Part shown: positions 1-64,000 of the stretch, in pieces
Numbering within the stretch: position 1 is the stretch's first letter
How the letters are laid out: every line of letters begins with the position of its first letter
NCBI RefSeq assembly: GCF_003934165.1
Contig: NZ_RKST01000016.1
Coordinates: 1-64,000, forward strand
Length of the DNA: 64,000 bases
Source: Borborobacter arsenicus
GTDB taxonomy: Bacteria; Pseudomonadota; Alphaproteobacteria; Rhizobiales; Rhizobiaceae
Direction: 5' to 3'
The notes under the pieces: model-generated
Database searches by the model: none
The model's input: the letters and a program-made list of their open reading frames with translations, nothing else
Told to the model about the DNA's origin: nothing
Translations under genes and position numbers: made by a program

Positions 1-119
1 GAAGAGCAGCCCTCCAGATACTCCCGAGTGTCTCACCCGTTCTAAAACCGCGCAACGCCGCCAGATCGGCTGGTTTCGGCTGATGAAAGTCCGCTGAGAC
101 AGCTTGACTGTTCAGATAA
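1..119. other. unassigned sequence upstream of a DUF932 remnant
   Basis: All three forward frames contain stops and none continues the DUF932 reading frame that begins after the stop codon at 117-119. I see no recognisable gene. The abrupt loss of homology suggests a rearrangement junction near position 120, but the window edge limits what can be said. Confidence 0.4.
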
Positions 120-917
120 GTCGCCGAACAAGTCAAGACGCTGGAGATCGAAAACGGCCGCGTAGAGTTGCGCGCGGTGACAGGCCCCGATTATGGGCGG
201 ATTTTCGACCACGAACTGGTGGAGGCCGTTCAGAAGATCGCAGGCAACGGCACCGGCGACACGCGTTGGAAAGTTCCCGGAGTGCTCGACTGGTCCACGG
301 GCGTCTACAATCCCAATGTCGCTGTCTCGCAGGATACGACGACGCTCTATGCGTCCGATCGCGACGTTTTCATCTTCCTTGTCGACGATCTGAATCCGAT
401 CGAAGCAGGCCGACTACCCAATGGTGATCCTGATCTCTTCTTCAGGGGATTTTACTGCTGGAACTCCGAAGTCGGGGCACGAACTCTCGGAATCGCAAGC
501 TTCTACCTGCGCGCAGTGTGCCAGAATCGCAATTTGTGGGGCGTCGAGGATTTTGAGGAAATCACCATCCGGCATTCCAAGTACGCTGCGTCGCGGTTCG
601 CTCTCGAGGCCGAACCGGCACTGATCCGGTTCGCTGAATCCTCGCCCATGCCATTCATCAACGGGATCAAGTCGGCGCGGGAACGTCTTGTCGCGCGCGA
701 TGATGATGACCGGACCACCTTTCTGCGCAAACGGGGCTTCTCGAAGGCCGAGACCACGAAGATCATCGACGCTGTGCTCGCCGAAGAGGGCCGCCCCCCT
801 GCTTCGATCTTCGATTTTGTGCAGGGCATCACCCGGGTGGCGCGCGACAAACACCACCAGGATGTGCGGCTTGATATGGAGCAAAAGGCCAAGAAGCTTC
901 TCGACCTCGCCCATTGA
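120..917 (+). pseudogene. 5'-truncated DUF932-type plasmid protein
   Basis: The frame is open from 120, just after an in-frame TAA, to the stop at 917. The protein sequence resembles the C-terminal two thirds of the roughly 400-residue DUF932 proteins common on alphaproteobacterial plasmids (segments such as GPDYGRIFDHELVEAV, LDWSTGVYNP, FYLRAVCQNRNLWG). The expected N-terminal domain is not found upstream in any frame. The homologous region already starts before the first usable start codon (TTG at 168), which argues for 5' truncation rather than a short gene. The function of the family is unknown; it is usually found among plasmid housekeeping genes like those downstream here. A 249-residue product from the TTG cannot be excluded. 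Confidence 0.55.
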
Positions 918-1061
918 TCTGCCAAGAGCCTTGCGCCTCGCCGGCTCCCAGACCGGCGAGGTCCATGCCAGGCCGGGAGGCAGAGGGGGGAGGGGAGGGT
1001 TTCCGATGGGTTTGGAGGTTCGGGGAGAGGCTCCGGGCCGCCCGTCATGGAGACCCTGACC

Positions 1062-3218
1062 ATGGCAAAGAGCGCCATTCAGAAGATCGCAATGAACCCC
1101 TCGGAGAATATTGCCTACGACAAGCTTGTGCTGTCGCAGGAGAATGTCCGCCGCGTAAAGGACGGCGTCACCGTCGAGCAGCTCGCCGAGGACATTGGGC
1201 GGCGTAAGCTCTTGCAGAGCCTGAACGTCCGTCCCGTGCTCGACGGAAACGGAGAGGAGACCGGCATCTTTGAGGTGCCCGCCGGCGGGCGCCGCTATCT
1301 CGCGCTCGGCATTCTCGTCAAGCAGAAACGCTTGGCGAAGAACGAGCCGATCCCCTGCATCGTCAATCGCAGCGGAACGACATCGGCCGAAGAGGACTCG
1401 CTTGCCGAGAACGTGCATCGCGAGAATCTTCATCCGCTCGACCAGTTCCGGGCGTTCAAGACACTGAAGGAGCAGGGCCTCGACGTCGAGGAGATCGCCG
1501 CGCGCTTCTTCGTGTCGGCCGCGACCGTCAAACAGCGGCTGAGGCTCGCCTCGGTTTCGCCAAAACTGCTCGAACGCTACGAGAAGGATGAAATCCGCCT
1601 TGAGCAAATCATGGCGTTCTCGATTTCCGACGACCATGCCCGGCAGGAGCAGGTCTGGGAGCGCATCTCCAACAACTCGAACATGCAGGAGCCCTACTAC
1701 ATCAGGCGCCTGCTGACGGAAACTACGGTGCGTGCCGACGATCGCCGAGCGATCTATGTCGGCGCCGAGCCCTACGAGGCCGCGAGCGGCGTCATCCTGC
1801 GCGACCTGTTCGAGCAGGATTCCGGTGGCTGGTTCCAGGATGCAGCTCTCCTCGAGAAACTGGTCTTCGAGAAGCTGAAAGTCGATGCCGAGACCGTTCG
1901 TAGCGACGGCTGGAAGTGGGTCGAGGCCGCGATCAGCTTTCCCTATGGCCACACCTCCGGCATGCGGCGTGTCTACGCCGAGCCGGCGGAGATGAGTACC
2001 GAGGAGATCGCCCGCTACGATGCGGTGAAGGCCGAGTATGATGCGCTCGACGCGAAGTATGCGGAGATGGAGGACGCCGACCAGGACATCGAGGACAAGC
2101 TCGATCAGCTCGGCGCCGAACTCGACGCATTTAGCGATCGCCCGCAAGACTATGACCCAGCGCAAAAGGGTCTCGCCGGCGCGTTTGTCACGCTCAGCGC
2201 CAACGGCCAGCTGCAGATCGAAGCCGGCTTTGTCCGCCCCGAGGACGAACCGCGGATCGAGACGGGTGATGACGATGGAGAGGGCGGGGGCGGGGATCGC
2301 GACCCGTCGCAGTCCGACGAGGACAGCGCCGATGGCGTCGTCGTCAACGGCCGGTCCACGAACGGTGGATCCGACACGGCCGAGGAGCCCGAGGATGAAG
2401 GCATCAAGCCTCTACCCGAACGGCTCGTCTTCGATCTCACAGCGCATAAGACGCTTGCGCTGCGCAACGCGCTCGCGAGTGACGTCGACATCGCCTTCGT
2501 CACGGTTCTCCATGCTCTCGTGCTGCAGGTGTTCTATCGGTTCGCCAAGGACAGCTGCCTCGAGATCAACATGGTGAGCAATAGCTTTGGCCAGGTCCAG
2601 GGTCTCGCCGAGACCCCTTGGGCGAAGGAAGTCGCCGAGCGTCACGAGGCCTGGGAACGGGATATGCCGGACAGCGACAAGCTGTGGGAATACCTGCTCG
2701 GTCTTGACGAAGCGAGCCGTAAGGCACTCTTCGCCCACTGCGCGTCACTCTCACTCAACGCCGTAGTCGAGCCCTGGAACAAGCGGCCCGGCGCGCTAGC
2801 CCATGCCGACGCACTCGCTGCCACGCTCAGCTTCGACATGGTCGAGGCTGGCTGGTCGCCAACGGTGGACAACTATCTCGGCCGCGTCACCAAGGCCCGG
2901 ATCGTTCAGGCTGTGCGCGAAGCGCGCGGTGAGGATTCCGCGCAGCTGATCGACCACATGAAGAAAGACTTGATGGCACGTGAGGCCGCTCGTCTTCTCG
3001 AAGGGTCGAACTGGCTGCCGGAGCCGCTGCGCCTCTATGGCGACGACGCAGTTGGTGAAGTCACCGAAGCCGTTACCGACGATGTGACAAACGAGAGGGC
3101 TCTCGACGGCGATGCCGCCGAACTGCCGGCCTTCCTCGCCGACGATACCGGCACGTCCCCCGATGAACCGGTGACCGTCGCCGGTGAGGAACCCGATCAT
3201 CTCCAGGCCGCCGAGTAA
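1062..3218 (+). CDS. ParB/RepB/Spo0J-family protein (large plasmid type)
   Basis: The 718-residue protein has a ParB-like N-terminal domain with the GGRRYLALGIL and AENVHRENLHPLDQFRAF motifs (about residues 65-135), followed by a helix-turn-helix stretch (VEEIAARFFVSAATVKQRLRL). An acidic, glycine-rich linker and a long C-terminal region of unknown function follow. It is about twice the length of a chromosomal ParB. I chose ATG 1062 because GGAG at 1049-1052 is correctly spaced; an in-frame ATG at 1047 overlaps that ribosome site. No parA lies next to it, and partition is already supplied by repAB, so a role as a DNA-binding or nuclease-like ParB relative in plasmid establishment is an inference. 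A strong terminator follows. Confidence 0.85.
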   Translation: MAKSAIQKIAMNPSENIAYDKLVLSQENVRRVKDGVTVEQLAEDIGRRKLLQSLNVRPVLDGNGEETGIFEVPAGGRRYLALGILVKQKRLAKNEPIPCIVNRSGTTSAEEDSLAENVHRENLHPLDQFRAFKTLKEQGLDVEEIAARFFVSAATVKQRLRLASVSPKLLERYEKDEIRLEQIMAFSISDDHARQEQVWERISNNSNMQEPYYIRRLLTETTVRADDRRAIYVGAEPYEAASGVILRDLFEQDSGGWFQDAALLEKLVFEKLKVDAETVRSDGWKWVEAAISFPYGHTSGMRRVYAEPAEMSTEEIARYDAVKAEYDALDAKYAEMEDADQDIEDKLDQLGAELDAFSDRPQDYDPAQKGLAGAFVTLSANGQLQIEAGFVRPEDEPRIETGDDDGEGGGGDRDPSQSDEDSADGVVVNGRSTNGGSDTAEEPEDEGIKPLPERLVFDLTAHKTLALRNALASDVDIAFVTVLHALVLQVFYRFAKDSCLEINMVSNSFGQVQGLAETPWAKEVAERHEAWERDMPDSDKLWEYLLGLDEASRKALFAHCASLSLNAVVEPWNKRPGALAHADALAATLSFDMVEAGWSPTVDNYLGRVTKARIVQAVREARGEDSAQLIDHMKKDLMAREAARLLEGSNWLPEPLRLYGDDAVGEVTEAVTDDVTNERALDGDAAELPAFLADDTGTSPDEPVTVAGEEPDHLQAAE

Positions 3219-3239
3219 TCGGCCTTCCGCTCACCATCC

Positions 3240-3267
3240 GGCCCGGCATCTCCGCCGGGCCTTTTTT
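3240..3267 (+). terminator. rho-independent terminator after the ParB-like gene
   Basis: Perfect 8-bp stem GGCCCGGC/GCCGGGCC with loop ATCTCC, followed directly by TTTTTT. It lies only 25 bases before the next start codon, so the following gene needs its own promoter or antitermination. Confidence 0.85.
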
Positions 3268-3292
3268 CATTTTCCGACATGGAGACATACGC

Positions 3293-3769
3293 ATGTCCGC
3301 ACATACAATTTACGATTGCGCCTCTCTGGGGAGCGTCATCCGCTATACCGACGAGACACCGAAGCCGCCGGTCCGCTTCAGAAAGAAGCTTTCTGCCTGG
3401 GAAGGCCGCAACGGCACCGGGCGACTGGTCAAGAAAGAGCCGCCGCGGTCGCGGGCGACCTACAGCTCGCCGGCGTGTTTCACCCTGCATGAAGGCGATT
3501 TCGGTCAGGGCGGCATCATTGTCGTCGCGATCCGCCGCACCTGGTCCGTCGAAAGCGATCTGCGTTTCGAGATCGTCGAGCGGCCCGCGATCGGCATGAT
3601 CCGCGTCCTGCAGGACATCGGCGACAGCCCGGAACTCCTGCATCTCGCCAGGGATCGCGAGGCTGCCGAAAGCTGGCTCGCCAGCAATCGTTACAGCCGG
3701 GCCTATCTCGAGGAGGTCTCCGCCGACGAGGTTGGCGCCGACGTCATTGAGGGCCGCGCGGCCGCCTGA
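3293..3769 (+). CDS. conserved plasmid hypothetical protein
   Basis: The 158-residue soluble protein is unrecognised. It has no signal peptide or membrane segment. The N-terminus is basic (RFRKKLSAWEG); the centre is beta-rich (GGIIVVAIRRTWSVESDLRFEIVERP); the C-terminal third is helical and acidic. The start at 3293 follows GGAG inside ATGGAGACATACGC. It sits between two intergenic hairpins in the array of forward plasmid genes, which suggests an independently expressed accessory gene. Confidence 0.65.
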   Translation: MSAHTIYDCASLGSVIRYTDETPKPPVRFRKKLSAWEGRNGTGRLVKKEPPRSRATYSSPACFTLHEGDFGQGGIIVVAIRRTWSVESDLRFEIVERPAIGMIRVLQDIGDSPELLHLARDREAAESWLASNRYSRAYLEEVSADEVGADVIEGRAAA

Positions 3770-3796
3770 CTCCCTCACCGTATAGATCAACCGATG

Positions 3797-3833
3797 ACAG
3801 GCCCGCGATCGCGCAAGCGCTCGCCGGGCCTGT
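3797..3833 (+). terminator. intergenic hairpin
   Basis: Stem ACAGGCCCG/CGGGCCTGT (9 bp, perfect) encloses 19 bases and is followed by TCCGTTT. It ends 20 bases before the next start codon. It repeats the GCCCG/CGGGC theme of the hairpins at 3240 and 4334. Whether it terminates or has another role is unclear, because the T-tract is weak. Confidence 0.55.
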
Positions 3834-3853
3834 TCCGTTTCATGGAGATCGAC

Positions 3854-4246
3854 ATGTTCGACTGGAACAGGAGCTGCTCCTACGACGAGCAGCAGAAGAG
3901 ACGTTTTCACACCACAGCCCGTTCACGGCTGAAGAAACTTGCCGCCGAATTGGCGCTTCCGCCCGGCAGCTTCGAAATCCGCTCAAACAGGGCGGGCATC
4001 GCCGTCTCCGGCGAAATCACCCTGCACCATGACCGGGCGTACATTCAGGTCGGCCAGTTCGGGCTGTCCTCGGGCCATGGCATTCTGATCCGGACCTGCA
4101 AGGGCTTCAAGGACTATACCGGCGGGGCCAACCACTTCGTCGCTCTCGGCATGCTTGACGACATTCCGGCGCTCGCCGCGGCTGTCCGCGCCATCACCGG
4201 CGTGGGCCGAGACGATGCGCTTCCGGCCAGCCGGTACGCAGCCTGA
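3854..4246 (+). CDS. conserved plasmid hypothetical protein
   Basis: 130 residues from ATG 3854, which is preceded by GGAG at 3844-3847; an in-frame ATG at 3842 is also possible. The protein has a basic N-terminal helix (RFHTTARSRLKKLAAEL) and a beta-rich middle (GSFEIRSNRAGIAVSGEITLHHDRAYIQVGQ is split over several strands). I do not recognise the family. It lies between two GC-rich hairpins, 84 bases after the preceding gene, and has codon use like its neighbours. No function is proposed. Confidence 0.6.
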   Translation: MFDWNRSCSYDEQQKRRFHTTARSRLKKLAAELALPPGSFEIRSNRAGIAVSGEITLHHDRAYIQVGQFGLSSGHGILIRTCKGFKDYTGGANHFVALGMLDDIPALAAAVRAITGVGRDDALPASRYAA

Positions 4247-4333
4247 ATCTGACCGACGAGGACGACAGCCGGCGCTGTCAACGCCCACGGTCATCCGCGC
4301 CACCCGCATTGCGATCAACATCCCATTCACCCC

Positions 4334-4357
4334 GAGCCCGGCCATCGCGCCGGGCTC
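4334..4357 (+). terminator. intergenic hairpin
   Basis: Perfect 9-bp stem GAGCCCGGC/GCCGGGCTC with loop CATCGC, followed by CTTCGG rather than a T-tract. It lies 52 bases before the DUF1419 gene. It is either a weak terminator or a structural element. Confidence 0.5.
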
Positions 4358-4409
4358 CTTCGGTCCAGGTCGCGCCGCGCGCCGTCGACCTGCGCTCAGG
4401 AGAACCGCC

Positions 4410-5039
4410 ATGACCTCACCCCCACCTTTCCGGAAAGTGTTCGACGGCGTCGCAACACGCGAGCAGATGTTCCGGCTTTTCAACCGGCACGCAGACACGC
4501 CGGGTATCGATCCCATCTCCGGCACGCCCTATACGGGGGAATATTTCGAGATCGCCGCCGAGCAACACCACTTCATGCTTGCGCTGCTTCCGCCGCTGTT
4601 CCAGCGAACCGGCATGTTCGGCATGTCCGAATTCAAGGCTGGCAATGTCACCAGCGTGTTTTTCGTGATCAGGATCCGCGGCCGCGAACGGTGGTTCCAC
4701 GGCTTCTGCGACCTCTCCGACAAACGCAGTCCGGACGCCATGCGCGCGGCCATTATCGCCCACGAGACGGGCGCCGTCGACAGCATGACGCGCGAGGAAA
4801 AGCTCGAGGCGATCTGGTCCGCCACCCATGCCGACTTCAAAGGCATCGCCGGCGAGGCAAACCCGGACGCCTGGCCCGTCGAACATCACGGCAAGCGGAT
4901 CATCCTTGTTTACGCCGTCGGGCAGGGCACCACCCTCAAGCTCCTGGAGGACCTCTCCGACGAAGAGATCGACAACCGAATGCAGAACGTCCGCGCATGG
5001 TCGAGGAGAGGAGGGGCGAGCGATGCGGAGCCATCATAA
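4410..5039 (+). CDS. DUF1419 family protein
   Basis: The 209-residue protein matches the pattern I know for DUF1419: an N-terminal RKVFDGVATREQMFRLF segment, then GEYFEIAAEQHHFMLALLPPLF, a central RWFHGFCDLSDKRS segment, and MTREEKLEAIWSATHADFKG. The start at 4410 is preceded by AGGAGA. The family occurs almost only on plasmids of Alphaproteobacteria and has no known function. Its end overlaps the next start by 17 bases, so the two are probably translationally coupled. Confidence 0.8.
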   Translation: MTSPPPFRKVFDGVATREQMFRLFNRHADTPGIDPISGTPYTGEYFEIAAEQHHFMLALLPPLFQRTGMFGMSEFKAGNVTSVFFVIRIRGRERWFHGFCDLSDKRSPDAMRAAIIAHETGAVDSMTREEKLEAIWSATHADFKGIAGEANPDAWPVEHHGKRIILVYAVGQGTTLKLLEDLSDEEIDNRMQNVRAWSRRGGASDAEPS

Positions 5040-5415
5040 ACAGTCCCCGACGGCCAAACACACCTGGGAGGCGCACTCAACCTATACCGCCAGCCTTGGG
5101 GTTCCCGATCGCCGCCAATACCGGCGCACGCCGCCGGGCTCCCCGACCGTCGCCGACCTGGTCAAGCCCGGCGACACGGTTTCGACCTCCTACAGCACTG
5201 CCGGCCTCGTGATCGAGGTGAAGGAATACTTCTATGCCCCGCCGACTGGCCAGACATTGTCGCATTTCACCATCGTCTATGTCCCGCCCGATCGCGCTGC
5301 AAAATACCGCGATTGCGATCGTCACTTGATCAACGAGTGCGTCGCCTTCGGCGACCGTATCTTGAAGCTGTTCGAGGCCAATACGGACGAAGTCTTCGTC
5401 GTTGACCGAACCTGA
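5023..5415 (+). CDS. conserved plasmid hypothetical protein
   Basis: 130 residues starting at ATG 5023 inside the end of the DUF1419 gene, with GAGGAGAGGAGG as a strong ribosome-binding stretch. The N-terminus is basic and probably disordered. The rest looks like a small beta domain (TVADLVKPGDTVSTSYS, GLVIEVKEYFYAPP, SHFTIVYVPP) ending in an acidic tail. The central segment looks like a small RNA- or DNA-binding barrel, but this is only an impression. It is coupled to the DUF1419 gene and is followed by a strongly structured leader before the large helicase gene. Confidence 0.6.
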   Translation: MRSHHKQSPTAKHTWEAHSTYTASLGVPDRRQYRRTPPGSPTVADLVKPGDTVSTSYSTAGLVIEVKEYFYAPPTGQTLSHFTIVYVPPDRAAKYRDCDRHLINECVAFGDRILKLFEANTDEVFVVDRT

Positions 5416-5432
5416 ATAGTCCTTCGAGACAT

Positions 5433-5520
5433 CTCGCTCCACATCGCAAGAGCGAGAGCGGGGCCGGGAGGAGCGCGGCCCGGCCGGGGCACAGAGAGTG
5501 CCGGCGGGGCAGGTACTCTC
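5433..5520 (+). promoter_or_regulatory. three-hairpin leader upstream of the large helicase gene
   Basis: Three consecutive hairpins fill the gap: CTCGCTC/GAGCGAG (5433-5456), GGCCGGG/CCCGGCC (5462-5485) and GAGAGTGCC/GGTACTCTC (5494-5520, one G-U pair). The ribosome site AAGGA (5527-5531) and start codon (5540) follow directly. The arrangement suggests a structured 5' leader or a single-strand-active element rather than a simple terminator. Confidence 0.45.
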
Positions 5521-5539
5521 TCCCGCGAAGGACATCTCC

Positions 5540-8500
5540 ATGAACATCGTCACGACCACATCGACCGTCGCCCGGACTGTCGTTCCCCTTGCCGCGCCAG
5601 CATCCGCCGGCATTAACACCGCCCCGGCGATTCACCAGGCGGCAGCGTCGCTCCTGCCCTTTCTCGAACAGGGCAAGCCCATCAGCACCGCAGCACTACG
5701 CACGGCCATGACCGACAGCTTCGGCGGCACCGACGCACAAGGCTTCTGGGTCTGGAAGGACGCCTATGAAGCGCTCGAAGCCGCCTTGGTCCTGTTTCTG
5801 CGCCGCTTCGGGCCGGCGATCCTGTCCCGGTCGGCCTCGCCCGCGGCGACACTGGCGATGATGAGGCGCATCGCCGAACTTGTTCCCACTCACACGCGCC
5901 GCTCCGACGAGAGCCAGGCCATGCAGCAACTGTCGACGCCGCTGCCACTCGCTTTCCTCACCGCTCACGCAGCCGCGATTTGCTCTTCGGATCGTGTTCT
6001 CGAACCCTCGGCCGGCACCGGCCTTCTGGCCGTCCATGCCGAGATCGCCCGCGCCTCGCTCGTGCTCAATGAGCTCGCCGCTACGCGCGCCGATCTGATC
6101 GGCCTGCTGTTTCCGCGCGCCCCCGTCTCCCGGCACGACGCAGGTCATATCGATGATCACCTCGATCCCACCATCGCGCCTTCGGTCGTGCTGATGAACC
6201 CGCCCTTCAGCGTCGGCGCATATGTCGACGGCCATGTCGCCGACGCCGCATGGCGGCATCTGTCTTCTGCCTTTGCTCGTCTACACGCCGGCGGCCGCCT
6301 TGTTGCCATCACCGGCACCAGCCTTTCTCCTGAAAACCCCAAATGGCGGCCGGCATTCGAGCGGCTTCAGCAGCAGGGCAGGGTCGTCTTCACCGCCGCA
6401 ATCGACGGCCGTGTCTATGCCCGCCATGGGACGACGGCCGAAACCCGTCTGACGATCATCGACAAGATCCCTGCGAGTGACCCGACCGGATTCGTTACGT
6501 CGCCGGGTAAGGCTTTGGACGTCGAGACGCTGCTCGCCTGGATCTCCGGCCTGCCGCCCCGGACACCGGGCGGCTTTCCAGATTCGATCGGTGCCCTGTC
6601 GAATGGCGTCCTGCGCAATGCCGCCAAGAAGATGGCGGCGCGATCAGCCGATCGCGCCGCACCCGCCGCACCTACGGCGTCCGTTGCTAAGATCGGCCGG
6701 TTGGCCCGTCCGGTTGCCCGGGCGAAGCCCACCCGTCCGGCCATGCCAGCCGACACGCCTGCCGTTCCCCTTGCCTATGAGCTGCGCGACTGGATGCCCG
6801 AGGAGGGCGGCCCGCTCACCGATACGATCTACGAGCCCTATGCGCTGCAATCGATCCACATGCCGCGCGCCAAGCCCCATCCGACGCCGCTGGTCCAGTC
6901 GGCCGCTATGGCTGCTGTCGCGCCGCCGAAGCCGTCCTACCGGCCACTTCTGCCTGACGCCATTGTCGATGAAGGCCTGCTATCAGACGCCCAGCTCGAA
7001 AGCGTTATCTATGCCGGCGAGGCACATTCCGGCCATCTCGCCGGGAACTGGACGGTCGACGAGACCTTCGACGTCGTTTCGGCTGCGCCAGAAGATGCTG
7101 AAAACGCCGTACGCTTCCGTCGTGGATGGTTCTTGGGCGACGGCACCGGGTGCGGCAAAGGACGCCAGGTCGCTGGCATCATCCTCGACAACTGGCTGCA
7201 GGGCCGCCGGCGCGCGATCTGGATCTCCAAGTCGGACAAGCTGCTCGAAGATGCACAACGCGACTGGGCAGCACTTGGCCAGGAGCGTCTCCTCGTCCAG
7301 CCGCTCTCGCGCTATCGGCAGGGCACACCGATCCGCCTTGCCGAAGGCATCCTGTTCACGACCTATGCGACGCTACGCTCGCAGGAACGCGACGGCAAGA
7401 AGTCCCGCATCGCCCAGATTATCGACTGGGTGAAACAAGAGGCGGGAAGGACCGCAAGTCCGACAGGGATTGAAGAAAACCAGACGGGCAGAGCGGAGGG
7501 CTCGCCGGGGACAAAAAAGTCATTTGATGGCGTCATCGTCTTCGATGAGGCCCATGCCATGGCCAACGCAGCCGGCGGCAAAGGCGAGCGCGGCGACGTA
7601 ACGCCCTCGCAACAGGGCAAGGCCGGACTGCGGCTGCAGCATGCGCTTCCCGACGCCCGTATCGTCTATGTTTCTGCGACCGGCGCGACCGCGGTGGAGA
7701 ATCTGGCATATGCCCAGCGCCTCGGCATCTGGGGAAGCGAGGATTTTCCATTCGCCAACCGCGCCGAGTTCGTCGCGGCGATCGAGGATGGCGGCGTCGC
7801 CGCGATGGAAGTGCTCGCCCGCGACCTCAAGTCGCTCGGGCTCTACACCTCGCGCTCGCTCTCCTATGACGGTGTCGAGTACGATCTGCTCGAGCACGAG
7901 CTGACCGAGGAGCAGATCCGCATCTACAATTCTTATGCGGACGCCTTCCAGGTCATCCACAACAATTTGACCGCCGCGCTCGAGGCGACCAACATCACCA
8001 GCGAAACCGGCACGCTGAACCGCAATGCCAAATCGGCTGCGCGCTCGGCCTTCGAGAGCACCAAGCAGCGCTTTTTCTCGCATCTGATCACCTCGATGAT
8101 GACGCCGACGCTGATCGGCGCGATCGAGCGGGACGGTGCCGACGGTCATTCGGCGGTGGTGCAGATCGTCTCCACCGGCGAGGCGCTGATGGAGCGGAGG
8201 CTGGCCGAGATTCCGACCGAGGAATGGTCCGACCTGCATGTCGACGTCACGCCGCGCGAGTATGTCGGCGGGTATCTGATGCATTCCTTCCCGACCCAGC
8301 TCTTCGAGGAATATTCGGACGCGGAAGGGAACGTCTATTCGCGGCCCGTCCACGACGTTGACGGCAATCCCGTCCAATGCCGTGAAGCGGTGCGCCGGCG
8401 CGACGAATTGATCGAGAAGCTCGGCTCCCTGCCGCCGGTCGGCAGCGCGCTCGACCAGATCATCCACCACTTCGGCACGGATGTCGTCGCCGAGGTAACG

Positions 8501-10078
8501 GGCCGCTCCCGGCGCATCGTAAGAAAAACCGGCCGCGACGGCATCGACCGGCTTGCAGTCGAAAACCGACCTGGCTCAGCCAATCTCGCCGAAACCCAGG
8601 CCTTCATGGGTGACGACAAGAATATCCTAGTCTTCAGCGACGCCGGTGGGACCGGCCGCTCCTACCACGCTGATCTCGGAGCAAGGAATCAGCGGCTGCG
8701 GAAGCACTATCTGCTGGAGGCTGGATGGCGTGCCGACAACGCCATCCAGGGGCTCGGACGAACCCACCGCACCAATCAGGCGCAGCCACCGCTGTTCCGG
8801 CCGATGGCCGCGAACGTCAAGGCGGGAAAGCGCTTTCTTTCGACGATCGCGCGCCGGCTCGACACGCTGGGCGCGATCACACGCGGCCAGCGCCAGACTG
8901 GCGGGGCTGGGCTGTTCCGGTCCGAGGACAATCTGGAAAGCCCCTATGCTCGTGCGGCGCTCCGCCAATTCTACTGGCTGCTGCATCAGGGCAAGATCGA
9001 GGGCTGCTCGCTTGCGACGTTCGAGGCTGTAACCGGCCTGTCGCTGACCACCGACGAGGGCGGTCTTCGCGACGAGTTGCCGCCGATCACGACCTGGCTG
9101 AACCGGCTGCTGGCGCTACGCATTGAAACCCAGAACCTTTTGTTCGAGGTGTTCGAGCAACTGATGACGGCGAAGATCGACGGCGCCATCGCTGCCGGCA
9201 ACTACGACAAGGGCCTTGAGACGATCACTGCGGAGAGCATCGTCGTCACCGATCGGCGCACCGTCTACACCCATCCAGTCTCCGCCGCGCAGTCGCATGT
9301 GCTGACCGTCGCGCGAAAGGACCGCATCCGGCCTCTTGGCCTGGTCGACGCGCTGGCCATCGCCCGCGCCGAGCCGCAATCGGCACTGTTGGTCAACACG
9401 CGTTCGAACCGTGCGGCGGTCCAGCTGCCGACCGCGAGCCTGATGCTTGACGACGGCGCGATAGAGCATCGCGTGCGTCTGTTGCGGCCGACCGACGAAC
9501 TGCGTTTCGGTCTCGATGCCCTCGCCGAGACCCATTGGGAGCCGGCCGACCGGAAGCTGTTCTGCGAGCTCTGGCAAGCGGAGGTGGCCGCGGTTCCGGA
9601 GTTCAGCACCAGCAGCTTCCACATCGTCACCGGATTGCTTCTGCCGATCTGGCGGCGCCTGCCAGATCATGACTGCCAAGTCTACCGCATCCAGACCGAC
9701 GCAGGCGAACGCATCATCGGCCGCCACATCGCGCCGACGCTGGTTGCGACCATGTTGCGTAACCTCGGGATCGACAATGTGCCGACGCTCGCAGCGGACG
9801 AGGCATGGACCGGGCTGCTCGAAGGACGGATCGGCTTGCAGCTTGCCGACGGCCTGGTCCTGCGTCGCAGCCGGGTCATGAACGACTATCGCGTCGAGCT
9901 GATCGGCTTCACCGATGCGATGGTGCCGCGGCTGAAGGCGCTGGGTCTGATTTCGGAAATCATCTCCTGGAAGCTGCGCCTGTTCATCCCGACCGGCGCC
10001 GGCGGCTCCGCCATGCTCGCCTCGCTCCTCGACCGCCATACGCTGGTCGGGGTCACCGACCGGTCGTCAGCGGCCTGA
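5540..10078 (+). CDS. methyltransferase/Strawberry-notch-type SF2 helicase fusion
   Basis: The 1,512-residue protein joins a class I SAM-dependent DNA methyltransferase (LEPSAGTGLLAVHAE; catalytic NPPF at residues 220-223) to an SF2 helicase of the Strawberry-notch type (Walker A GDGTGCGKG at 533-541, DEAH at 669-672, then VYVSATGAT, and arginine-finger motif GLGRTHRTNQ at 1071-1080). A long C-terminal region of unknown function follows. The start at 5540 is set by AAGGA eight bases upstream; an in-frame start at 5498 lies within the leader hairpins. Proteins of this design, comparable in layout to phage P1 DarB, belong to the polyvalent proteins of phages and conjugative elements and are thought to protect incoming DNA. 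That role is inferred here. The Toprim gene follows by 15 bases. Confidence 0.88.
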   Translation: MNIVTTTSTVARTVVPLAAPASAGINTAPAIHQAAASLLPFLEQGKPISTAALRTAMTDSFGGTDAQGFWVWKDAYEALEAALVLFLRRFGPAILSRSASPAATLAMMRRIAELVPTHTRRSDESQAMQQLSTPLPLAFLTAHAAAICSSDRVLEPSAGTGLLAVHAEIARASLVLNELAATRADLIGLLFPRAPVSRHDAGHIDDHLDPTIAPSVVLMNPPFSVGAYVDGHVADAAWRHLSSAFARLHAGGRLVAITGTSLSPENPKWRPAFERLQQQGRVVFTAAIDGRVYARHGTTAETRLTIIDKIPASDPTGFVTSPGKALDVETLLAWISGLPPRTPGGFPDSIGALSNGVLRNAAKKMAARSADRAAPAAPTASVAKIGRLARPVARAKPTRPAMPADTPAVPLAYELRDWMPEEGGPLTDTIYEPYALQSIHMPRAKPHPTPLVQSAAMAAVAPPKPSYRPLLPDAIVDEGLLSDAQLESVIYAGEAHSGHLAGNWTVDETFDVVSAAPEDAENAVRFRRGWFLGDGTGCGKGRQVAGIILDNWLQGRRRAIWISKSDKLLEDAQRDWAALGQERLLVQPLSRYRQGTPIRLAEGILFTTYATLRSQERDGKKSRIAQIIDWVKQEAGRTASPTGIEENQTGRAEGSPGTKKSFDGVIVFDEAHAMANAAGGKGERGDVTPSQQGKAGLRLQHALPDARIVYVSATGATAVENLAYAQRLGIWGSEDFPFANRAEFVAAIEDGGVAAMEVLARDLKSLGLYTSRSLSYDGVEYDLLEHELTEEQIRIYNSYADAFQVIHNNLTAALEATNITSETGTLNRNAKSAARSAFESTKQRFFSHLITSMMTPTLIGAIERDGADGHSAVVQIVSTGEALMERRLAEIPTEEWSDLHVDVTPREYVGGYLMHSFPTQLFEEYSDAEGNVYSRPVHDVDGNPVQCREAVRRRDELIEKLGSLPPVGSALDQIIHHFGTDVVAEVTGRSRRIVRKTGRDGIDRLAVENRPGSANLAETQAFMGDDKNILVFSDAGGTGRSYHADLGARNQRLRKHYLLEAGWRADNAIQGLGRTHRTNQAQPPLFRPMAANVKAGKRFLSTIARRLDTLGAITRGQRQTGGAGLFRSEDNLESPYARAALRQFYWLLHQGKIEGCSLATFEAVTGLSLTTDEGGLRDELPPITTWLNRLLALRIETQNLLFEVFEQLMTAKIDGAIAAGNYDKGLETITAESIVVTDRRTVYTHPVSAAQSHVLTVARKDRIRPLGLVDALAIARAEPQSALLVNTRSNRAAVQLPTASLMLDDGAIEHRVRLLRPTDELRFGLDALAETHWEPADRKLFCELWQAEVAAVPEFSTSSFHIVTGLLLPIWRRLPDHDCQVYRIQTDAGERIIGRHIAPTLVATMLRNLGIDNVPTLAADEAWTGLLEGRIGLQLADGLVLRRSRVMNDYRVELIGFTDAMVPRLKALGLISEIISWKLRLFIPTGAGGSAMLASLLDRHTLVGVTDRSSAA

Positions 10079-10093
10079 GCAGGGGAGGCGACC

Positions 10094-11131
10094 ATGTCCG
10101 GCTCGGCCTCCGAGCTGGCGCGCCGCTTGGGCGAACATGCCGAGACGGTGTGCCGCGAATATCTCTCCAACGGCTATCGCTCCGGCAACCACTGGATCGT
10201 TGGCGACGTCCGCAACACGCGCGGCCGTTCCATGCATGTGCGGCTGAGGGCCAATGCCAAGGGTCCTGCGGGGAAGTGGGTCGATGAGCAAAGCGGGGAA
10301 CATGGCGATCTGCTCGATGTCATCGAAGCGAGCTGCGGCCTCACCGAGTTCCGCGATGTCGCGGACGAGGCACGTCGCTTTCTTGCCCTGCCGCGACCCG
10401 AAACCGTACGCACAGAGCGCGAGGCCGCCGCGACACGCGGCTCGCCCGACGCCGCCCGTCGCCTCTTCGCCATGTCGCAGCCAATCGCCGGCACCCTTGC
10501 CGATCGCTATCTTGCCGGCCGCGGCATCCTGCTTGGCCCGCAGGAGCGATGCCTGCGCTTCCATCCCGGCTGCTACTATCGGGATCTCCTGACGGGCGAG
10601 ACGCTCGCGCTTCCCGCCCTGATCGCCGCAGTCACCGGCCTCGACGGGCAGATCACCGGCCTGCAGCGCACCTGGCTTGATCCTTCGGGCACGGGCAAGG
10701 CGCCGCTCGCCGATCCGCGCCGCTCGCTCGGTCACCTGCTTGGCAACGGCATCTGGCTCGGACTTGATCCCAGCGCCCCGGTCCCCGTCATGGCCGCGGG
10801 CGAGGGTTTCGAGACAATGGCGTCGCTCCGCACGGTCATGCCGGCGCTGCCGGTCGCCGCCGCCACCTCGGCCAACCACCTCGCCGGCCTGTCCTTCCCG
10901 CCTGGCTGCCGTCGCCTCTACATCGCGGCCGATGCCGACGCTGCCGGCCGCCACGGCATCGAGCGTCTCAGCCAGCGCGCAGGCGAGGCCGGGATCCTCG
11001 CGCTGGCGTTACGGCCGCAGCTAGGCGACTTCAACGACGATCTGCGCCATCTCGGCCCGGCTTCTGTCGCCGCGTGCCTACGGGACCAGCTCATCCCGGA
11101 CGACGCGCGTCTCTTCCTGCCGCTCGGCTGA
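10094..11131 (+). CDS. Toprim-domain primase-like protein
   Basis: 345 residues. The N-terminal part (SNGYRSGNHWIVGDV, GKWVDEQSGEHGDLLDVI) is the zinc-finger-less DNA-binding region found in plasmid and phage primase-like proteins. The C-terminal half has the Toprim signature: conserved Glu in AAGEGFETMASL and the DxD motif in LYIAADADAAGR. It would bind divalent metal and could act as a primase or nuclease on transferred single-stranded DNA, though no helicase domain is fused. It starts 15 bases after the helicase gene with GGGGAGG as ribosome site, so the two are probably co-transcribed. Confidence 0.8.
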   Translation: MSGSASELARRLGEHAETVCREYLSNGYRSGNHWIVGDVRNTRGRSMHVRLRANAKGPAGKWVDEQSGEHGDLLDVIEASCGLTEFRDVADEARRFLALPRPETVRTEREAAATRGSPDAARRLFAMSQPIAGTLADRYLAGRGILLGPQERCLRFHPGCYYRDLLTGETLALPALIAAVTGLDGQITGLQRTWLDPSGTGKAPLADPRRSLGHLLGNGIWLGLDPSAPVPVMAAGEGFETMASLRTVMPALPVAAATSANHLAGLSFPPGCRRLYIAADADAAGRHGIERLSQRAGEAGILALALRPQLGDFNDDLRHLGPASVAACLRDQLIPDDARLFLPLG

Positions 11132-11156
11132 CCGGCCAAATCGGCAAGTTGGCCGG
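11132..11156 (+). terminator. hairpin after the Toprim gene
   Basis: Stem CCGGCCAA/TTGGCCGG (8 bp, perfect) with a 9-base loop begins directly after the Toprim stop codon. There is no T-tract. Confidence 0.5.
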
Positions 11157-11314
11157 CAGGCGGGCAGGGCGGCGTCATCGGAAACACTCGCAGCCATAGC
11201 GGTAGTCCGGCGGAGAGGCCGCGCCCGCGGCCTGCCTGAGAGGCGATCCCTGCCACCCCCCGGTCACGGCCGCAACGGCTGCGCCGTCCTCCGCTGACAC
11301 TCCGGCCTTCGGTG

Positions 11315-11337
11315 CGGCCGCGCCCGGGGCGCGGCCG
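11315..11337 (+). terminator. GC-rich hairpin before the DUF2493 gene
   Basis: Stem CGGCCGCGCC/GGCGCGGCCG (10 bp, perfect) with loop CGG, followed by GGTTTCGC. The gap 11132-11389 holds no gene that I can support. Confidence 0.5.
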
Positions 11338-11389
11338 GGTTTCGCTGTCAGGCCGCGATGGGCGCGGCCACAACCGACGGAGACCCGCC

Positions 11390-12331
11390 ATGACCTACGA
11401 GCTTCCCTTCGACGACGCCTACGAGCCCTACCACGCCTCCTCGCCGACCGATCGTGTCATCCTCGAGCTGCAGATGTACGGCCACCGCCCGCATCAGGAC
11501 GAGCCCGATCCCCGCCCGCTGCCCGACGACGAGGTGATCCGGGCCGGCCTCGCCGGGATCGTCGAGACCTTCGCCGGCATGCTCGGCGACACCAGGCTCG
11601 AACCCGATCTCGACGATCTGCTCTGGTCCTTCACCAACGTCTTCCACCGTGCCGCCGAACGCGTCGCCCGCAGCCTCGACCGCAACGAGGAGGCGCAGCG
11701 GTCGAGCCAGAACGAGCAGGACGGCTCCGAGGTGAAGTCTGTCGAGCTGGAACGCCTCACCGCCGAAGGCATCACCTATATCGAGCGCCGCAACGTGCTG
11801 GAAATCATGCGCGACGAAGCGGCCGACCTCTACGAGGCTGAGACCGGCTCGGCATGGCGGCCGCGCACCGGTTCCAAGGTCTCCCATCAGGCGATGACGG
11901 CGGCGGTGATCGACTCCCGGGACTTCCTCGCCGCCCGCCGTCGCGCCGACACCGAGGTGCTGGTCCCGGCCGGCACCAAGATCGCCTTTGCCGGCGGTCT
12001 CGACTGCAACGAGCACGACCGGATCTGGGACGCGCTCGACAAGGCCCGCGAGAAGCACGCGGACATGGTCCTGCTGCACGGCGGCAGCCCGCGCGGCGCC
12101 GAGCGGATTGCCGCTTGCTGGGCCGAAAGCCGCAAGGTCACGCAGATCGCCTTCAAGCCGGACTGGAACCGGCACGCGAAAGCGGCTCCGTTCCGCCGCA
12201 ACGACCAGCTTCTGTCGGTGATGCCCTACGGACTGATCGTCTTCCCCGGCTCCGGTATCACCGACAATCTGGCCGACAAGGCCCGCCGCCTCGGAATCCC
12301 CGTCTGGCGGTTCACGGAGGGTGGCGCGTGA
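11390..12331 (+). CDS. DUF2493 (SLOG-fold) protein
   Basis: 313 residues. The C-terminal 120 residues form a SLOG/YspA-type Rossmann domain: VPAGTKIAFAGGLD, then DMVLLHGGSPRGAERIAACWA, then SVMPYGLIVFPGSGITDNLADKAR. The glycine-rich GGSPRGAE and PGSGITDN loops are the expected nucleotide-binding sites. The N-terminal 180 residues are a helical, acidic region typical of the plasmid versions. SLOG domains bind or process nucleotide-derived ligands and often occur in conflict systems; the role here is unknown. The start at 11390 has GGAG upstream. Confidence 0.8.
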   Translation: MTYELPFDDAYEPYHASSPTDRVILELQMYGHRPHQDEPDPRPLPDDEVIRAGLAGIVETFAGMLGDTRLEPDLDDLLWSFTNVFHRAAERVARSLDRNEEAQRSSQNEQDGSEVKSVELERLTAEGITYIERRNVLEIMRDEAADLYEAETGSAWRPRTGSKVSHQAMTAAVIDSRDFLAARRRADTEVLVPAGTKIAFAGGLDCNEHDRIWDALDKAREKHADMVLLHGGSPRGAERIAACWAESRKVTQIAFKPDWNRHAKAAPFRRNDQLLSVMPYGLIVFPGSGITDNLADKARRLGIPVWRFTEGGA

Positions 12332-12637
12332 GCGCCGCCTTGATTTCCCGCGTCGAAGAACCCGACCGTCCGCGGTCGGTTTCTTCGTGTGCATACTTCC
12401 GTCCGGCCTGCCGAATTCGGGGCGGTGGCCGGGCCGGCAAGTCCGTCAGGTACGCGAGCGGTTCGATTGTTCTCCGATCCGGGCGCGCCGGCCTGCGGCC
12501 GGCCGGGCTCTACTCGCGGCGTACCGCCGCTCCCCGAGCCGGCTACGCCGTCTCGGCCTTCGGTGACGATCCCTCACGCGCGAGAGGGAGAGGAGAGCCG
12601 GACCGGGGCGGTTGATTTGAGAGAAAGGAAAGCGACC
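12332..12637. other. gene-free gap with an intergenic repeat
   Basis: No convincing gene. The gap carries the first copy of the repeat described at 12492-12580. The forward frame is open throughout but has no coding character before the ATG at 12638. Confidence 0.5.
12492..12580 (+). repeat. intergenic repeat A, copy 1
   Basis: About 89 bases, closely similar to 15092-15182. Shared blocks include GGCCGGGCTCTACTCGCG, then CCGCTC, GAGCC, and near the end CGCCTTCGGT-type and ACGATCCCT sequences. It precedes a SLOG gene by about 60 bases; copy 2 lies upstream of another plasmid gene. Confidence 0.65.
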
Positions 12638-13171
12638 ATGGCGATGATATTCCTTGGCGGCTCGCGCGACATCTACGAACTGCCGGTCCCCACAATCGAA
12701 CGGATCAGCGCGATCGTCGCGGCCGAGCACGGCGTGCTGATTGGCGACGCTCCGGGGGCCGATGCCGAGATGCAGGGCCTGCTCGCCGGCTACAATTACG
12801 AGCATGTCGGCGTCTTTCATGCCGGGCCGCAACCGCAGAACAATCTCGGTGACTGGGCCGCCTATCATGTCCCACCACCGCACGGCGCAAAAGGCTTTGC
12901 CGTTCACGCCGGGAAGGACCGCGAGCTGGCCCGGCGCGCCGATTTCGGGCTGATGGTCTGGGACGGCGCATCGCCCGGCACCTGCCTCAACGTGTTGCGC
13001 CTGGCCGTGATCGGCAGCCCATGCGTCGTCTACGACGCGCTGCGCGGCACGGTAGCGACCGTCCACAACACCGCGGACTGGCGCGCCATGCTCGACCATG
13101 CCGGCCCGGACGTTCGCAGCGCCGTCGAAGCCCGCATGACGGCGGACGAGCGCCTCGTACTAGAGAGCTGA
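12638..13171 (+). CDS. SLOG-like Rossmann-fold protein
   Basis: 177 residues from ATG 12638, preceded by AAAGGAAAG. The N-terminus, IFLGGSRDIYELP, followed by HGVLIGDAPGADAEMQGLLAGYNYEHVGVFHAG, has the layout of a SLOG nucleotide-binding domain. A further loop, GLMVWDGASPGTCLNVLRL, lies at the position where SLOG proteins carry their second ligand loop. It is a second, divergent SLOG-type protein directly after the DUF2493 gene, suggesting that the pair works on one ligand. The product is cytoplasmic and the function unknown. Confidence 0.65.
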   Translation: MAMIFLGGSRDIYELPVPTIERISAIVAAEHGVLIGDAPGADAEMQGLLAGYNYEHVGVFHAGPQPQNNLGDWAAYHVPPPHGAKGFAVHAGKDRELARRADFGLMVWDGASPGTCLNVLRLAVIGSPCVVYDALRGTVATVHNTADWRAMLDHAGPDVRSAVEARMTADERLVLES

Positions 13172-13179
13172 TCGCGACC

Positions 13180-13197
13180 GGGCGGCGCCGGCCGCCC
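13180..13197 (+). terminator. hairpin after the SLOG gene
   Basis: Stem GGGCGGC/GCCGCCC with loop GCCG, eight bases after the stop codon, followed by CCCCTT. Confidence 0.5.
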
Positions 13198-13699
13198 CCC
13201 TTGATCCGGCCAAAGACCGACGCCGGCGCCTGTGCTGGCCGAGGCGATCGTCTGCGGGCCTCCTTTCGAAGCCGGTCCCTTGCGGACCCGTCTTTCGCGG
13301 CCCGCCGGCAACCTCAGGGACACCCGCCTGTCCTGTCGCGCCAAGGGCAGGGCAGTTGCGGATCAGGGCGCGCAAACTCGGCTGTCGTGCTTGATCGCGG
13401 ACCACATCGCCGGTGTTGGAGCAGAGCACCACCACCCTGCCGCGACCGCGAAACCCGGCGCGTGACGGAAGCCGGGGCAGGGGATCACCTCGCGGGGGTA
13501 AGAGTGGCACGGTGACGAAGGGGCAGATCCGCAGGGCGGCAAACGCATACCCGCAGCCCCCGCGTCCGGCGTGAAGGACCTGCGATGGTGGCCGGAGGCA
13601 TCGCCTTCGCTCACATCCGTACCATTCCCGTGGTTATGTCGCCTTTGTAGTGGACCGCCTGCTTTTGCGGTCAACCCCCGTTGGGGGTACGCTCGACAA

Positions 13700-13788
13700 A
13701 AATTCAGGAAAATTCGATTTCAGTTTTTGTTTGCGGGCAGGCGAAGAGCCTGCCCGCGGCTTTTCGCAACTAGAATTTTCCAGAATTT
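13700..13788. repeat. 16-bp inverted repeat enclosing a hairpin
   Basis: AAATTCAGGAAAATTC (13700-13715) and GAATTTTCCAGAATTT (13773-13788) are inverted copies with one mismatch. They are AT-rich in a GC-rich neighbourhood and flank the 13733-13757 stem. This could be a protein-binding or recombination site, or an RNA fold. Confidence 0.6.
13733..13757 (+). terminator. terminator-like hairpin in noncoding DNA
   Basis: Perfect 10-bp stem GCGGGCAGGC/GCCTGCCCGC with loop GAAGA, followed by GGCTTTT. No gene ends nearby, so it may end an unannotated small RNA that starts further upstream. Confidence 0.6.
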
Positions 13789-13868
13789 ATGCCGAGTGAC
13801 CGCAGCAGGACGGCCCTCTCCAGCGGCGCCATCGGGAATGGTCCCGATGCAACCGAAGGAGAAGTACC

Positions 13869-14192
13869 ATGGCCACCACGATCGCAAACCTCACCGCCAA
13901 GGCCGACGGCTCGATGGAAGGCGTGTTCGCCACGCTGCGGGTCAACGCCCCGATCACCCTGATCCCGAACACCAACAAGTCCCGCGAGGACGCTCCCGAC
14001 TACCGCATCGTCAACAAGCGCACGGGTTTCGAGATCGGAGCCGGCTGGCATCGCGTCTCCCAGCGGTCGGGCGAGGAATACCTCTCGGTCAAGCTGGAAG
14101 CCCCCGAGATCGGCGTGATCTTCGGCAACCTCGCACCCGCCCCCGGCGGCGACGAGAACAAGAAGGTGATCCTCTGGAACAACCCGCAGTGA
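13869..14192 (+). CDS. DUF736 family protein
   Basis: 107 residues with the typical DUF736 course: an IANLTAKADGSMEGVFATL start, then PDYRIVNKRTGFEIGAGWHRVS, and YLSVKLEAPEIGVIFGNL. The family is small, beta-rich and almost restricted to plasmids and integrative elements of Alphaproteobacteria; its role is unknown. AAGGAG lies 7 bases upstream of the start, and an 8-bp hairpin (13830-13849) lies just before that, which may modulate translation. Confidence 0.85.
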   Translation: MATTIANLTAKADGSMEGVFATLRVNAPITLIPNTNKSREDAPDYRIVNKRTGFEIGAGWHRVSQRSGEEYLSVKLEAPEIGVIFGNLAPAPGGDENKKVILWNNPQ

Positions 14193-14201
14193 ACCGCAGC
14201 A

Positions 14202-14225
14202 AGCCGGCCCCGCAAGGGGCCGGCT
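14202..14225 (+). terminator. hairpin between DUF736 and the next gene
   Basis: Perfect 10-bp stem AGCCGGCCCC/GGGGCCGGCT with tetraloop GCAA, nine bases after the DUF736 stop, followed by CTCATTGTG. It ends 22 bases before the next ribosome site. Confidence 0.55.
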
Positions 14226-14259
14226 CTCATTGTGTTCCACAACGATCAGGAGGCTTTCG

Positions 14260-14586
14260 ATGAGCCGCTACACCATCACCGTCACCAGCGACGGCCGCTC
14301 CGACGAGGACGCCGTCATCGGCTACGATCCGCCGCTGCGCACCTTCTTCCTGCAGGCGTTCCCGGACGAGAGCGGAGATGATCTCGCGCTTTGGCTCGGC
14401 ACCAGCGACCGCGAATATGAAACGGTCGACGCCCTGCACGCGGCGGGGCGAGCCAAGGGCTTCGACTTCATGCCACTACCCGATAGCGTCGCGTTGTCGC
14501 TCGCCGACGACCTTGCAAAGGAGGCCGATCGGCCTCGACACGACGGTCCGCCCGCCGCGTTGATGCGGCATCTGCAGTCCGACTAG
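14260..14586 (+). CDS. conserved plasmid hypothetical protein
   Basis: 108 residues starting at ATG 14260 with AGGAGG six bases upstream. The sequence is acidic (SRYTITVTSDGRSDEDAVIGYDPP, RTFFLQAFPDESGDDLALWLG) and resembles a small family seen next to DUF736 genes. It has no membrane segment or known motif, and I propose no function. A strong two-way terminator follows and separates it from the convergent WGR gene. Confidence 0.65.
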   Translation: MSRYTITVTSDGRSDEDAVIGYDPPLRTFFLQAFPDESGDDLALWLGTSDREYETVDALHAAGRAKGFDFMPLPDSVALSLADDLAKEADRPRHDGPPAALMRHLQSD

Positions 14587-14607
14587 CCGCTCGCCCAAAA
14601 GAAAAGA

Positions 14608-14640
14608 CCCGCGCCGGATTTCTATCCGGCGCGGGCCTTT
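14608..14640. terminator. bidirectional rho-independent terminator
   Basis: Perfect 12-bp stem CCCGCGCCGGAT/ATCCGGCGCGGG with loop TTCT. It is followed by CCTTTTT on the plus strand and by TCTTTTCTTTT on the minus strand, serving both convergent genes. Confidence 0.85.
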
Positions 14641-14669
14641 TTCGTGCTTGTCCGGACGCCTCGCGAACG

Positions 14670-14921
14670 TCATTCGACCCCGGGCGCATCGTGATACCCG
14701 CGTCGTCTCTTCGCTTGTTCGAGCGCAAGACGGGCAGCGGCGGCCGCGGCCTCCTGCGCGAAGAGATCGATGCGGGTTCGGCCGCGCCTGCCGATCCGAC
14801 CCCATTCGCGCACGAGGCAGATGTCACCGAATAGGCCCGGTGACGCCGACAGGCGATAAAACCGCGCCATATTGCGGGCAGGGTCGATGCGGTGGAGATG
14901 GACAATTTCGTGCTTTGGCAT
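14670..14921 (-). CDS. small WGR-domain protein
   Basis: 83 residues made up almost entirely of a WGR domain: HRIDPARNMARFYRLSA, then CLVREWGRIGRRGRTRIDLF, then AAARLALEQAKRRRGY. WGR domains bind nucleic acid and are usually fused to other domains, as in PARP and bacterial MolR-like proteins. Stand-alone forms are frequent on rhizobial plasmids. I chose ATG 14921 because the domain starts there; an upstream in-frame start at 14957 adds 12 residues without homology. It is convergent with its left neighbour. Confidence 0.75.
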   Translation of the reverse strand: MPKHEIVHLHRIDPARNMARFYRLSASPGLFGDICLVREWGRIGRRGRTRIDLFAQEAAAAAARLALEQAKRRRGYHDAPGVE

Positions 14922-15091
14922 GTGACGATTGTCGCCAGGCCATCGTTCTCGGTCCAACGCCTTTTGTGAATCGGTCGCCCGTTATCGATTCACACGGCTG
15001 ATGAATCGTCAAACGGTCTTCACTGACATCATCGTGGACCATCCAGTGCGTCGCAGTCCTGGGTCGGTCACGCAAAGGGATGGGCGAACCA

Positions 15092-15182
15092 CCTGCGGCG
15101 GCCGGGCTCTACTCGCGTCGCGTCGCGCCGCTCACGGAGCCCGCTTGCGCGGTCTCCGCCTTCGGTAACGATCCCTTTCGCG
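15092..15182 (+). repeat. intergenic repeat A, copy 2
   Basis: Partner of 12492-12580. Alignment by eye needs two small gaps. Differences are scattered substitutions, as expected for an old but conserved element rather than a recent duplication. Confidence 0.65.
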
Positions 15183-15196
15183 ATGCGCAAGGAACC

Positions 15197-15240
15197 GGAT
15201 CGACCGGTCCCTTGCGCAACGAGGGGCAACCCCTCGCGCT
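15197..15240 (+). repeat. intergenic repeat B, copy 1
   Basis: About 44 bases similar to 16179-16224. Both begin GGATCGACCGG and end CCCCTCGCGCT. This copy contains the hairpin CGAGGGG/CCCCTCG with loop CAA. Confidence 0.6.
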
Positions 15241-15502
15241 CCCCGCCGGCTGGTCGCCGGAGATGGTCGCGTCCCCTGGCGGGGACGCGGGTCTATCTCT
15301 CTGACGTCCCAGTCTACTGGCCGCTCACATCGCCTCAAGGACTGCGCGGCCCCTCCAATTTTCAGCCGTCGCCCTGAAGAAGCGCGTCGTCAGAAAATCG
15401 GTTCCTCCGCTTGCCGCCTCCGGCGGTCGCTTCGCGATCCTTGACCCGATGCTCGACTTGCCCGTCGGCGGCCTCCGTCATCAAGATGAAGGAGACCATG
15501 AC

Positions 15503-16063
15503 ATGGCACACAACACTCTCATGCTTATCGCGCAGCTGTCCGGCCTGCGCATCCTCGTCCTCGCCAACCGCTTTGGTTGCGACACCGATCTGGCCCGAAG
15601 CGTCCACGATACGCTCGCTGTGAAGCTCGCCGAAATGATCGATGCGCAGCGCAAGATCCTCGCCGCCGACCGGGCGCTTATCGCAGCGCGTGGCACCGAG
15701 GACGAAGAGGACGCCTTCTACGACCAGCACCACTACCAGACGGCCTGGTACGAGACATGGCTGATCGAGCCGGTCGCGCTTCTCGACGATTATCTGGTCG
15801 ACGATCTCAGCCGTGAATATTTCGACTTCCGCACCGGAGAGTGGCATCACCGAGACGGCGAGGTGCCGATCGCGGTGCCGGTCCCGGCCGAAAAGCTCTG
15901 TGGTCTCGCCACGATCATCGCTGAGATCGAGGATATCACCGGTGCGCGGTTCAGCGTCGACAATGTCTACTACAGCGAAGTCGAGGCCGAGGCCGCGTGG
16001 TGGGAAAACACCGGCGCGGATCCGGACGAGTTCTTCGCAATGAAAGAAGCTGGCCGCGACTGA
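15503..16063 (+). CDS. conserved plasmid hypothetical protein
   Basis: 186 residues from ATG 15503; GAAGGAGA is 8 bases upstream. The protein is acidic and helical: an N-terminal helix (LMLIAQLSGLRILVLANRFGC), a middle region rich in Asp/Glu and aromatic residues (EDAFYDQHHYQTAWYETWLIEP), and a C-terminal AEAAWWENTGADPDEFF. I do not recognise the family. The N-terminal hydrophobic helix is too polar to be a clear signal peptide. It is the last forward gene before the transfer region. Confidence 0.65.
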   Translation: MAHNTLMLIAQLSGLRILVLANRFGCDTDLARSVHDTLAVKLAEMIDAQRKILAADRALIAARGTEDEEDAFYDQHHYQTAWYETWLIEPVALLDDYLVDDLSREYFDFRTGEWHHRDGEVPIAVPVPAEKLCGLATIIAEIEDITGARFSVDNVYYSEVEAEAAWWENTGADPDEFFAMKEAGRD

Positions 16064-16178
16064 CGGCATGAGATCGAGGCGGTGCCAGCCGCCTCGATCT
16101 TTTCATGTCTCGCAATCGTCACGCAGGCACGCGACATCCCATGGCACATGAATTTCGCTCTTGTTGCCCCAAAGGGCC

Positions 16179-16224
16179 GGATCGACCGGCAAGTGACGCA
16201 AGGCGAGGGCATGCCCCTCGCGCT
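16179..16224 (+). repeat. intergenic repeat B, copy 2
   Basis: Partner of 15197-15240. The stem region reads CGAGGGC-ATG-CCCCTCG here, keeping a hairpin with one altered pair. It lies between two convergent genes. Confidence 0.55.
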
Positions 16225-16237
16225 CTCAGCCGCCCTG

Positions 16238-16729
16238 TCACCTCTTCGCCGATTTCGACGGCGCGTCATTCGAATCGTCCGGTGACAATTCCTCGACAAG
16301 CATGAGCAGGTTCTGCGCCGTAGCCGCCGGCAGGTCGAGGATGCGCTTCACGAGCTTGTTCTTGACCGCCGCCTCCTCCTGGCTGTCGCCAAAAAACTGC
16401 GGGGCCGCCGCATAGATCGCCTCGATCGGCGAGAAGTCGAGAAGTTCGGCGAGATGTAACAGCCGCGTCACCCTGAGCTTGGCGCCCGCGCGCTCATGCC
16501 GCGCATAGATCTCCTGATGGATCCCGATCATCATGCCGACCTGCTCGCGGTTGAGGTTCTGCGCGTCGCGATGCTCCCGAAGATAGCGGCTCAGCTCCTC
16601 CTCCATCTCCAGAAGGCTGCGAACACCGTTGAAGCCAGGCTTGCGCCAGATCGGCTTGTCGACCTCGGAGTCGGTCGTTTCGACAAGCCCGTGCCTGTCG
16701 ATGTAAGTCTGAACGTCCTTGATGGCCAT
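16238..16729 (-). CDS. XRE-family helix-turn-helix regulator
   Basis: 163 residues. The helix-turn-helix occupies about residues 50-105 (LREHRDAQNLNREQVGMMIG, HQEIYARHERAGAKLRVTRLLHLAELLDF). A C-terminal helical region follows (KNKLVKRILDLPAATAQNLLMLVEEL). I chose the start at MAIKDVQ (16729); an in-frame start at 16771 adds 14 residues of low quality. It probably represses its own gene or the adjacent transfer genes; the sequence does not show which. It is the first minus-strand gene to the left of the VirC1/C2-like pair. Confidence 0.75.
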   Translation of the reverse strand: MAIKDVQTYIDRHGLVETTDSEVDKPIWRKPGFNGVRSLLEMEEELSRYLREHRDAQNLNREQVGMMIGIHQEIYARHERAGAKLRVTRLLHLAELLDFSPIEAIYAAAPQFFGDSQEEAAVKNKLVKRILDLPAATAQNLLMLVEELSPDDSNDAPSKSAKR

Positions 16730-16892
16730 CTGCCTGGCTCGACCCGAATTCAGTTGCCCCAGCCCCGTCAAAAGAGACGGGAAACACCCCGAAATGGCTC
16801 AAGATTGCCCAAAAACAGAGCCAAAACGATAGTGTTCCTAGCAGGGAATCGGACTCGATTTCAACTCGCCCTTCGATCTAGCCGCTTTCGCC

Positions 16893-17249
16893 TCAATAGC
16901 CGTTCGTGTCGAGATACTGCCGGATAGCCTTTTCCATGATCGCCTGCATGGAGGTGTCCATGTTGAAGGACGCCAGCTTCAGCCGCCGCTTGGTGTCGCG
17001 ATCCAGGTTGACGTTGACGAAATGGCTCGCTCCTTGCATCCGCGCGCGCTTCATCTGGCGCAGCGCCTTGCTCGCCCCCGTCTGCACCGTCCCCTCTTTC
17101 AAACTTTCGTTGCTCGTCGAACCCGGTGTCGCGGCAGGCTCGCGGGGCTGTTCCGTGTCCGCAATTGAGGGACGTTCGGATGTCGCCATACGCTGCCTGC
17201 GCGGCGCGGTGGCGAATTCATCGAGCGACAGGGTTTCCTTGCCGCTCAT
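16893..17249 (-). CDS. ribbon-helix-helix protein (VirC2/ParG-like position)
   Basis: 118 residues. The N-terminal 70 residues are polar and probably disordered. The C-terminal 50 form a ribbon-helix-helix domain (SHFVNVNLDRDTKRRLKLAS, FNMDTSMQAIMEKAIRQYL). Its start overlaps the stop of the ParA-like gene by 4 bases (ATGA), so the two are co-translated. Pairing of a ParA-type ATPase with an RHH protein occurs in ParA/ParG partition and in VirC1/VirC2, which enhance relaxase action at oriT. The location beside mobC and the relaxase favours the second reading. Confidence 0.7.
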   Translation of the reverse strand: MSGKETLSLDEFATAPRRQRMATSERPSIADTEQPREPAATPGSTSNESLKEGTVQTGASKALRQMKRARMQGASHFVNVNLDRDTKRRLKLASFNMDTSMQAIMEKAIRQYLDTNGY

Positions 17250-17947
17250 GCCGCACGCCCCGCCGCCACCTCGCCCGTGAGCAGTGCGTCGACTTCCTGC
17301 ACCAGCGCCTGCGTCTCCCGCCGCGCCTTGGCGATCGCCTCCGTCACTTCCTGCATTTGAAGCGTACCTATGCCGTTGTGGATGTCCTTGTAGACATTGC
17401 GCTCGAACACCTCGGTGCGGAACAGATAGGTCCCCACCTTGTCCTCGATGATCGGCCTGATCTTCCGGTAGAGTTCCGTGTGCCGGACGGTCACGGTGAT
17501 GCGGGTGCGCAGCACACCGTGCCGGCATTCCCGCCCGAGTGCGTCGTTGACGCGCACCACGGTCTCAAAACTGTCGATGGCGCCCAGCACCTCGCGCTTC
17601 GAAGGCTGGATCGGCGAGATGACGAGATCGGCCGCGGCGATGACCGGATCGACGATCGAGGTATCTTCACCCGGCGTATCGATCAGCACGTAATCGAACG
17701 TACGGGCGTTATCGCCCATCCAGCGTTCGAGCCCCCGTGCCGTCTTGTGGCTGTAGACCTCGATACCTTCAGGCTGAGAATCCTTCTCCTGAGAATCCGT
17801 CCACCACTTCATCAGATTGTTGCGGGCATCCATGTCGATCATGGCGACGCTGTCGCCACGGAGCGCATATTCGCCGGCGATGTTCATCAGCGCGGTGGTC
17901 TTGCCCGCGCCTCCTTTGCCATTGATGGCGGCGATCACGACGGTCAT
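17246..17947 (-). CDS. ParA/VirC1-family ATPase
   Basis: 233 residues with the deviant Walker A motif KGGAGKT at residues 11-17, a SVAMIDMDARNNLMKWW segment, and a DYVLIDTPGEDTS Walker B region. The short length, lack of an N-terminal DNA-binding domain and WW segment resemble VirC1 more than plasmid RepA. VirC1 binds oriT-proximal DNA and brings relaxosomes to the transfer channel. It is transcribed away from mobC across a 270-base, repeat-rich gap. A true partition role is less likely because repAB is present. Confidence 0.75.
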   Translation of the reverse strand: MTVVIAAINGKGGAGKTTALMNIAGEYALRGDSVAMIDMDARNNLMKWWTDSQEKDSQPEGIEVYSHKTARGLERWMGDNARTFDYVLIDTPGEDTSIVDPVIAAADLVISPIQPSKREVLGAIDSFETVVRVNDALGRECRHGVLRTRITVTVRHTELYRKIRPIIEDKVGTYLFRTEVFERNVYKDIHNGIGTLQMQEVTEAIAKARRETQALVQEVDALLTGEVAAGRAA

Positions 17948-18220
17948 CGGCTCATCTCCACAAAAATGTGTTTCTACTCACACACGAATCCGTTTCCGTG
18001 TGGACGTGGATTCACATCGATATAGAAACACACGAACATGGAAAAATGCAATCATATAGATATGAAAAAATGCGTCATACGGCGTAATATGGTAAAAATC
18101 CATGCCCTTTAGGTTGGCAGGATACGGAAAACTGTGATACATTTTTCCTGACGATCGAGGGACAGGCCCTCGATCCGCGGCCTGCGGCCGCAACCACCAC
18201 GATTAAAGGTGTGGCTGGCG
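17948..18220. other. oriT: candidate oriT and divergent promoter region
   Basis: The gap between the VirC1-like gene and mobC is AT-rich and full of repeats. TGTGTTTCTA (17967-17976) is inverted at 18023-18032 and encloses CACACG/CGTGTG and GAATCC/GGATTC. Direct repeats ATGGAAAAATGCAATCATA and ATGAAAAAATGCGTCATA start at 18038 and 18062. A 9-bp stem GATCGAGGG/CCCTCGATC (18153-18175) is followed by GCGGCC/GGCCGC. Such features are expected of an oriT with relaxosome binding sites, and also of operators. The nick site is not identified. Confidence 0.55.
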
Positions 18221-18616
18221 ATGGTTCACAGCACGTCCCAAGCGTCGAAACGGAAGGAGAAGGTGGTCCATATCCGCTTCTCGCCTGCCGAGTACGATGC
18301 GCTGGAGACGGCCGCTAGCGCAGCCGGGATGACCGTTTCCGCGTTTGTCCGATCCCTATCGATGGAGGGCGCCGGCGTGCGGCCGTTCCTCGGGGAAGGG
18401 GATCGCCTGATGCTCGGCCTGCTCGCCGACGGCATGCGTGCGATCGGCGGCAACCTCAACCAGATTGCCAGGGCCATCAACACCGGCACGGTGCCCACCG
18501 AGGGCGACCTCACTGGCAGTATCAAAGACGCGCACAGCGTTGCGACCACGCTCGCATCCGAGCTGGCTCAGATGACACGGCGGTCGGCGGCTGCCCGACG
18601 CGGGGAGGGTGCCTGA
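18221..18616 (+). CDS. mobC: MobC-family relaxosome protein
   Basis: 131 residues with the MobC arrangement: an N-terminal ribbon-helix-helix segment (VVHIRFSPAEYDALETAASA, GMTVSAFVRSLSMEGAG) and the conserved GGNLNQIARAINTG motif. MobC opens or bends oriT DNA for the relaxase. ATG 18221 is chosen; GTG 18209 is in frame. Its stop codon overlaps the relaxase start (TGATG), so translation is coupled. Confidence 0.85.
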   Translation: MVHSTSQASKRKEKVVHIRFSPAEYDALETAASAAGMTVSAFVRSLSMEGAGVRPFLGEGDRLMLGLLADGMRAIGGNLNQIARAINTGTVPTEGDLTGSIKDAHSVATTLASELAQMTRRSAAARRGEGA

Positions 18617-21102
18617 TGGAATTCTTTCCCGGCGCCTTCGAACGGGAGTGGGAGCGGCGGCGCGCCATGCTGCTGCATGAACTGCAGCTCGGCCAGTCGG
18701 AAAAGAGCGACTGGGACGAGCCGCGAAGGGGAGGGGTGGCGCGGATTGGCGATGAGGGGCTGGGCGGCTTTGGCCAGGCGCGGCGACGGCAGGGCGGAAG
18801 CGGAGCACGAGGGTCGCGTGATGCCGCGGGAGCGGCCGGCCGCTCGATGCGGACGCGCTTCGGTGCGCTGGCGCGCGGCAGTCAGCCTGCCGTGGTCAAG
18901 CTGGCATCCTATGGTGGCGGCGCACGTGCCGGCGCGATGATGAGCTATTCGTCTCGAGGCGGGGAAGTCGCGGTCGAGAATGAGCGCGGCGAGCGCGTGC
19001 TGGGCAAGGATGCGCTCACCGAACAGCGGGCAGAGTGGGAGCATCTCTTCGACAATCGCACCGCCAGCCGCGATCTCGGCGTGTTCCATGTCTCGGTCGA
19101 GATCGCATCACTGCGCGATGACGTGGACGAGGATGGCCAATTGCGCGAGATCCTGCGCTCGGGGTTTGGTGATCGCCGCTTCGTCTATACCGCGCGGGAG
19201 CGATCTCCGGGGGATCTCCATGTCTCCGGCGTCGTGGTACTGCGCGATGGAGAGGGCGAGCGCCTGACTGGCGACCGGAAGGCTGCCGGGATCGTCCAGC
19301 AGCGCTTTGATGATTCCGACGCCGGCCGGGATGTCGAAGCTTGGTTTCGATTCCATGGGTACGGCAATGGAGTTGAATGGGGCACGGCGCGCGTTCGCGA
19401 GGTAGTTGCTGGAGCGGAGGGAGAGGTCCGGGACGACACTGGCAAGCTGATCGGCGACGCCACGCAGGCCTGCGACCTCGTTCAGAAGGAATGGCGTCGG
19501 GAATTGCATAGCCGCAAGGGCAGGGACGTCATGCACCTGATCGTCTCGGCACGGGCCGGCACAGATGGGGCGGCCTTCGAAGCTGCCGTGCGCGAGTTCC
19601 TCGGCGGACAGTTCGATGGGCATCGCTACGTGTTTGCCGTGCACGATCCGGCGCTCGATCCAAAGGAGATGGCTGAGGGGGGCAAGCGACCACACATTCA
19701 TGCCCATGCGATCGTCACCATGCGGTCCGAGACCGGGGACCGTATCGTCACCAGTCCGCAGATGTTCCGGGAATGGCGCGCCGCCATGGCCGAGAAGGCG
19801 CGCGAGCAGGGCATCGACATGGAGCTGACCGATCGTCGCGAGTTTGCCAGCGCACCGGCGTATACGCGCAACCAGGTCCGGCCGGTCAGCTATCGCGGCC
19901 GCACCGAACACGAAGGCACGAGTTCAGCCGCGCACAGCCGCTATCGGGCCAAGCGCTCGAACGACATTGACCTCGCGAACACCGACCGCAGCCGGCAGTA
20001 CGCGGCGACAGCGGCCGAGGCCTGGAGTGATCTTGCCAATGAGGCGGGGGGCTCGGGAGAGGGCGCCTTCGCAATGCGTCAGAGCCATCGTCTGGAACAA
20101 TCGATGGAGAACACTCAAAATGAGCGTGTTTTCGTAGATAGGGCAAAGGAACCTGTAAAAAACATAACCAATATGATAGAGTTGACCGAGTTCGTGAACG
20201 GTGAGGATGGACAGATGCGAGAGATGACGCGTCCGGAGTTCGAGGCCTACGAAAATCGTGTGGAAGCGGTCCTTTCGTCCGTGGAGCAGACGCTCGATGA
20301 TATGGATCGCGCCGACTTCGACGAGATCGCTGCGGCAGCGCGCGAAGTGGTCGACATCCGCCGGGAATACCTCGAGTTCACCGAGCGCCAGGTTGACCGC
20401 GAGGGCGGGCAGGAGCATCGCGGCTCGCTCGACGATCGGTCTGAAGATCCCAATGCTCAGTGGAATGCGGCCGTGGCGCGGTTGGGACTGGAGGCGGTGG
20501 AAACAGCGAACGAGGTTCTTGTTGAGGTCAGTCACTATCGGGAGGGGCTTGCGCGGATCGAAGCAGGTGAGCTGCCGCAATCCTACATGGTGAGCTATCG
20601 GGCAGGCCTCGACCGGGAAATCAACCGGGCGGCAGATTTGGCTGTCAATGGCGACAACCAATATATGCGCGAAGCCGCGAAATCGGATCAAGACCTGCGG
20701 CGTGTGATCGATCAGATCGAGCTGGCCGCGGCCGATCGTGCGCGAAGCGACAGGGATGAAGACAGGGATCAGAGGGTCGATTCAATCGACGCCGGCACAA
20801 GCCGCCGGACCGACGGCGCGCTTGGCGGGTTCCAGGGTGCCGAGGCCGAGCAACGTCGGGATCCGGGTCGGGAGGACCGTTCTGCGCCGGAGCACGAGGA
20901 CCAGAGCATCGAGCAGCAGGCGACAGTGCCGTCCGAGCAACGAACTAGGCATCCCGACAATCGAGCTGTCGAAAAGAAGCCCGCCCTCGACGCGGAGCTT
21001 GCCAGATCGGATCCGCCGCAGCAGCATGTACCCCGTCTTCGTCAGATCGAGCTGGAACTCGAGGAGCGACAGGACCGCGATCGCGAGGATCGCGAAAGAT
21101 AG
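18616..21102 (+). CDS. relaxase (VirD2-like, MOB-P type)
   Basis: 828 residues. After a 90-residue polar leader comes a candidate catalytic tyrosine in AGAMMSYSSRGG (Tyr111). The histidine motif HIHAHAIVT (residues 360-368) would bind the metal ion. The order of tyrosine first and histidines later, together with the mobC partner, fits the VirD2/MOB-P class. The C-terminal 300 residues are acidic, highly charged and probably disordered, ending in Glu/Arg repeats, and may carry the secretion signal. The protein should nick oriT, stay bound to the 5' end and be delivered through VirD4. Confidence 0.85.
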   Translation: MEFFPGAFEREWERRRAMLLHELQLGQSEKSDWDEPRRGGVARIGDEGLGGFGQARRRQGGSGARGSRDAAGAAGRSMRTRFGALARGSQPAVVKLASYGGGARAGAMMSYSSRGGEVAVENERGERVLGKDALTEQRAEWEHLFDNRTASRDLGVFHVSVEIASLRDDVDEDGQLREILRSGFGDRRFVYTARERSPGDLHVSGVVVLRDGEGERLTGDRKAAGIVQQRFDDSDAGRDVEAWFRFHGYGNGVEWGTARVREVVAGAEGEVRDDTGKLIGDATQACDLVQKEWRRELHSRKGRDVMHLIVSARAGTDGAAFEAAVREFLGGQFDGHRYVFAVHDPALDPKEMAEGGKRPHIHAHAIVTMRSETGDRIVTSPQMFREWRAAMAEKAREQGIDMELTDRREFASAPAYTRNQVRPVSYRGRTEHEGTSSAAHSRYRAKRSNDIDLANTDRSRQYAATAAEAWSDLANEAGGSGEGAFAMRQSHRLEQSMENTQNERVFVDRAKEPVKNITNMIELTEFVNGEDGQMREMTRPEFEAYENRVEAVLSSVEQTLDDMDRADFDEIAAAAREVVDIRREYLEFTERQVDREGGQEHRGSLDDRSEDPNAQWNAAVARLGLEAVETANEVLVEVSHYREGLARIEAGELPQSYMVSYRAGLDREINRAADLAVNGDNQYMREAAKSDQDLRRVIDQIELAAADRARSDRDEDRDQRVDSIDAGTSRRTDGALGGFQGAEAEQRRDPGREDRSAPEHEDQSIEQQATVPSEQRTRHPDNRAVEKKPALDAELARSDPPQQHVPRLRQIELELEERQDRDREDRER

Positions 21103-21110
21103 GAATGGTC

Positions 21111-21332
21111 ATGAAGAACGACAACTGGGCATACAAGTATGGTCCTCCTCCCGAGGATCTGTCTGAAAAAGACAGCGGCTGGCCAGGGACTTGGCTCTTG
21201 CTTGCCTTTTTGGTGATAGCTCCACTCATCTATTTCGGTCCCGAGCTTGGCAGCATCGAAGCGTGGATTGTCGATCTCTATCGTATGGCAGATCGTTGGA
21301 TGGCTCCCATCAGAGAGCTCGTGTTCGGCTAG
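21111..21332 (+). CDS. small single-span membrane protein
   Basis: 73 residues from ATG 21111 with AGGA seven bases upstream; GTC-preceded ATG 21105 is also in frame. One clear membrane segment (TWLLLAFLVIAPLIYFG), with a short N-terminal cytoplasmic part. It follows the relaxase stop by 8 bases and probably belongs to the same transcript. The family is unrecognised. Confidence 0.55.
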   Translation: MKNDNWAYKYGPPPEDLSEKDSGWPGTWLLLAFLVIAPLIYFGPELGSIEAWIVDLYRMADRWMAPIRELVFG

Positions 21333-21349
21333 AAGCGCGACGACAACCA

Positions 21350-21601
21350 ATGAAAATGACGCGCGAGCAGTTACACGATCTGGTCTGGTCGATGCCCATG
21401 ACGAAGATTGCCCGGCAATCCGGCGTGCGCGACCAACACATCGCCAGGGCTTGTGACGGCGCGGAAGTATCACGTCCTCGCGCTGGCTACTGGCGGAAGG
21501 TCGAGAACGGAAAAAGCGTGACCCGCATGGCTCTCACCAATGATCGTTATGCGGCAAGCGACGTCGTCACGATCAACGCATCGGGCTGGACAATCTCGTA
21601 G
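21350..21601 (+). CDS. small helix-turn-helix-like protein
   Basis: 83 residues. The N-terminus, MTREQLHDLVWSMPMTKIARQSGVRDQHIARACDGAEV split around SRPRAGYWRKVENGK, is the short DNA-binding-like module often seen at the start of longer plasmid and chromosomal proteins in Proteobacteria; here it is almost the whole protein. It starts 17 bases after the small membrane protein gene. It may be a shortened version of a larger protein, and its function is unknown. Confidence 0.55.
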   Translation: MKMTREQLHDLVWSMPMTKIARQSGVRDQHIARACDGAEVSRPRAGYWRKVENGKSVTRMALTNDRYAASDVVTINASGWTIS

Positions 21602-21643
21602 CCATAGCCGGAACACTTCGCCGCGACGTCTCGCGCCTGATCG

Positions 21644-21982
21644 TCACCTTTGTGCCAATGCCCGAATAAGGGTTCGAAACGCTGCGCGTACCTTGCGATC
21701 CTCGATCCTTGCCAACGCCTGCGCAATCACGATGTTGTTCCCATGGATGAACGGTTGCTCGGGCTCGTCGATCTGAGGGCCGACCCCCTCGATGAAGAAC
21801 GACATCGGTGCGTTCAGTGCGGCGGCTGCTCGCACCAACATGGTCACAGCCATGCGGTTCGTCCCGCGCTCATACTTCTGGATCTGCTGAAAGCTGACGC
21901 CGAGGAGTGCCCCCAGCTTCCGCTGGCTCAGCCCGAGCGATTGGCGTCGGGCGCACAGACGGCGCCCCACGATGACATCCAC
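21644..21982 (-). CDS. XRE-family regulator (distal gene of a pair)
   Basis: 112 residues from GTG 21982. The helix-turn-helix is classical: GRRLCARRQSLGLSQRKLGALLGVSFQQIQKYERGTNRM, here split in mention because of length, with a C-terminal SFFIEGVG segment. It starts 4 bases after the stop of the upstream XRE gene, so the two form an operon. No strong ribosome site precedes the GTG, and the open frame extends upstream inside the first XRE gene, so the start is uncertain. Confidence 0.65.
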   Translation of the reverse strand: MDVIVGRRLCARRQSLGLSQRKLGALLGVSFQQIQKYERGTNRMAVTMLVRAAAALNAPMSFFIEGVGPQIDEPEQPFIHGNNIVIAQALARIEDRKVRAAFRTLIRALAQR

Positions 21983-21986
21983 GGGA

Positions 21987-22241
21987 TCACGACCGTCTTC
22001 GCTTTCTCGCGGGACGGTCTGGGATCGGCGGTGGCGGATCGATGAAGAAGTCGGTTGGGGCAACGTCGAGGATCTCTGCCAACTTCTCCAGCATGTCGAC
22101 GGTGGGAGAATGGACTTCACGCTCCAGATGGCCGACATAGGTTCGATACAGGCCGGCTTGCGCGGCCAATTCCTCCTGCGACATGCCTTTGCCGTAACGC
22201 ATCCGTCGTAGGTTTTGCGCTACCACCGTCCTCAGCTTCAT
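21987..22241 (-). CDS. XRE-family regulator (proximal gene of a pair)
   Basis: 84 residues with a complete helix-turn-helix (QNLRRMRYGKGMSQEELAAQ, AGLYRTYVGHLEREVHSPTV, DMLEKLAEILDVAPTDFF) and a basic tail. It is divergent from the DUF4143 ATPase gene across 160 bases, a layout typical of a repressor controlling itself and a neighbouring effector. Two different XRE proteins in one operon may act as a heterodimer or at separate operators. Confidence 0.75.
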   Translation of the reverse strand: MKLRTVVAQNLRRMRYGKGMSQEELAAQAGLYRTYVGHLEREVHSPTVDMLEKLAEILDVAPTDFFIDPPPPIPDRPARKRRRS

Positions 22242-22403
22242 AGCCGAGACGGAACAGAATGCGCAGTAAACAGCGACGCAGTATAATGAGTGTTTGCGGG
22301 GAATCCACTGGGTTGTGACCTGCGTGGTGGCCTCGATGCCTTGGATACGAATCGGTCGCTACATCACTTTAAATCGGACGGGACGTGCGTTAAAGATGGA
22401 CGC

Positions 22404-23657
22404 ATGGCTGACGCGACATCGCCGCGCAAACTCATTGATCGGAAGATTCGCCCGCTTGTCGAAGCGGCGCTGGAGGATACCCGCGCTGTCCTGATCATTG
22501 GCCCGCGTCAGGCCGGAAAATCAACCTTAGCCAGGCAATTTTCCGGAGCGGCCCGACCGTATATCACTCTCGATGATGCCAGCGCCTTAAGCGCTGCACG
22601 CGCCGATCCCGTGGGCTTCGTCAGAGGTATCGACCGCGCGGTCATTGACGAGGTCCAGCGCGCGCCAGAACTCATGCTAGCGATCAAGGAGAGCGTCGAC
22701 CGAGACGATGCACCCGGTCGGTTTCTTCTGACCGGTTCGGCCAATATCGCCACGGTGCCGGCGATCGCGGATTCCCTCGCCGGTAGGATGGCGACGATCT
22801 CGCTCTTGCCGTTTGCCCAATCGGAGGTCCGCTCAACGCCAGGACGTCTGCTGGACCGCCTATACGCAGGTGATGACCTGGCCGTTACGGGCGATGTGGT
22901 GCTCGGCGACGAACTGATCGCCCTCGTTCTCGGCGGCGGATATCCGGAGGCCTTACGGCGAACGAGCCAGGCGCGCCGCACCGCCTGGCTCGAAGACTAT
23001 GTGACCCAAATCCTCGATCGGGATGTCCGGGATATCGCCAATATTGATCAGCTCGATCGTTTGCCGCGACTTCTCGCGGTTCTCGCGGAGCACGCTGGTC
23101 AGCTCGTCAACCATTCCAGTTTCGGCGCCGCTCTCGGCCTGTCGAGCGTGACGGCACAGAAGTATGTGGCTATCCTCGAGCGCCTTTTCCTGGTCCGGAC
23201 CTTGGCGCCGTGGTCGAGCAACCGGCTGAGCCGCCTCATCAAGACGCCGAAATTGCATTTTCTCGACAGCGGGCTACTTGCGACATTGCGCGAGGATGAG
23301 CAAGGAACGCTGCAGCAGGATCGAACGCGCTTCGGCGCCCTTCTCGAAACCTTCGTCGTGTCGGAACTCCTTAAGCTCGCATCGTGGTCGGAGCGACGCG
23401 TCTCCTTCTCGCACTACCGGACCAAGGACCAGGACGAGGTCGATGTCGTCATCGAAGATCGTCGCGGGAGGATCATCGGAATCGAGGTAAAGGCCAGCGC
23501 GACGGTGCGGGCGCAGGATTTTCGCGGGCTTCGTCAGCTGCAGGAAGCGGTAGGCAACCGTTTCGTGCGTGGACTCGTACTCCATGACCATGATCGCGTG
23601 ACGCCGTTTGGCGAAAAGCTGCAGGCCGCGCCGTTGTCACTTCTCTGGTCAACGTGA
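22404..23657 (+). CDS. AAA-type ATPase with DUF4143 domain
   Basis: 417 residues. Walker A is GPRQAGKST (about residues 30-38), followed by AVIDEVQRAPELM and the sensor FLLTGSAN. The C-terminal half is DUF4143 and includes DEVDVVIEDRRGRIIGIEVKAS, which has the D-x(n)-E-x-K pattern of PD-(D/E)XK nucleases. The family is abundant in bacteria and archaea and often behaves as a mobile, possibly defensive or toxic gene; its reaction is unknown. ATG 22404 is chosen, since the upstream in-frame stretch has no homology. It stands alone on the plus strand, divergent from the XRE pair. Confidence 0.85.
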   Translation: MADATSPRKLIDRKIRPLVEAALEDTRAVLIIGPRQAGKSTLARQFSGAARPYITLDDASALSAARADPVGFVRGIDRAVIDEVQRAPELMLAIKESVDRDDAPGRFLLTGSANIATVPAIADSLAGRMATISLLPFAQSEVRSTPGRLLDRLYAGDDLAVTGDVVLGDELIALVLGGGYPEALRRTSQARRTAWLEDYVTQILDRDVRDIANIDQLDRLPRLLAVLAEHAGQLVNHSSFGAALGLSSVTAQKYVAILERLFLVRTLAPWSSNRLSRLIKTPKLHFLDSGLLATLREDEQGTLQQDRTRFGALLETFVVSELLKLASWSERRVSFSHYRTKDQDEVDVVIEDRRGRIIGIEVKASATVRAQDFRGLRQLQEAVGNRFVRGLVLHDHDRVTPFGEKLQAAPLSLLWST

Positions 23658-23718
23658 AGTCGCATAATTTAGTTTATGGAACTAAGTGATTGATCCTAAA
23701 GGATAATATACCGTTCGA

Positions 23719-23931
23719 CTATTGCTCGTCAATGGCAAGATCGGCAAGTCGAATAAGTTCATTGCGGTCCGCGACACCGCGCTGGTAGGCGAGCACAAGC
23801 GCTCTTGCGATGGCATCGGCCACCTCACTCGATCGAGCCACACCGCGTCGTTCAAGGATGGTGTCGAAACAGCTTTGGAGATCATCGATCTCGGCCGGCT
23901 CAAACACCTTGATACCGGGAACGTTCCGCAT
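23719..23931 (-). CDS. small hypothetical protein downstream of virD4
   Basis: 70 residues with a nearly ideal ribosome site (GGAAGGAG) before ATG 23931. The sequence is helical (AEIDDLQSCFDTILERRGVA, SEVADAIARALVLAYQRGVA) and resembles short proteins found in many rhizobial genomes. It follows virD4 in the same direction after 168 bases. No function is known. Confidence 0.6.
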   Translation of the reverse strand: MRNVPGIKVFEPAEIDDLQSCFDTILERRGVARSSEVADAIARALVLAYQRGVADRNELIRLADLAIDEQ

Positions 23932-24099
23932 GGCTCCTTCCTCTCTGTCTAAGCGCTCATATGGGGATTGTTCTCGGCCGACCAAACTCAATGGGTCGTC
24001 GCAAATGGACCAGGTCAACGCTTCCCACGAGAGGACGGAGCCGCTGTCCTCATCCTGACCGAACTGCCGACGACGCAGGCGGCCGGACCGCCTATGCGA

Positions 24100-26133
24100 C
24101 TACACAGCGTCGGCCTCGGCGATCTCGATCTCGTCAGGGACGGTGGCGTCGAAGATCCGTCCCCAGTTTCCCGATTTGTCGCGCGGCTTTCCGGGTTTAA
24201 CCGCCCCCGTTGCGAGCGACTTCAACCGCCGTGCGGCCTTGACGAAATCCGCGTCGAGCGAGCTTGGTGTGGCGCCGCCTGAACGGCGTCGCACCGAAGC
24301 CCGTCCGACGGTAGGCACCAAATCTTGTCCCTCGAGCTCCCCAGCAGCGACGCTTGAAGCCAACGACCTCCTGATGGGAAGTTTTGCCGCTTTCTTCGGA
24401 CCGACCGTTAGTTCCTCCGGCTTGGCAGCATCGATATGTTCTCCGACATATGCCTCAGTTGTCGCCGGCACCGGCCGGGGCGGCAGGAACTCGGTTGCCG
24501 GCACGTCCGGCACATGGAACTGTGAGAACCGCTCCATCCCGCTGAACGGCGCTGTGCGGAAGAAGCGCAGCTTGTCGGCGAAGATCGGCCCCTGCCCCTC
24601 GGCCATGATGACCATCTTGTCTCCCGGCATCTGTCGCACCTCCTGCGGCATCATCAGGTCGCGCTCCCGCAGTTGCTCCACCTTGGTACGACGATGCAGG
24701 CCCATTAGTTCTATCGTGCGGGATTCAGTCTTGTAGCGAACGGTGCGCTTGCCCAGGCCTTTCGACACGGCCTCCGCCGTTACCTGGTCGTTGGCGCCGA
24801 AGACCAACTGGTAGCCGCAATTGCCCATGAGCGAGTGCCGGGCTGTCTCGCCATAGATCTCATCCAGGTTCTTCAGGTCCTGGATGACGAAGGCCATCTT
24901 CACGTTGTAGCCGGCCACGTAGGGCAGCTTGGTCGTGATCTCGCTCATCTTCTTCAACTGACGGAACTCGTCGAGCAGGAAGTAGACCGGCACCGAGCGC
25001 TCCGGATGCTCGAGCATCAGCACGTCGAGAGTCTGCTGCACGAACAGTGCGAGCAGTGGTCGTAGCAGCGTGATGTCGGTGACGTTGGGAGCGAGGTAGA
25101 TCGAGATCGGGCGGCGCTTCAAAGCGCGCAGATCCATGTCGGTGACCGATGTCGCTGCCACGACACGCTCGTTGCGGAATGGGCGCAACGCCTTCTGAAT
25201 GTCGAGCAGAGCCGATGCCGCGGCACGCTCGGACAAGGCGGTATAGGCATTGAAGCTCTCGACAGTGAAGCGTGACAGGTAGGGTTCCCGTTCCTTGATG
25301 AGGGTCATCAGCGCCTGCAGGTTTGCGCCGCTGTTGAAGAAGGATGTGACCTCGCCGAGAGTCCGATGACCTTTGTAATAAGCGCTTTCGTTGATGTAGC
25401 TGATCGCGCCGGCGATCACCTGCTGGGCGGTAGCCTGCCAGATCGAGTTCTCGGATTCGCTGACTTCCGGAACGAGGATCGCGGCCATATTCTGGATGTC
25501 CGTGGTGCGGTCGCCGCGGTCAGGCCGGATAAAATCAAGTGGATTGTAGCGATGCGAACGTTCCGATCCCGGCGCGAACAGGAAGACCTGACTGCGCTTG
25601 GATTTTCGATAGCCGGCAGTGCTGCGAAAAATCTCGCCCTTGAGGTCGGTGACGATCATCGAGCCTTCATGCGAAAGTGCATTGGGGACAACGTAGCAAG
25701 CCCCCTTCCCCGAGCGTGTCGGCCCGATGATCAGGTGATGCCGATCGTCGTCCACGCGGAGAATCAGACGCCCGAAACGGCCGAGGATTTTCCCTTTCCT
25801 CCTGAACCATCCATCACGGCGAAGTGTCATGGCGGTCTGGAAACGGGCATCGCCGAGGGGGCTCGAGTTCGGTCGAAGACCTGCATAGGCCACGATACCG
25901 GCAACTAGCGCGGCTGGAAGAAGAGCACCCAGTGCCACAACGCGCAGGATGCCGCTGTCCCCATAGGCGATCAGCTGCTGAAATGGGGCAAAGGGATTTG
26001 TGGTGATGGTTGCCTGCAGAATCCGACCATCGCCATACAGCAACTGCAAACCAAGACCATAGGCCAGGAGCCAGACGGCAAAGGCGACGGTCAGGCAAAA
26101 GCCGAAATAGAAGACGCGTAGCGACCCGGTCAT
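24100..26133 (-). CDS. virD4: type IV coupling protein VirD4/TraG
   Basis: 677 residues. Two N-terminal membrane segments (about residues 8-34 and 62-86) are followed by Walker A GPTRSGKG (137-144), a VTDLKGEIFRSTAGYR segment and Walker B VYFLLDEF (383-390). The protein links the relaxosome to the VirB channel at the inner membrane and powers substrate delivery. The C-terminal 120 residues are basic and low complexity. Its start overlaps the virB11 stop by 4 bases, placing it at the end of the virB operon. Confidence 0.95.
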   Translation of the reverse strand: MTGSLRVFYFGFCLTVAFAVWLLAYGLGLQLLYGDGRILQATITTNPFAPFQQLIAYGDSGILRVVALGALLPAALVAGIVAYAGLRPNSSPLGDARFQTAMTLRRDGWFRRKGKILGRFGRLILRVDDDRHHLIIGPTRSGKGACYVVPNALSHEGSMIVTDLKGEIFRSTAGYRKSKRSQVFLFAPGSERSHRYNPLDFIRPDRGDRTTDIQNMAAILVPEVSESENSIWQATAQQVIAGAISYINESAYYKGHRTLGEVTSFFNSGANLQALMTLIKEREPYLSRFTVESFNAYTALSERAAASALLDIQKALRPFRNERVVAATSVTDMDLRALKRRPISIYLAPNVTDITLLRPLLALFVQQTLDVLMLEHPERSVPVYFLLDEFRQLKKMSEITTKLPYVAGYNVKMAFVIQDLKNLDEIYGETARHSLMGNCGYQLVFGANDQVTAEAVSKGLGKRTVRYKTESRTIELMGLHRRTKVEQLRERDLMMPQEVRQMPGDKMVIMAEGQGPIFADKLRFFRTAPFSGMERFSQFHVPDVPATEFLPPRPVPATTEAYVGEHIDAAKPEELTVGPKKAAKLPIRRSLASSVAAGELEGQDLVPTVGRASVRRRSGGATPSSLDADFVKAARRLKSLATGAVKPGKPRDKSGNWGRIFDATVPDEIEIAEADAV

Positions 26134-27161
26134 GGCGCATCCTCCCGGCCGCGCGCGAAGAAGATTTCAGAGACGCCGCGGCGGCCCCCTTCCCTGCGCA
26201 GCTGGATCACGATCGGGATGACACTTTGGATATAGGAGATCAGGTCCGCCTTCGGATAAGCGGCCGACAAGCCGGACTGCATGACCATCATGGCGAGCTG
26301 CTCATAGGCGCCAAGCGGCGTGTCGGCATGGACAGTCGACATCGAGCCCGGATGACCCGTGTTGATGGCACGCAGGAAGGCGAATGCCTCCGATCCTCTC
26401 ACCTCACCGACGAACAGCCGGTCCGGACGCATGCGCAGCGAAGCCTCGAGCAACGACTGGATCGTCACGTTTGCCGTTCCCTGGTCGCCGCGGGATGCGA
26501 GCAGATGTACCGCGTTCTTCTGCGGCGGAAACAGTTCGCGGGTATCCTCCAGCGTGATGATGCGCTCCTCGGGATCGACCGATTTCAGGCAGGCATTGAG
26601 GAATGTCGTCTTGCCGCTCGAGGTACCGCCGCTGATCAGGATCGACACGCGGTTGACGATCGCCGTGCGGATGAAGCCGTAGATGTTCCTGTCCGAGAGC
26701 TGGTCGATCAAGGCTTGGTCGGTCTCACTGAGTCCACCCACGGCGATCGCCACCTGATCAAGCGATCCCTGATCGCGATAGTCGTCGAGCGTGAAGTCGC
26801 TGATGACCTGCTTGCGGATCGACAGCGTGCCGCCGTCGGGCGCCGCAGGCGGCAAGACAACCTGGACGCGCTCGCCGGTGGGCAGTGCGGCACTAAGAAT
26901 AGGATTTGCTGGGCTGACGAACTGGTTGGTGCTGGCGGCGACGCGTTCGCCGATATTGATGATCTCGGCCGTGGTAAGACTCGGGATCTCGTGGAGCTCC
27001 ATATGGGCGGTGCCGAGCCGCTCGACATAGACCTGACCCGGTCGGTTGACCGAGATCTCGACGACGTCGCGATCGTTGAGAAACGCTTTTAACGAAGCGA
27101 GCGCCCGATAGAGAAAGTAGTGCCGGTTGTCGGAGGCAAGCTCAGTTGAGACCGCGTTCAC
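26130..27161 (-). CDS. virB11: VirB11 traffic ATPase
   Basis: 343 residues, the usual length for the family. Walker A is GGTSSGKTT (178-186), followed by an EDTRELFP Asp box and the GHPGSMSTVHAD His box. It forms a hexameric ring at the base of the channel and works with VirB4 and VirD4 in pilus assembly and substrate transfer. It overlaps virB10 by 20 bases. Confidence 0.95.
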   Translation of the reverse strand: MNAVSTELASDNRHYFLYRALASLKAFLNDRDVVEISVNRPGQVYVERLGTAHMELHEIPSLTTAEIINIGERVAASTNQFVSPANPILSAALPTGERVQVVLPPAAPDGGTLSIRKQVISDFTLDDYRDQGSLDQVAIAVGGLSETDQALIDQLSDRNIYGFIRTAIVNRVSILISGGTSSGKTTFLNACLKSVDPEERIITLEDTRELFPPQKNAVHLLASRGDQGTANVTIQSLLEASLRMRPDRLFVGEVRGSEAFAFLRAINTGHPGSMSTVHADTPLGAYEQLAMMVMQSGLSAAYPKADLISYIQSVIPIVIQLRREGGRRGVSEIFFARGREDAP

Positions 27162-28359
27162 GACGGATCTCCCTTAGCGCTTCGGTGACGGGATCCTCGT
27201 ACAGGGCGGAGAAATCGAGGTCCTGGCGGACGAAGACGAAGATGCGCTCGCCTTGGCTAACACTGATCGTCGGTGGAATTCGCAGGGAATCTCCCAATGC
27301 CTGGTTGGCCATGTCCGAAAAAGTCTGCGCGAGCGTCTCGCGCGCCAGTTCTTCCGCGTTCCGGGCATCGTCGCTATCCCCGGCCGCAGCCTCGCTGCCG
27401 TAACCAGTGAGGTAGCTGGCGCCGGCGCCAACGATCGACAGCAGAATGGCGGCGCCGAAGCGCTCCCGGAACTTCTTGTCGACGCGCCCGGTCAGACCCG
27501 CACGGCCCAGGCTGTCGGCGCCGATCGAATTCAGTCGGACTGTCACGCCGTCATCGCGCAGCATACGGGTCCAGACGACGAATATCCGCGTCTGGCCGCG
27601 CGTGATCTCGGACTGGTACTCGCCGATGAGGCGGGTGCCGGTCGGGATCAGAATGCGTCGCCCATCAAAGGAGTAGACGTCCTGCGAGACGATCGCCCTC
27701 ACCTGGCCCGGCAGATCGCTGACGATTGCCGTCTCGAGGATGCCGGGAATCAGCGTGCCCTCCGGAACAAGCGCATCGATGCGCTCGATCTTCCGAGCTT
27801 TGGCGCTGCGGTCCCCAATGCTGGCTGCCGCGGCAAGGAACTTGCTGCTACGATCCTCGCCGGCGACAGTGAGCCCCTCACCCTCGCCTCCGGTCAGACT
27901 GCCATCAGCGCGGGACGCGGCGTTGTCGATGACAACCAGCTTCGATCTAAACCGCTCTGGGAATTCTTCCCCCGGCGGCTCGGCCGCCTGCTGTGGCGCT
28001 GGCGATGCGCCTGGCACGGGCGGCGGTGGAACCTCGAACTCGGTCGTATCAACCTCCTCGGCCGGAGGTGGGGGCGGCGGCGGCGGTATTTGCACGACTT
28101 CCGGTGCCGGAGGTTCGGGCTCAGGCTGGCCCTCGCGCACGAAGGATGGAGGACGAAACGTCGTGGTGGTGAACTCCTCGTCGCCGTCGAGCATGTCGCG
28201 GACCGGCGGCTGCCTGCCGGCGAGAACCAGATAACCGGCGGCAATGCCCAGCAGGACCAGAACGGCGCCACCGACGAGTTGCTTACGACGAACGGCATTG
28301 TCGGCGATGACCGGATCGTCGCCCTGACCGAGGGCCTCGAGTTCGGGGGAGCGCTTCAT
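27142..28359 (-). CDS. virB10: VirB10 channel protein
   Basis: 405 residues. A cytoplasmic N-terminus precedes one membrane span (LVGGAVLVLLGIAAGYLVLAG region), then a proline-rich linker with an eight-proline run, then the conserved C-terminal domain (GTLIPGILETAIVSDLPGQ, GTRLIGEYQSEI). VirB10 spans both membranes and signals energy from the ATPases to the outer-membrane pore. Its start overlaps the virB9 stop by one base. Confidence 0.95.
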   Translation of the reverse strand: MKRSPELEALGQGDDPVIADNAVRRKQLVGGAVLVLLGIAAGYLVLAGRQPPVRDMLDGDEEFTTTTFRPPSFVREGQPEPEPPAPEVVQIPPPPPPPPAEEVDTTEFEVPPPPVPGASPAPQQAAEPPGEEFPERFRSKLVVIDNAASRADGSLTGGEGEGLTVAGEDRSSKFLAAAASIGDRSAKARKIERIDALVPEGTLIPGILETAIVSDLPGQVRAIVSQDVYSFDGRRILIPTGTRLIGEYQSEITRGQTRIFVVWTRMLRDDGVTVRLNSIGADSLGRAGLTGRVDKKFRERFGAAILLSIVGAGASYLTGYGSEAAAGDSDDARNAEELARETLAQTFSDMANQALGDSLRIPPTISVSQGERIFVFVRQDLDFSALYEDPVTEALREIRRERGLN

Positions 28360-29168
28360 CAGTTTCCGCTCCTACGCCGGCGCTTGGCCTTGTCATCTTC
28401 GACCGGCCCGAGGATTGCCGGATCCGGTGCTGCGAAATCCGGCTTTCTGAGATTGAAGATGCAGATCCACTGATCGCCGTCCCGCAACGTAAACTGGGTC
28501 GCTGACCCGTCGACTATGATGTACTCCCCTTCCCTGCGGAAGTTTCGGAGTGTTTCGGAAAAATCCGAGTTGACCGCGAAGATCGCCGGCACGCGTCGGT
28601 CGAACTTGAAGAAGGTCTTGTTGCCGTCGTCGAAGACCATGAGCGGCTTCAGACGGGCATCACCCGAGAACGAATAGTCGATGTTGACGTTGGCTTTGTC
28701 GATGCCGGATATATTTGGCCAGGCAGCGCGTTGTTCGGCCTCCTGCCGCAAGGCGGCATTGAGATTCTTCTCCGGGTAATGGAACCGGATTCCAAATACC
28801 TTGCGGCCGGCCTCTGGCGCGAAATCGTGGAGCTCGAGATAGTAAATGCGCTTGTCGGTGACGACGTTCATGTTCGTGACGACGTCTTGCGCGATTGGCT
28901 TCACAAAGAGGATGTTGCCCTTTTCGGCTGGGACGACCTGCCAGCTTTCCGTGTCGCCGAGCGAGATCGTCTCGAACTTCTCGTCCTCGTCGAAGATGAT
29001 CATGGTCGAGATGCCGTACGTCGCAAAAACCTGGACGACGTTGTTCTCCTGATAGGTGACGCTGGTGACCCGTGCATCGAGAGAACCGCCCTTCGGCGTC
29101 TGCGCGGCCATCGCGGGCCACAGCGCGCCGTACAGAATGATAGCAGCCGTCCAGCAGCGGCGCCTCAT
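28359..29168 (-). CDS. virB9: VirB9 outer-membrane core protein
   Basis: 269 residues from ATG 29168 with a signal peptide (AAIILYGALWPAMAAQ). The conserved parts are the N-terminal beta domain (VFATYGISTMIIFDEDEK) and the C-terminal VirB10/VirB7-binding region (NIDYSFSGDARLKPLMVFDDG, FFKFDRRVPAIFAV). An open frame extends far upstream but overlaps virB8, so the short form is right. It overlaps virB8 by 4 bases. Confidence 0.95.
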   Translation of the reverse strand: MRRRCWTAAIILYGALWPAMAAQTPKGGSLDARVTSVTYQENNVVQVFATYGISTMIIFDEDEKFETISLGDTESWQVVPAEKGNILFVKPIAQDVVTNMNVVTDKRIYYLELHDFAPEAGRKVFGIRFHYPEKNLNAALRQEAEQRAAWPNISGIDKANVNIDYSFSGDARLKPLMVFDDGNKTFFKFDRRVPAIFAVNSDFSETLRNFRREGEYIIVDGSATQFTLRDGDQWICIFNLRKPDFAAPDPAILGPVEDDKAKRRRRSGN

Positions 29169-29860
29169 TGCGCATCTCCGGACGTGACCGTTTCCTGATC
29201 CCGACGGTAGGAATAGACCTGGAAGCCTAGAGGGTTCTCGAAGCGCCATTCGTTGCGGGTTGGCGTGTTGGTGTATCGGAAGCGCACCACGGAGATCCAA
29301 TGACGGACGACCGATTCCGTGTCGCTGCGTTCGTTGGTAGAGAAGCGGACAATCGCCGTGCTGGCATTCGGGAACGTCACGGACTTGATCTCGACGAGGA
29401 CCCGCTTCAGCCGGCCATAGACCTTTGTGGGGTTCTGCGCGTTGGCCGCGCTGTAGAGGGTCTGCAGTTCGCGCGCCGCCTCGTCCGCGGAGAGCAGCGC
29501 CGCGATACCAAAATTCTCGGTAATGGCGTAGGGATCGTAGCCTTCGCGGGCACGGATGTAGCGCACGACATTGGCTTGTGTGATCGCTTGCTGCTCGGTG
29601 AGGTTTGCCGGCCTTGTCAGGCCGGACTTTACCTCGATGTAGCCCGTGGTCTGGTCGACGGTGACGACGTAGGGCTCGAAGCTCTTCAGCGGCAGCATCA
29701 GCACGACGGCGAGCAGGCTGAGCAGGGCGATTCCGGCAAAGACAATCGAGAAAAACCACGCGACGCGCGCCGAGCGCTTCGCCCGTTTTATGATCTCCTG
29801 CTCCCAGATGTCGCCTTGCTGGAAATAGGAGCGCAGCGCGGATTCTGACTTGTCTGCCAT
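29165..29860 (-). CDS. virB8: VirB8 assembly factor
   Basis: 231 residues: a short cytoplasmic N-terminus, one membrane span (VAWFFSIVFAGIALLSLLAVVLM), and a periplasmic NTF2-like domain (YEVKSGLTRPANLTEQQAIT region, GYDPYAITENFG, YGRLKRVLVEIKS, RFENPLGFQVYSYRRD). VirB8 nucleates assembly of the inner-membrane complex. A 44-base gap separates it from virB6. Confidence 0.93.
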   Translation of the reverse strand: MADKSESALRSYFQQGDIWEQEIIKRAKRSARVAWFFSIVFAGIALLSLLAVVLMLPLKSFEPYVVTVDQTTGYIEVKSGLTRPANLTEQQAITQANVVRYIRAREGYDPYAITENFGIAALLSADEAARELQTLYSAANAQNPTKVYGRLKRVLVEIKSVTFPNASTAIVRFSTNERSDTESVVRHWISVVRFRYTNTPTRNEWRFENPLGFQVYSYRRDQETVTSGDAQ

Positions 29861-29904
29861 CCCTGCCCTTTTCGTGTTGTTCGGGATCCAACATCAGCCT
29901 GGCG

Positions 29905-30915
29905 TCACGTCTGCCGAGGCGTTCCATTCGACGTAATCGCGCGCTGCATGGAGGCGCCGGCGCCACCCTGCCGCGGTGCGTGAAGTCGAGCCTGGACACG
30001 ATGGACCGCTGCCTGCGTCTGGCGCGCAGACTGGCCAATCGCTTCCCGCCCGAGATAGACGCCGCGATAGGCGTGCCGGCGCGATTCGTGACCGATGGCG
30101 GTCGCAAACGCCCCAACGATGCCTTGCGCCAAAGACTGCACTTGGAAAAGCACGAACGCGCCGGCGATGCACAACATGATGAAGGCAGCGAAGTCGCTTA
30201 GCTTAAGCTCGCGATCGCCGGAGATGCTGTCGATCGTTGTTAGTTCCGGCTCCATCGCCGCGATCAGGAATGCGGCGATCACGTAGACGAACAAAGGAAT
30301 CATTGCATAAAGCAGCGACTGATTGAGCCAACCGACTGCGTAGTTGCGTGTCGAATCAAAGAAAAAGCAGGAGATGAATATGGGTGCGGTACCGAGAAGA
30401 ACCCAGAGGATCACCTTCGCAAGAACGAGAATCCCTAAGGCGATTGCGACGAAGATGCCTGCGAACAGCATAATGACGATGCCGATCAAAGCGGGCAGGA
30501 CAGAGAGATAACCCGCCTGCTCCGAGAAGGCGGCGGCGGCGACGTTAGCGGTTTCCCAGATTTGCGACAGCCCGTTCGTGGGTTCGGTCACGCCCGTGCC
30601 GGACGCCGCCAAAATGGCGCGGCCGGCCGCCTCCGGCACCGTGGTCAGCCAATCATAGACAAGATCGTTGAAGTTCGACCAGGTGCCGACAAGCACGAGG
30701 ATGACGAACACACGCACCAGCCGGCCTATGATCTCGGCCACGCGGAGGCGTGACGTCCCGAGGAAAAGCTGCACCCCATAGAACAGAACCGCAAGGACGA
30801 AGAGCAAGCGAAGCAGCGGCTCGAGATCCCGGCTCAGTGCCTCGTAGGCGCTTTGCGAGAAATTCTGCCCCGACGCGTCAATCCGATCCAGCAGTTCGCC
30901 AATGAAGTCGTCCAC
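29905..30915 (-). CDS. virB6: VirB6/TrbL polytopic channel protein
   Basis: 336 residues from GTG 30915, preceded by a purine-rich GGGCAGGG stretch. At least six membrane segments are visible, e.g. LLFVLAVLFYGVQLFLG, LIGIVIMLFAGIFVAIALGI and LLYAMIPLFVYVIAAFLIAAM. The hydrophobic core with a charged C-terminal tail is characteristic of VirB6, which forms part of the inner-membrane translocation path. Confidence 0.9.
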   Translation of the reverse strand: MDDFIGELLDRIDASGQNFSQSAYEALSRDLEPLLRLLFVLAVLFYGVQLFLGTSRLRVAEIIGRLVRVFVILVLVGTWSNFNDLVYDWLTTVPEAAGRAILAASGTGVTEPTNGLSQIWETANVAAAAFSEQAGYLSVLPALIGIVIMLFAGIFVAIALGILVLAKVILWVLLGTAPIFISCFFFDSTRNYAVGWLNQSLLYAMIPLFVYVIAAFLIAAMEPELTTIDSISGDRELKLSDFAAFIMLCIAGAFVLFQVQSLAQGIVGAFATAIGHESRRHAYRGVYLGREAIGQSARQTQAAVHRVQARLHAPRQGGAGASMQRAITSNGTPRQT

Positions 30916-30924
30916 CGCCCTGCC

Positions 30925-31149
30925 CTATTCTTCTTCCACGGACGCCAGATCCTCGATCGCCGCCAATGCGGCTGCCCTGTCCGTATTGACGGACATTGTC
31001 GGGCCGCACTCGTCACCGGTGCTGGCATAGCTCAACAAATTGGCCGGTCGTTTGCACGGCGCCGTCTTCTCGCGCGGTGTGCCGCACCCGCTGGCGAGAA
31101 CGGCCAGTGCGAATACCAGAGCGATCGAGATGCACTGCCGCCCTCTCAT
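30925..31149 (-). CDS. small lipoprotein in the VirB7 position
   Basis: 74 residues with a signal peptide and lipobox LASGC, giving a lipidated Cys near residue 22, then two more cysteines. Size and position between virB5 and virB6 fit VirB7/TrwH-type lipoproteins that stabilise VirB9. An entry-exclusion lipoprotein of the EexN kind is an alternative, since these also sit here. It overlaps virB5 by 4 bases. Confidence 0.7.
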   Translation of the reverse strand: MRGRQCISIALVFALAVLASGCGTPREKTAPCKRPANLLSYASTGDECGPTMSVNTDRAAALAAIEDLASVEEE

Positions 31150-31844
31150 TCGTACCGCAGCGCCTTTTTGGTGTTCGATATGTCGGTCAGCTTGCGCTGG
31201 TTTTCGGCGTGCAACGATTGCACACCGGCGTTCAGCACGCCGATCATTTCGTTCAACGTCAGGCCCGTCTGAACCTGCAGCTGCGTGTTCTGGTCGATCG
31301 AGCCCTTGATGTCCTCGGCCTTGCCGATGTCGCCGCCGGCGGTTTCGAGCGCGGAGCGACGCGTTTCGACGGCAGCTTGAGAACCGGTGATCAGAGCCGA
31401 GACCCCCATCACTGTCTTCATCAGCTCCTCATAGGATTTGTCACTGGCAAGCGAGCTGTTTTCCTTGCCCGAGAGCGACCGCACGAGCTGAAGGCCGTTA
31501 ATAAACAGCGTGGCAGCTTCGACCACCTTGGGATCGAGCGAGCCGAAATCGGCGATCCCGCCCTTCAGGATGCTGTCGAAGGACGGCATAGAGGAGACGC
31601 TAAAACCGTTGCCGATCGCGATATCCTTCAGGGGACCAGCGTCGCCGCCGCGGTCGCCGGTTACGGCCTTTAAGGTCTCCTCGACCGTTGTGAGGATTTC
31701 CTTGTTCGTATCGAGGATCTTGCCGGTCTTTTCGGCGGTGTCCCGCGCGACTGCGTAGTTGGTCTTGTCGATGACCGGGATATCGGCTGCAGCCGGCGTG
31801 ACGCCTACGCCGACCAAGCCCAAGATTACCAATGAACGTCTCAT
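31146..31844 (-). CDS. virB5: VirB5 pilus-tip protein
   Basis: 232 residues from ATG 31844 (GGAG six bases upstream); an in-frame ATG lies at 31856. There is a signal peptide (LVILGLVGVGVTPAAADIPV), then a largely helical mature protein with alternating charged heptads, as in VirB5/TraC. The C-terminal QVQTGLTLNEMIGVLNAGVQ helix is typical. VirB5 caps the pilus and helps contact recipient cells. Confidence 0.88.
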   Translation of the reverse strand: MRRSLVILGLVGVGVTPAAADIPVIDKTNYAVARDTAEKTGKILDTNKEILTTVEETLKAVTGDRGGDAGPLKDIAIGNGFSVSSMPSFDSILKGGIADFGSLDPKVVEAATLFINGLQLVRSLSGKENSSLASDKSYEELMKTVMGVSALITGSQAAVETRRSALETAGGDIGKAEDIKGSIDQNTQLQVQTGLTLNEMIGVLNAGVQSLHAENQRKLTDISNTKKALRYE

Positions 31845-31855
31845 ATCGATCTCCA

Positions 31856-32920
31856 TCACTGAGTCTCGAGAAGCAGTTCCGCCTGCGCATCGATGCGCTG
31901 GACACAAGCCTTCGCGCCGGCCTCCCAGATGAAGCCTTCGCGCTCATCGCAGAAGCCGGCCGCCGGCCGATCGTCGCCATCGTTCACCATTTCGTAACGG
32001 GTCGATCGGTTCGTCCCGGATTGGTCGCCGAGCGTCATGGCATTGCTGGAATTTGTGAGATCGGCGAACGCCGTGCCGAGCAGGATCAGCCGATTGATGA
32101 GCTCGATGTTCGCGTTGCGCGCACCCGAATTGTGATCCCAGCTGTCCTGGATCGTGCCGGCGCCCATGTTGCCGAGTTGCGTCAGCCACGACGTGACATC
32201 GCCGGACCCCTCGCCGATCGCAGCGGTCAGGCCCATTGCGTTCATGGTGCTGGTCCGGGCGCCCGCATAGGCGCCGCCACCGCCATAGTTGAACGGAATG
32301 CCGGACTTGTCCGAACCCCCGAAGGCCGGCAGCCACTTCTGGGTTATGTTGGCGACATAGCCCTGCGTCTCTTTGAACGGTGGGATGCCACCATATTTGT
32401 TCACGTTCCCCGCGCCGGCATTGTATGCGGCAAGCGCCAGCGAAACATTGCCGTTGTACTTTCGAAGCTGCTGCTTGTAGTAGCGCGCGCCGCCGCGCAG
32501 GTTCTGCTCGATGTTGTAGGGATCGACGCCGAGGTCGCCAGCCGTGCCGGGCATCAGCTGGGCAAGCCCGATCGCCCCCGCTGGAGATTTGGCGCAGGGG
32601 TTGAAGCGGCTCTCCTGGTAGACGAGCGCCAGGAACTGGTTTTCGTCGACGCCCTCCTCCCGCGCGATCCGACGAACCAGCCCGGCGATCGCCGGATTCG
32701 CATTCGCCGCTGCGACCGGGTCATCCTTCCGGCCTGGCCGGTACATGGAGCAGGTCACGCTTTGATTGTTGACGTAGCGCTCCTCGTCGACCTTCTCGAT
32801 CTCGCCGGTTTTCCGATCGCGATCCTCGCGCTCATCGAGCACGGTGCCGTCGATGGTGGGGATATCGGCCAAAGCAGGCGATGCTGCAAAGATCAGAACG
32901 ATGGAAAGGCGTCTGATCAT
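31856..32920 (-). CDS. lytic transglycosylase, VirB1-like (second copy)
   Basis: 354 residues with a signal peptide (SIVLIFAASPALAD). The SLT domain shows the catalytic glutamate in LVYQESRFNPCAKSPAGAIG, then AQLMPGTA, and LALAAYNAGAGNVNKYGGIP. A C-terminal extension of about 150 residues, with four or more cysteine or aromatic patches, is not part of the SLT fold. It lies between virB4 and virB5, not in the usual virB1 place, and overlaps virB4 by 4 bases. It may open peptidoglycan for the channel, perhaps with a structural role through its tail. Confidence 0.88.
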   Translation of the reverse strand: MIRRLSIVLIFAASPALADIPTIDGTVLDEREDRDRKTGEIEKVDEERYVNNQSVTCSMYRPGRKDDPVAAANANPAIAGLVRRIAREEGVDENQFLALVYQESRFNPCAKSPAGAIGLAQLMPGTAGDLGVDPYNIEQNLRGGARYYKQQLRKYNGNVSLALAAYNAGAGNVNKYGGIPPFKETQGYVANITQKWLPAFGGSDKSGIPFNYGGGGAYAGARTSTMNAMGLTAAIGEGSGDVTSWLTQLGNMGAGTIQDSWDHNSGARNANIELINRLILLGTAFADLTNSSNAMTLGDQSGTNRSTRYEMVNDGDDRPAAGFCDEREGFIWEAGAKACVQRIDAQAELLLETQ

Positions 32921-35337
32921 CCCGCTCGCTCCCAACCGCAGAACACAGGCAACCAGTTCGCCGGATCGTCACCGAGCTGCGCGCGAAGTGCTGAACATTG
33001 CTCGATCGTCTCCTTGCGGCCGGACATCACGCGTACGAGATCCGGCATGGAGGTGAGGTCGAGCCTGGCGATGACGGAGTCGTTGCCGTGCTTGATCAAA
33101 AATGTCCGCCGCTCGGGCGGCGTGTTGCGGATGAAGGCGTATTCCTTGGCCGTCAGGCCGAAGCGCCGGATGTAGCTTTCCTCGTCTGCGCGTGGGTTCG
33201 GGAAATGCAGGTTCGTCGCGGATTGCTCGATCAGCGTGTGCGATTGCGGCGAGCGTGCAATGTCAGCTGCCGACTGGGTCCCGAACCCGACGATCCCGTT
33301 GAGCTTCCGGATCGTCTTCATCTTGTCGACGATGTAGTTCGAGAAGATCGGATCCTGCAGAAGCTTCCAGCCCTCATCCATGAAGATGAGCACGGGCTCG
33401 CCGGTAAGCAGTTCGTCCAGCCGGTGGTAGATGTACATCAGCGCCGGCGTGCGCACTTCCCTGTTGTCGAGGATGTGCGTCATGTCAAAGCCGAAAAATC
33501 GGCGGCCCGAGAACGACAAAGCGTCCTGCGGCGCATTGAAGAGCCAGGCCTTCTCGCCCTCGAACCATGGACGCAGACGTGACTGGAGATCGTTGGCGTC
33601 GGAGCGAGCGCGACCCATCAACAGGCCGGAAAGATTGGCGAGCGTACGCTGTTCGACCGGCTCCTGGCAGATGCGCCCGATCGCGCGCTCCAGCGTGTCG
33701 TCTTCTTCCTGGCTGAACCCGTGGCCGTCGGCCGGATTGAGCATGGCTTTGAGCAGGCGATGCAGAAACTCGCGATTTGCGGGTGTGTTTTCCAGTTGCA
33801 GCGGATTGAAGCCGGTCGCGATACCAGGCTGGAGCACCTCATAGTCGCCGCCTACGGCACGAATGAAGATCTCGGCACCGCGGTCCTTGTCGAAGAAGAC
33901 GGCCCGCGGCTCAGGCGAGACCCGGAAGGCTTGCGCAAGCAGGAAGGTCAGCGCCACGGTCTTGCCCGACCCGGTCGGTCCGGTCACCAAAAAATGGCCG
34001 ATGTCGCGCTGATGGAAATTGAACCAGTAGGGTGTCTGCGATGTCGTTTCGAGGATCGAAATCGGCAGTCCCCAGTGATTGCCACGAAGCGAACCGGTCG
34101 CGAAATTGTGCAGCGAAGAGAAGCCGGAAAAATTCGCGCTCGACAGCATGCAGGAGCGGGCGATGTAGGCGTGGTTGCCCGGCAGTTGCGCCCAGAACGA
34201 GGCCTCCATGTTGAGGTCCTCGCGCAGCCAATTGATGTTCATGTCGGTGAGGCAGGAGCCGAGCTCGGCGACAGCCTTGTCGAGGCCAGCGAGATCGCGC
34301 GACAGACACAACAGGCTGAAATGGTGATAGCCGAAGACGGCTTCCTGGTTGAGCAGGCTGTTCAGCGCGAAATCGATATCGGTCTCGACCGTGCTGCCCG
34401 ATTCATCCGATGCGTGTATCTGGCGCTGCAGCCGCGAAATGCGCTCCTGCGCGATCGGCTTGTCTGCAAGAGTGAACGACTGGGTGCAGATGAACTCGTG
34501 GTTCATCTGCAGGAGCCCATCGAGCATCCCAGGCCCGGAGAATGGAGGATATTCCTTGATCGACAGCATCGCGCCGAAGCGGTTCTCCGCCTCGGTCGGA
34601 CCCTGTGACTGCAACGTCCGCTTCGAAAAATGCAGGCGCGACGTCCCGACATAGCTGCGGATGCCCATGCGCGGCAGGCGCATCTCGCGCGCGACGCCGC
34701 AGGTGAGCAGCGTGTTGATGAAGGCGCAGGGCTCCGAGTACGGCTCGCCATCGCGGTAAACGACGCCAAGCGGCCGCGCGCCGTACTTTTGCAACTCGCG
34801 CGTGACGTTGCCGACGATCTCTTCGAGTTCGTTGATGCGTTCGTGCAGTCGCTGCTCAAGGACTTCTCTGCCGGAGGAGCGATCGAGCAGTCGCGAAAAA
34901 CCTTCGGCGGCGCCGAGCGCGCCACGCATGCCGGAACGGACGATCGTGAGGTAGAGCTCGTTGGTGAACATGCGCTTGTCGCGCAGCGACGCCATGTAGC
35001 GGGTGTTCAGAAGATCGCAGAACGCGTCCGAGAAGGTCCCCCCGATCGAGGGCTTGACCTCCTTGCGGATCACCGTCGACCAGAGCGAATAGCGGCTCGA
35101 CCCGAGCGCACGGATCAAGGTGTTCTGGACGGCCGCGCGCATGTTGAGCTCGGCCTGATCCTCAGTCTGAAAGAACAGGCCATCCAGCTTGATCACTGAA
35201 AGGATCGCCCCGCTTTCGAGGCCGATGACGGTGTCTGCGACATGGCGCAGATACGGAATGTGGTTCGACATCGGCCGTTCGCGCCGGCGCTCACGACCAA
35301 ATCCTAGCTCTTCGGCGACGACGTTCAACATGGTCAT
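32917..35337 (-). CDS. virB4: VirB4 ATPase
   Basis: 806 residues from ATG 35337. Walker A is LVTGPTGSGKTVALTFLLAQ, Walker B is VLIFMDEGWKLL, and GFGTQSAADIARSP follows, all as in VirB4/TraC/CagE. The longer open frame upstream overlaps virB3 and virB2 and is not used; the chosen start overlaps the virB3 stop by 4 bases. VirB4 powers pilin extraction and transfer at the inner membrane. Confidence 0.95.
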   Translation of the reverse strand: MTMLNVVAEELGFGRERRRERPMSNHIPYLRHVADTVIGLESGAILSVIKLDGLFFQTEDQAELNMRAAVQNTLIRALGSSRYSLWSTVIRKEVKPSIGGTFSDAFCDLLNTRYMASLRDKRMFTNELYLTIVRSGMRGALGAAEGFSRLLDRSSGREVLEQRLHERINELEEIVGNVTRELQKYGARPLGVVYRDGEPYSEPCAFINTLLTCGVAREMRLPRMGIRSYVGTSRLHFSKRTLQSQGPTEAENRFGAMLSIKEYPPFSGPGMLDGLLQMNHEFICTQSFTLADKPIAQERISRLQRQIHASDESGSTVETDIDFALNSLLNQEAVFGYHHFSLLCLSRDLAGLDKAVAELGSCLTDMNINWLREDLNMEASFWAQLPGNHAYIARSCMLSSANFSGFSSLHNFATGSLRGNHWGLPISILETTSQTPYWFNFHQRDIGHFLVTGPTGSGKTVALTFLLAQAFRVSPEPRAVFFDKDRGAEIFIRAVGGDYEVLQPGIATGFNPLQLENTPANREFLHRLLKAMLNPADGHGFSQEEDDTLERAIGRICQEPVEQRTLANLSGLLMGRARSDANDLQSRLRPWFEGEKAWLFNAPQDALSFSGRRFFGFDMTHILDNREVRTPALMYIYHRLDELLTGEPVLIFMDEGWKLLQDPIFSNYIVDKMKTIRKLNGIVGFGTQSAADIARSPQSHTLIEQSATNLHFPNPRADEESYIRRFGLTAKEYAFIRNTPPERRTFLIKHGNDSVIARLDLTSMPDLVRVMSGRKETIEQCSALRAQLGDDPANWLPVFCGWERAG

Positions 35338-35633
35338 GGCCCATAAGAATTGGTGCGCCAGAACAGCCGGTTGGGCGTGCGCGGCGTGCGGCGGCCGACA
35401 ACCTGGGCGAGATCCAGGATCCGGATATCGCGGCTGCAGAAGGCGAAGAGAGCGAGATAGATCAGCGGTGCAATCAGCGCCGACCAGAAGCTCGTGCTCA
35501 CCAGGAAGGCGATCAGCGTAAAACCGACGATGATGTAGAAGGCGTTCAGCGGAATACCCCACATCATTGGCGGCCGCGTGAGGCCGATCACCAGCGGCGT
35601 CAGATGGGGTCTTTCGTCGGTGAATTCGACCAT
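35334..35633 (-). CDS. virB3: VirB3 inner-membrane protein
   Basis: 99 residues with the family pattern: LVIGLTRPPMMWGIPLNAFYI, two adjacent membrane segments, then RDIRILDLAQVVGRRTPRT. VirB3 associates with VirB4. It lies 3 bases from virB2. Confidence 0.92.
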   Translation of the reverse strand: MVEFTDERPHLTPLVIGLTRPPMMWGIPLNAFYIIVGFTLIAFLVSTSFWSALIAPLIYLALFAFCSRDIRILDLAQVVGRRTPRTPNRLFWRTNSYGP

Positions 35634-35636
35634 GGC

Positions 35637-35972
35637 TCAGTTCCCCACGGCCGCGATCATCTCGTCGACGATCGCCGGTGCGCCAAAGACAAGGCCGATG
35701 CCGAGCACCACCGCGCCGGCGGTGAACCACGAGAGACGGCCGGCGAACGCAAGGAAGCCGAGTGCGATGACCGCGATGATGGCGAGAAGCCGTCCGAACG
35801 GCCCGGTGATGAAATCCACGATCATCTGGACCGCGGTTTCCAGCGGCGCAAAGGCGCCGGAGGATTGAGCCAATGCCGGCTCCGCAAACACCAGACAGAT
35901 GGCAAGCATCGTGGCGAATGCAATCGGCATTGGCACTGGCCGAGCAGCGGACGAATAGGAAAGGTCGTTCAT
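35637..35972 (-). CDS. virB2: VirB2 major pilin
   Basis: 111 residues: a long signal sequence ending in AEPALAQ, then two hydrophobic helices (AVQMIVDFITGPFGRLLAII, then AVIALGFLAFAGRLSWFTAG) with a short polar turn. This is the usual VirB2 layout; the mature pilin would be about 75 residues. Confidence 0.92.
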   Translation of the reverse strand: MNDLSYSSAARPVPMPIAFATMLAICLVFAEPALAQSSGAFAPLETAVQMIVDFITGPFGRLLAIIAVIALGFLAFAGRLSWFTAGAVVLGIGLVFGAPAIVDEMIAAVGN

Positions 35973-35984
35973 GGTGGCCTCCGG

Positions 35985-36872
35985 CTAAAAATGCATGACA
36001 CCGCCGACCCATTGGCGGCGTTCGCGCGACGTGATGACACCCCTGACGGGGCCTGATCGCTGCTCATCAGCAACGTCACGTGGTTCGCTCGCAGTCGCTC
36101 CGCGTCCCTCAAGGCCCATCTGAATGTTGAGGACTTCGGCGACGTACCCGATCGTTTCCTTGAAGGGCGGAATGCCGCCATGCTCGCGCACGCGTCCCTC
36201 GCCGGCGTTGTAGGCAGCGGCAACGAGAAGCGGATTGCGAAACTCGTCGGTCAACGCGCGGAGGTAGCGGACTCCGCCATCGATATTCTGCTCAGGATCG
36301 CAGATATCGGTCACACCGAATCGCTCGGCCGTCGCGGGCATGAGCTGCATGGGACCCCGTGCGCCCTTGGGCGAATTGCGCAGCCGATCGAGCCTGCTTT
36401 CGGCGGTCACAACCGCGACGGCGAATCCCGCGTCGACATTGTGCCGTTGTGCCGCCTCGACCACGAGGCGCGTGATCTCGGCGGGTGTCGCCGTCGATGG
36501 ACCGCACGCAGGCGTGTCTGGCTGAATCCAACTATCAAAATGATTGTCATTTGTTTCAGGATCGTCTGCAGCGGCTGCCGGCGCTCCGATCGGCTCGGGC
36601 GCCTGGTACAGGGGGATGATCTGACCACCCTCCCCCAGCACATAGTCGTCCGGCAACCGCGCCCAACGGGTTTCGGCAACAGTGTCAGCCGAAGACGGCA
36701 CGTCATCTTGTTGTCGATGTTCCCTAACCTCTTGGTGCTGGAGAGGCGTGGACGCAGACAGCTCAAACGCCAATGCTGCTCTGCCCGGCGTAACGCATAT
36801 ACTCGTGAGGATTGTCACGGCCAGGAGCGGCGCTATCGACGGTGATTTCGCTTGGCTTCCCATGGTCCGCAT
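35985..36872 (-). CDS. virB1: lytic transglycosylase, VirB1
   Basis: 295 residues; ATG 36872 has AAGG upstream, ATG 36863 is in frame. After an N-terminal hydrophobic segment and a variable linker, the SLT domain shows the catalytic glutamate in VAVVTAESRLDRLRNSPKGA, then PMQLMPATAERFGV and LLVAAAYNAGEGRVREHGG. As the first gene of the operon, before virB2, it is the canonical VirB1. It cuts peptidoglycan to allow channel assembly. Confidence 0.92.
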   Translation of the reverse strand: MRTMGSQAKSPSIAPLLAVTILTSICVTPGRAALAFELSASTPLQHQEVREHRQQDDVPSSADTVAETRWARLPDDYVLGEGGQIIPLYQAPEPIGAPAAAADDPETNDNHFDSWIQPDTPACGPSTATPAEITRLVVEAAQRHNVDAGFAVAVVTAESRLDRLRNSPKGARGPMQLMPATAERFGVTDICDPEQNIDGGVRYLRALTDEFRNPLLVAAAYNAGEGRVREHGGIPPFKETIGYVAEVLNIQMGLEGRGATASEPRDVADEQRSGPVRGVITSRERRQWVGGVMHF

Positions 36873-36901
36873 CCAAAGCCTTGTAACGATAGATGCGAGA
36901 A

Positions 36902-36930
36902 TGGTTAGGCGAGAGAAAAAACAATGTCAA
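36902..36930 (-). promoter_or_regulatory. candidate promoter of the virB operon
   Basis: On the minus strand TTGACA (36930-36925) is followed after 17 bases by TAACCA (36907-36902), about 30 bases before the virB1 start. The gap is AT-rich compared with the genes. The divergent SNase-fold operon starts on the other side. Confidence 0.5.
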
Positions 36931-36973
36931 ATTGATTGTGATTTTTTCTTGCAAAGAGAGAGGAGGCAGGTCA

Positions 36974-37612
36974 ATGTCGAGCAAGGTGACAACCTGGAGG
37001 CGACTGCAAATGAGACGAGCAGCCGGGTACGTGGCGGCGATCAGCGCATGCCTGCCGGCCTATGCGGCCGGGCCGGTGGACGAAGCCTATGTTCGTTCGC
37101 TCGCGGCACGCGGGAAGACCGTCCTGATCATGGAATACTACGACGGCCAGGGAAACGTGTCGGAGCGCAAAGGCTATGCGTCCGCTTCCGGATTTAAGGC
37201 AGTGTCGCCTACTGACTTCCGCGTCGACGCGAATCTGACGGTGCATCTCTACGGGATCGAGGCTTGCACGGGCGACATGGTCAATCGCAAGGAAGGGTTT
37301 GCCGGGTCCTGTGAGGACTATGCGCGTCAGGGTCTGGCAACGCTTCTCCAGTCTCCCCGTGTGATCTACTGCCGCGCTTTTGTGAGTGAGACCGGTGCGC
37401 AGGCGCAGGATGCGACCTGCTACGGCTACTACAATTATCCGGGTAGCCTCGACACCGTCGATATGTTCGAGGAGCAGTTGGTCTCGCTCGGCAGTCACCG
37501 CGTAGCGAAGCGATCGGACGGGACACCCACACGAACCGATCTGAAGGAGGCCGAGGACATCGGTCGGCGCGGCTACGGCATGTGGGCCGATCCACGGATT
37601 GCGGCACAATGA
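36974..37612 (+). CDS. secreted SNase-fold protein, copy 1 (probably inactive)
   Basis: 212 residues with GAGGAGG before ATG 36974 and a signal peptide ending near AYAAGP. The segment NLTVHLYGIEACTGDMVNRK corresponds to the active-site strand of staphylococcal-type nucleases, but the Asp and Glu positions read Glu and Thr, so nuclease activity is doubtful. The C-terminal EDIGRRGYGMWADPRI matches the family's final helix. It has seven or so cysteines, suggesting disulfides in the periplasm. It is the first of three overlapping genes next to the virB operon. Confidence 0.6.
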   Translation: MSSKVTTWRRLQMRRAAGYVAAISACLPAYAAGPVDEAYVRSLAARGKTVLIMEYYDGQGNVSERKGYASASGFKAVSPTDFRVDANLTVHLYGIEACTGDMVNRKEGFAGSCEDYARQGLATLLQSPRVIYCRAFVSETGAQAQDATCYGYYNYPGSLDTVDMFEEQLVSLGSHRVAKRSDGTPTRTDLKEAEDIGRRGYGMWADPRIAAQ

Positions 37613-38145
37613 AAGCCCCTGCCCTCTTCTTGTCGCTGACCGCCAGTTTGGCGCCGGCAACGGCCGCGCCGCCGGAGGGCTATTTTGAACTGAAATCAGG
37701 CGTGATGCTCGAAAGCGGAGACAGCTGGCAGGACAGTGGCCGTCACTTCCGTCTCTTCGGCGTGCAGGCCTGTCTGCGCGGTACCGTCTATACCGACAAG
37801 TCGGGCGCTCGTCGCGACTGCGGTGAGGCGTCCCTGGTGGTTCTTGCCGCATACATTGCGGACACACATCCCGTCTGTGCACAGGTCGCGCAATCGGCCG
37901 GCACAGTCTTTGTGTCCTGCTACGCCACGATCGGTGCCGATCGGCTGGATCTCGCCAATTTGCTGATCTCCTCCGGGTTTGCGTTCGCCGCCCTAGACGA
38001 ACGCGGCCTGCCGCATCACACCCCTTACGCTGTAGTGGAGCAGGCCGCCCGGGAAAAGAAGATCGGTCTGTGGCAATTCGACGATGTCCAGCATCCGGCG
38101 CTCCTGCTCGGTCAAAGTGCAGCCGGCGAAGGGACGTCGCCATGA
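37609..38145 (+). CDS. secreted SNase-fold protein, copy 2 (probably inactive)
   Basis: 178 residues with a signal peptide (LFLSLTASLAPATAA). The nuclease-like core is RLFGVQACLRG, then CGEASLVVLAAYI, then LANLLISSGFAFAALDE and VVEQAAREKKIGLWQF. At the active-site positions Asp and Glu are replaced by Gln and Leu, and no Gly-Arg corresponding to the second catalytic arginine is visible. It overlaps copy 1 and copy 3 by 4 bases each, so all three should be made together. Confidence 0.65.
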   Translation: MKAPALFLSLTASLAPATAAPPEGYFELKSGVMLESGDSWQDSGRHFRLFGVQACLRGTVYTDKSGARRDCGEASLVVLAAYIADTHPVCAQVAQSAGTVFVSCYATIGADRLDLANLLISSGFAFAALDERGLPHHTPYAVVEQAAREKKIGLWQFDDVQHPALLLGQSAAGEGTSP

Positions 38146-38837
38146 TGTCGGTTGCCGTCAGGTCGAGCATCGTGGCTCTGCTGATGACCGCCCTGCCCTA
38201 TCCGGTCCAGTCGGCGGACATCCTAGGTGATCAAAGACCGTCCTCGGCCGAGTCCGCAACGGTTCCAGGCGCGAGCCCGGCAACAAGGGTTTCGGGCCGG
38301 ACATCTGTTATCGACGGCCGAACGCTTTGGTTTCCGATAGGCCGGCACAAGGTACGGCTGGCCTCGATCGACGCCTGCGAATTGCCGCAATGGGCCTACG
38401 ATCCTCGCCGCCACGGCGAAAGCGCAATTCCGAAGCCGGTGCCGTGCGGTCCTCTGTCGAAGGCGTGGTTGAAGCGTACGGTTGGCAGCGCACGAGTGAC
38501 CTGCATCGTTCGGGCCTATGATGCCAAGGGTACCCTGCTCGGTAGGTGCTCAGTGGGCGACCGCGATTTGGCCCTGGAAATGCTGCGCGTGGGTTGGGCA
38601 CGGGTGACCTCGTCGGCGCCGGCCGAATATCTGACCTGGCAGAACTATGCCATGTCCGCCCGGCACGGCATGTGGGCCACCTATGTGCTCGATATGCGTG
38701 AGTGGCGCCGCAAAGCGGTAGACCGGACTCTTGCGAGACGACCGATCGCTGATTTCAACCTGCTCGCCGAACGCGAGAGCGAGATCTCACCGCCGTTCGA
38801 GGATGCGCGTACGCGCCCGACGCGAACAGACCGATAG
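38142..38837 (+). CDS. secreted thermonuclease-like (SNase) protein, copy 3
   Basis: 231 residues with a signal peptide (SIVALLMTALPYPVQSAD). The core is complete: VIDGRTLWF, KVRLASIDACELPQWA with Arg, Asp and Glu at catalytic spacing, CGPLSKAWLKRTVG, GTLLGRCSVGDRDLALEMLR, and MSARHGMWATYV. The Glu and the later Gly-Arg suggest that this copy can cut nucleic acid. A charged C-terminal tail of 40 residues follows. A role in clearing DNA or RNA in the envelope during transfer is an inference. Confidence 0.75.
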   Translation: MMSVAVRSSIVALLMTALPYPVQSADILGDQRPSSAESATVPGASPATRVSGRTSVIDGRTLWFPIGRHKVRLASIDACELPQWAYDPRRHGESAIPKPVPCGPLSKAWLKRTVGSARVTCIVRAYDAKGTLLGRCSVGDRDLALEMLRVGWARVTSSAPAEYLTWQNYAMSARHGMWATYVLDMREWRRKAVDRTLARRPIADFNLLAERESEISPPFEDARTRPTRTDR

Positions 38838-38858
38838 CATGATCGAAGGAAACGCCAC

Positions 38859-39344
38859 ATGAACCGAGTTGGGCTGGCCGCGACAGCGACAATTATCTCC
38901 GCGGCGACGTGGATATCGTCCCCGGACCGCGCTGATGCGAATGAGTGGGGATGCGAAGTGCTCTTGTGCGCATCATCCTCGGACCCATCTTGGCGTGGGG
39001 TGCCGGCGTGCCACCCTCCGATGTATCGGTTGATCTCAGCAATGGGCAGATGGGGCTTTTCGTGGCCGACCTGCCCCGAGGCCGGCACCGGAAGACCCGG
39101 CTATGAGGCCTACGACGAATGCCCTGCCGGATGGACCGTCGGCTCAAGCAATCAGGATCATGGCGGAGCTCGACCCGACCTCTGTGTGCAGGTCCGGAAT
39201 ACGTGCCCATCTGGGTTCGGCGGTCGCGACGGCTGCGAGCAGACAGTGACAATGTCTCGCCCTCTGCGCCAGGATCCCTACTATTTCGACATCAGGCACG
39301 AAGGCGGCAAAGTCTCGCGGCACTGGTTCAGTCTGAAGCGCTAA
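38859..39344 (+). CDS. secreted cysteine-rich protein with a GCEVLLC motif
   Basis: 161 residues; AAGGA precedes the start. A signal peptide leads to NEWGCEVLLCASSSDPSWRG, then CHPPMYRLISAMGRWGFSWP, then TCPEAGTG and CPAGWTV. I recognise this as a family of small secreted proteins found next to type IV secretion genes in Alphaproteobacteria, with no assigned role. It has ten or so cysteines and is probably disulfide-bonded in the periplasm. It lies 21 bases after SNase copy 3. Confidence 0.65.
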   Translation: MNRVGLAATATIISAATWISSPDRADANEWGCEVLLCASSSDPSWRGVPACHPPMYRLISAMGRWGFSWPTCPEAGTGRPGYEAYDECPAGWTVGSSNQDHGGARPDLCVQVRNTCPSGFGGRDGCEQTVTMSRPLRQDPYYFDIRHEGGKVSRHWFSLKR

Positions 39345-39446
39345 TCTGCCCTCCGAACCGATACCCGTCTGGTTCTGGTTGACTGCCGACAAATACGTTG
39401 GAGCGGAACGGCCAATATGCGCACCCTGTATAACGAACGCGGTCAC

Positions 39447-39788
39447 TCACTTTCGCAGGCGGCAGATCAAACTTTCCTGATAGGGGCGCAGCGTATCCAC
39501 CACAGTCGCGACGTCGTCCAATTTGTCTGGGGCCTGATCCATAATCATGACGGCCATCAGATAAATAAGCTTGCTGCGAGCCTCCTCTGCGGTCGACGGA
39601 AAGACGGCGATCAGTCCCGACAAGGCTCGTCGCTCGCGCCATCGCAAAAGGATCAACATAGGAGAACACAGAGGTGAGCAGCCCAGCCACTTGCGTTGCT
39701 CGAGTGCTACCCGTCGAGAGCGCGCTCGCCTGTGGTTTTCGATCATCGGCGAAATCGTGCTGTCCAAGGCATCGAAACGTCCGCCCAT
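39447..39788 (-). CDS. possible small hypothetical protein
   Basis: 113 residues from ATG 39788 with AGGA upstream. The C-terminal half (PSTAEEARSKLIYLMAVMIM, DQAPDKLDDVATVVDTLRPY) has a convincing helical, protein-like composition; the N-terminal half does not. It may be a real gene, or a remnant with a frameshift near residue 50. The flanking stretches 39345-39446 and 39789-39948 hold no gene that I can support. Confidence 0.35.
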   Translation of the reverse strand: MGGRFDALDSTISPMIENHRRARSRRVALEQRKWLGCSPLCSPMLILLRWRERRALSGLIAVFPSTAEEARSKLIYLMAVMIMDQAPDKLDDVATVVDTLRPYQESLICRLRK

Positions 39789-39948
39789 CTTCTCGTTCCT
39801 GGAAGTTGCTGGGACCGGTTCGCCCGTCCCTCGATTCAATCCTTTCCCGCGCCGCCCAGCGAGTTGACAGAAAACCGTTGATCGAGACCGATGACACGAT
39901 AGGATATGAAGAGTAGCGAAACGGAACGAAATCAGAGCATGTAAGCTA

Positions 39949-41562
39949 TTGTTTCTAAACGGAAAGTTATTTCTCTCTCCACCGCAGGACGGGAGTGACT
40001 TCAAAGAGTTGTTCAAGCGTTTGGCCGCTGCGGGAGCGGGGCGGCCGTTGGGCAGTGATGGATTTCCGGCAGGCCCCTGGACGCCGGAACTTCTTGCGGA
40101 GGCGATTTCGCAGATCGATTCCAATCGGATTGGAGTCGATCTACGAACGGTGCAGCTCTGGTTTCAAGAAAACGACAAAGGAATTAGCGCCGCCAATATC
40201 CGTTGGCTGGCCAGGGTTTTTGGATGTGATGATCCGGTAGCGACCAGCGAATGGCAGATTGAGCTAAGCGCGGCACAATCGAAGCTGACCGCCAAGAGAC
40301 GAGAATGGAAAAGAGTGGGTAACGGCGATGCGGTGGGAGCTCGAGATATGGAATCGATCGCGACCTTCGCTGGCGAGACAGATCCCCGGACAGAGCCGCC
40401 ACGGTATACTGACGCGATAGAATCGGGGCGACGACTTAGTCTAGCGAGGAAATCGGAAGCACTTTTTACCGACGGTTCTCGTTTGAACTTGCCGGCTTCG
40501 GTGTTTGCGGGCATCTCCGCACTTGGTTTCTTGTCGTTCACTATCGGCATTCACAACGTGGAATATGGCCGCCCGGATGGCGTCGTTAAGCAAGTCGGAT
40601 TTCTTTGGACAGCGAATTGGACATTTGTGTTCATGGTGTTTCTGCCACTGTTTTTGGCCTCTGTTTCAGAGGCAGTGACTTCCTGGAAGAATCAAGAACG
40701 ACCAAGAATTATACGATGCGGCGGTTTGGAGGAAAGCTACCATGCCTGGGAGCACATTGTAGACGATCTATCCTATTCATTTTGGGCAGTTTTTTTGATC
40801 TGTCTGCTGTTCGCCGGTCTTTTCCAGTGGATCGGTGTATGCTTGATCCCGCTGGTCCACGGTGGAAGCAATTTTGCGATGGATTGGAGCAAGTTTGCGA
40901 TTGTACAACCGGAGATCGTATCGATTCCAGAGACAATCGCGTTCACGGGGCTCGCATATCTCTATATGTGCCTCTGCTTTTACCTCCTTTTCTCAGGCCT
41001 CATCCTTCTTTACGCGATTGTCGATGATATTTGGAAGCTTGGCGAGGCAGCAAGAAATCGATCGGGGGCGCATGTCGACCTCGATCTGGATGAGGCCGGC
41101 TTCGGGGTGATGCGGTGGGTTTTCCGGTGTACGGTTTTGGGCGTTCTGATCGCTACAGTGATGAAGCTGCAAAGTTCTTACCTGACATCCAGCGGAGAGA
41201 ATATTTTGGCTTGGTTGCTCAGCGATCTGTCCTCGGCCCTGTATGAGCGCGCCGATGCGGGCAACCGTTTCAGCTACACAATGCCGACGCATTATAGCAG
41301 CCTTCTTGTCGCCATCTCGGCCTGTGTCGTCTTCTTGTATGGTGCCATCCGTTTAGGCGTCGGAAGTCAATTCCAAATTCCCTTGTACAAGATGTCGGGA
41401 GTCGTAGCGCTTCTGGTTGGTGGTTACCTACTAATCGACGCATTTTCAGGCTTCTCACTCCTTCTGGGCGTTGCGGGGTTGCTCGCGATTTACGGCTTGG
41501 TTGACCCAGGGTTTAGCCCAGCGCGAGCGAGCAAATCGGGGAACGATCAGAGTGTATCATAG
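39949..41562 (+). CDS. RcgA-like multi-pass membrane protein
   Basis: 537 residues. The N-terminal 150 residues are soluble (TVQLWFQENDKGISAANIRW looks like a helix-turn-helix). About eight membrane segments follow, e.g. LPASVFAGISALGFLSFTIG, FVFMVFLPLFLASVSEAVTS and LYMCLCFYLLFSGLILLYAI. Architecture and partner gene match the RcgA family of putative transporters encoded with RcgR in rhizobial conjugation regions such as that of R. etli pRet42a, where they influence transfer. No ATG start exists; TTG 39949 or an internal TTG may be used. GC content is visibly lower than in the virB genes. Confidence 0.65.
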   Translation: MFLNGKLFLSPPQDGSDFKELFKRLAAAGAGRPLGSDGFPAGPWTPELLAEAISQIDSNRIGVDLRTVQLWFQENDKGISAANIRWLARVFGCDDPVATSEWQIELSAAQSKLTAKRREWKRVGNGDAVGARDMESIATFAGETDPRTEPPRYTDAIESGRRLSLARKSEALFTDGSRLNLPASVFAGISALGFLSFTIGIHNVEYGRPDGVVKQVGFLWTANWTFVFMVFLPLFLASVSEAVTSWKNQERPRIIRCGGLEESYHAWEHIVDDLSYSFWAVFLICLLFAGLFQWIGVCLIPLVHGGSNFAMDWSKFAIVQPEIVSIPETIAFTGLAYLYMCLCFYLLFSGLILLYAIVDDIWKLGEAARNRSGAHVDLDLDEAGFGVMRWVFRCTVLGVLIATVMKLQSSYLTSSGENILAWLLSDLSSALYERADAGNRFSYTMPTHYSSLLVAISACVVFLYGAIRLGVGSQFQIPLYKMSGVVALLVGGYLLIDAFSGFSLLLGVAGLLAIYGLVDPGFSPARASKSGNDQSVS

Positions 41563-42577
41563 CTGGCTTGATCGTTGGGACGAACGGCGGGCGCGACGTG
41601 GTGACAAAGGGAAGAAGACGACCGATTTAGTCCTTGATGCGGAACGTGCCTTTCCAGGTGCGAAAAAGGTAACAGATATCGAAGAGTTTTGTGTCCTTGC
41701 AGACCATGCCGGGGCTGATCCAACCTTTTACGATAATCCGGGCGGCACCGATCAGGGTTTTGATAGACAAGGCGAATGGCTCAAATTTCGATCGGACATT
41801 TCCACTGACGTCGACGAGAACAATGTTGTCTGGGCAACAATCACAGACAGCGGGTCCCTAGATCAGGCCCTGGTGATTTTCCACCATTGGAATGCGAGAG
41901 CGCGGAATCGTATGATCGCCAACTTTTTCTCGCGGCGTGGCATTACGGTTGTCGAGATTGCAATGCCTTATCACTTCGAACGCAGCCGTCCCCGTTCCTC
42001 GCACGCGGATTATATGCTCAGCCCCAACCTTGGTCGAACGATTCAATCCGTAAGGCAGGCGGTACTAGACGGTCGAAAGCTCATTCGTTGGTTGAGGCGT
42101 GCAGGCTATCGCGACATTTCGGTTCTAGGGATGAGCTTGGGTTCCTGGGTCGCCGGATTAATCGCAGCGCACGACCCGGCTGTGTCAAAGGCGTCACTCT
42201 TTCTGACGGCGGGGAGTTTGGCCGATATGGTTTGGACGGGTCGCGCGACACGCGCGATACACGATAGCCTTGAGCCTGAGATTGATCTGACCCACCTCAG
42301 AACGGCCTGGGGTCCGCTTAATTTGGAGAATTACGCGCTCAATTTGGCACGGCCGGGTCTCGATCTACACGTCGTGCTGGCTAAGAGAGACAGGGTGGTG
42401 TTGCCGGAGCTATCACAGACGTTCATGCGAGGGCTGAAGGACGCCGGCGCGCAGCCTAATATTCTGGAATTAGACTGTGGCCACTATTCGCTCGCGATGC
42501 TCCCTTTCATTTTGCTGGCTGGTTTGAGCTTGAAGCGGTTTATGTCGAGACCTGACAAATTGGAACGGCGAGCGTGA
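41552..42577 (+). CDS. RcgR-like alpha/beta hydrolase (putative lactonase)
   Basis: 341 residues from GTG 41552, overlapping the previous gene by 11 bases. The nucleophile elbow is GMSLGSW (GxSxG), the late catalytic histidine lies in LELDCGHYSLAML, and LHVVLAKRDRVVLPE supplies a likely acid residue. It corresponds to the RcgR family, predicted to hydrolyse acyl-homoserine lactones and to modulate conjugation. The activity is inferred, not shown. It is coupled to the RcgA-like gene. The open frame reaches back to 41471 inside that gene, but the GTG is better placed. Confidence 0.65.
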   Translation: MYHSWLDRWDERRARRGDKGKKTTDLVLDAERAFPGAKKVTDIEEFCVLADHAGADPTFYDNPGGTDQGFDRQGEWLKFRSDISTDVDENNVVWATITDSGSLDQALVIFHHWNARARNRMIANFFSRRGITVVEIAMPYHFERSRPRSSHADYMLSPNLGRTIQSVRQAVLDGRKLIRWLRRAGYRDISVLGMSLGSWVAGLIAAHDPAVSKASLFLTAGSLADMVWTGRATRAIHDSLEPEIDLTHLRTAWGPLNLENYALNLARPGLDLHVVLAKRDRVVLPELSQTFMRGLKDAGAQPNILELDCGHYSLAMLPFILLAGLSLKRFMSRPDKLERRA

Positions 42578-42647
42578 CCCTCAGCGTAAAGCCCATGTTT
42601 GCCTGTGACAAGCAAATCCGCGAAGCCATCCCCGATCTGCCCACCAA

Positions 42648-42935
42648 TTCGAAACGGTGTCCGCCGATTGGCAGCTCTCCCGAGGTGATCAGTCGCTCGG
42701 CATCGACTTCGCTCCGAGAGCATGCGCCACGATACAGATGATGATCTCGGCAGCGCCAGGCTGGAGCGGGGCGAGCATCTCCATCCCCTACCTAGCCGCT
42801 CCACGAACAGCCTGCGTCTGGATTGACCATGATCTCGACGACGCTCGGATCATCAAGGGCCCGGCAGATCGGTTCACCCAAGGCGTCGCGGAGTTTGCGC
42901 GCACCAGACAGCGATGCGACGCGCTTGCGTGCGCG
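42648..42935 (-). pseudogene. trbB: trbB remnant (conjugative ATPase fragment)
   Basis: Reading the minus strand, one frame gives ARKLRDALGEPICRALDDPS and VVEIMVNPD. Shifting frame gives RLFVERLGRG, then MEMLAPLQPGAAEIII with CIVAHALGAKSMPSD, and shifting again gives RLITSGELPIGGHRFE. Together these follow the N-terminal 110 residues of TrbB, the VirB11-like ATPase of Trb-type conjugation systems. At least three frameshifts and loss of the Walker A half make it non-functional. In Ti-type plasmids the traI-trb operon is divergent from repA in the same place. Confidence 0.75.
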
Positions 42936-43146
42936 ACCTCGCCGCCCAGCCGTGCCGACTCTGCCTGATCGTCTGCACCGCCATCTCCGGATCCGCGCCC
43001 GGCTGCTTCGTCAGAGTGCGATAAGAGCGAAGGCTGCTCGGGCGGTCACCCCGGCGAATCTGACGGGATGATTTGAGCAGTGAGTCGGGTCTGTTGCGCT
43101 CGGAGAAGCGTGTCGGCGAACCAGAAGGCCGCTGGCCACCGTCTGG

Positions 43147-43160
43147 TTGTCATCTGACAA
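43147..43160. promoter_or_regulatory. parS: parS-like site upstream of repA
   Basis: TTGTCATCTGACAA is a near-perfect palindrome with arms TTGTCA/TGACAA. The same arms occur at 45561-45576. Paired sites of this kind are where RepB would bind. Confidence 0.6.
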
Positions 43161-43310
43161 TATCCCGAAAAATCGAGTAATAACAAATGGCTACTAGGAA
43201 AAGGCGGAGCGCGTTAGGGAAGCGTTAACCCAATATTCCTTGACCGATAGATGGGAGTCGGATCAATTTGCGGAAATTTGTCAGAATGGCTCTCTTTTGC
43301 GACTTTCACG

Positions 43311-44528
43311 ATGAACACCAACGCAGCCGCGAATTTGCGACCAAGTGGAACCCAGGCGTTTGACCAAACGATCTGGGAGGACTCGCAGGCCCTTGGCTCA
43401 CAGCTCCAGGTTTTGCGAGAGCGTCTCTTCCCGCCGGAAGCCAAGAAAGAACTTCGAACGTTTTCTACCGCCGAGGCCGCCAAACTGCTTGGCCTGACCG
43501 AAAGCTATATCAGGAGTCTTGCGACCGACGAAGACGGTCCCATCCCTGAAAAGAGCGCTCCAGGCCGGCGCCGGTACACCCTCAATCAGATCCACGCCCT
43601 CCGCCACCACCTGACCAAGGGCAAGACGTCCTATGTGCCCTGGCGCAAGGGCGACGAGCACCTTCAGGTCATCGCGGTCACCAATTTCAAGGGCGGCTCC
43701 GGCAAAACCACGACCGCCACACATCTGGCGCAGTACCTTGCCCTTCGTGGGTTTCGCGTGCTGGCGGTCGATCTCGATCCCCAGGCGTCCATGTCGGCCC
43801 TGTTCGGTTATCAGCCGGAATTCGACGTCGACGAGAACCAGACGCTCTACGGAGCGATCCGCTACGACAGCGATCGGCGCCCGCTGGCCGAAATCGTCCG
43901 CCAGACCTACTTCGCCGGCCTCGATCTCGTTCCGGGCAACCTCGAACTTCACGAGTTCGAGCACGACACGCCGCGGGTCCTCGCCAGCGGCGAGAAGGAC
44001 GGCGATAGCTTGTTCTTTATGCGGGTCGCCAGTGCGTTGCACAGTGTCGCCGATAATTACGATGTCGTCGTGATCGATTGCCCGCCCCAGCTTGGCTTTC
44101 TCACCATGTCGGCGCTGTGCGCTGCGACGGCGGTCCTGATCACGGTCCATCCGCAGATGCTGGACGTGGCCTCGATGAACCAGTTCCTGGCCATGACCTC
44201 GCAGCTCCTCTCGGTCGTTCGCGATAATGGCGGCAACCTGGACTACGACTGGATGCGCTATCTGGTAACGCGCCACGAACCGAACGACGGGCCGCAGAAC
44301 CAGATCGTCGCCTTCCTGCGCAGTCTATTTGGGGAGCGCGTGCTGACCCCGATGATGGTCAAGTCGACGGCCATTTCCGATGCTGGCCTGTCGAAACAGA
44401 CCGTTTATGAGGCGCCGCGCGAGTCGATGCACCGCCAGACCTACGACCGCGCCATCGAATCCATGGACGCGGTCAACTGCGACATCGAGAAGCTGGTCCT
44501 GCAGGCTTGGGGGAGGGCACCCAAGTGA
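43311..44528 (+). CDS. repA: RepA partition ATPase of repABC
   Basis: 405 residues from ATG 43311. An N-terminal helix-turn-helix (TFSTAEAAKLLGLTESYIRS) precedes the ParA domain: Walker A NFKGGSGKTTTATHLAQ, LAVDLDPQASMSALFG, VVVIDCPPQLGFL. RepA segregates the plasmid with RepB and represses the operon. No strong ribosome site precedes ATG 43311; an in-frame start at 43251 adds 20 residues. repB follows with a 4-base overlap. Confidence 0.93.
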   Translation: MNTNAAANLRPSGTQAFDQTIWEDSQALGSQLQVLRERLFPPEAKKELRTFSTAEAAKLLGLTESYIRSLATDEDGPIPEKSAPGRRRYTLNQIHALRHHLTKGKTSYVPWRKGDEHLQVIAVTNFKGGSGKTTTATHLAQYLALRGFRVLAVDLDPQASMSALFGYQPEFDVDENQTLYGAIRYDSDRRPLAEIVRQTYFAGLDLVPGNLELHEFEHDTPRVLASGEKDGDSLFFMRVASALHSVADNYDVVVIDCPPQLGFLTMSALCAATAVLITVHPQMLDVASMNQFLAMTSQLLSVVRDNGGNLDYDWMRYLVTRHEPNDGPQNQIVAFLRSLFGERVLTPMMVKSTAISDAGLSKQTVYEAPRESMHRQTYDRAIESMDAVNCDIEKLVLQAWGRAPK

Positions 44529-45538
44529 AAAAGCCAGATGGACGGGGCAGGGACATTCTCCAGGGGTTGGTCGCCGCCGGCAAGCCGAATCCGCCCAGCG
44601 AGGCGTCGGTGCATCCCGCTCGGGCCTCGGGGGCGGTCAGGGCCATGAGCCTCGGGCTTGATCGCCTCACGGCGGAAGCAGCGCAGGCCAAGGCCTTGCG
44701 TGAGGAGCTCGCCAGTCGTGAGACCACGCAGGAACTCGATCCTGCACTGTTCAGCCAATCGATCGTGTCGGACCGCATTCCCTCGACCACCGACACCCGC
44801 TTCCAGGAACTCAAGGCAGCGATCGCCGAGAACGGCCAGCAGATTCCGATCATTGCGCGGCCGCACCCCACGGACGACGGTCACTACCAAATCGCTGCCG
44901 GACATCGCCGTTGGCGCGTCGCCCAGGAACTCGGTCTCCCAGTCAAGGCGATCATCCGGGCGCTGTCCGATAAGGAAATGGTGATCCTGCAAGGTCAGGA
45001 GAATGGGCCTCGTGAGGACCTGTCGTTCATCGAGCGAGCGCGTTTCGCGATGCAGATGGAGTCCCGTGGCTTCGACCGGGATACGCTCTCTGCAGCGCTC
45101 AACGTCGACAAGCCGGAGGTCTCGCGCCTCCTCACCGTGTCCCAGGTCTTGGGTGAAGAACTCATCGTGGCGATCGGGCCGGCGCCAAAGGTCGGCCGGC
45201 CGAGGTGGCTCCAGCTTGCCAAAGCGCTCGAGTATCCCGGGGCCCGAAACCAGCTCAAAAACGTGGTGGCAGCCAGCGACTTCCAGGCTGCGGATAGTGA
45301 CCGGCGATTTGCGATCATTCTCGACGCTGCGGGTATGCCAAAATCCCCGACCAACCGCCGAGCCAAATCGCCAGGCCGCGTTGCTTGGATCGAAAAGAAA
45401 GGCGGCAAGGTCCGCCTTGTGTCGGATAACAGCAGCTTCGCCAGCTTCCTTCAGCGGCGCTTACCGGACCTCCTCAAGGAGTTCGGAGAGAGCCACGAAG
45501 GCAAATCCAACCCCAATGAGAAAGGAACAACACGCTGA
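44525..45538 (+). CDS. repB: RepB centromere-binding partition protein
   Basis: 337 residues from GTG 44525 (GTGA overlap with the repA stop; GGGGGAGGG upstream). The ParB domain shows GQQIPIIARPHPTDDGHYQI, then AAGHRRWRVAQELG, then QGQENGPREDLSFIERARFA, and a helix-turn-helix around LNVDKPEVSRLLTVSQVLG. It should bind the palindromes at 43147 and 45561. Confidence 0.93.
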   Translation: MKKPDGRGRDILQGLVAAGKPNPPSEASVHPARASGAVRAMSLGLDRLTAEAAQAKALREELASRETTQELDPALFSQSIVSDRIPSTTDTRFQELKAAIAENGQQIPIIARPHPTDDGHYQIAAGHRRWRVAQELGLPVKAIIRALSDKEMVILQGQENGPREDLSFIERARFAMQMESRGFDRDTLSAALNVDKPEVSRLLTVSQVLGEELIVAIGPAPKVGRPRWLQLAKALEYPGARNQLKNVVAASDFQAADSDRRFAIILDAAGMPKSPTNRRAKSPGRVAWIEKKGGKVRLVSDNSSFASFLQRRLPDLLKEFGESHEGKSNPNEKGTTR

Positions 45539-45560
45539 AAAACAATCGCTTTCGGGCCGG

Positions 45561-45576
45561 ATTGTCAGCTGACAAT
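45561..45576. promoter_or_regulatory. parS: parS site between repB and repC
   Basis: ATTGTCAGCTGACAAT is a perfect 16-bp palindrome 22 bases after repB. The repB-repC gap is a usual parS location in repABC plasmids. Confidence 0.75.
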
Positions 45577-45612
45577 TTCTGACCCGAACAGCGGAAAATA
45601 GGAACCCGGGCA

Positions 45613-45661
45613 AAGAAAAAGGCCCCCGAAACGACATCCGGAAGCCCTTCTCAGTTGTGGT
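45613..45661 (-). ncRNA. ctRNA antisense regulator of repC
   Basis: On the minus strand, TTGACT (45696-45691), a 17-base spacer and GATTCT (45673-45668) form a promoter that would start RNA near 45661. The RNA ends in the hairpin GGCTTCCG/CGGGGGCC (45646-45621, two G-U pairs) followed by TTTTTCTT. The product of about 49 bases is complementary to the repC leader, as for the ctRNAs of repABC plasmids, which limit RepC synthesis and cause incompatibility. Confidence 0.8.
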
Positions 45662-45735
45662 GACGAGAGAATCGCACTTCCCGGAATCCCAGTCAAGGCC
45701 CTTGGGCCGTGAGCGTCGATTCGGCGAGCGGATTT

Positions 45736-45756
45736 CTATTGCCTAGCAATAGGTGA
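45736..45756 (+). promoter_or_regulatory. repC leader hairpin covering the ribosome site
   Basis: Stem CTATTGC/GCAATAG with loop CTA (45736-45752) ends on the first bases of AGGTGA (45751-45756), the ribosome site of repC. Formation of this stem, favoured when ctRNA binds upstream, would block repC translation. Confidence 0.65.
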
Positions 45757-45762
45757 TGAAGG

Positions 45763-47082
45763 ATGCAGACGCATATCTCAACGACGCCCTTTGGGCGGCG
45801 AGCGGTGTCGCTTGGCATGATCGCAAGCCAGGTCGCCGCAAAATCGGTGCCGCAGGGCGCCACAGTCGACAAGTGGAAGGTGTTCTACTCCATCCGTGAC
45901 GCCAGGGAGCTCCTAGGTGCAACGGATCGATCGCTCACGCTCCTCAACGCCCTCCTGTCGTTCCACCTCGAGCCCACGCTCTCGGCCGACGGCGATCTGA
46001 TCGTGTGGCCGTCCAACGAGGCGCTCACCGCGCGTGCCAACGGCATGCCGCCAACGACGCTCCGCCGGCACCTAGCCGTGCTCGTTGACTGCGGCCTGAT
46101 CATTCGCCGTGACAGCCCGAACGGCAAACGCTTCGCACGCAAGGGCAGGGGAGGCGAGATCGAGCAGGCTTATGGCTTCGATCTCTCACCGATCGTCGCC
46201 CGCGCCGAGGAGTTCCAGGACCTGGCGGAGGCCGTGAGGGACGAGAAGAAGGCGTTCCACGTCGCCAAGGAGCGCCTGACGCTGCTCCGGCGCGATATCG
46301 TCAAACTGATCGACGCCGGCATCGAGGAGAACGTGCCGGGCAACTGGGCGGGCGTGCTGCGCACCTACCAAGCGATCGTCGGCCGCCTCCCGCGCTCGGC
46401 GCCCCGCCAGACCGTCGACGACATCTGCACCGATCTGCACGGCCTTTACACCGAGATCCGTGAGGTATTGGAATCATTCGCGAAAACACAGAATCCGGAC
46501 GCCAATGAGTCCCATAATGGTCGTCACATACAGAATTCAAACCCAGACCCCCTTCGTGAATCTGAAAGCGGCTTGGGAAATAAAGAAGAGGCGGGCGGCA
46601 CCGCCGTGGAACCCGACAACCTGCGGAGCCTGCCGAAGCGCGAACTGCCCTTGGGGATCGTGCTGGACGCTTGCCCGGCCGTGCAGGATTTGGCGCAAGG
46701 CGGTGCTATCCGGCACTGGCGGGATTTCCTGGCCGCGGCCGAATTGGCCCGGCCGTTCCTCGGGATCAGTCCAAGCGCCTGGCGCGAAGCCCGCGAGGCC
46801 ATGGGCGATCAGCACGCCGCAATCACGATCGCCGCGATCCTGCAACGGTCCGACCAGATCAACAATGCCGGCGGCTACCTGCGCAGCCTGACCGATCGGG
46901 CGCGGGACGGCAAATTCTCGACCTGGCCGATGATCATGGCCCTGGTTCGGGCAAAGCTAGACGCGACCAAGCCGCCCAAGGATGGCCGCGGCTCAGGGCC
47001 GTCCGGTAACGCCGACGGCGGCTCAGATCTTCAGGTTTCGCCGGCGCTGCTCAAAACCCTGAAGGACCCGAAGTTCCGATGA
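45763..47082 (+). CDS. repC: RepC replication initiator
   Basis: 439 residues, normal length. The N-terminal winged-helix region (RDARELLGATDRSLTLLNAL, LTARANGMPPTTLRRHLAVL) is followed by a variable AT-rich centre and a conserved C-terminal segment (QGGAIRHWRDFLAAAELARP, GISPSAWREAREAMGD). RepC acts mainly in cis and binds the origin inside its own gene. Its synthesis is limited by the ctRNA. Confidence 0.95.
   Translation: MQTHISTTPFGRRAVSLGMIASQVAAKSVPQGATVDKWKVFYSIRDARELLGATDRSLTLLNALLSFHLEPTLSADGDLIVWPSNEALTARANGMPPTTLRRHLAVLVDCGLIIRRDSPNGKRFARKGRGGEIEQAYGFDLSPIVARAEEFQDLAEAVRDEKKAFHVAKERLTLLRRDIVKLIDAGIEENVPGNWAGVLRTYQAIVGRLPRSAPRQTVDDICTDLHGLYTEIREVLESFAKTQNPDANESHNGRHIQNSNPDPLRESESGLGNKEEAGGTAVEPDNLRSLPKRELPLGIVLDACPAVQDLAQGGAIRHWRDFLAAAELARPFLGISPSAWREAREAMGDQHAAITIAAILQRSDQINNAGGYLRSLTDRARDGKFSTWPMIMALVRAKLDATKPPKDGRGSGPSGNADGGSDLQVSPALLKTLKDPKFR
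46464..46600. other. oriV: probable oriV inside repC
   Basis: This is the most AT-rich part of repC and lies in the variable central section. In repABC plasmids the origin maps to such a stretch within repC. No iterons are visible; boundaries are approximate. Confidence 0.5.
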
Positions 47083-47090
47083 TGAGGCGG

Positions 47091-48032
47091 TCATTCGGCT
47101 GCGGCAGCCGGTTCGGCGTCGATCAGGCCCGTGCGCTGGGCCCGATCGATGAGGTTCTTGACCGAACTCGGCGACCATTTGCTGCCGCCGCGCGGCGTCC
47201 GCTCGTGCAGGCGCTCGAGCTGGCCGGCGATCTCGCGGAGCGTGAGCTCGGGATTTGCCGTGTGCAGTCCGGCCACCAGCGTCATCAGCCGGTCTTCGGG
47301 CAGCCGGGGAGGGGATTTTCTGAGCAAAGCGGGGTCGGCGAGGTGTTCGGCGACGAGCCATTTGACGGCCCGGCGCAGGCGCTCGGGCGTCCAGTCGAGG
47401 CCGCGCGGCTTCAGCACCTTGGCAATGTCGTGCCAGGTGTGGTCTGGCCGCATCCTACGTACCGTCGGCAGCCACTGGTTCAACGTGGCCTGGATGCGCG
47501 CTCCGTACGCCGCCTTCTGCGCGGCTGTGACCTTAGCCAGCGCCTCCGGCCGGCGCTCGCGGATGCCGGGATTGCCCGGCCGCTTGCCCTTGGACTTCGC
47601 CGCCCGGATTCCGGCCTTAGTCCGTTCGGAGATCAACGCTCGCTCGAGCTGCGCCACGGCGCCGAGCACCTGCAGGGAGAACATGCCCTGCGGCGTCGTC
47701 GTGTCGATCGGATCCCGCAGCGACCGGAAATGTGCGCCCTTTACGGTCAGGTCCTCGATTACCTCGAGCAGATGGCTGACCGAGCGCGCAAGGCGGTCGA
47801 GGCGCACCACCACCAGTGTGTCGCCGGCGCCGATCTCCCGGAGGAGCTTCGACAGGGCAGGGCGGGCGCGTGAAGCGCCCGAACCGTGCTCCTCGACGAT
47901 CGCGTCGCAGCCGGCGGCGCGCAGTTCCATTTCCTGGGCTTCGGTGGCCTGCTCGTCCGCGGAGACCCGCGCGTAGCCGATTTGTCGGCCCTGTGGTCGA
48001 CGGGAAGCGTGATTTTGCGTGTCAGCGGCCAT
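47091..48032 (-). CDS. serine recombinase (resolvase/invertase family)
   Basis: 313 residues from ATG 48032. The catalytic domain has IGYARVSADEQATEAQEMEL, then VVVRLDRLARSVSHLLEVIE and LGAVAQLERALISERTKAG. The C-terminal region is longer than in Tn3 resolvases (about 130 extra residues with two helix-turn-helix-like parts). It is convergent with repC, 8 bases apart, and probably resolves plasmid multimers. A candidate res region with the palindrome AACCGATCGGTT (48089-48100) lies upstream. Confidence 0.88.
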   Translation of the reverse strand: MAADTQNHASRRPQGRQIGYARVSADEQATEAQEMELRAAGCDAIVEEHGSGASRARPALSKLLREIGAGDTLVVVRLDRLARSVSHLLEVIEDLTVKGAHFRSLRDPIDTTTPQGMFSLQVLGAVAQLERALISERTKAGIRAAKSKGKRPGNPGIRERRPEALAKVTAAQKAAYGARIQATLNQWLPTVRRMRPDHTWHDIAKVLKPRGLDWTPERLRRAVKWLVAEHLADPALLRKSPPRLPEDRLMTLVAGLHTANPELTLREIAGQLERLHERTPRGGSKWSPSSVKNLIDRAQRTGLIDAEPAAAAE

Positions 48033-48129
48033 CCGGAGCGTCTGAGAGTGCGTTTTGGGGCGGTTTTCCAAACACAGAGGATAGGGATAACCGATCGGTT
48101 GAAGGTGCCGTTGCCCCCGAGGACGGCAT

Positions 48130-48174
48130 TGACTCATCCTGTCCGTACCTTATATATACCCCATTGGGTTATAG
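48130..48174 (+). promoter_or_regulatory. promoter and operator of the HigBA-type pair
   Basis: TTGACT (48130-48135) and TATATA (48152-48157) with 16 bases between. An imperfect dyad TATACCC/GGGTTATA (48155-48174) overlaps the start region and is a likely autoregulation site. Confidence 0.6.
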
Positions 48175-48181
48175 GAAGCGT

Positions 48182-48520
48182 ATGCAAACCGTCGCCGAGA
48201 CACCATTGTTCATCAAGCAAGCGGCGGAGCTGTTCAGCGAAGACGAACGGAAGGAATTAATCGACTTTCTTGCGGCCAATCCGCAAATCGGTGACGAGAT
48301 CCCCAGCGCTGGCGGCGTTCGCAAGATGCGATTCGGCGCCAAAGGCAAGGGCAAACGCGGCGGAGCCAGAGTCATCTACTACTGGTACAGTGACGGCGCA
48401 CCGATCTATGCGCTGCTGGCGTACGGCAAGAACGAGAAGGTCGATCTGAAGCCCGATGAGGCGAAGGCGGTTGCCGCGTTTGCCAAGGCGATCAAGGCGG
48501 CGCACAGGAGCAAAACATGA
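48182..48520 (+). CDS. RelE/HigB-type toxin
   Basis: 112 residues. The pattern ERKELIDFLAANPQIGDEIP, then GGVRKMRFGAKGKGKRGGAR, then VIYYWYSDGAPIYALLAYGK is that of the HigB/RelE ribosome-dependent mRNA nucleases, with the expected toxin-before-antitoxin order. It overlaps its antitoxin gene by 4 bases. Confidence 0.88.
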   Translation: MQTVAETPLFIKQAAELFSEDERKELIDFLAANPQIGDEIPSAGGVRKMRFGAKGKGKRGGARVIYYWYSDGAPIYALLAYGKNEKVDLKPDEAKAVAAFAKAIKAAHRSKT

Positions 48521-48855
48521 GCGAGATGACAAAATTCGGCGCGGATCTCATTCAGGCCATGTCTGAGGCTTTGGCGCATGCGCAGGGCAAGGATGTTCCC
48601 GGCATCAAGATGCACACTGTCGATGTCGGTGCCGTCGATGCAAAGGCGATCCGCAAGAAGCTCGACCTGACCCAGGATGAGATGGCGACTGTGCTTGGAA
48701 CCAGTCCTTCCGGCTACAAGAAGTGGGAGCAGGGGGTACGGCAGCCGAGCGGCGCTGCGCGAACACTGCTTCGTGTCATGGACCGAGAGCCGGAAGCAGT
48801 GCTGCGAGCACTGTCGTCCAACGAGGACGCGGCGGCCAAGGAAGCCGCCCACTAA
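48517..48855 (+). CDS. HigA/NadS-type antitoxin
   Basis: 112 residues. The XRE helix-turn-helix lies in the C-terminal half (DAKAIRKKLDLTQDEMATVL, GTSPSGYKKWEQGVRQPSGA), as in HigA-2/NadS antitoxins. The N-terminal helix (FGADLIQAMSEALAHAQGK) should bind the toxin. It represses its own promoter at the upstream dyad and neutralises the toxin. Confidence 0.88.
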   Translation: MSEMTKFGADLIQAMSEALAHAQGKDVPGIKMHTVDVGAVDAKAIRKKLDLTQDEMATVLGTSPSGYKKWEQGVRQPSGAARTLLRVMDREPEAVLRALSSNEDAAAKEAAH

Positions 48856-48872
48856 ACGGGGAGGGGGCTTTT

Positions 48873-50066
48873 CTACAGCCCTGACGCCTTGGTGAGGTTG
48901 GTCCGGAACCGATCACGTCGACGCTGATATTTGCGCGTCATCTCCGCCGAGGCATGGCCGAGTTGCTTCTGGACATAGCGCTCCTCGATCTCGGCCGACG
49001 AGGCGAGCCCCGACCGCAGCGAGTGCCCGGCAAACAGGAGGACACGCTCCGCCTCCGGCAGATCGGCGCGGACACCGGCGGCAAGCACCGTCTGCTTGAC
49101 CAGGCGGGCGACGTGCTTGTCGGAGAGCCGCTCGACGTCGACGGTCTTGTTGTCCTTGAAAATACGCCGGAACAGCGGCCCGCGAGCGATGCGGCCGTAC
49201 TTGATCCAGGTCTCGAGCGCGACCACGGGGCAGGTGTGATCGCTGGAGCCGCGGCCGACCTCGACCTCGCGCCAGCCAGTTTTTCCCCTCAGTGTCACCA
49301 GCACGCCCTTGTCGGCAAAAATGTCGATCCAGCCGGCGCCGTCGCTGTCGGCCCCATTAAGATGGTCGGGGCGCGTGACGTCGAGGCCGACGATCTCGGA
49401 ACGGCGCAGGCCGCCGGCGAAGCCAAGGAGCAGGATAGCGCGGTCGCGCAGGCCCCTGAGATCGTGGCCGAGCGTGGCGAGCATCGCGACGAGGTCGTCG
49501 CCGAGGACGGCTTCCTTCACGCGCGGCGGCTTGGTGTGCTTGCGGCGGATGCCGGCGAGCACCGTGGCAATGTGGCGATCGGCCCGGTCCATGGCCAGGC
49601 CACGCTGGGTAAAATTCCACGCCAGGCCGGAGAGCCGGCGCTCGATCGTCGCAACCGACAGACCGGGCTGCCCAAGCTTCGCGCCGCCGCTGCCTGAGGC
49701 AGTCCCCGCGGCGGTGCCTGAGGCACAGGCGCTGATGTAGAGGCCGATGACCTTCGGATCCGGGGGCAGGGGCTCAAAACCAGTGCGCCGGCACCAGGAT
49801 GAAAAATGCTTCCAGTCCTTGGCGTAGGCGTCGCGGGTATTCTCCGAGGTGGCGTTGTCGGCGTAGTCCCTGGCCGTCTCGACCAGATCCTCGACATCCG
49901 CCGGGACGCGAACACGGGGTGTCGCCGCCGCCTGGCCCATTGCCATGACGAGGTCGACGATGTCGGGCATCTCGCCCTCGAGAGGGTCGCTGGCGAGCGC
50001 CTTGCCATCCAGATGGTCGTCGGCCGGAAGATCGTTTCTGGCGGCTTTGGGCGAGGGATTTTCCAT
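48873..50066 (-). CDS. tyrosine recombinase/integrase
   Basis: 397 residues from ATG 50066; GTG 50084 is also possible. The SAM-like N-terminal domain (SENTRDAYAKDWKHFSSWCR) precedes the catalytic domain with Arg in GFAGGLRRSEIVGLD, His-x-x-Arg in LFAGHSLRSGLAS, and the C-terminal QLGHASAEMTRKYQRR with the tyrosine. Length and domain order fit a Xer/phage-like recombinase. A dif-like site lies 23 bases beyond its start, so it probably resolves multimers or exchanges at that site. Confidence 0.88.
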   Translation of the reverse strand: MENPSPKAARNDLPADDHLDGKALASDPLEGEMPDIVDLVMAMGQAAATPRVRVPADVEDLVETARDYADNATSENTRDAYAKDWKHFSSWCRRTGFEPLPPDPKVIGLYISACASGTAAGTASGSGGAKLGQPGLSVATIERRLSGLAWNFTQRGLAMDRADRHIATVLAGIRRKHTKPPRVKEAVLGDDLVAMLATLGHDLRGLRDRAILLLGFAGGLRRSEIVGLDVTRPDHLNGADSDGAGWIDIFADKGVLVTLRGKTGWREVEVGRGSSDHTCPVVALETWIKYGRIARGPLFRRIFKDNKTVDVERLSDKHVARLVKQTVLAAGVRADLPEAERVLLFAGHSLRSGLASSAEIEERYVQKQLGHASAEMTRKYQRRRDRFRTNLTKASGL

Positions 50067-50088
50067 GATTTGGGTGTCTATCACTATA

Positions 50089-50115
50089 TGTCCGATAATG
50101 GAAGCTTATCAGTCG
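50089..50115. other. dif-like recombination core
   Basis: TGTCCGATAA - TGGAAGC - TTATCAGTCG: two 10-base arms, inverted with 7 of 10 positions matching, around a 7-base centre. XerCD sites have the same ATAA/TTAT inner borders with a 6-8 base centre. It lies directly upstream of the tyrosine recombinase gene. Confidence 0.5.
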
Positions 50116-50193
50116 TATTTATCATCAGACAGGCTGTGCGTTTTTATATGACAATGATGGCATGAAGCGCACCGCGACTTTATCATCCGCTGC

Positions 50194-51150
50194 ATGATTC
50201 GTGCCGATCCACCGTCCGCTGTCTTGCCGCCGCTGCCGCGTGCGCCGTCCTGGGCGTTGCCGGGCGGGCCAGTCGAGCACGACACCGATGCCGCTTTCTG
50301 TGCCGGCGCCGCGCTGACGTCGCTCGACTCCTTGGTCTGCTCCGAGCCAGCCTTTGCCGGCGCCTGGCGGCAGCGCCTGGCCCTGAAATGCGCCGCCGCC
50401 GCCGTGCGCCTTGCCGGCCGTTCCGAGGACGAGGCGTCGTTACGCGACGCCTGGTACCTGCGTCCTGTCGACGGCGATCCGGGCCCCGCCGGCAGTCTTT
50501 TAGCGGCATGGCGGCAACTGGCCTCACGGCCGCCGGCGACCGATGTCGCGAGACTGATGGAAGTGGCCGCACTGCTCAGCCTGCGCTGGGATGACGGTTT
50601 TGCCGATCTTCCGGGCGTGATCGACGAGCTGGGCCGTTCCGGCCGGCCGGCGCCGTTTGCCGCCGCAGCGATCGCCAGCCGGGTTATGGCGGTGTCGCCG
50701 GGGGCGGAACTGTTAGCTTGGTGGTGCGCCGATTCTTTGCTGGCGCAAAAACTGCGCTGGGCAAAACCGGTGCCGCTGCTGATGGCGCAGGTTTTTGGCC
50801 CCGCGTTCCGATCCGGTGACGGCCGCGCCAAGCGATTTCGGCCGGGAGGGCAGGCAGAATTTGAGCGCGCAGTGTGCATGGTGTTGGCGCAGGGTTCTGA
50901 CGATGCCTTGCGGCTGGCGGCGGAATTGTCGCGGCGCGCCGCGCGGCTTGCCGCGGTGACGCCAAAGCTGCGCGCCAAAGGGGCAGGGGAGGTCGTCAAA
51001 AAATTGCTCGATGACGATGCCGTGCCCGGCTCGCTGACCACCAAGACCTTGTCGCGCTTTGGCGCACGGCGGCTGTTCGAGCGGCTGCAGAAATTCGAGG
51101 CGGTGCGGGAGCTGTCTGGTCGCGAATCCTTCCGGCTGTTTGGGCTGTGA
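50194..51150 (+). CDS. DUF1403 family protein
   Basis: 318 residues with an alpha-helical, alanine-rich sequence: SLVCSEPAFAGAWRQRLALK, then AAAVRLAGRSEDEASLRDAW, and KLRWAKPVPLLMAQVFG. I recognise DUF1403, which is usually encoded before a plasmid scpB gene. The function is unknown. It could replace ScpA or SMC as a partner, but this is only a guess from the gene order. The next gene overlaps its stop codon. Confidence 0.8.
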   Translation: MIRADPPSAVLPPLPRAPSWALPGGPVEHDTDAAFCAGAALTSLDSLVCSEPAFAGAWRQRLALKCAAAAVRLAGRSEDEASLRDAWYLRPVDGDPGPAGSLLAAWRQLASRPPATDVARLMEVAALLSLRWDDGFADLPGVIDELGRSGRPAPFAAAAIASRVMAVSPGAELLAWWCADSLLAQKLRWAKPVPLLMAQVFGPAFRSGDGRAKRFRPGGQAEFERAVCMVLAQGSDDALRLAAELSRRAARLAAVTPKLRAKGAGEVVKKLLDDDAVPGSLTTKTLSRFGARRLFERLQKFEAVRELSGRESFRLFGL

Positions 51151-51854
51151 CGATGGCTGGATCCGCCGCACGCAAAGGGCAAAACGGACAGCCGATGCTG
51201 CTGGATACGGAGCTCGAGCACCTGCCTCCGGAGCTGCGCTGGCGCGAATGGATGGGCCGGATCGAAGCGGTGATCTTTGCCGCATCCGAGCCTGTGCCCT
51301 GGGAGACGCTGGCGCGCATCGTCGGCAAAAGCTGCAACATCGAGCTGATCATCGACGACATCCGCGCCGAGCTCGCCGGCCGGCCCTACGAGCTGGTCGC
51401 GGTCGCCGGCGGCTGGCAGCACCGGACCAAAAAGGCGTTTGGTGACGTCATTCGGATCGCTGCAGGTCAGGGCGATGTTTCGCGCCCGCTGTCGCAGTCG
51501 GAAGCGCTGGTGCTGATGTGCATCGCCTACTTCCAGCCGATCAATCGCGGCGAGCTGTCGACGTTCTTCGGTAAGGAGGTGTCGCGCGACCTGATCGGAG
51601 TTTTACGCGCGCAGGATCTGATCGCCTCGGGGCCGCGCTCGCCGCAGCCGGGTGCGCCCTATAGCTATGTCACCACCAAGGCGTTTTTATCCCATTTTGG
51701 TTTCGACACGCTGCGCGACCTGCCGGATTTCGAGGCGCTCGAAGATGCCGGATTGCTGTCGAAGGAAAAACTGCTGGCGGGCGACATACCGGTCGGACTG
51801 ACCCACAGGGAGGATGGTGATGAGGTCAACGTCGCTGACGGCGAGATGCTTTGA
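51147..51854 (+). CDS. ScpB-like segregation and condensation protein
   Basis: 235 residues from GTG 51147 (GTGA overlap with DUF1403); ATG 51153 is possible. The ScpB pattern of two winged helices is visible: WMGRIEAVIFAASEPVPWET, RPYELVAVAGGWQHRTKKAF, then SEALVLMCIAYFQPINRGEL and FGFDTLRDLPDFEALED. Chromosomal ScpB works with SMC and ScpA to fold DNA; no smc or scpA is present here. The plasmid copy may recruit host SMC or act in plasmid segregation. Confidence 0.85.
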   Translation: MTMAGSAARKGQNGQPMLLDTELEHLPPELRWREWMGRIEAVIFAASEPVPWETLARIVGKSCNIELIIDDIRAELAGRPYELVAVAGGWQHRTKKAFGDVIRIAAGQGDVSRPLSQSEALVLMCIAYFQPINRGELSTFFGKEVSRDLIGVLRAQDLIASGPRSPQPGAPYSYVTTKAFLSHFGFDTLRDLPDFEALEDAGLLSKEKLLAGDIPVGLTHREDGDEVNVADGEML

Positions 51855-52028
51855 ATAATTGCTGGCCTTCGCCTTAGCCGCGTCCGGATAGGGGCCGAGG
51901 AACGAACCCGCTCGCGCGGGAGGGCGCCTGGGGTTGAGGTAGAGGGCACAGGCCGGAGGTCGGGCCTCCATTGAGCGTCGCGCGGCAGCGGCAGAGCATG
52001 ACGGGCTTCTTCAACAAGGAGCCTGACG

Positions 52029-52937
52029 ATGACTTTCCCTGATCTCGACGCACCCGTCAGTCCGCTGCGCCAGCGGCTGATCGACGACATGAACATGCGG
52101 CGCTTCTCCCGCGAGACGCAGCGCAACTATCTCCGCGACATCGGACGCCTGGCGGCATTCCTCGGGCGTTCACCTGACACGGCGACCGCCGACGACCTGC
52201 GCCGGTTCCAGATCGAGCAGCAGGAGGACGGCGTTCCCGTGCCGACAATGAACAGCATCGTGTCGGCGCTGCGCTTCCTCTTCATCCACACGCTCGACCG
52301 CCCGGACCTGGCGCGCAGGCTCGTCCGGCTGGCGCATCGGCGCAACCTGCCCGTGGTGCTGAGCCGCGACGAGGTGGCCCGGCTGCTCAATGCCACGACG
52401 TGTCTCAAGCACCAGGCCGCGCTCTCTGTCGCCTATGGTGCGGGTCTGCGGGTCGCCGAGGTGTCGATGCTGAAGGTCGCCGACGTCGACAGCGAGCGCA
52501 TGCTGCTGCGCGTCGAGCGCGGCAAGGGCGGGCGCTATCGCAATGCCATGCTCTCCGAGGACCTCCTGGCGTTGCTGCGTGAGTGGTGGAAGGTCGGTCG
52601 GCAGCAGGGCGTGATGCATCGCGACGGCTGGCTGTTCCCGGGGCAACACGCGATGAAGCCGATCAGCACGCGGCAACTCTATCGCATCGTCGTCGAGGCG
52701 GCCCGGGCCGCCGACATCGGCAAGCGGGTCGGGCCGCACACGCTACGCCACAGCTTCGCAACCCACCTGCTGGAGGACGGCACCGACATCCGGATCATCC
52801 AAGTGCTGCTCGGACACGCCAAGCTCAACAACACTGCTCTCTACGCCAAGGTCGCGACCAAGACGGTTCGCACGGTCACGAGCCCGCTCGACAAGCTTGG
52901 GCTGTTCAGGCCGACAGAGATCTCGCCCGGCGGCTGA
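52029..52937 (+). CDS. IS91-associated tyrosine recombinase
   Basis: 302 residues. N-terminal SAM-like domain (MNMRRFSRETQRNYLRDIGR), then the catalytic Arg in AYGAGLRVAEVSMLKVADVD, HTLRHSFATHLLEDGTDIRI (His-x-x-Arg) and LLGHAKLNNTALYAKVATK (His...Tyr). The enzyme accompanies IS91-type transposases and probably aids circle resolution. GGAG lies upstream of the start. It is intact, unlike its partner. Confidence 0.85.
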   Translation: MTFPDLDAPVSPLRQRLIDDMNMRRFSRETQRNYLRDIGRLAAFLGRSPDTATADDLRRFQIEQQEDGVPVPTMNSIVSALRFLFIHTLDRPDLARRLVRLAHRRNLPVVLSRDEVARLLNATTCLKHQAALSVAYGAGLRVAEVSMLKVADVDSERMLLRVERGKGGRYRNAMLSEDLLALLREWWKVGRQQGVMHRDGWLFPGQHAMKPISTRQLYRIVVEAARAADIGKRVGPHTLRHSFATHLLEDGTDIRIIQVLLGHAKLNNTALYAKVATKTVRTVTSPLDKLGLFRPTEISPGG

Positions 52938-52940
52938 GCC

Positions 52941-54134
52941 GTGCGCGCCTCGATCGAGGTCGCCAACATCTTCCGCGCAGCAGGGCCTGCCTATCGGGCC
53001 GCTCATGCAGGCCACCTGAGCCTCGCCCAGCTCAAGGTCATGTCGGCGATCGAGAACTGTCGCACCGCGGCGCTCGGCGGTCACGTCGAGGCCTGCGAGG
53101 ACTGCGGCCAGTGGCGCATCGCCTACAACTCCTGCCGCAACCGGCACTGCCCGAAGTGCCAGGGCGCGGCGGCGCGGACGTGGCTGGCCGAGCGCGAGGC
53201 CGACCTCCTGCCTGTTGGCTACTTCCACGTCGTGTTCACGCTGCCGGCCGAGGTCGCCGACATCGCCTTCCAGAACAAGGCGCTTATCTACGACCTTCTG
53301 TTCAAGGCGGCGTCCGAGACGATGATGACGATCGCAGCCGACCCAAGACACCTTGGCGCTCGCATCGGCATCACCGCCGTGCTCCACACCTGGGGTTCGG
53401 CGATGACCCACCATCCGCACGTGCACATGATCGTGCCGGGCGGCGGCATCGCACTGGGTGGAAGGCGATGGATCGCGTCGCGGCCAGCCTTCCTGCTTCC
53501 GGTGCGCGTGCTTGGCAAGCTGTTCTGAAGACTCTTCCTCACGCGGCTGGTCGCACTCCACGACGCCGGGCGGCTCGGCTTCTTCGGGACCATGGCACAC
53601 CTGGCCGACCGCCGAACCTTCCTGCGCCACCTTGCTCCCGTTCGGGGGAAGCGATGGATCGTCTATGCCAAGGCGCCGTTCGCCGGGCCGGAGGCGGTGC
53701 TTGCCTACCTGTCGCGCTACACCCACCGGGTTGCGATCTCGAACAGCCGCCTGATTGCATTCGACCAGGACGGTGTCACCTTCCGCTACAAGGACTACCG
53801 CCGCGACGGCGCGGACCGGCGGCAGGTCATGACGCTCGCGGCCGACGAGTTCATCCGCCGCTTCCTGCTCCACGTCCTGCCACGCGGGTTCCATCGCATC
53901 CGGCACTACGGCCTGCTTGCCGGCTCCGCCCGTAAGGCCAGCCTCGCGCTCGCCCGCGAACTCCTGGATGTCGCCTCTCCGCCCGATGACGGCACATCAG
54001 GCGTGCCGGACGACTTCCGCCCGCCATGCCGGTGCTGCAGTGGACGTATGATCATCATCGAGACGTTCGAGCGCTGGAGGCAGCCGCGAGGACCGCCGCA
54101 CGCGTCGGCGACGAACCGGGAGACCGCTCCATGA
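52941..54134 (+). pseudogene. IS91-family transposase interrupted by a stop codon
   Basis: The frame starts at GTG 52941 and reads CEDCGQWRIAYNSCRNRHCP (zinc-binding cysteines) and the THHPHVHMIVPGGG histidine motif. A TGA codon lies at 53526-53528 in the same frame, where the family normally continues (VRVLGKLF-stop-RLFLTRLVALHD). Reading on gives a normal C-terminus (LSRYTHRVAISNSRL with the rolling-circle tyrosine, and RRFLLHVLPRGFHRIRHYG) to 54134. A single CGA-to-TGA change explains this. No frameshift is needed. Confidence 0.85.
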
Positions 54135-54554
54135 CCCGGCATGGTATGGTCGAACCTTCAGCCGCAGGCGCCCGGCCGCCGGCATCGGACCCGCGCGCGT
54201 CTATCGTCAAAATCGCCGCCGACAGCGTAGCAACGAGCCTCGTGCGGGATCGGCTGGACTGCGCGGAGGCACAACGAAGCCGCCTCTTCGCATCCATCCC
54301 CACGCTTCCCAGCGCCAGTAGCACTGTCACCGACATCGGCCGCAGATCGAAATCCCCATAGCCGTCGACTGTGCCCCGCGGGTTCCTTCCTCGGGGACTT
54401 TCGTACGCCTGACGGCGCCCGAAACTCTTCACGGGTGCCGAATGACCGCTTGTCGTAGGTCGGGCGTAAGACCCGACCGTCTGGTTACGGCCCCTTTTCT
54501 GCCGTGAGATGACGCGTCCCTGCACCATTTTTTGGAAGCTTCCACCGCAATGGA

Positions 54555-54586
54555 GTGTCCGAAATCGTGCTACAAATTTCGGACAC
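54555..54586. repeat. inverted repeat
   Basis: Perfect 11-bp arms GTGTCCGAAAT/ATTTCGGACAC with a 10-base loop. It lies 17 bases before the left 21-bp direct repeat; it could be an element end or a terminator without T-tract. Confidence 0.6.
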
Positions 54587-54602
54587 ACGTCGCCCTAAGC
54601 GG

Positions 54603-54623
54603 TCGTGCTCAAAAAGTCGCATA
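54603..54623 (+). repeat. 21-bp direct repeat, left copy
   Basis: Begins TCGTGCTCAA and ends AGTCGCATA. Identical over 21 bases to 55783-55803, 1,180 bases away. The two copies bracket the antitoxin and toxin genes. Confidence 0.85.
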
Positions 54624-54746
54624 GGCACCTCTCATATTGGGGAGGGCGCCGGACATACCCGATTCCTCTCCCGAGTAATCGGGGCAATGTTTCAGTTATT
54701 GCAGTTAGAGCGCTGAGTTCCTATATTGGCGGCAAGGAGAGCAGTC

Positions 54747-55193
54747 ATGGCCAGCCAAGTCGTCAAATTTGCCGGTCTCTCGGACCGCGACCTAAAGAAG
54801 GTGGCCGCGATGCCGCGGCTCGCGGCAGGCGATCGGATGGAACTTCATGTGCGCCGCAAAGACGGGAAGGAGCAGACCCTTGCTCTTCCGCCAGCTGCTG
54901 TTGATGCCGTCGAGATACTAATCGACAGACTGCTAAGCGGCGATCGCGTCGCGGTCCTAGCTGAAGACCAGGAACTCAGCCCGACAGAGATTTCCCCAAT
55001 CCTCGGGATATCGCGTCCCCTGGTTGTGCTGAGGATGGATCGTGGTGATCTTCCGTTCCGATATGTCGGCAAGCACCGCCGCGCTTTGCTCAAGGATGTG
55101 CTGTCGCTGAAAGCCCGTCTGGAAGCGCAGCGTGGTGCCATGGAAGCACTTGCCGAGGACGCTGAGGATCTGCACGTGCGCTATGGCGTTTAA
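54747..55193 (+). CDS. antitoxin with excisionase-like DNA-binding domain
   Basis: 148 residues with AAGGAG upstream. After an N-terminal helical part, TEISPILGISRPLVVLRMDR and GDLPFRYVGKHRRALLKDVL form an excisionase/MerR-like helix-turn-helix. In the known family this protein is encoded directly before a PIN-domain toxin. It probably binds its own promoter and the toxin. The next gene starts 11 bases before its stop. Confidence 0.75.
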   Translation: MASQVVKFAGLSDRDLKKVAAMPRLAAGDRMELHVRRKDGKEQTLALPPAAVDAVEILIDRLLSGDRVAVLAEDQELSPTEISPILGISRPLVVLRMDRGDLPFRYVGKHRRALLKDVLSLKARLEAQRGAMEALAEDAEDLHVRYGV

Positions 55194-55758
55194 TCCTCCA
55201 ACGGCCGTCTGTGATGCCTGCGTCCTTTACCCTTTCCATCAGCGCAACGTCCTGATCCAAGCCTCCGCCGACGGGCTTTATGATGCACGCTGGACGGAAG
55301 AGATCCACAACGAGTGGATGCGCAATCTCATCGCGAACGTGCCGGCGCTTTCTATCGAGCGTCTTCACGCGACGCGGCGCCTGATGGAACAGGCCCTCCC
55401 TGAAGCACTGGTCGGGAACTTTCATCACAATATCGAGGCCATCAACCTTCCCGACCCTGATGACAGGCACGTCGTAGCTGCCGCTATCGAAGCGAAAGCG
55501 TCCCATATCCTGACCTGGAACCTGCGCGACTTTCCCGCAAAGGAATTGAGGAAGAACCGGCTGACCCGAGAGACGCCTGACGGGTTTCTGGCCGGGATCT
55601 ATGACGAGGCTCCCGACCTCGTCATTGTGTCGCTGGCAAACGCTCGTCGCAATCTCACTAAATCAGGCAGCTCGGCGCAGGATTTCCTCGAGCTACTCGG
55701 CAGGCAAGGATTTACAAAGCTGGTGCGGCGGCTGCGTTCGCACGCTTCAGCACTATAG
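55183..55758 (+). CDS. PIN-domain toxin (VapC-like ribonuclease)
   Basis: 191 residues from ATG 55183. The acidic metal-binding residues of PIN nucleases are present: Asp in TAVCDACVLYPF, Glu in WTEEIHNEWMRN, Asp in PDPDDRHVVAAAI, and Asp in HILTWNLRDFPAKEL. The length fits the PIN_3-type group rather than short VapC. It would cut RNA and be held in check by the antitoxin. Confidence 0.8.
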   Translation: MAFNPPTAVCDACVLYPFHQRNVLIQASADGLYDARWTEEIHNEWMRNLIANVPALSIERLHATRRLMEQALPEALVGNFHHNIEAINLPDPDDRHVVAAAIEAKASHILTWNLRDFPAKELRKNRLTRETPDGFLAGIYDEAPDLVIVSLANARRNLTKSGSSAQDFLELLGRQGFTKLVRRLRSHASAL

Positions 55759-55782
55759 CCGATCCCAGGAAGTGTTCGCGTT

Positions 55783-55803
55783 TCGTGCTCAAAAAGTCGC
55801 ATA
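55783..55803 (+). repeat. 21-bp direct repeat, right copy
   Basis: Partner of 54603-54623; it lies 24 bases after the toxin stop codon. The flanking bases on each side differ, so the identity ends sharply. Confidence 0.85.
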
Positions 55804-55903
55804 AGATTGCAGTGTGGAACTGTACAACAAACTGCCGTTTAAGCACGCTGACTGTCATTGCCGTGAAGGGTTTCCGACCGCTGCTGGCTACCGGAAAGGG
55901 CAG

Positions 55904-55946
55904 AAGGCCGGCTGCCAATGCTTATACCTCACCTTAAGCCGGCCTT
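55904..55946. terminator. hairpin at the 3' end of the sulP gene
   Basis: Arms AAGGCCGGCT (55904-55913) and AGCCGGCCTT (55937-55946), perfect over 10 bases with a 23-base loop. One arm overlaps the sulP stop codon. It probably ends the sulfide operon. Confidence 0.5.
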
Positions 55947-57663
55947 ATGTCGCCGGCGGCCCCAATCTGCACATTGCGCCATATTGACTGAGGAACACCT
56001 CGCCGGTCAGGTCTTCAAGGAAATGACTGCGCTTGAGCCGGTCCATCACCGGGCCCTTCACCTCCGACAGGTGGAGCGTGATGCCCGCATCCTTGAGGCG
56101 ATGGTTGATCTCATCGAGGCTTTCGAGCGCCGATGCGTCGATCATGTTCACGGCCGAGCACATCAGCACGACGTGCTTGAGCTCGGGTCGTTCAGCGATA
56201 AGGGCGGCGATGCGGTCCTCCAGATAGCGGGCGTTGGCGAAATAGAGGCTTTCGTCGACCCGGACTGACAGGATATGCGGCGAGGTTTCCACCTGATGGC
56301 GATCGACGTTGCGGAAGTGCTCCGTGCCGGGCATCTGGCCGACAACGGCCATATGCGGGCGCGACGTACGGTGAAGATGGAGGAGCAGCGACAGCACGAC
56401 GCCCATGACGACGCCGGTCTCGACGCCGAAGAAAAGCGTGCCGAGGATGGTGGCGGCCATGGCCGAGAAATCGACCTTGGAATAGGTCCAGACGCGCCGA
56501 ATGACGGCGATATTCACCAGTGACAGGACGGCGACGATGATGGTTGCGGCGAGCGTGGCCTGCGGCAGGTTCGCGAGAAGCGGGGTCAGGAACAGCGTGG
56601 CAAGCGCGATGCCGATGGCGGTGTAGATGCCGGCAGCCGGCGTCTCGGCCCCGGCGTCGAAATTGACGACTGAGCGAGCAAAGCCCCCAGTGACGGGATA
56701 GCCCGAGGAGACCGCCGAGGCGATATTGGCCGCGCCGAGCCCGATCAGTTCCTGGTCCGGCACGATGCGCTGACGGCGCTTGGCGGCGAGCGTCTGCGCG
56801 ACCGAGACAGATTCCACGAAGCCGATCAGCGAGATCAGGAGTGCCGGGACGGCCAGGATGCGAATGAGGGCGAGATCGAAGGCGGGCAGGGTCGGGACGG
56901 GCAAGCCCTGCGGAATGGCGCCGACGAGGACTACGCCGCGCGCGTCGAGGTTGAATGCGGGAACCGCAAGGATCGTCGCGGCGACCGCGGCCACCGGGCC
57001 GGCCTTGGTGGCGATATCGGCGAGGCGCGCCGAAAGGCCGAGCGCGACGAGGACACGCTTCAGGCGCATCCGCACGAAATAGAGGAAGGCCAGCACTGAT
57101 GCCCCGAGGCCAAGCGTCGGCAGGTTGACCGAACCGATGCTCGCGGCGAGGCCGCGCACGATCTGCGGCAGCGTATGGCCCCCGGCCTCGATGCCGAGAA
57201 CATATTTGAGCTGGCCGGCCGCGATCAGCAGGCCCGATGCGGTGATGAAGCCGGAAATGACCGGGTGGCTCAGGAAGTTCGCGACGAAACCGAGTCGGAA
57301 GGCGCCCATGGCGATCAGCATCGCGCCTGACAGGAAGGCGAGGAGCATGGCGGCGGCCAGATAGGCGGGCGTACCTTGAGCGGCGATCTCGCCGATGGCC
57401 GAGGCGGTCATCAGCGAGACGACCGCGACGGGACCGACGGCGAGCGTCCGGCTGGTGCCGAACGCCGCATAGGCAACCAGCGGCAGGATCGACGCGTAGA
57501 GCCCGATTTCGGCCGGCAGGCCCGCCAGCATCGCATAGGCGAGCGACTGCGGGATCAGCATGATCGTGACGATGACTGCCGCGACCATGTCGTTGGTCAG
57601 GGTCGCGCGGGAATAGCGCCGACCCCAGTCGAGGATCGGCAGGTAGTTTGCCAGCCGGTTCAT
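55945..57663 (-). CDS. SulP-family anion transporter with STAS domain
   Basis: 572 residues from ATG 57663. The first segments carry the SulP signature (LIPQSLAYAMLAGLPAEIGL, YASILPLVAYAAFGTSRTLA, VGPVAVVSLMTASAIG). About eleven membrane segments are followed by a STAS domain (LSVRVDESLYFANARYLEDR, HVVLMCSAVNMIDASALESL). It moves sulfate or a related anion. As the last gene of the persulfide operon it may export the sulfite, thiosulfate or sulfate formed; the direction is inferred. Confidence 0.88.
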   Translation of the reverse strand: MNRLANYLPILDWGRRYSRATLTNDMVAAVIVTIMLIPQSLAYAMLAGLPAEIGLYASILPLVAYAAFGTSRTLAVGPVAVVSLMTASAIGEIAAQGTPAYLAAAMLLAFLSGAMLIAMGAFRLGFVANFLSHPVISGFITASGLLIAAGQLKYVLGIEAGGHTLPQIVRGLAASIGSVNLPTLGLGASVLAFLYFVRMRLKRVLVALGLSARLADIATKAGPVAAVAATILAVPAFNLDARGVVLVGAIPQGLPVPTLPAFDLALIRILAVPALLISLIGFVESVSVAQTLAAKRRQRIVPDQELIGLGAANIASAVSSGYPVTGGFARSVVNFDAGAETPAAGIYTAIGIALATLFLTPLLANLPQATLAATIIVAVLSLVNIAVIRRVWTYSKVDFSAMAATILGTLFFGVETGVVMGVVLSLLLHLHRTSRPHMAVVGQMPGTEHFRNVDRHQVETSPHILSVRVDESLYFANARYLEDRIAALIAERPELKHVVLMCSAVNMIDASALESLDEINHRLKDAGITLHLSEVKGPVMDRLKRSHFLEDLTGEVFLSQYGAMCRLGPPAT

Positions 57664-57691
57664 TGTCCTGATCTTTCGATTGTTGCCTGCG

Positions 57692-58123
57692 TCAGGCGGT
57701 ACGAGGCGCCGCATTGTCCTCGGCGAGAAGGCGCGCCGCCCACATGCCGAGGATCATGGCGGGGATGAAGGCGAGGGTGCCGGTCGCGCCAAGCCCGACC
57801 GCGGTCAGTGCCGGGCCCGGGCAGAAGCCGCCGAGCCCCCAGCCGATGCCGAAGATGGCCGGACCGGCGACGATGCGCGCGTCGATGTCGCCGCGCGTCG
57901 GTAGATGGAAGCGGTTACCGACAATCGGCTCGCCGCGCGCCAGCACGAGACGGTAGCCGAGAAAGGTCACGAGCACCGCGCCGCCCATGACGAAGGCGAG
58001 CGAGGGGTCCCAGGCGCCGAAGAGGTCGAGGAAGTTCAGGACCTTCGCCGGATCCGACATGCCGGAGACGACGAGGCCGGCGCCGAACAGAAGGCCGAGC
58101 GCGAGATTGACGAGAAAGGACAT
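57692..58123 (-). CDS. pmpB: YeeE/YedE-like protein, part B (DUF6691 type)
   Basis: 143 residues, four membrane segments. The key region is [20 protein letters not shown], with the GGFCPGPA motif and cysteine typical of YeeE/YedE sulfur-compound carriers. The start at 58123 has GGAGG nine bases upstream and lies 4 bases after the stop of part A. Two half-size proteins together make one full transporter. Confidence 0.85.
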
Positions 58124-58127
58124 GGGA

Positions 58128-58556
58128 TCAGCCTCCGATGACGTGGCGGACGAGGAATACGGTGACGAAGGCGGTCGCCATGAAGATCGAGGTGGCGACG
58201 AAGGAGCGGGTCGACAGCCGCGACAGGCCGCACACGCCGTGGCCGGACGTGCAGCCATTGCCCCAGACCGAGCCGAAGCCGACGAGGAGCCCGGCGGCGA
58301 TCATCAGCGGGATGTTGGACGATACCGTCTGGCTGATCTCGACGCCTCCAAGTGCGATCATGGCAAATGGCGCCGCGACGAGCCCGATGACGAAGCCGAA
58401 GCGCGAGAGGAACACGCCGTCGCGATAGGGCGGCAGGAGGCGGCCGACGATGCCGGAAATGCCGGCGACGCGGCCCTCCCAGAGCATCAGGAGGACGGCC
58501 GACAGGCCGATCATCATGCCGCCGGCGAGCGAGGCGAGGGGGGTGAATTCGGTCAT
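58128..58556 (-). CDS. pmpA: YeeE/YedE-like protein, part A
   Basis: 142 residues, four membrane segments. The motif [20 protein letters not shown] with two cysteines marks the thiosulfate/sulfide-type carriers. Its start overlaps the bigR stop by 4 bases; AAGGA lies upstream. It pairs with part B in handling reduced sulfur at the membrane. Confidence 0.85.
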
Positions 58557-58903
58557 GGATTCGATCCTTGGCGCGGCGTGGCGCAGAACATGGCGTGCAT
58601 CATCGAGATGAATTCGGACACGCGGCCGTCTTCGAGCCGGTAGAACATGTGCTTGGATTCCTTGCGGCCGACAATGAAGCCGGCCTCGCGCAGTTCGGCG
58701 ATCTGCTGCGACAGACCGGGCTGGCGGATGCCCAGCGTGTCTTCGAGGTCGCGCACCGAACGCTCGCCATCGACAAGCGCGCAGACGATCATCAGGCGCG
58801 AGGGGTGCGCGAGTTTCTTCAGAAACTCCGCCGCCTCGCCGGCATTCTCGACCATCTCGGTGGTCTCTTGCGACAGGTCGCGGGTTATGGCGGTCAGTCC
58901 CAT
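58553..58903 (-). CDS. bigR: BigR/SqrR-type persulfide-sensing ArsR repressor
   Basis: 116 residues. A winged helix is visible (LAHPSRLMIVCALVDGERSV, QPGLSQQIAELREAGFIVGR). Cysteines sit at residues 41 and 107 (LMIVC and HAMFC). In BigR and SqrR, cysteines at these places form a tetrasulfide on exposure to persulfide and release DNA. It overlaps the upstream dioxygenase gene by 10 bases and probably controls the operon through a site near 60277-60299. Confidence 0.88.
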   Translation of the reverse strand: MGLTAITRDLSQETTEMVENAGEAAEFLKKLAHPSRLMIVCALVDGERSVRDLEDTLGIRQPGLSQQIAELREAGFIVGRKESKHMFYRLEDGRVSEFISMMHAMFCATPRQGSNP

Positions 58904-59778
58904 GCCGCACCCTCCAAGACGTCGAGCGGGAATTTGAGATAACGCTTGCCGTTCGCTTCGGGCTCGGGCAGGCGGCCACCATTTATGTTCACCTGCAGGG
59001 CGTGCAGAATGAGCTTGGGCATGGGCAGTGATGCGTCGCGCTTCTCACGAACCGCGACGAATTCGTCCTTGGTCCGGCACTTCGACATATGCGTGTTCGT
59101 AGCCTTCTGCTCGTCGACGGTCGATTCCCAGCGTGGCTCGCGATCGTCGGGCTGGTAGTCGTGGCCGACGAAGATGCGGGTTGCGCCCGGCAGGGCGAGT
59201 ATCTCCTGGATCGAATCCCACAATCGCGATGCGCTCCCGCCGGGAAAGTCGGCCCGAGCCGTTCCCGAATCCGGCATGAACAGCGTGTCGTGGACGAAGG
59301 CGGCATCGCCGATCACATAGGTGATCGAGGCGAGCGTATGGCCCGGCGAGAACAGCACTTTCGCGTCGATGGTCCCGACCTTGAACGTCTCGCCTTCCAC
59401 AAAAAGCCTATCCCATTGCGAGCCATCGGCCGGAAAGTCGGGCCAGTGATAGAGCCCTTTCCAGAGCTTTTGCACCTCGACCACCTTCTCGCCGATGGCG
59501 GTCGGCGCGCCCGTCCGTTCCTTTAGATAGCGCGCCGCGGAGAAATGGTCGGCATGGGGATGCGTGTCGAGAATCCACTCGACCGTCAGCCCCTCGCTCT
59601 CGATGTAGTCGAGAATGCGGTCGGCATTGATCGTTGCCGTCGCCCCCGACTTCTCGTCGAAGTCGAGCACCGGATCGACGATGGCGCACCTTTTCATGCC
59701 GGGATCGGATACGACGTACTGAACAGAGAAGGTGCGCTGGTCGAAGAAGGCCTTCACGTTGGGTCGGCTGATAGTCAT
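58894..59778 (-). CDS. blh: metallo-beta-lactamase-fold persulfide dioxygenase (Blh/ETHE1-like)
   Basis: 294 residues. Iron ligands: THPHADH (about residues 73-79), His in FSPGHTLAS, and Asp in DTLFMPDSGTARADFPGGS; HDYQP gives the last ligand. The enzyme oxidises glutathione persulfide to sulfite. An upstream extension of the frame overlaps the preceding gene and is not used. Downstream of the DUF442 gene by 35 bases. Confidence 0.9.
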   Translation of the reverse strand: MTISRPNVKAFFDQRTFSVQYVVSDPGMKRCAIVDPVLDFDEKSGATATINADRILDYIESEGLTVEWILDTHPHADHFSAARYLKERTGAPTAIGEKVVEVQKLWKGLYHWPDFPADGSQWDRLFVEGETFKVGTIDAKVLFSPGHTLASITYVIGDAAFVHDTLFMPDSGTARADFPGGSASRLWDSIQEILALPGATRIFVGHDYQPDDREPRWESTVDEQKATNTHMSKCRTKDEFVAVREKRDASLPMPKLILHALQVNINGGRLPEPEANGKRYLKFPLDVLEGAAWD

Positions 59779-59813
59779 GGCATTCGTCCGTGAGTGGGGG
59801 ATGTGGCGATCGA

Positions 59814-60236
59814 TTATCGGTCGTTGGCGTCGAGCCATTTGACCGCGCCCGACAGATCGACGCCGAGCCGCTGCCCGAGCGGTACGATCTCGTCCTCCGA
59901 CATCCGGCCGTCGATCACTTCGCCGATCGCATAGAGCGTGGCTGAGCGCGCGCCGGTCCTGCAATGAGCAAGCACCGGACCGCTGGCTTGCGCGAGCGAC
60001 GCCTGAAAATCGGCCACCTGACCCTCGGTGATCTGACCCGGCACGACAGGAAGATAGGTGTAGCCAAGGCCTTCCATCTCCGCGACGCGGCGGTTCTCAG
60101 AGGAATTTGGCTGGCCTGCTTCCTCGCCGTCCGGCCGATTGTTGACGATGGCGGCAAAGCCCTCGGCCTTGGCGGCGCGGATGTCGTCGGCAGTCAGTTG
60201 CGGCGCGATGTAGAGCTTGTCGGTGACCTGTTTCAT
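59814..60236 (-). CDS. DUF442/TIGR01244-type sulfur transferase
   Basis: 140 residues, phosphatase-like fold with the cysteine loop AHCRTGARSATLYAIG; AIVNNRPDGEEAGQPNS is the family signature. The same domain is fused to the dioxygenase in some Blh proteins; here it is separate. The cysteine is likely to carry sulfane sulfur rather than phosphate. First gene of the operon, with AGGAGA before ATG 60236. Confidence 0.88.
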   Translation of the reverse strand: MKQVTDKLYIAPQLTADDIRAAKAEGFAAIVNNRPDGEEAGQPNSSENRRVAEMEGLGYTYLPVVPGQITEGQVADFQASLAQASGPVLAHCRTGARSATLYAIGEVIDGRMSEDEIVPLGQRLGVDLSGAVKWLDANDR

Positions 60237-60276
60237 GGGTCTCTCCTGCATAAACGGGTGGGGTGGACGTTAATCA

Positions 60277-60309
60277 TCGCATATATAAAACGATTGCGAA
60301 AAAATGCAA
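60277..60309 (-). promoter_or_regulatory. promoter and candidate BigR operator
   Basis: Minus strand: TTGCAT (60309-60304), 16 bases, TATATA (60287-60282). The dyad TCGCA/TGCGA (60299-60295 and 60281-60277) spans the -10 box, so a bound repressor would block the polymerase. Same gap serves the divergent MFS gene. Confidence 0.55.
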
Positions 60310-60374
60310 GAGACGATATCGAGTGAACGCATGCAGCAGAGAGTCGACGCGTTGTGGATGGCAGGGAGCAGCGA

Positions 60375-61625
60375 ATGAACGAACCTTCGCTGGGCATCAT
60401 CGCCAATCGGGACCAATTTTCGCATCAGCTCCTTCAGGTGCTGCTCATCGGTCTGACGATCGGGATGGTTCGAACCGTGATTCCCGCGCTCGCCGAGAGT
60501 GAATTCGAGGTCGCGCGCGGGTCGATGGTGCTCCTGGCGTCTTTCGTCGTCGCCTTCGGCGTGGTGAAGGGCGCTCTTAACTTTGTCGCCGGCCGTTTGT
60601 CGGAACAGATCGGCCGCAAGCCGGTCCTGCTCGCGGGCTGGGTCGCGGCGTTTCCTATTCCGTATCTCATCTACTTTGCGCCTGACTGGTCCTGGATCGT
60701 TGCGGCGACGGTACTGTTGGGCGTCAATCAAGGTCTTTGCTGGTCGATGAGTCAGACTGCAAAACTGGACTTCACCCGGCCCGAGCAGCGTGGCCTCACT
60801 CTCGGCCTCAACGAGTTTGCCGGCTATGCGGGCGTCGCCATCGCAGGAGTCGCCACCGCTTATCTGACAGAGAGTCTTGGCATGCGAACCGGCCTGCTGG
60901 TCTTTGGCATTGGCGTGATTGGAACCGGCACGGTGCTGACGATCTTCGGTGTGCGTGAGACGCTGCGTTTCGTTCGGCCAGCCACCGCCAAGGGATCTGT
61001 CAGAGCAAAACCGGCGCTCGGCACATGGGACGTGTTCGCCCTGATGTCGTGGCGGGATCGGCGCCTCGCAGCCCTGTCGCAGGCCGGCCTCGTCGAAAAG
61101 TTCGTCGATGCGCTTATCTGGGTGGTTCTACCGGTCCATCTCTTTTCAAAAGGCGTCGCGCTACCGCAAATCGGCTGGATTGCCGGAATCTACGGCGTCG
61201 TGTGGGGTGTGTCCCAGCTTGTCACCGGGCCGCTCTCCGACAGGATCGGCCGCTATATCCTCAATGTCGGCGGCATGTGGATCTGCACCATCGGAACCGC
61301 TCTGATGGTCGTGGTTGACGGCCCATGGGGATGGACGATCGCTGCTGCTATCGCAGGCTTCGGCATGGCGATGCTCTATCCCAACCTTTCCGCAGCGGTC
61401 GCCGATCTGGCGGACCCGACCTGGCGCGGATCGGCGATCGGCATCTACCGCTTCTGGCGCGATCTCGGCTATGCGGTCGGCGCGTTGGGATTGGGGTTGA
61501 CGGCTAGCCTTTCAGGCTCGCTCGACGCGGCCTTCTGGTTCGTCGCCTTCTCCATGCTTGCTTCAGGTGCGCTGTTGGCCTGGTGGGGCGAGGAGTCCCA
61601 TCCGGGCCTGTCCAATCGCCGCTAA
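60375..61625 (+). CDS. MFS transporter
   Basis: 416 residues, twelve membrane segments. MFS motif A appears as GRLSEQIGRKPVLLAG after segment 2 and as GPLSDRIGRYILNVGG after segment 8. GGGAG lies upstream of ATG 60375. It is divergent from the persulfide operon and shares its regulatory gap, so it may export a sulfur compound; the substrate is unknown. Confidence 0.85.
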   Translation: MNEPSLGIIANRDQFSHQLLQVLLIGLTIGMVRTVIPALAESEFEVARGSMVLLASFVVAFGVVKGALNFVAGRLSEQIGRKPVLLAGWVAAFPIPYLIYFAPDWSWIVAATVLLGVNQGLCWSMSQTAKLDFTRPEQRGLTLGLNEFAGYAGVAIAGVATAYLTESLGMRTGLLVFGIGVIGTGTVLTIFGVRETLRFVRPATAKGSVRAKPALGTWDVFALMSWRDRRLAALSQAGLVEKFVDALIWVVLPVHLFSKGVALPQIGWIAGIYGVVWGVSQLVTGPLSDRIGRYILNVGGMWICTIGTALMVVVDGPWGWTIAAAIAGFGMAMLYPNLSAAVADLADPTWRGSAIGIYRFWRDLGYAVGALGLGLTASLSGSLDAAFWFVAFSMLASGALLAWWGEESHPGLSNRR

Positions 61626-61994
61626 TCCCCAGCAGAATGGCCCTGCCACCACTGCCAAATCGTCCCTGCGTCGGGACGTACCGACGCTGGCAAGCCTTCC
61701 CCAGGCCTTCGGGACAGGTGCTCGCCCGCGCCTCGGGCTGATTGACCACGAGCATCGGAACGTCGGAGCCGAGTTTTGATGGACGCCTACGTCCGCCGAC
61801 TATTCGCAAGAGCGGGATTCTCGGCTCAGGTACATAGATCGATGGTCGTCAGTAGATCTTTCGCCTTCAAAATGCCGCAAGTCGTCCAGTCGCGAGCGCT
61901 TCTGCCCAAGTCTACACCGTACACTTAAGCATGCAGCCAATTTGCTCCCAAGGAAGCGATTGTCATGATGGTACTTAGTCACCTTCTGTCAACT
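61626..61994. other. gene-free stretch
   Basis: Short open frames on both strands lack ribosome sites and coding character. Nothing recognisable between the MFS gene and the tlpA-like gene, which converge here. Confidence 0.5.
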
Positions 61995-62813
61995 TCAATT
62001 CATTAAGGCCACGCCGTCGCGAGGAAGAGCTTCGATTTTGTTCAGCATCCCCTCGCGCGAAATTTCGCCGAGATGGATGTCCACGAGCCGGCCGTCCGCA
62101 CCGATAAACAGCGTCGCCGGCAGGCCCGGCGCCTTGTAGTGCCGGCTCAGTTCGCCAAAATTGTCCATCAGTACGTTGGGCAGGAGCAACCCTTCCCGTG
62201 ACAGATAGATACGGATGCGCGGCGCGTTCTCGCCCTGGTTGGCGAAGACGAAAGTGACGTCGTCATTCGCCGCGGCCACCTCGGCCATCATCGGCATCTC
62301 GCGGCGGCAAGGCGGACACCATGTTGCCCAGAGATTGATAACCATCGGCTTTCCGGCGAGTTCGGGAAGCGCGATGGACTGTCCTGAAAGCGTCTGGAGC
62401 GCATTGCCGGGCAGAGGCACGGGATCGACGCCTGACGTCAGGAGCGACGCGGCATTCCAGACGAAGACACCGACGGCGACGCCGGCGAGACCGGCGATCC
62501 TCCCGCGTGTCTCCTTGACCTGAAGAACCAGCAGGAGGAGCGCGGCAATGACGCCCGCCGGCCAAAAGAAGCCACCCTGCCAGACGGCGAGCGCGCGCCA
62601 GGGGTCGTCGGCAAACGTGCTCCAGTGCATGACGACGTGGGCAGTCCTAGCCGCCGCGATCCCGAAGACCAGGCCCGTCGTTGACCAGCGCGCTAGCCCG
62701 TCGCCGGACTTTCGGGCGGCGATCGTCGTCACGACGAGGAACGCGACGATCCCTGCGAGCGCGACGAGACGGTCGACCGACAGCATGAGTGATCCGATGG
62801 TGACGGCGTTCAT
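61995..62813 (-). CDS. TlpA-like thiol reductase with N-terminal membrane domain
   Basis: 272 residues. The first 115 hold four membrane segments (LVALAGIVAFLVVTTIAARK, GLVFGIAAARTAHVVMHWST, WQGGFFWPAGVIAALLLLVL and one more), similar in outline to prolipoprotein diacylglyceryl transferase. The C-terminal 150 are a thioredoxin domain with active site WATWCPPCRREMP and the cis-proline in GLPATLFIGADG. It overlaps the dsbD-like gene by 4 bases, and likely receives electrons from it. Confidence 0.85.
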   Translation of the reverse strand: MNAVTIGSLMLSVDRLVALAGIVAFLVVTTIAARKSGDGLARWSTTGLVFGIAAARTAHVVMHWSTFADDPWRALAVWQGGFFWPAGVIAALLLLVLQVKETRGRIAGLAGVAVGVFVWNAASLLTSGVDPVPLPGNALQTLSGQSIALPELAGKPMVINLWATWCPPCRREMPMMAEVAAANDDVTFVFANQGENAPRIRIYLSREGLLLPNVLMDNFGELSRHYKAPGLPATLFIGADGRLVDIHLGEISREGMLNKIEALPRDGVALMN

Positions 62814-64000
62814 CGCTTGAGCGCCGTCGCCGACTGGATGAGGTCGGACGAGGCGACGCTTCCGATAAGGCGGGTGCCGCTCCTTTCGCGGCGCGAAGAG
62901 TCGAAGAAGACCATGGTCGGCGGTCCCGCGATCTTGAGTTCCTTAAGCACCGCTTGGGCTGCGGCGTCGAACTCGCTGACATCGAACTTCACGAGATGAA
63001 CGCCGTCCAGTGCTTTCGCCACCCCCTTGTCAGGCAACACCTTGCGTTCGATCGTGCGGCAGATTACGCACCAGTCGGCAGTGACATAAAGCATCAACGG
63101 CTGTGCTTTCTCTCCTGCCGCCTCGAAAGCACGCAGGAGACCCTCCCGAGATGCTGTCGTCGTGAACGTCAGGTCCGATCCCGCAGGCGGTGCGGAGCGC
63201 AGCACAATGCGCGCCATGGCCTGCATCGGCTTGCCGTTGCCGTCGATGGCGCCGAGCGCGAGGATGCCGGCGAGAAGCGTCAGCCCCATCGCCGCCGCCT
63301 TGGCTCGGCGCGACGAGATCCGGAGCACGAGGTCGACTGCGGCGACGATCAGCAGGAGCGCATAGAGCGACAGGTCCATGGCGATCGGCAGCAGTGGCGT
63401 AGCAACCCAGATCGCCGTAGCGATGAAGCCGAAGCCGAACAGGCGCTTGATCTCCTCCATCCAGCGACCGGCGCGCGGCAGCAGACCTCCGCCGAACGTG
63501 GCCATGGCGATGAGCGGCAGGCCCTTGCCGAAGCCCAGCGAGAACAGCGCCAGCGCACCGATCCGCCAGTCGCCGCCCTGCGCGATGTAGACGAGCGCGC
63601 CTGCGAGCGGCGCCGTGACGCACGGCCCCACGATCAGCGCCGATGTGAACCCGAGCGCGCCGGCAGATCCGAGCGAGCCGCCGCCGCTCCGTCCTGCAAA
63701 GCGGGAGGTCAATCCGCTCGGAAGCTGAAGTTCGAAGGCGCCCAACATCGAGCTGGCGAGGATGAGGAACAGCGCGGCGATCGCCGCGGTGGTCAACGGC
63801 GACTGCAGGGCAAACTGGATGTTCTGGCCGCTCCAGCCGACGATCGCCCCGACCAAGCCAAAGGCCACGGCCAGGCCGAGCACATAGGTCGTGGACAGGG
63901 CGAAGCCGCGGGCTGCAGTGGTCCGTTCGCCCTGGCGGCCGAGCATCCCGATTACGATCGGATAGATCGGAAAAACGCAAGGGGTGAAGGCGAGGAGCAG
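62810..64000 (-). CDS. DsbD-like thiol:disulfide interchange protein (5' end outside the window)
   Basis: 397 residues are visible; the frame continues past 64000. TPCVFPIYPIVIGML and GPCVTAPLAGALVYIA contain the paired membrane cysteines of DsbD/CcdA proteins. The C-terminal thioredoxin-like domain has DWCVICRTIE and GPPTMVFFDSSRRERSGTRL. It carries electrons from the cytoplasm to periplasmic thiol proteins, here most likely the TlpA-like protein. The signal sequence and any N-terminal domain cannot be seen. Confidence 0.88.
   Translation of the reverse strand: MLLAFTPCVFPIYPIVIGMLGRQGERTTAARGFALSTTYVLGLAVAFGLVGAIVGWSGQNIQFALQSPLTTAAIAALFLILASSMLGAFELQLPSGLTSRFAGRSGGGSLGSAGALGFTSALIVGPCVTAPLAGALVYIAQGGDWRIGALALFSLGFGKGLPLIAMATFGGGLLPRAGRWMEEIKRLFGFGFIATAIWVATPLLPIAMDLSLYALLLIVAAVDLVLRISSRRAKAAAMGLTLLAGILALGAIDGNGKPMQAMARIVLRSAPPAGSDLTFTTTASREGLLRAFEAAGEKAQPLMLYVTADWCVICRTIERKVLPDKGVAKALDGVHLVKFDVSEFDAAAQAVLKELKIAGPPTMVFFDSSRRERSGTRLIGSVASSDLIQSATALKR

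What the first reader, a model, noticed from the sequence alone, without database searches (positions are those of the whole stretch)
1062..18220. Leading-region hypothesis: a hairpin-punctuated array of plasmid genes all reading towards the candidate oriT
Eleven forward genes (ParB-like to the 186-residue protein) lie on the non-relaxase side of the repeat-rich gap at 17948-18220. If, as in F-like and VirD2-type transfer, the relaxase genes enter last, the 1-16 kb block enters first. The transferred strand would then be the minus strand, which is exactly the template for these plus-strand genes. The gaps carry strong hairpins and repeated elements within about 20-110 bases of the starts; such structures could act as single-strand promoters like Frpo, allowing expression before second-strand synthesis. 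The genes themselves (methyltransferase-helicase, Toprim, SLOG, ParB-like, WGR) look like protection or establishment functions. The direction of transfer is not proven by the sequence.
Basis: partly seen in the sequence, partly recalled or inferred. Interest (0 to 1): 0.72.

Follow-up and report, generated by a model that had tools for sequence, protein, structure and literature searches.

The report
Single-strand leaders of plasmid entry genes
A soil-bacterium plasmid carries, just before two of the genes that enter a new cell first, DNA sequences that look built to fold on the single strand that is transferred, possibly to switch those genes on at once; related copies occur on many other plasmids and I found no description of them.

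Summary
The leading-region hypothesis holds in silico. A MOBP-type nick motif (minus strand TATCCTG^CC, + 18116-18124) with an inverted repeat 5' of it is present in 15 of 15 gaps compared, the window's included, making the minus strand the transferred strand and 1-18 kb the leading region. Element A (15270-15514, before a 186-aa acidic protein) is one copy of a ~190-nt noncoding family: 158 copies in 104 loci searched, matches in 526 plasmid records, 58 over most of the query, no Rfam match. Copies abut start codons of several unrelated small acidic proteins; in 36 of 36 loci with both, the relaxase lies downstream on the same strand, across MOBP, MOBQ and MOBF. The transferred strand folds better in 83 of 83 copies, beyond composition, with G.T wobbles 137 to 8. 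Element C (13646-13862, before DUF736) is a long inverted repeat with weaker strand evidence. Best reading: Frpo-like single-strand promoters/leaders of unrelated sequence. Transcription is untested; no canonical -35/-10 was recognised.

The parts
18116..18124 (-). nick motif TATCCTG^CC; predicted nic between + positions 18118 and 18117; the 5' end of the T-strand runs towards lower coordinates
   Evidence: 15 of 15 gaps compared (window plus 14) carry it on this strand, none on the other; matches the published MOBP consensus (passages)
18126..18148 (-). inverted repeat immediately 5' of nic (GGAAAA/TTTTCC arms)
   Evidence: near-invariant in close relatives; in divergent L007, L008 and L015 the arms differ and form imperfect stems
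15270..15514 (+). element A with Shine-Dalgarno and start codon of the next gene; the modelled core is minus strand 15331-15450
15503..16063 (+). 186-aa acidic protein (pI 4.4, net charge -22) led by element A; no family or fold match
13646..13862 (+). element C: long inverted repeat up to the Shine-Dalgarno of DUF736
13869..14192 (+). DUF736 protein led by element C
15086..15181 (+). element B copy 2, just upstream of A
12487..12579 (+). element B copy 1, upstream of the 12638-13171 gene
11132..11389 (+). gap before the SLOG gene; weaker candidate for a T-strand structure
   Evidence: 13 hits, plus-minus 4.95 vs 0.00 in shuffles
1062..3218 (+). ParB-like leading protein
5540..10078 (+). strawberry-notch helicase with methyltransferase-like N-terminus
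10094..11131 (+). Toprim, DNA-primase-like
11390..12331 (+). SLOG (YspA-like) protein; relatives are annotated DUF2493
12638..13171 (+). 177-aa protein without Pfam match
14260..14586 (+). 108-aa acidic protein without Pfam match
14670..14957 (-). WGR protein, reading away from oriT
16238..16771 (-). HTH protein, reading away from oriT
16893..17249 (-). RHH-like protein (weak match, below cut-off)
17246..17947 (-). VirC1-like ParA ATPase beside oriT
18209..18616 (+). NikA/MobC-like relaxosome protein
18616..21102 (+). relaxase (PF03432), predicted to enter last
   Evidence: four close relatives typed MOBP
3240..3261 (+). terminator-like hairpin after the ParB-like gene
12362..12379 (+). terminator-like hairpin after the SLOG gene
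14608..14635 (+). terminator-like hairpin between convergent 108-aa and WGR genes
16071..16100 (+). terminator-like hairpin after the 186-aa gene

Best explanation
The window's 1-18 kb is the leading region of a MOBP conjugative plasmid whose transferred strand is the minus strand. Shown in silico: the nick motif and its polarity; two conserved noncoding elements (A before the 186-aa gene, C before DUF736) directly upstream of leading genes; for A, placement on the leading side of oriT wherever a relaxase was in view, and a fold of the transferred strand better than composition predicts, with covariation. Inferred: when the strand enters the recipient, A and C fold and recruit a factor, most likely host RNA polymerase, so that leading genes are transcribed before the second strand is made, as with Frpo of the F plasmid. 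The small acidic proteins behind A would be early protection or establishment factors.
For: Nick motif on the minus strand in 15 of 15 gaps compared, window included, with a 5' inverted repeat (rule from passages). MOBQ relatives: nic-like TGCG^CYCT with an inverted repeat 5' of it, seen by eye on the same strand in 5 of 5 traC-traA gaps (its meaning is recalled; Roseibium and Labrenzia are near copies). A: 36 of 36 loci with both have the relaxase downstream on the same strand (L085 by its better copy), TraG downstream on the opposite strand in 30 of 30. In 13 whole plasmid records the model gives 25 hits; 18 of 18 in the 11 records with a relaxase in the stretch read lie on its leading side, 7 are on CP132318, where no relaxase was seen, and one record has none. 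44 of 45 loci with several copies have one strand only. Structure: 97.5% of cells paired, 14 pairs changed on both sides, 0 of 500 shuffles as high on any of five measures, slid versions 33-50%; G.T on the T-strand 137 vs 8 on the other; T-strand more stable in 83 of 83, difference 8.06 vs 3.60 in shuffles, 0 of 30 sets. Start codon at one alignment offset in 80 of 129 scored copies, within -21..-9 in 126. C: 15 of 17 copies more stable on the T-strand, 3.57 vs 0.15, 0 of 20 sets. Positive control: both Frpo gaps of F lean the same way (7.5 vs 2.1, 4 of 50 shuffles reach it; 8.6 vs 1.4, 1 of 50).
Against: No canonical -35/-10 recognised in the folded arms of A or C (by eye). Nearly half of A's raw strand difference is composition (3.60 of 8.06), and random segments of the same loci also lean slightly to that strand (150 vs 96 of 249). 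The 29-pair structure was chosen from the minus-strand fold; a Watson-Crick-only consensus found 7 pairs for A and no wobble bias for A (3 vs 2) or C (7 vs 9). The strand test is not fully specific: tandem repeats of F next to sopB also pass it. The whole gap that holds C leans to the plus strand. One A copy (L085) faces the other way; Mesorhizobium pB2-1-8 has none. Most plasmid matches are partial. No expression data.
Confidence: 0.6

Rival explanations
1. A and C are single-strand initiation (priming) sites: the folded T-strand is recognised by a primase (perhaps the leading region's own Toprim primase-like protein) or primosome to start second-strand synthesis. Gene control is incidental.
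For: Structure and placement on the T-strand as above; a primase-like Toprim protein is encoded in the same block (phrog_510). [quoted passage not shown]
Against: The element abuts start codons at a near-fixed offset, and one plasmid has seven copies before seven genes, which priming does not need.
Confidence: 0.17
2. A is a structured 5' leader of the mRNA (+ strand), controlling translation.
For: It ends at the Shine-Dalgarno; hairpins near the ribosome site are visible.
Against: The + strand is the less stable strand in 83 of 83 copies; most A.C mismatches on + are G.T pairs on minus; RNAalifold finds almost no consensus structure on + (-0.44 against -12.47 on minus, RNA parameters).
Confidence: 0.1
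3. A encodes a noncoding RNA transcribed from the minus strand, antisense to the leader.
For: An RNA of minus-strand sequence would show the same G.U wobbles.
Against: It would not explain the one-sided, one-orientation placement next to three relaxase classes; no Rfam match. Minus-strand promoters were not examined.
Confidence: 0.07
4. The elements are duplex operator sites or spreading repeats with no single-strand role.
For: Element B, usually just upstream of A, is conserved without a significant strand preference (37 vs 20 of 57, p=0.054); inverted repeats can be operators; the wobble count for C is neutral.
Against: For A, pairs changed on both sides, strand preference beyond composition, and no model hit away from the transfer region in 13 whole records, with filters that lose weak matches.
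Confidence: 0.06

Closest known systems
Frpo1/Frpo2 (ssi) single-strand promoters of plasmid F and relatives (PMC9849209 and PMC11541004: passages read; Masai and Arai 1997: title only, in reference lists)
   Same: Conserved noncoding elements directly upstream of leading genes, those genes templated on the T-strand; repeated copies; T-strand folds better than its complement (tested on F here).
   Different: The A model has no hit in F 48-68 kb (C not compared); A folds as a branched structure with short helices rather than one long promoter hairpin; no canonical -35/-10 recognised; other hosts and relaxases.
MOBP origins of transfer such as RP4 oriT (PMC3772185, passages read)
   Same: (C/T)ATCCTG(C/T) nick motif with inverted repeat 5' of it; NikA/MobC-like and VirC1-like genes beside it.
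   Different: Nicking not tested; the VirC1-like gene sits on the leading side and reads away from oriT.
Anti-defence islands of leading regions (PMC11541004, passages read)
   Same: Leading genes in T-strand-templated orientation; small proteins of unknown function. That study reports leaving MOBP2, MOBT and MOBC out of its downstream analysis; the subtype of the window's MOBP relaxase was not determined.
   Different: No known anti-defence family above cut-off among the 10 proteins behind A scanned with Pfam; one weak Lar-like hit at E=0.013, below cut-off.

Membership tests
Frpo-type single-strand promoter | lies in the leading region, upstream of genes templated on the T-strand | tested here: met
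Frpo-type single-strand promoter | the T-strand folds into a stable structure, more so than its complement | tested here: met
   A; C: but wobble count neutral and the whole gap leans the other way; control
Frpo-type single-strand promoter | the fold rebuilds canonical -35 and -10 boxes | tested here: not met
   none recognised by eye in the aligned arms of A or C; alphaproteobacterial promoters can be poor matches (recalled), so this lowers membership, not likeness
Frpo-type single-strand promoter | sequence homology to known Frpo/ssi | tested here: not met
   model R1 (A) finds nothing in F 48-68 kb at E<=1; C was not compared
Frpo-type single-strand promoter | transcribed by host RNA polymerase while single-stranded; early transient expression in recipients | not testable with these tools
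   needs experiment
MOBP oriT | (C/T)ATCCTG(C/T) with 5' inverted repeat near the relaxase gene | tested here: met
MOBP oriT | site- and strand-specific nicking by the cognate relaxase | not testable with these tools
   needs purified protein
known structured RNA family (Rfam 15) | match to a covariance model | tested here: not met
   no match in 15080-15502 or 13640-13868 at E<=1

The most novel reading that the evidence does not exclude
Alphaproteobacterial plasmids, including Ti and symbiotic plasmids, share a class of T-strand-only control elements that is not a hairpin copy of a duplex promoter: a branched single-stranded DNA fold, read by a dedicated factor or an unusual polymerase mode, acts as an interchangeable early-expression cassette in front of several unrelated small acidic leading proteins, whatever the relaxase (MOBP, MOBQ, MOBF).
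Probability: 0.35. Interest if true: 0.88.

Novelty: new variant of a known kind. Interest (0 to 1): 0.76.

Why it matters
Single-strand promoters have been worked out on F and related plasmids. If A and C work alike, early gene expression from incoming single strands would extend to Ti, symbiotic and catabolic plasmids of alphaproteobacteria. Element A also gives a search handle: where a relaxase was in view it marked the leading side and T-strand polarity without knowledge of nic, and it points to a set of unstudied acidic early proteins.

Tried and rejected
Reading every gap hairpin as a single-strand promoter: rejected; several are terminator-like and most gaps show no minus-strand excess over shuffles. 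Element B as a T-strand element: not supported on its own (37 vs 20 of 57 copies, p=0.054; consensus folds near zero on both strands). Watson-Crick-only consensus as an unbiased strand test: too few pairs for A (7), neutral for C (GT-plus 7, GT-minus 9; 11 sequences). An earlier count for C (126 vs 4) came from a structure optimised on the minus strand and is not used as evidence. ORF presence behind A: dropped, random positions have such ORFs in 1284 of 2080; only the offset is used. Acidity of the followers was not compared with a proteome-wide baseline. Function of the 186-aa protein: no Pfam or PHROG match at E<=0.05 and no fold match at E<=0.001. Exact MOBQ motif TAAGTGCGCCCT: no match, so I looked at the traC-traA gaps by eye. 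Order-wide model search: 9 of 249 genomes, own included; only 14 candidates a genome were scored, so a lower bound. Rows dropped: of 158 A copies 134 were full length and 83 remained below 90% identity; alignment A1 used 74 of the 83, leaving out L055:29680, both L071, both L111 and L132:6549 (long inserts) and the three L118 copies. Of 137 copies with a 3' end, 129 were scored for the next gene, 1 had none and 7 ran off the locus. In one search two of the 17 copies, from L037, rest on partial hits; the two that favour the plus strand are L023 and one L037. At least two contigs seem held twice under different locus names (L029/L086, L032/L112, by equal contig length), so raw copy counts are slightly inflated. 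The pattern scan found 103 stretches, of which 80 were held. Papers opened but not used: PMC4294206 (abstract and outline), PMC5789077 (passages).
Full report
What the window is. The left 22 kb has largely the same order in Aminobacter pMDW2 and pUSP2, Chelativorans, Aquibium and Mesorhizobium plasmids: ParB-like, DUF1419, strawberry-notch helicase, Toprim, DUF2493, DUF736, WGR (reverse), a small protein, HTH, RHH-like and VirC1-like ParA (reverse), oriT gap, MobC, relaxase, then a VirB/VirD4 secretion system (not every gene in every record). Four of these five are typed conjugative MOBP; the Mesorhizobium one is typed non-mobilizable.

Direction of transfer. In the gap before mobC the minus strand reads GGAAAAATGTATCACAGTTTTCC-G-TATCCTG^CC. 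All 15 gaps compared, the window's included, carry the motif on that strand and none on the other. An inverted repeat stands 5' of it; in three divergent relatives (VirC1 identity 39-46%) its arms differ and form imperfect stems. In the whole window [CT]ATCCTG[CT] occurs ten times, once in this gap. [quoted passage not shown] So the 5' end of the transferred strand runs left: 1-18 kb enters first, the relaxase last. The VirC1-like, RHH-like and HTH genes next to oriT are coded in the other sense and would need the second strand.

Element A. The leader of the 186-aa gene, 15301-15502, is 95-96% identical in two relatives (L024, L025) whose whole match to the window is 84-86%, 94% in L026 and 88% in L023. 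Blast finds it in 526 plasmid records, 58 of them over at least 80% of the query (203 nt, E<=1e-3); a longer query that includes element B finds 570. No phage record matches. A pattern for part of it hits 103 stretches in species genomes; the 80 held are from Rhizobiales, Sphingomonadales and Rhodobacterales, judged from genus names. A profile finds 158 copies in the 104 loci searched. Prevalence is partial: a TraA relative occurs in 1,279 plasmid records at E<=1e-50; element and relaxase were not matched record by record.

Placement. In 36 of 36 loci that hold both, the relaxase lies downstream on the element's strand; TraG is downstream on the opposite strand in 30 of 30. These cover TraA (MOBQ: p42d, pTiC58, Ancylobacter, Roseibium, Labrenzia), the window's MOBP type, a MOBP mob type (Methylorubrum) and MOBF (Sphingopyxis). 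In five traC-traA gaps a nic-like TGCG^CYCT with an inverted repeat 5' of it lies on the strand that makes the element's side leading (by eye; that it resembles the RSF1010 site is recalled). A covariance model finds 25 hits in 13 whole plasmid records, all inside the stretches read around the transfer region: 18 in 11 records on the leading side of a relaxase, 7 in Shinella CP132318, before seven genes but with no relaxase in the stretch read, and none in the Mesorhizobium record. Exception: one of two copies in L085 faces the other way.

What follows A. The next start codon lies at one alignment offset in 80 of 129 scored copies and within a 13-nt span in 126. The called products fall into 12 blast clusters; one of them (11 members, the window's among them) is a wrong-frame call of the window's family, and one singleton may be another, so about ten families at blast level. 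Eleven products from ten clusters have pI 4.1-5.1; 111 of the 129 called products are below 5.5. One matches DUF3846, one DUF2958. The 186-aa model (mean pLDDT 84.6) matches nothing at E<=0.001 in PDB or viral models. That they are protection factors is inference.

Which strand folds. In 74 aligned copies of the minus strand, five helices (29 pairs) hold: 97.5% of cells pair, 14 pairs changed on both sides, 59 such cells; 0 of 500 shuffles reach any of the five measures; partners slid by 1-3 columns pair 33-50%. Wobble cells are G.T on the minus strand in 137 and on the plus strand in 8; 71 of the 137 sit at one conserved pair, and without the three richest pairs the count is 18 to 7. With DNA parameters the minus strand is the more stable in 83 of 83 non-redundant copies (mean -34.3 vs -26.2); random segments of the same loci lean the same way slightly (150 vs 96 of 249). 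Composition explains part: dinucleotide shuffles give 3.60 of the 8.06 kcal/mol, and 0 of 30 shuffle sets reach the observed mean. Against: the helix set was read from the minus-strand fold, and a Watson-Crick-only consensus is too sparse to test.

Element C. Before DUF736 lies an inverted repeat spanning about 200 nt (the p42d copy folds from the Shine-Dalgarno outward). There are 43 hits in 42 loci; in loci with A, 38 of 39 are on A's strand, the exception being a partial hit. Blast finds it in 305 plasmid records, 82 over at least 80% of the query; many others match only the end next to the gene. The T-strand is more stable in 15 of 17 copies, 3.57 vs 0.15 in shuffles, 0 of 20 sets. But the wobble count is neutral, the repeat is strong on both strands (z about -7 and -8), and the whole gap leans to the plus strand. 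The strand claim for C is weaker than for A.

Control. In plasmid F the two gaps taken for Frpo2 (before ssb) and Frpo1 (a 90% similar copy near 16 kb of the stretch) show a T-strand excess of 7.5 vs 2.1 and 8.6 vs 1.4 in shuffles (4 and 1 of 50 reach it); the gap before DUF932 and the oriT-traM gap do not. The tandem repeats at 4.0-4.5 kb, next to sopB (recalled as sopC), mostly do too, so the test is not proof alone. Taking these gaps for Frpo2 and Frpo1 rests on position before ssb and mutual similarity, compared with the paper's description.

Mechanism and standing. The paper on F reports that Frpo folds rebuild -10 and -35 boxes and that deleting Frpo1 or Frpo2 removes early expression of the genes tested (passages). 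The anti-defence study reports Frpo homologues in 6,006 of 21,907 conjugative elements and leading genes in T-strand orientation (passages), and leaves MOBP2, MOBT and MOBC out of its downstream analysis. My searches for a description of such elements in rhizobial or alphaproteobacterial plasmids (listings, plus the passages named) showed none; the library is open-access PMC only. I file A and C as Frpo-like in placement and strand logic, not as Frpo members: homology (for A) and canonical boxes were looked for and not found. Promotion, priming or both cannot be separated here.

Noticed in passing
12487-12579 and 15086-15181: Element B, a ~95-nt repeat with 76 copies in the loci searched, in the window just upstream of A; 72 of 72 copies in loci with A are on A's strand, but it has no significant strand preference in folding.
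   Followed up: partly
11132-11389: Gap before the SLOG gene: conserved and more stable on the T-strand than shuffles predict (4.95 vs 0.00, 13 hits); another candidate single-strand element, though a Watson-Crick-only consensus shows no wobble bias.
   Followed up: partly
G000:C16:49128-51572 (L012, L030): The same genome has a second plasmid-like contig with a 70% identical relaxase, the conserved oriT gap and element C, but no element A in the 20 kb read.
   Followed up: partly
16893-17947: VirC1-like ATPase and RHH-like gene beside oriT, coded so that they need the second strand; VirC1 homologues stand beside the relaxase in 14 other loci.
   Followed up: no
24103-36012: VirD4, VirB11, VirB10 and VirB4-like genes on the minus strand: the plasmid's own mating-pair apparatus.
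   Followed up: no
L085:5937-6145: The only A copy found in the opposite orientation to a neighbour copy on the same locus.
   Followed up: no
L057 (CP132318 109000-158166): Seven element A copies, each directly before a gene, on a Shinella plasmid typed non-mobilizable with no relaxase annotated in the stretch read.
   Followed up: partly
15503-16063: Acidic 186-aa protein family with a fairly confident predicted model (mean pLDDT 84.6) and no solved or viral fold match at E<=0.001.
   Followed up: partly
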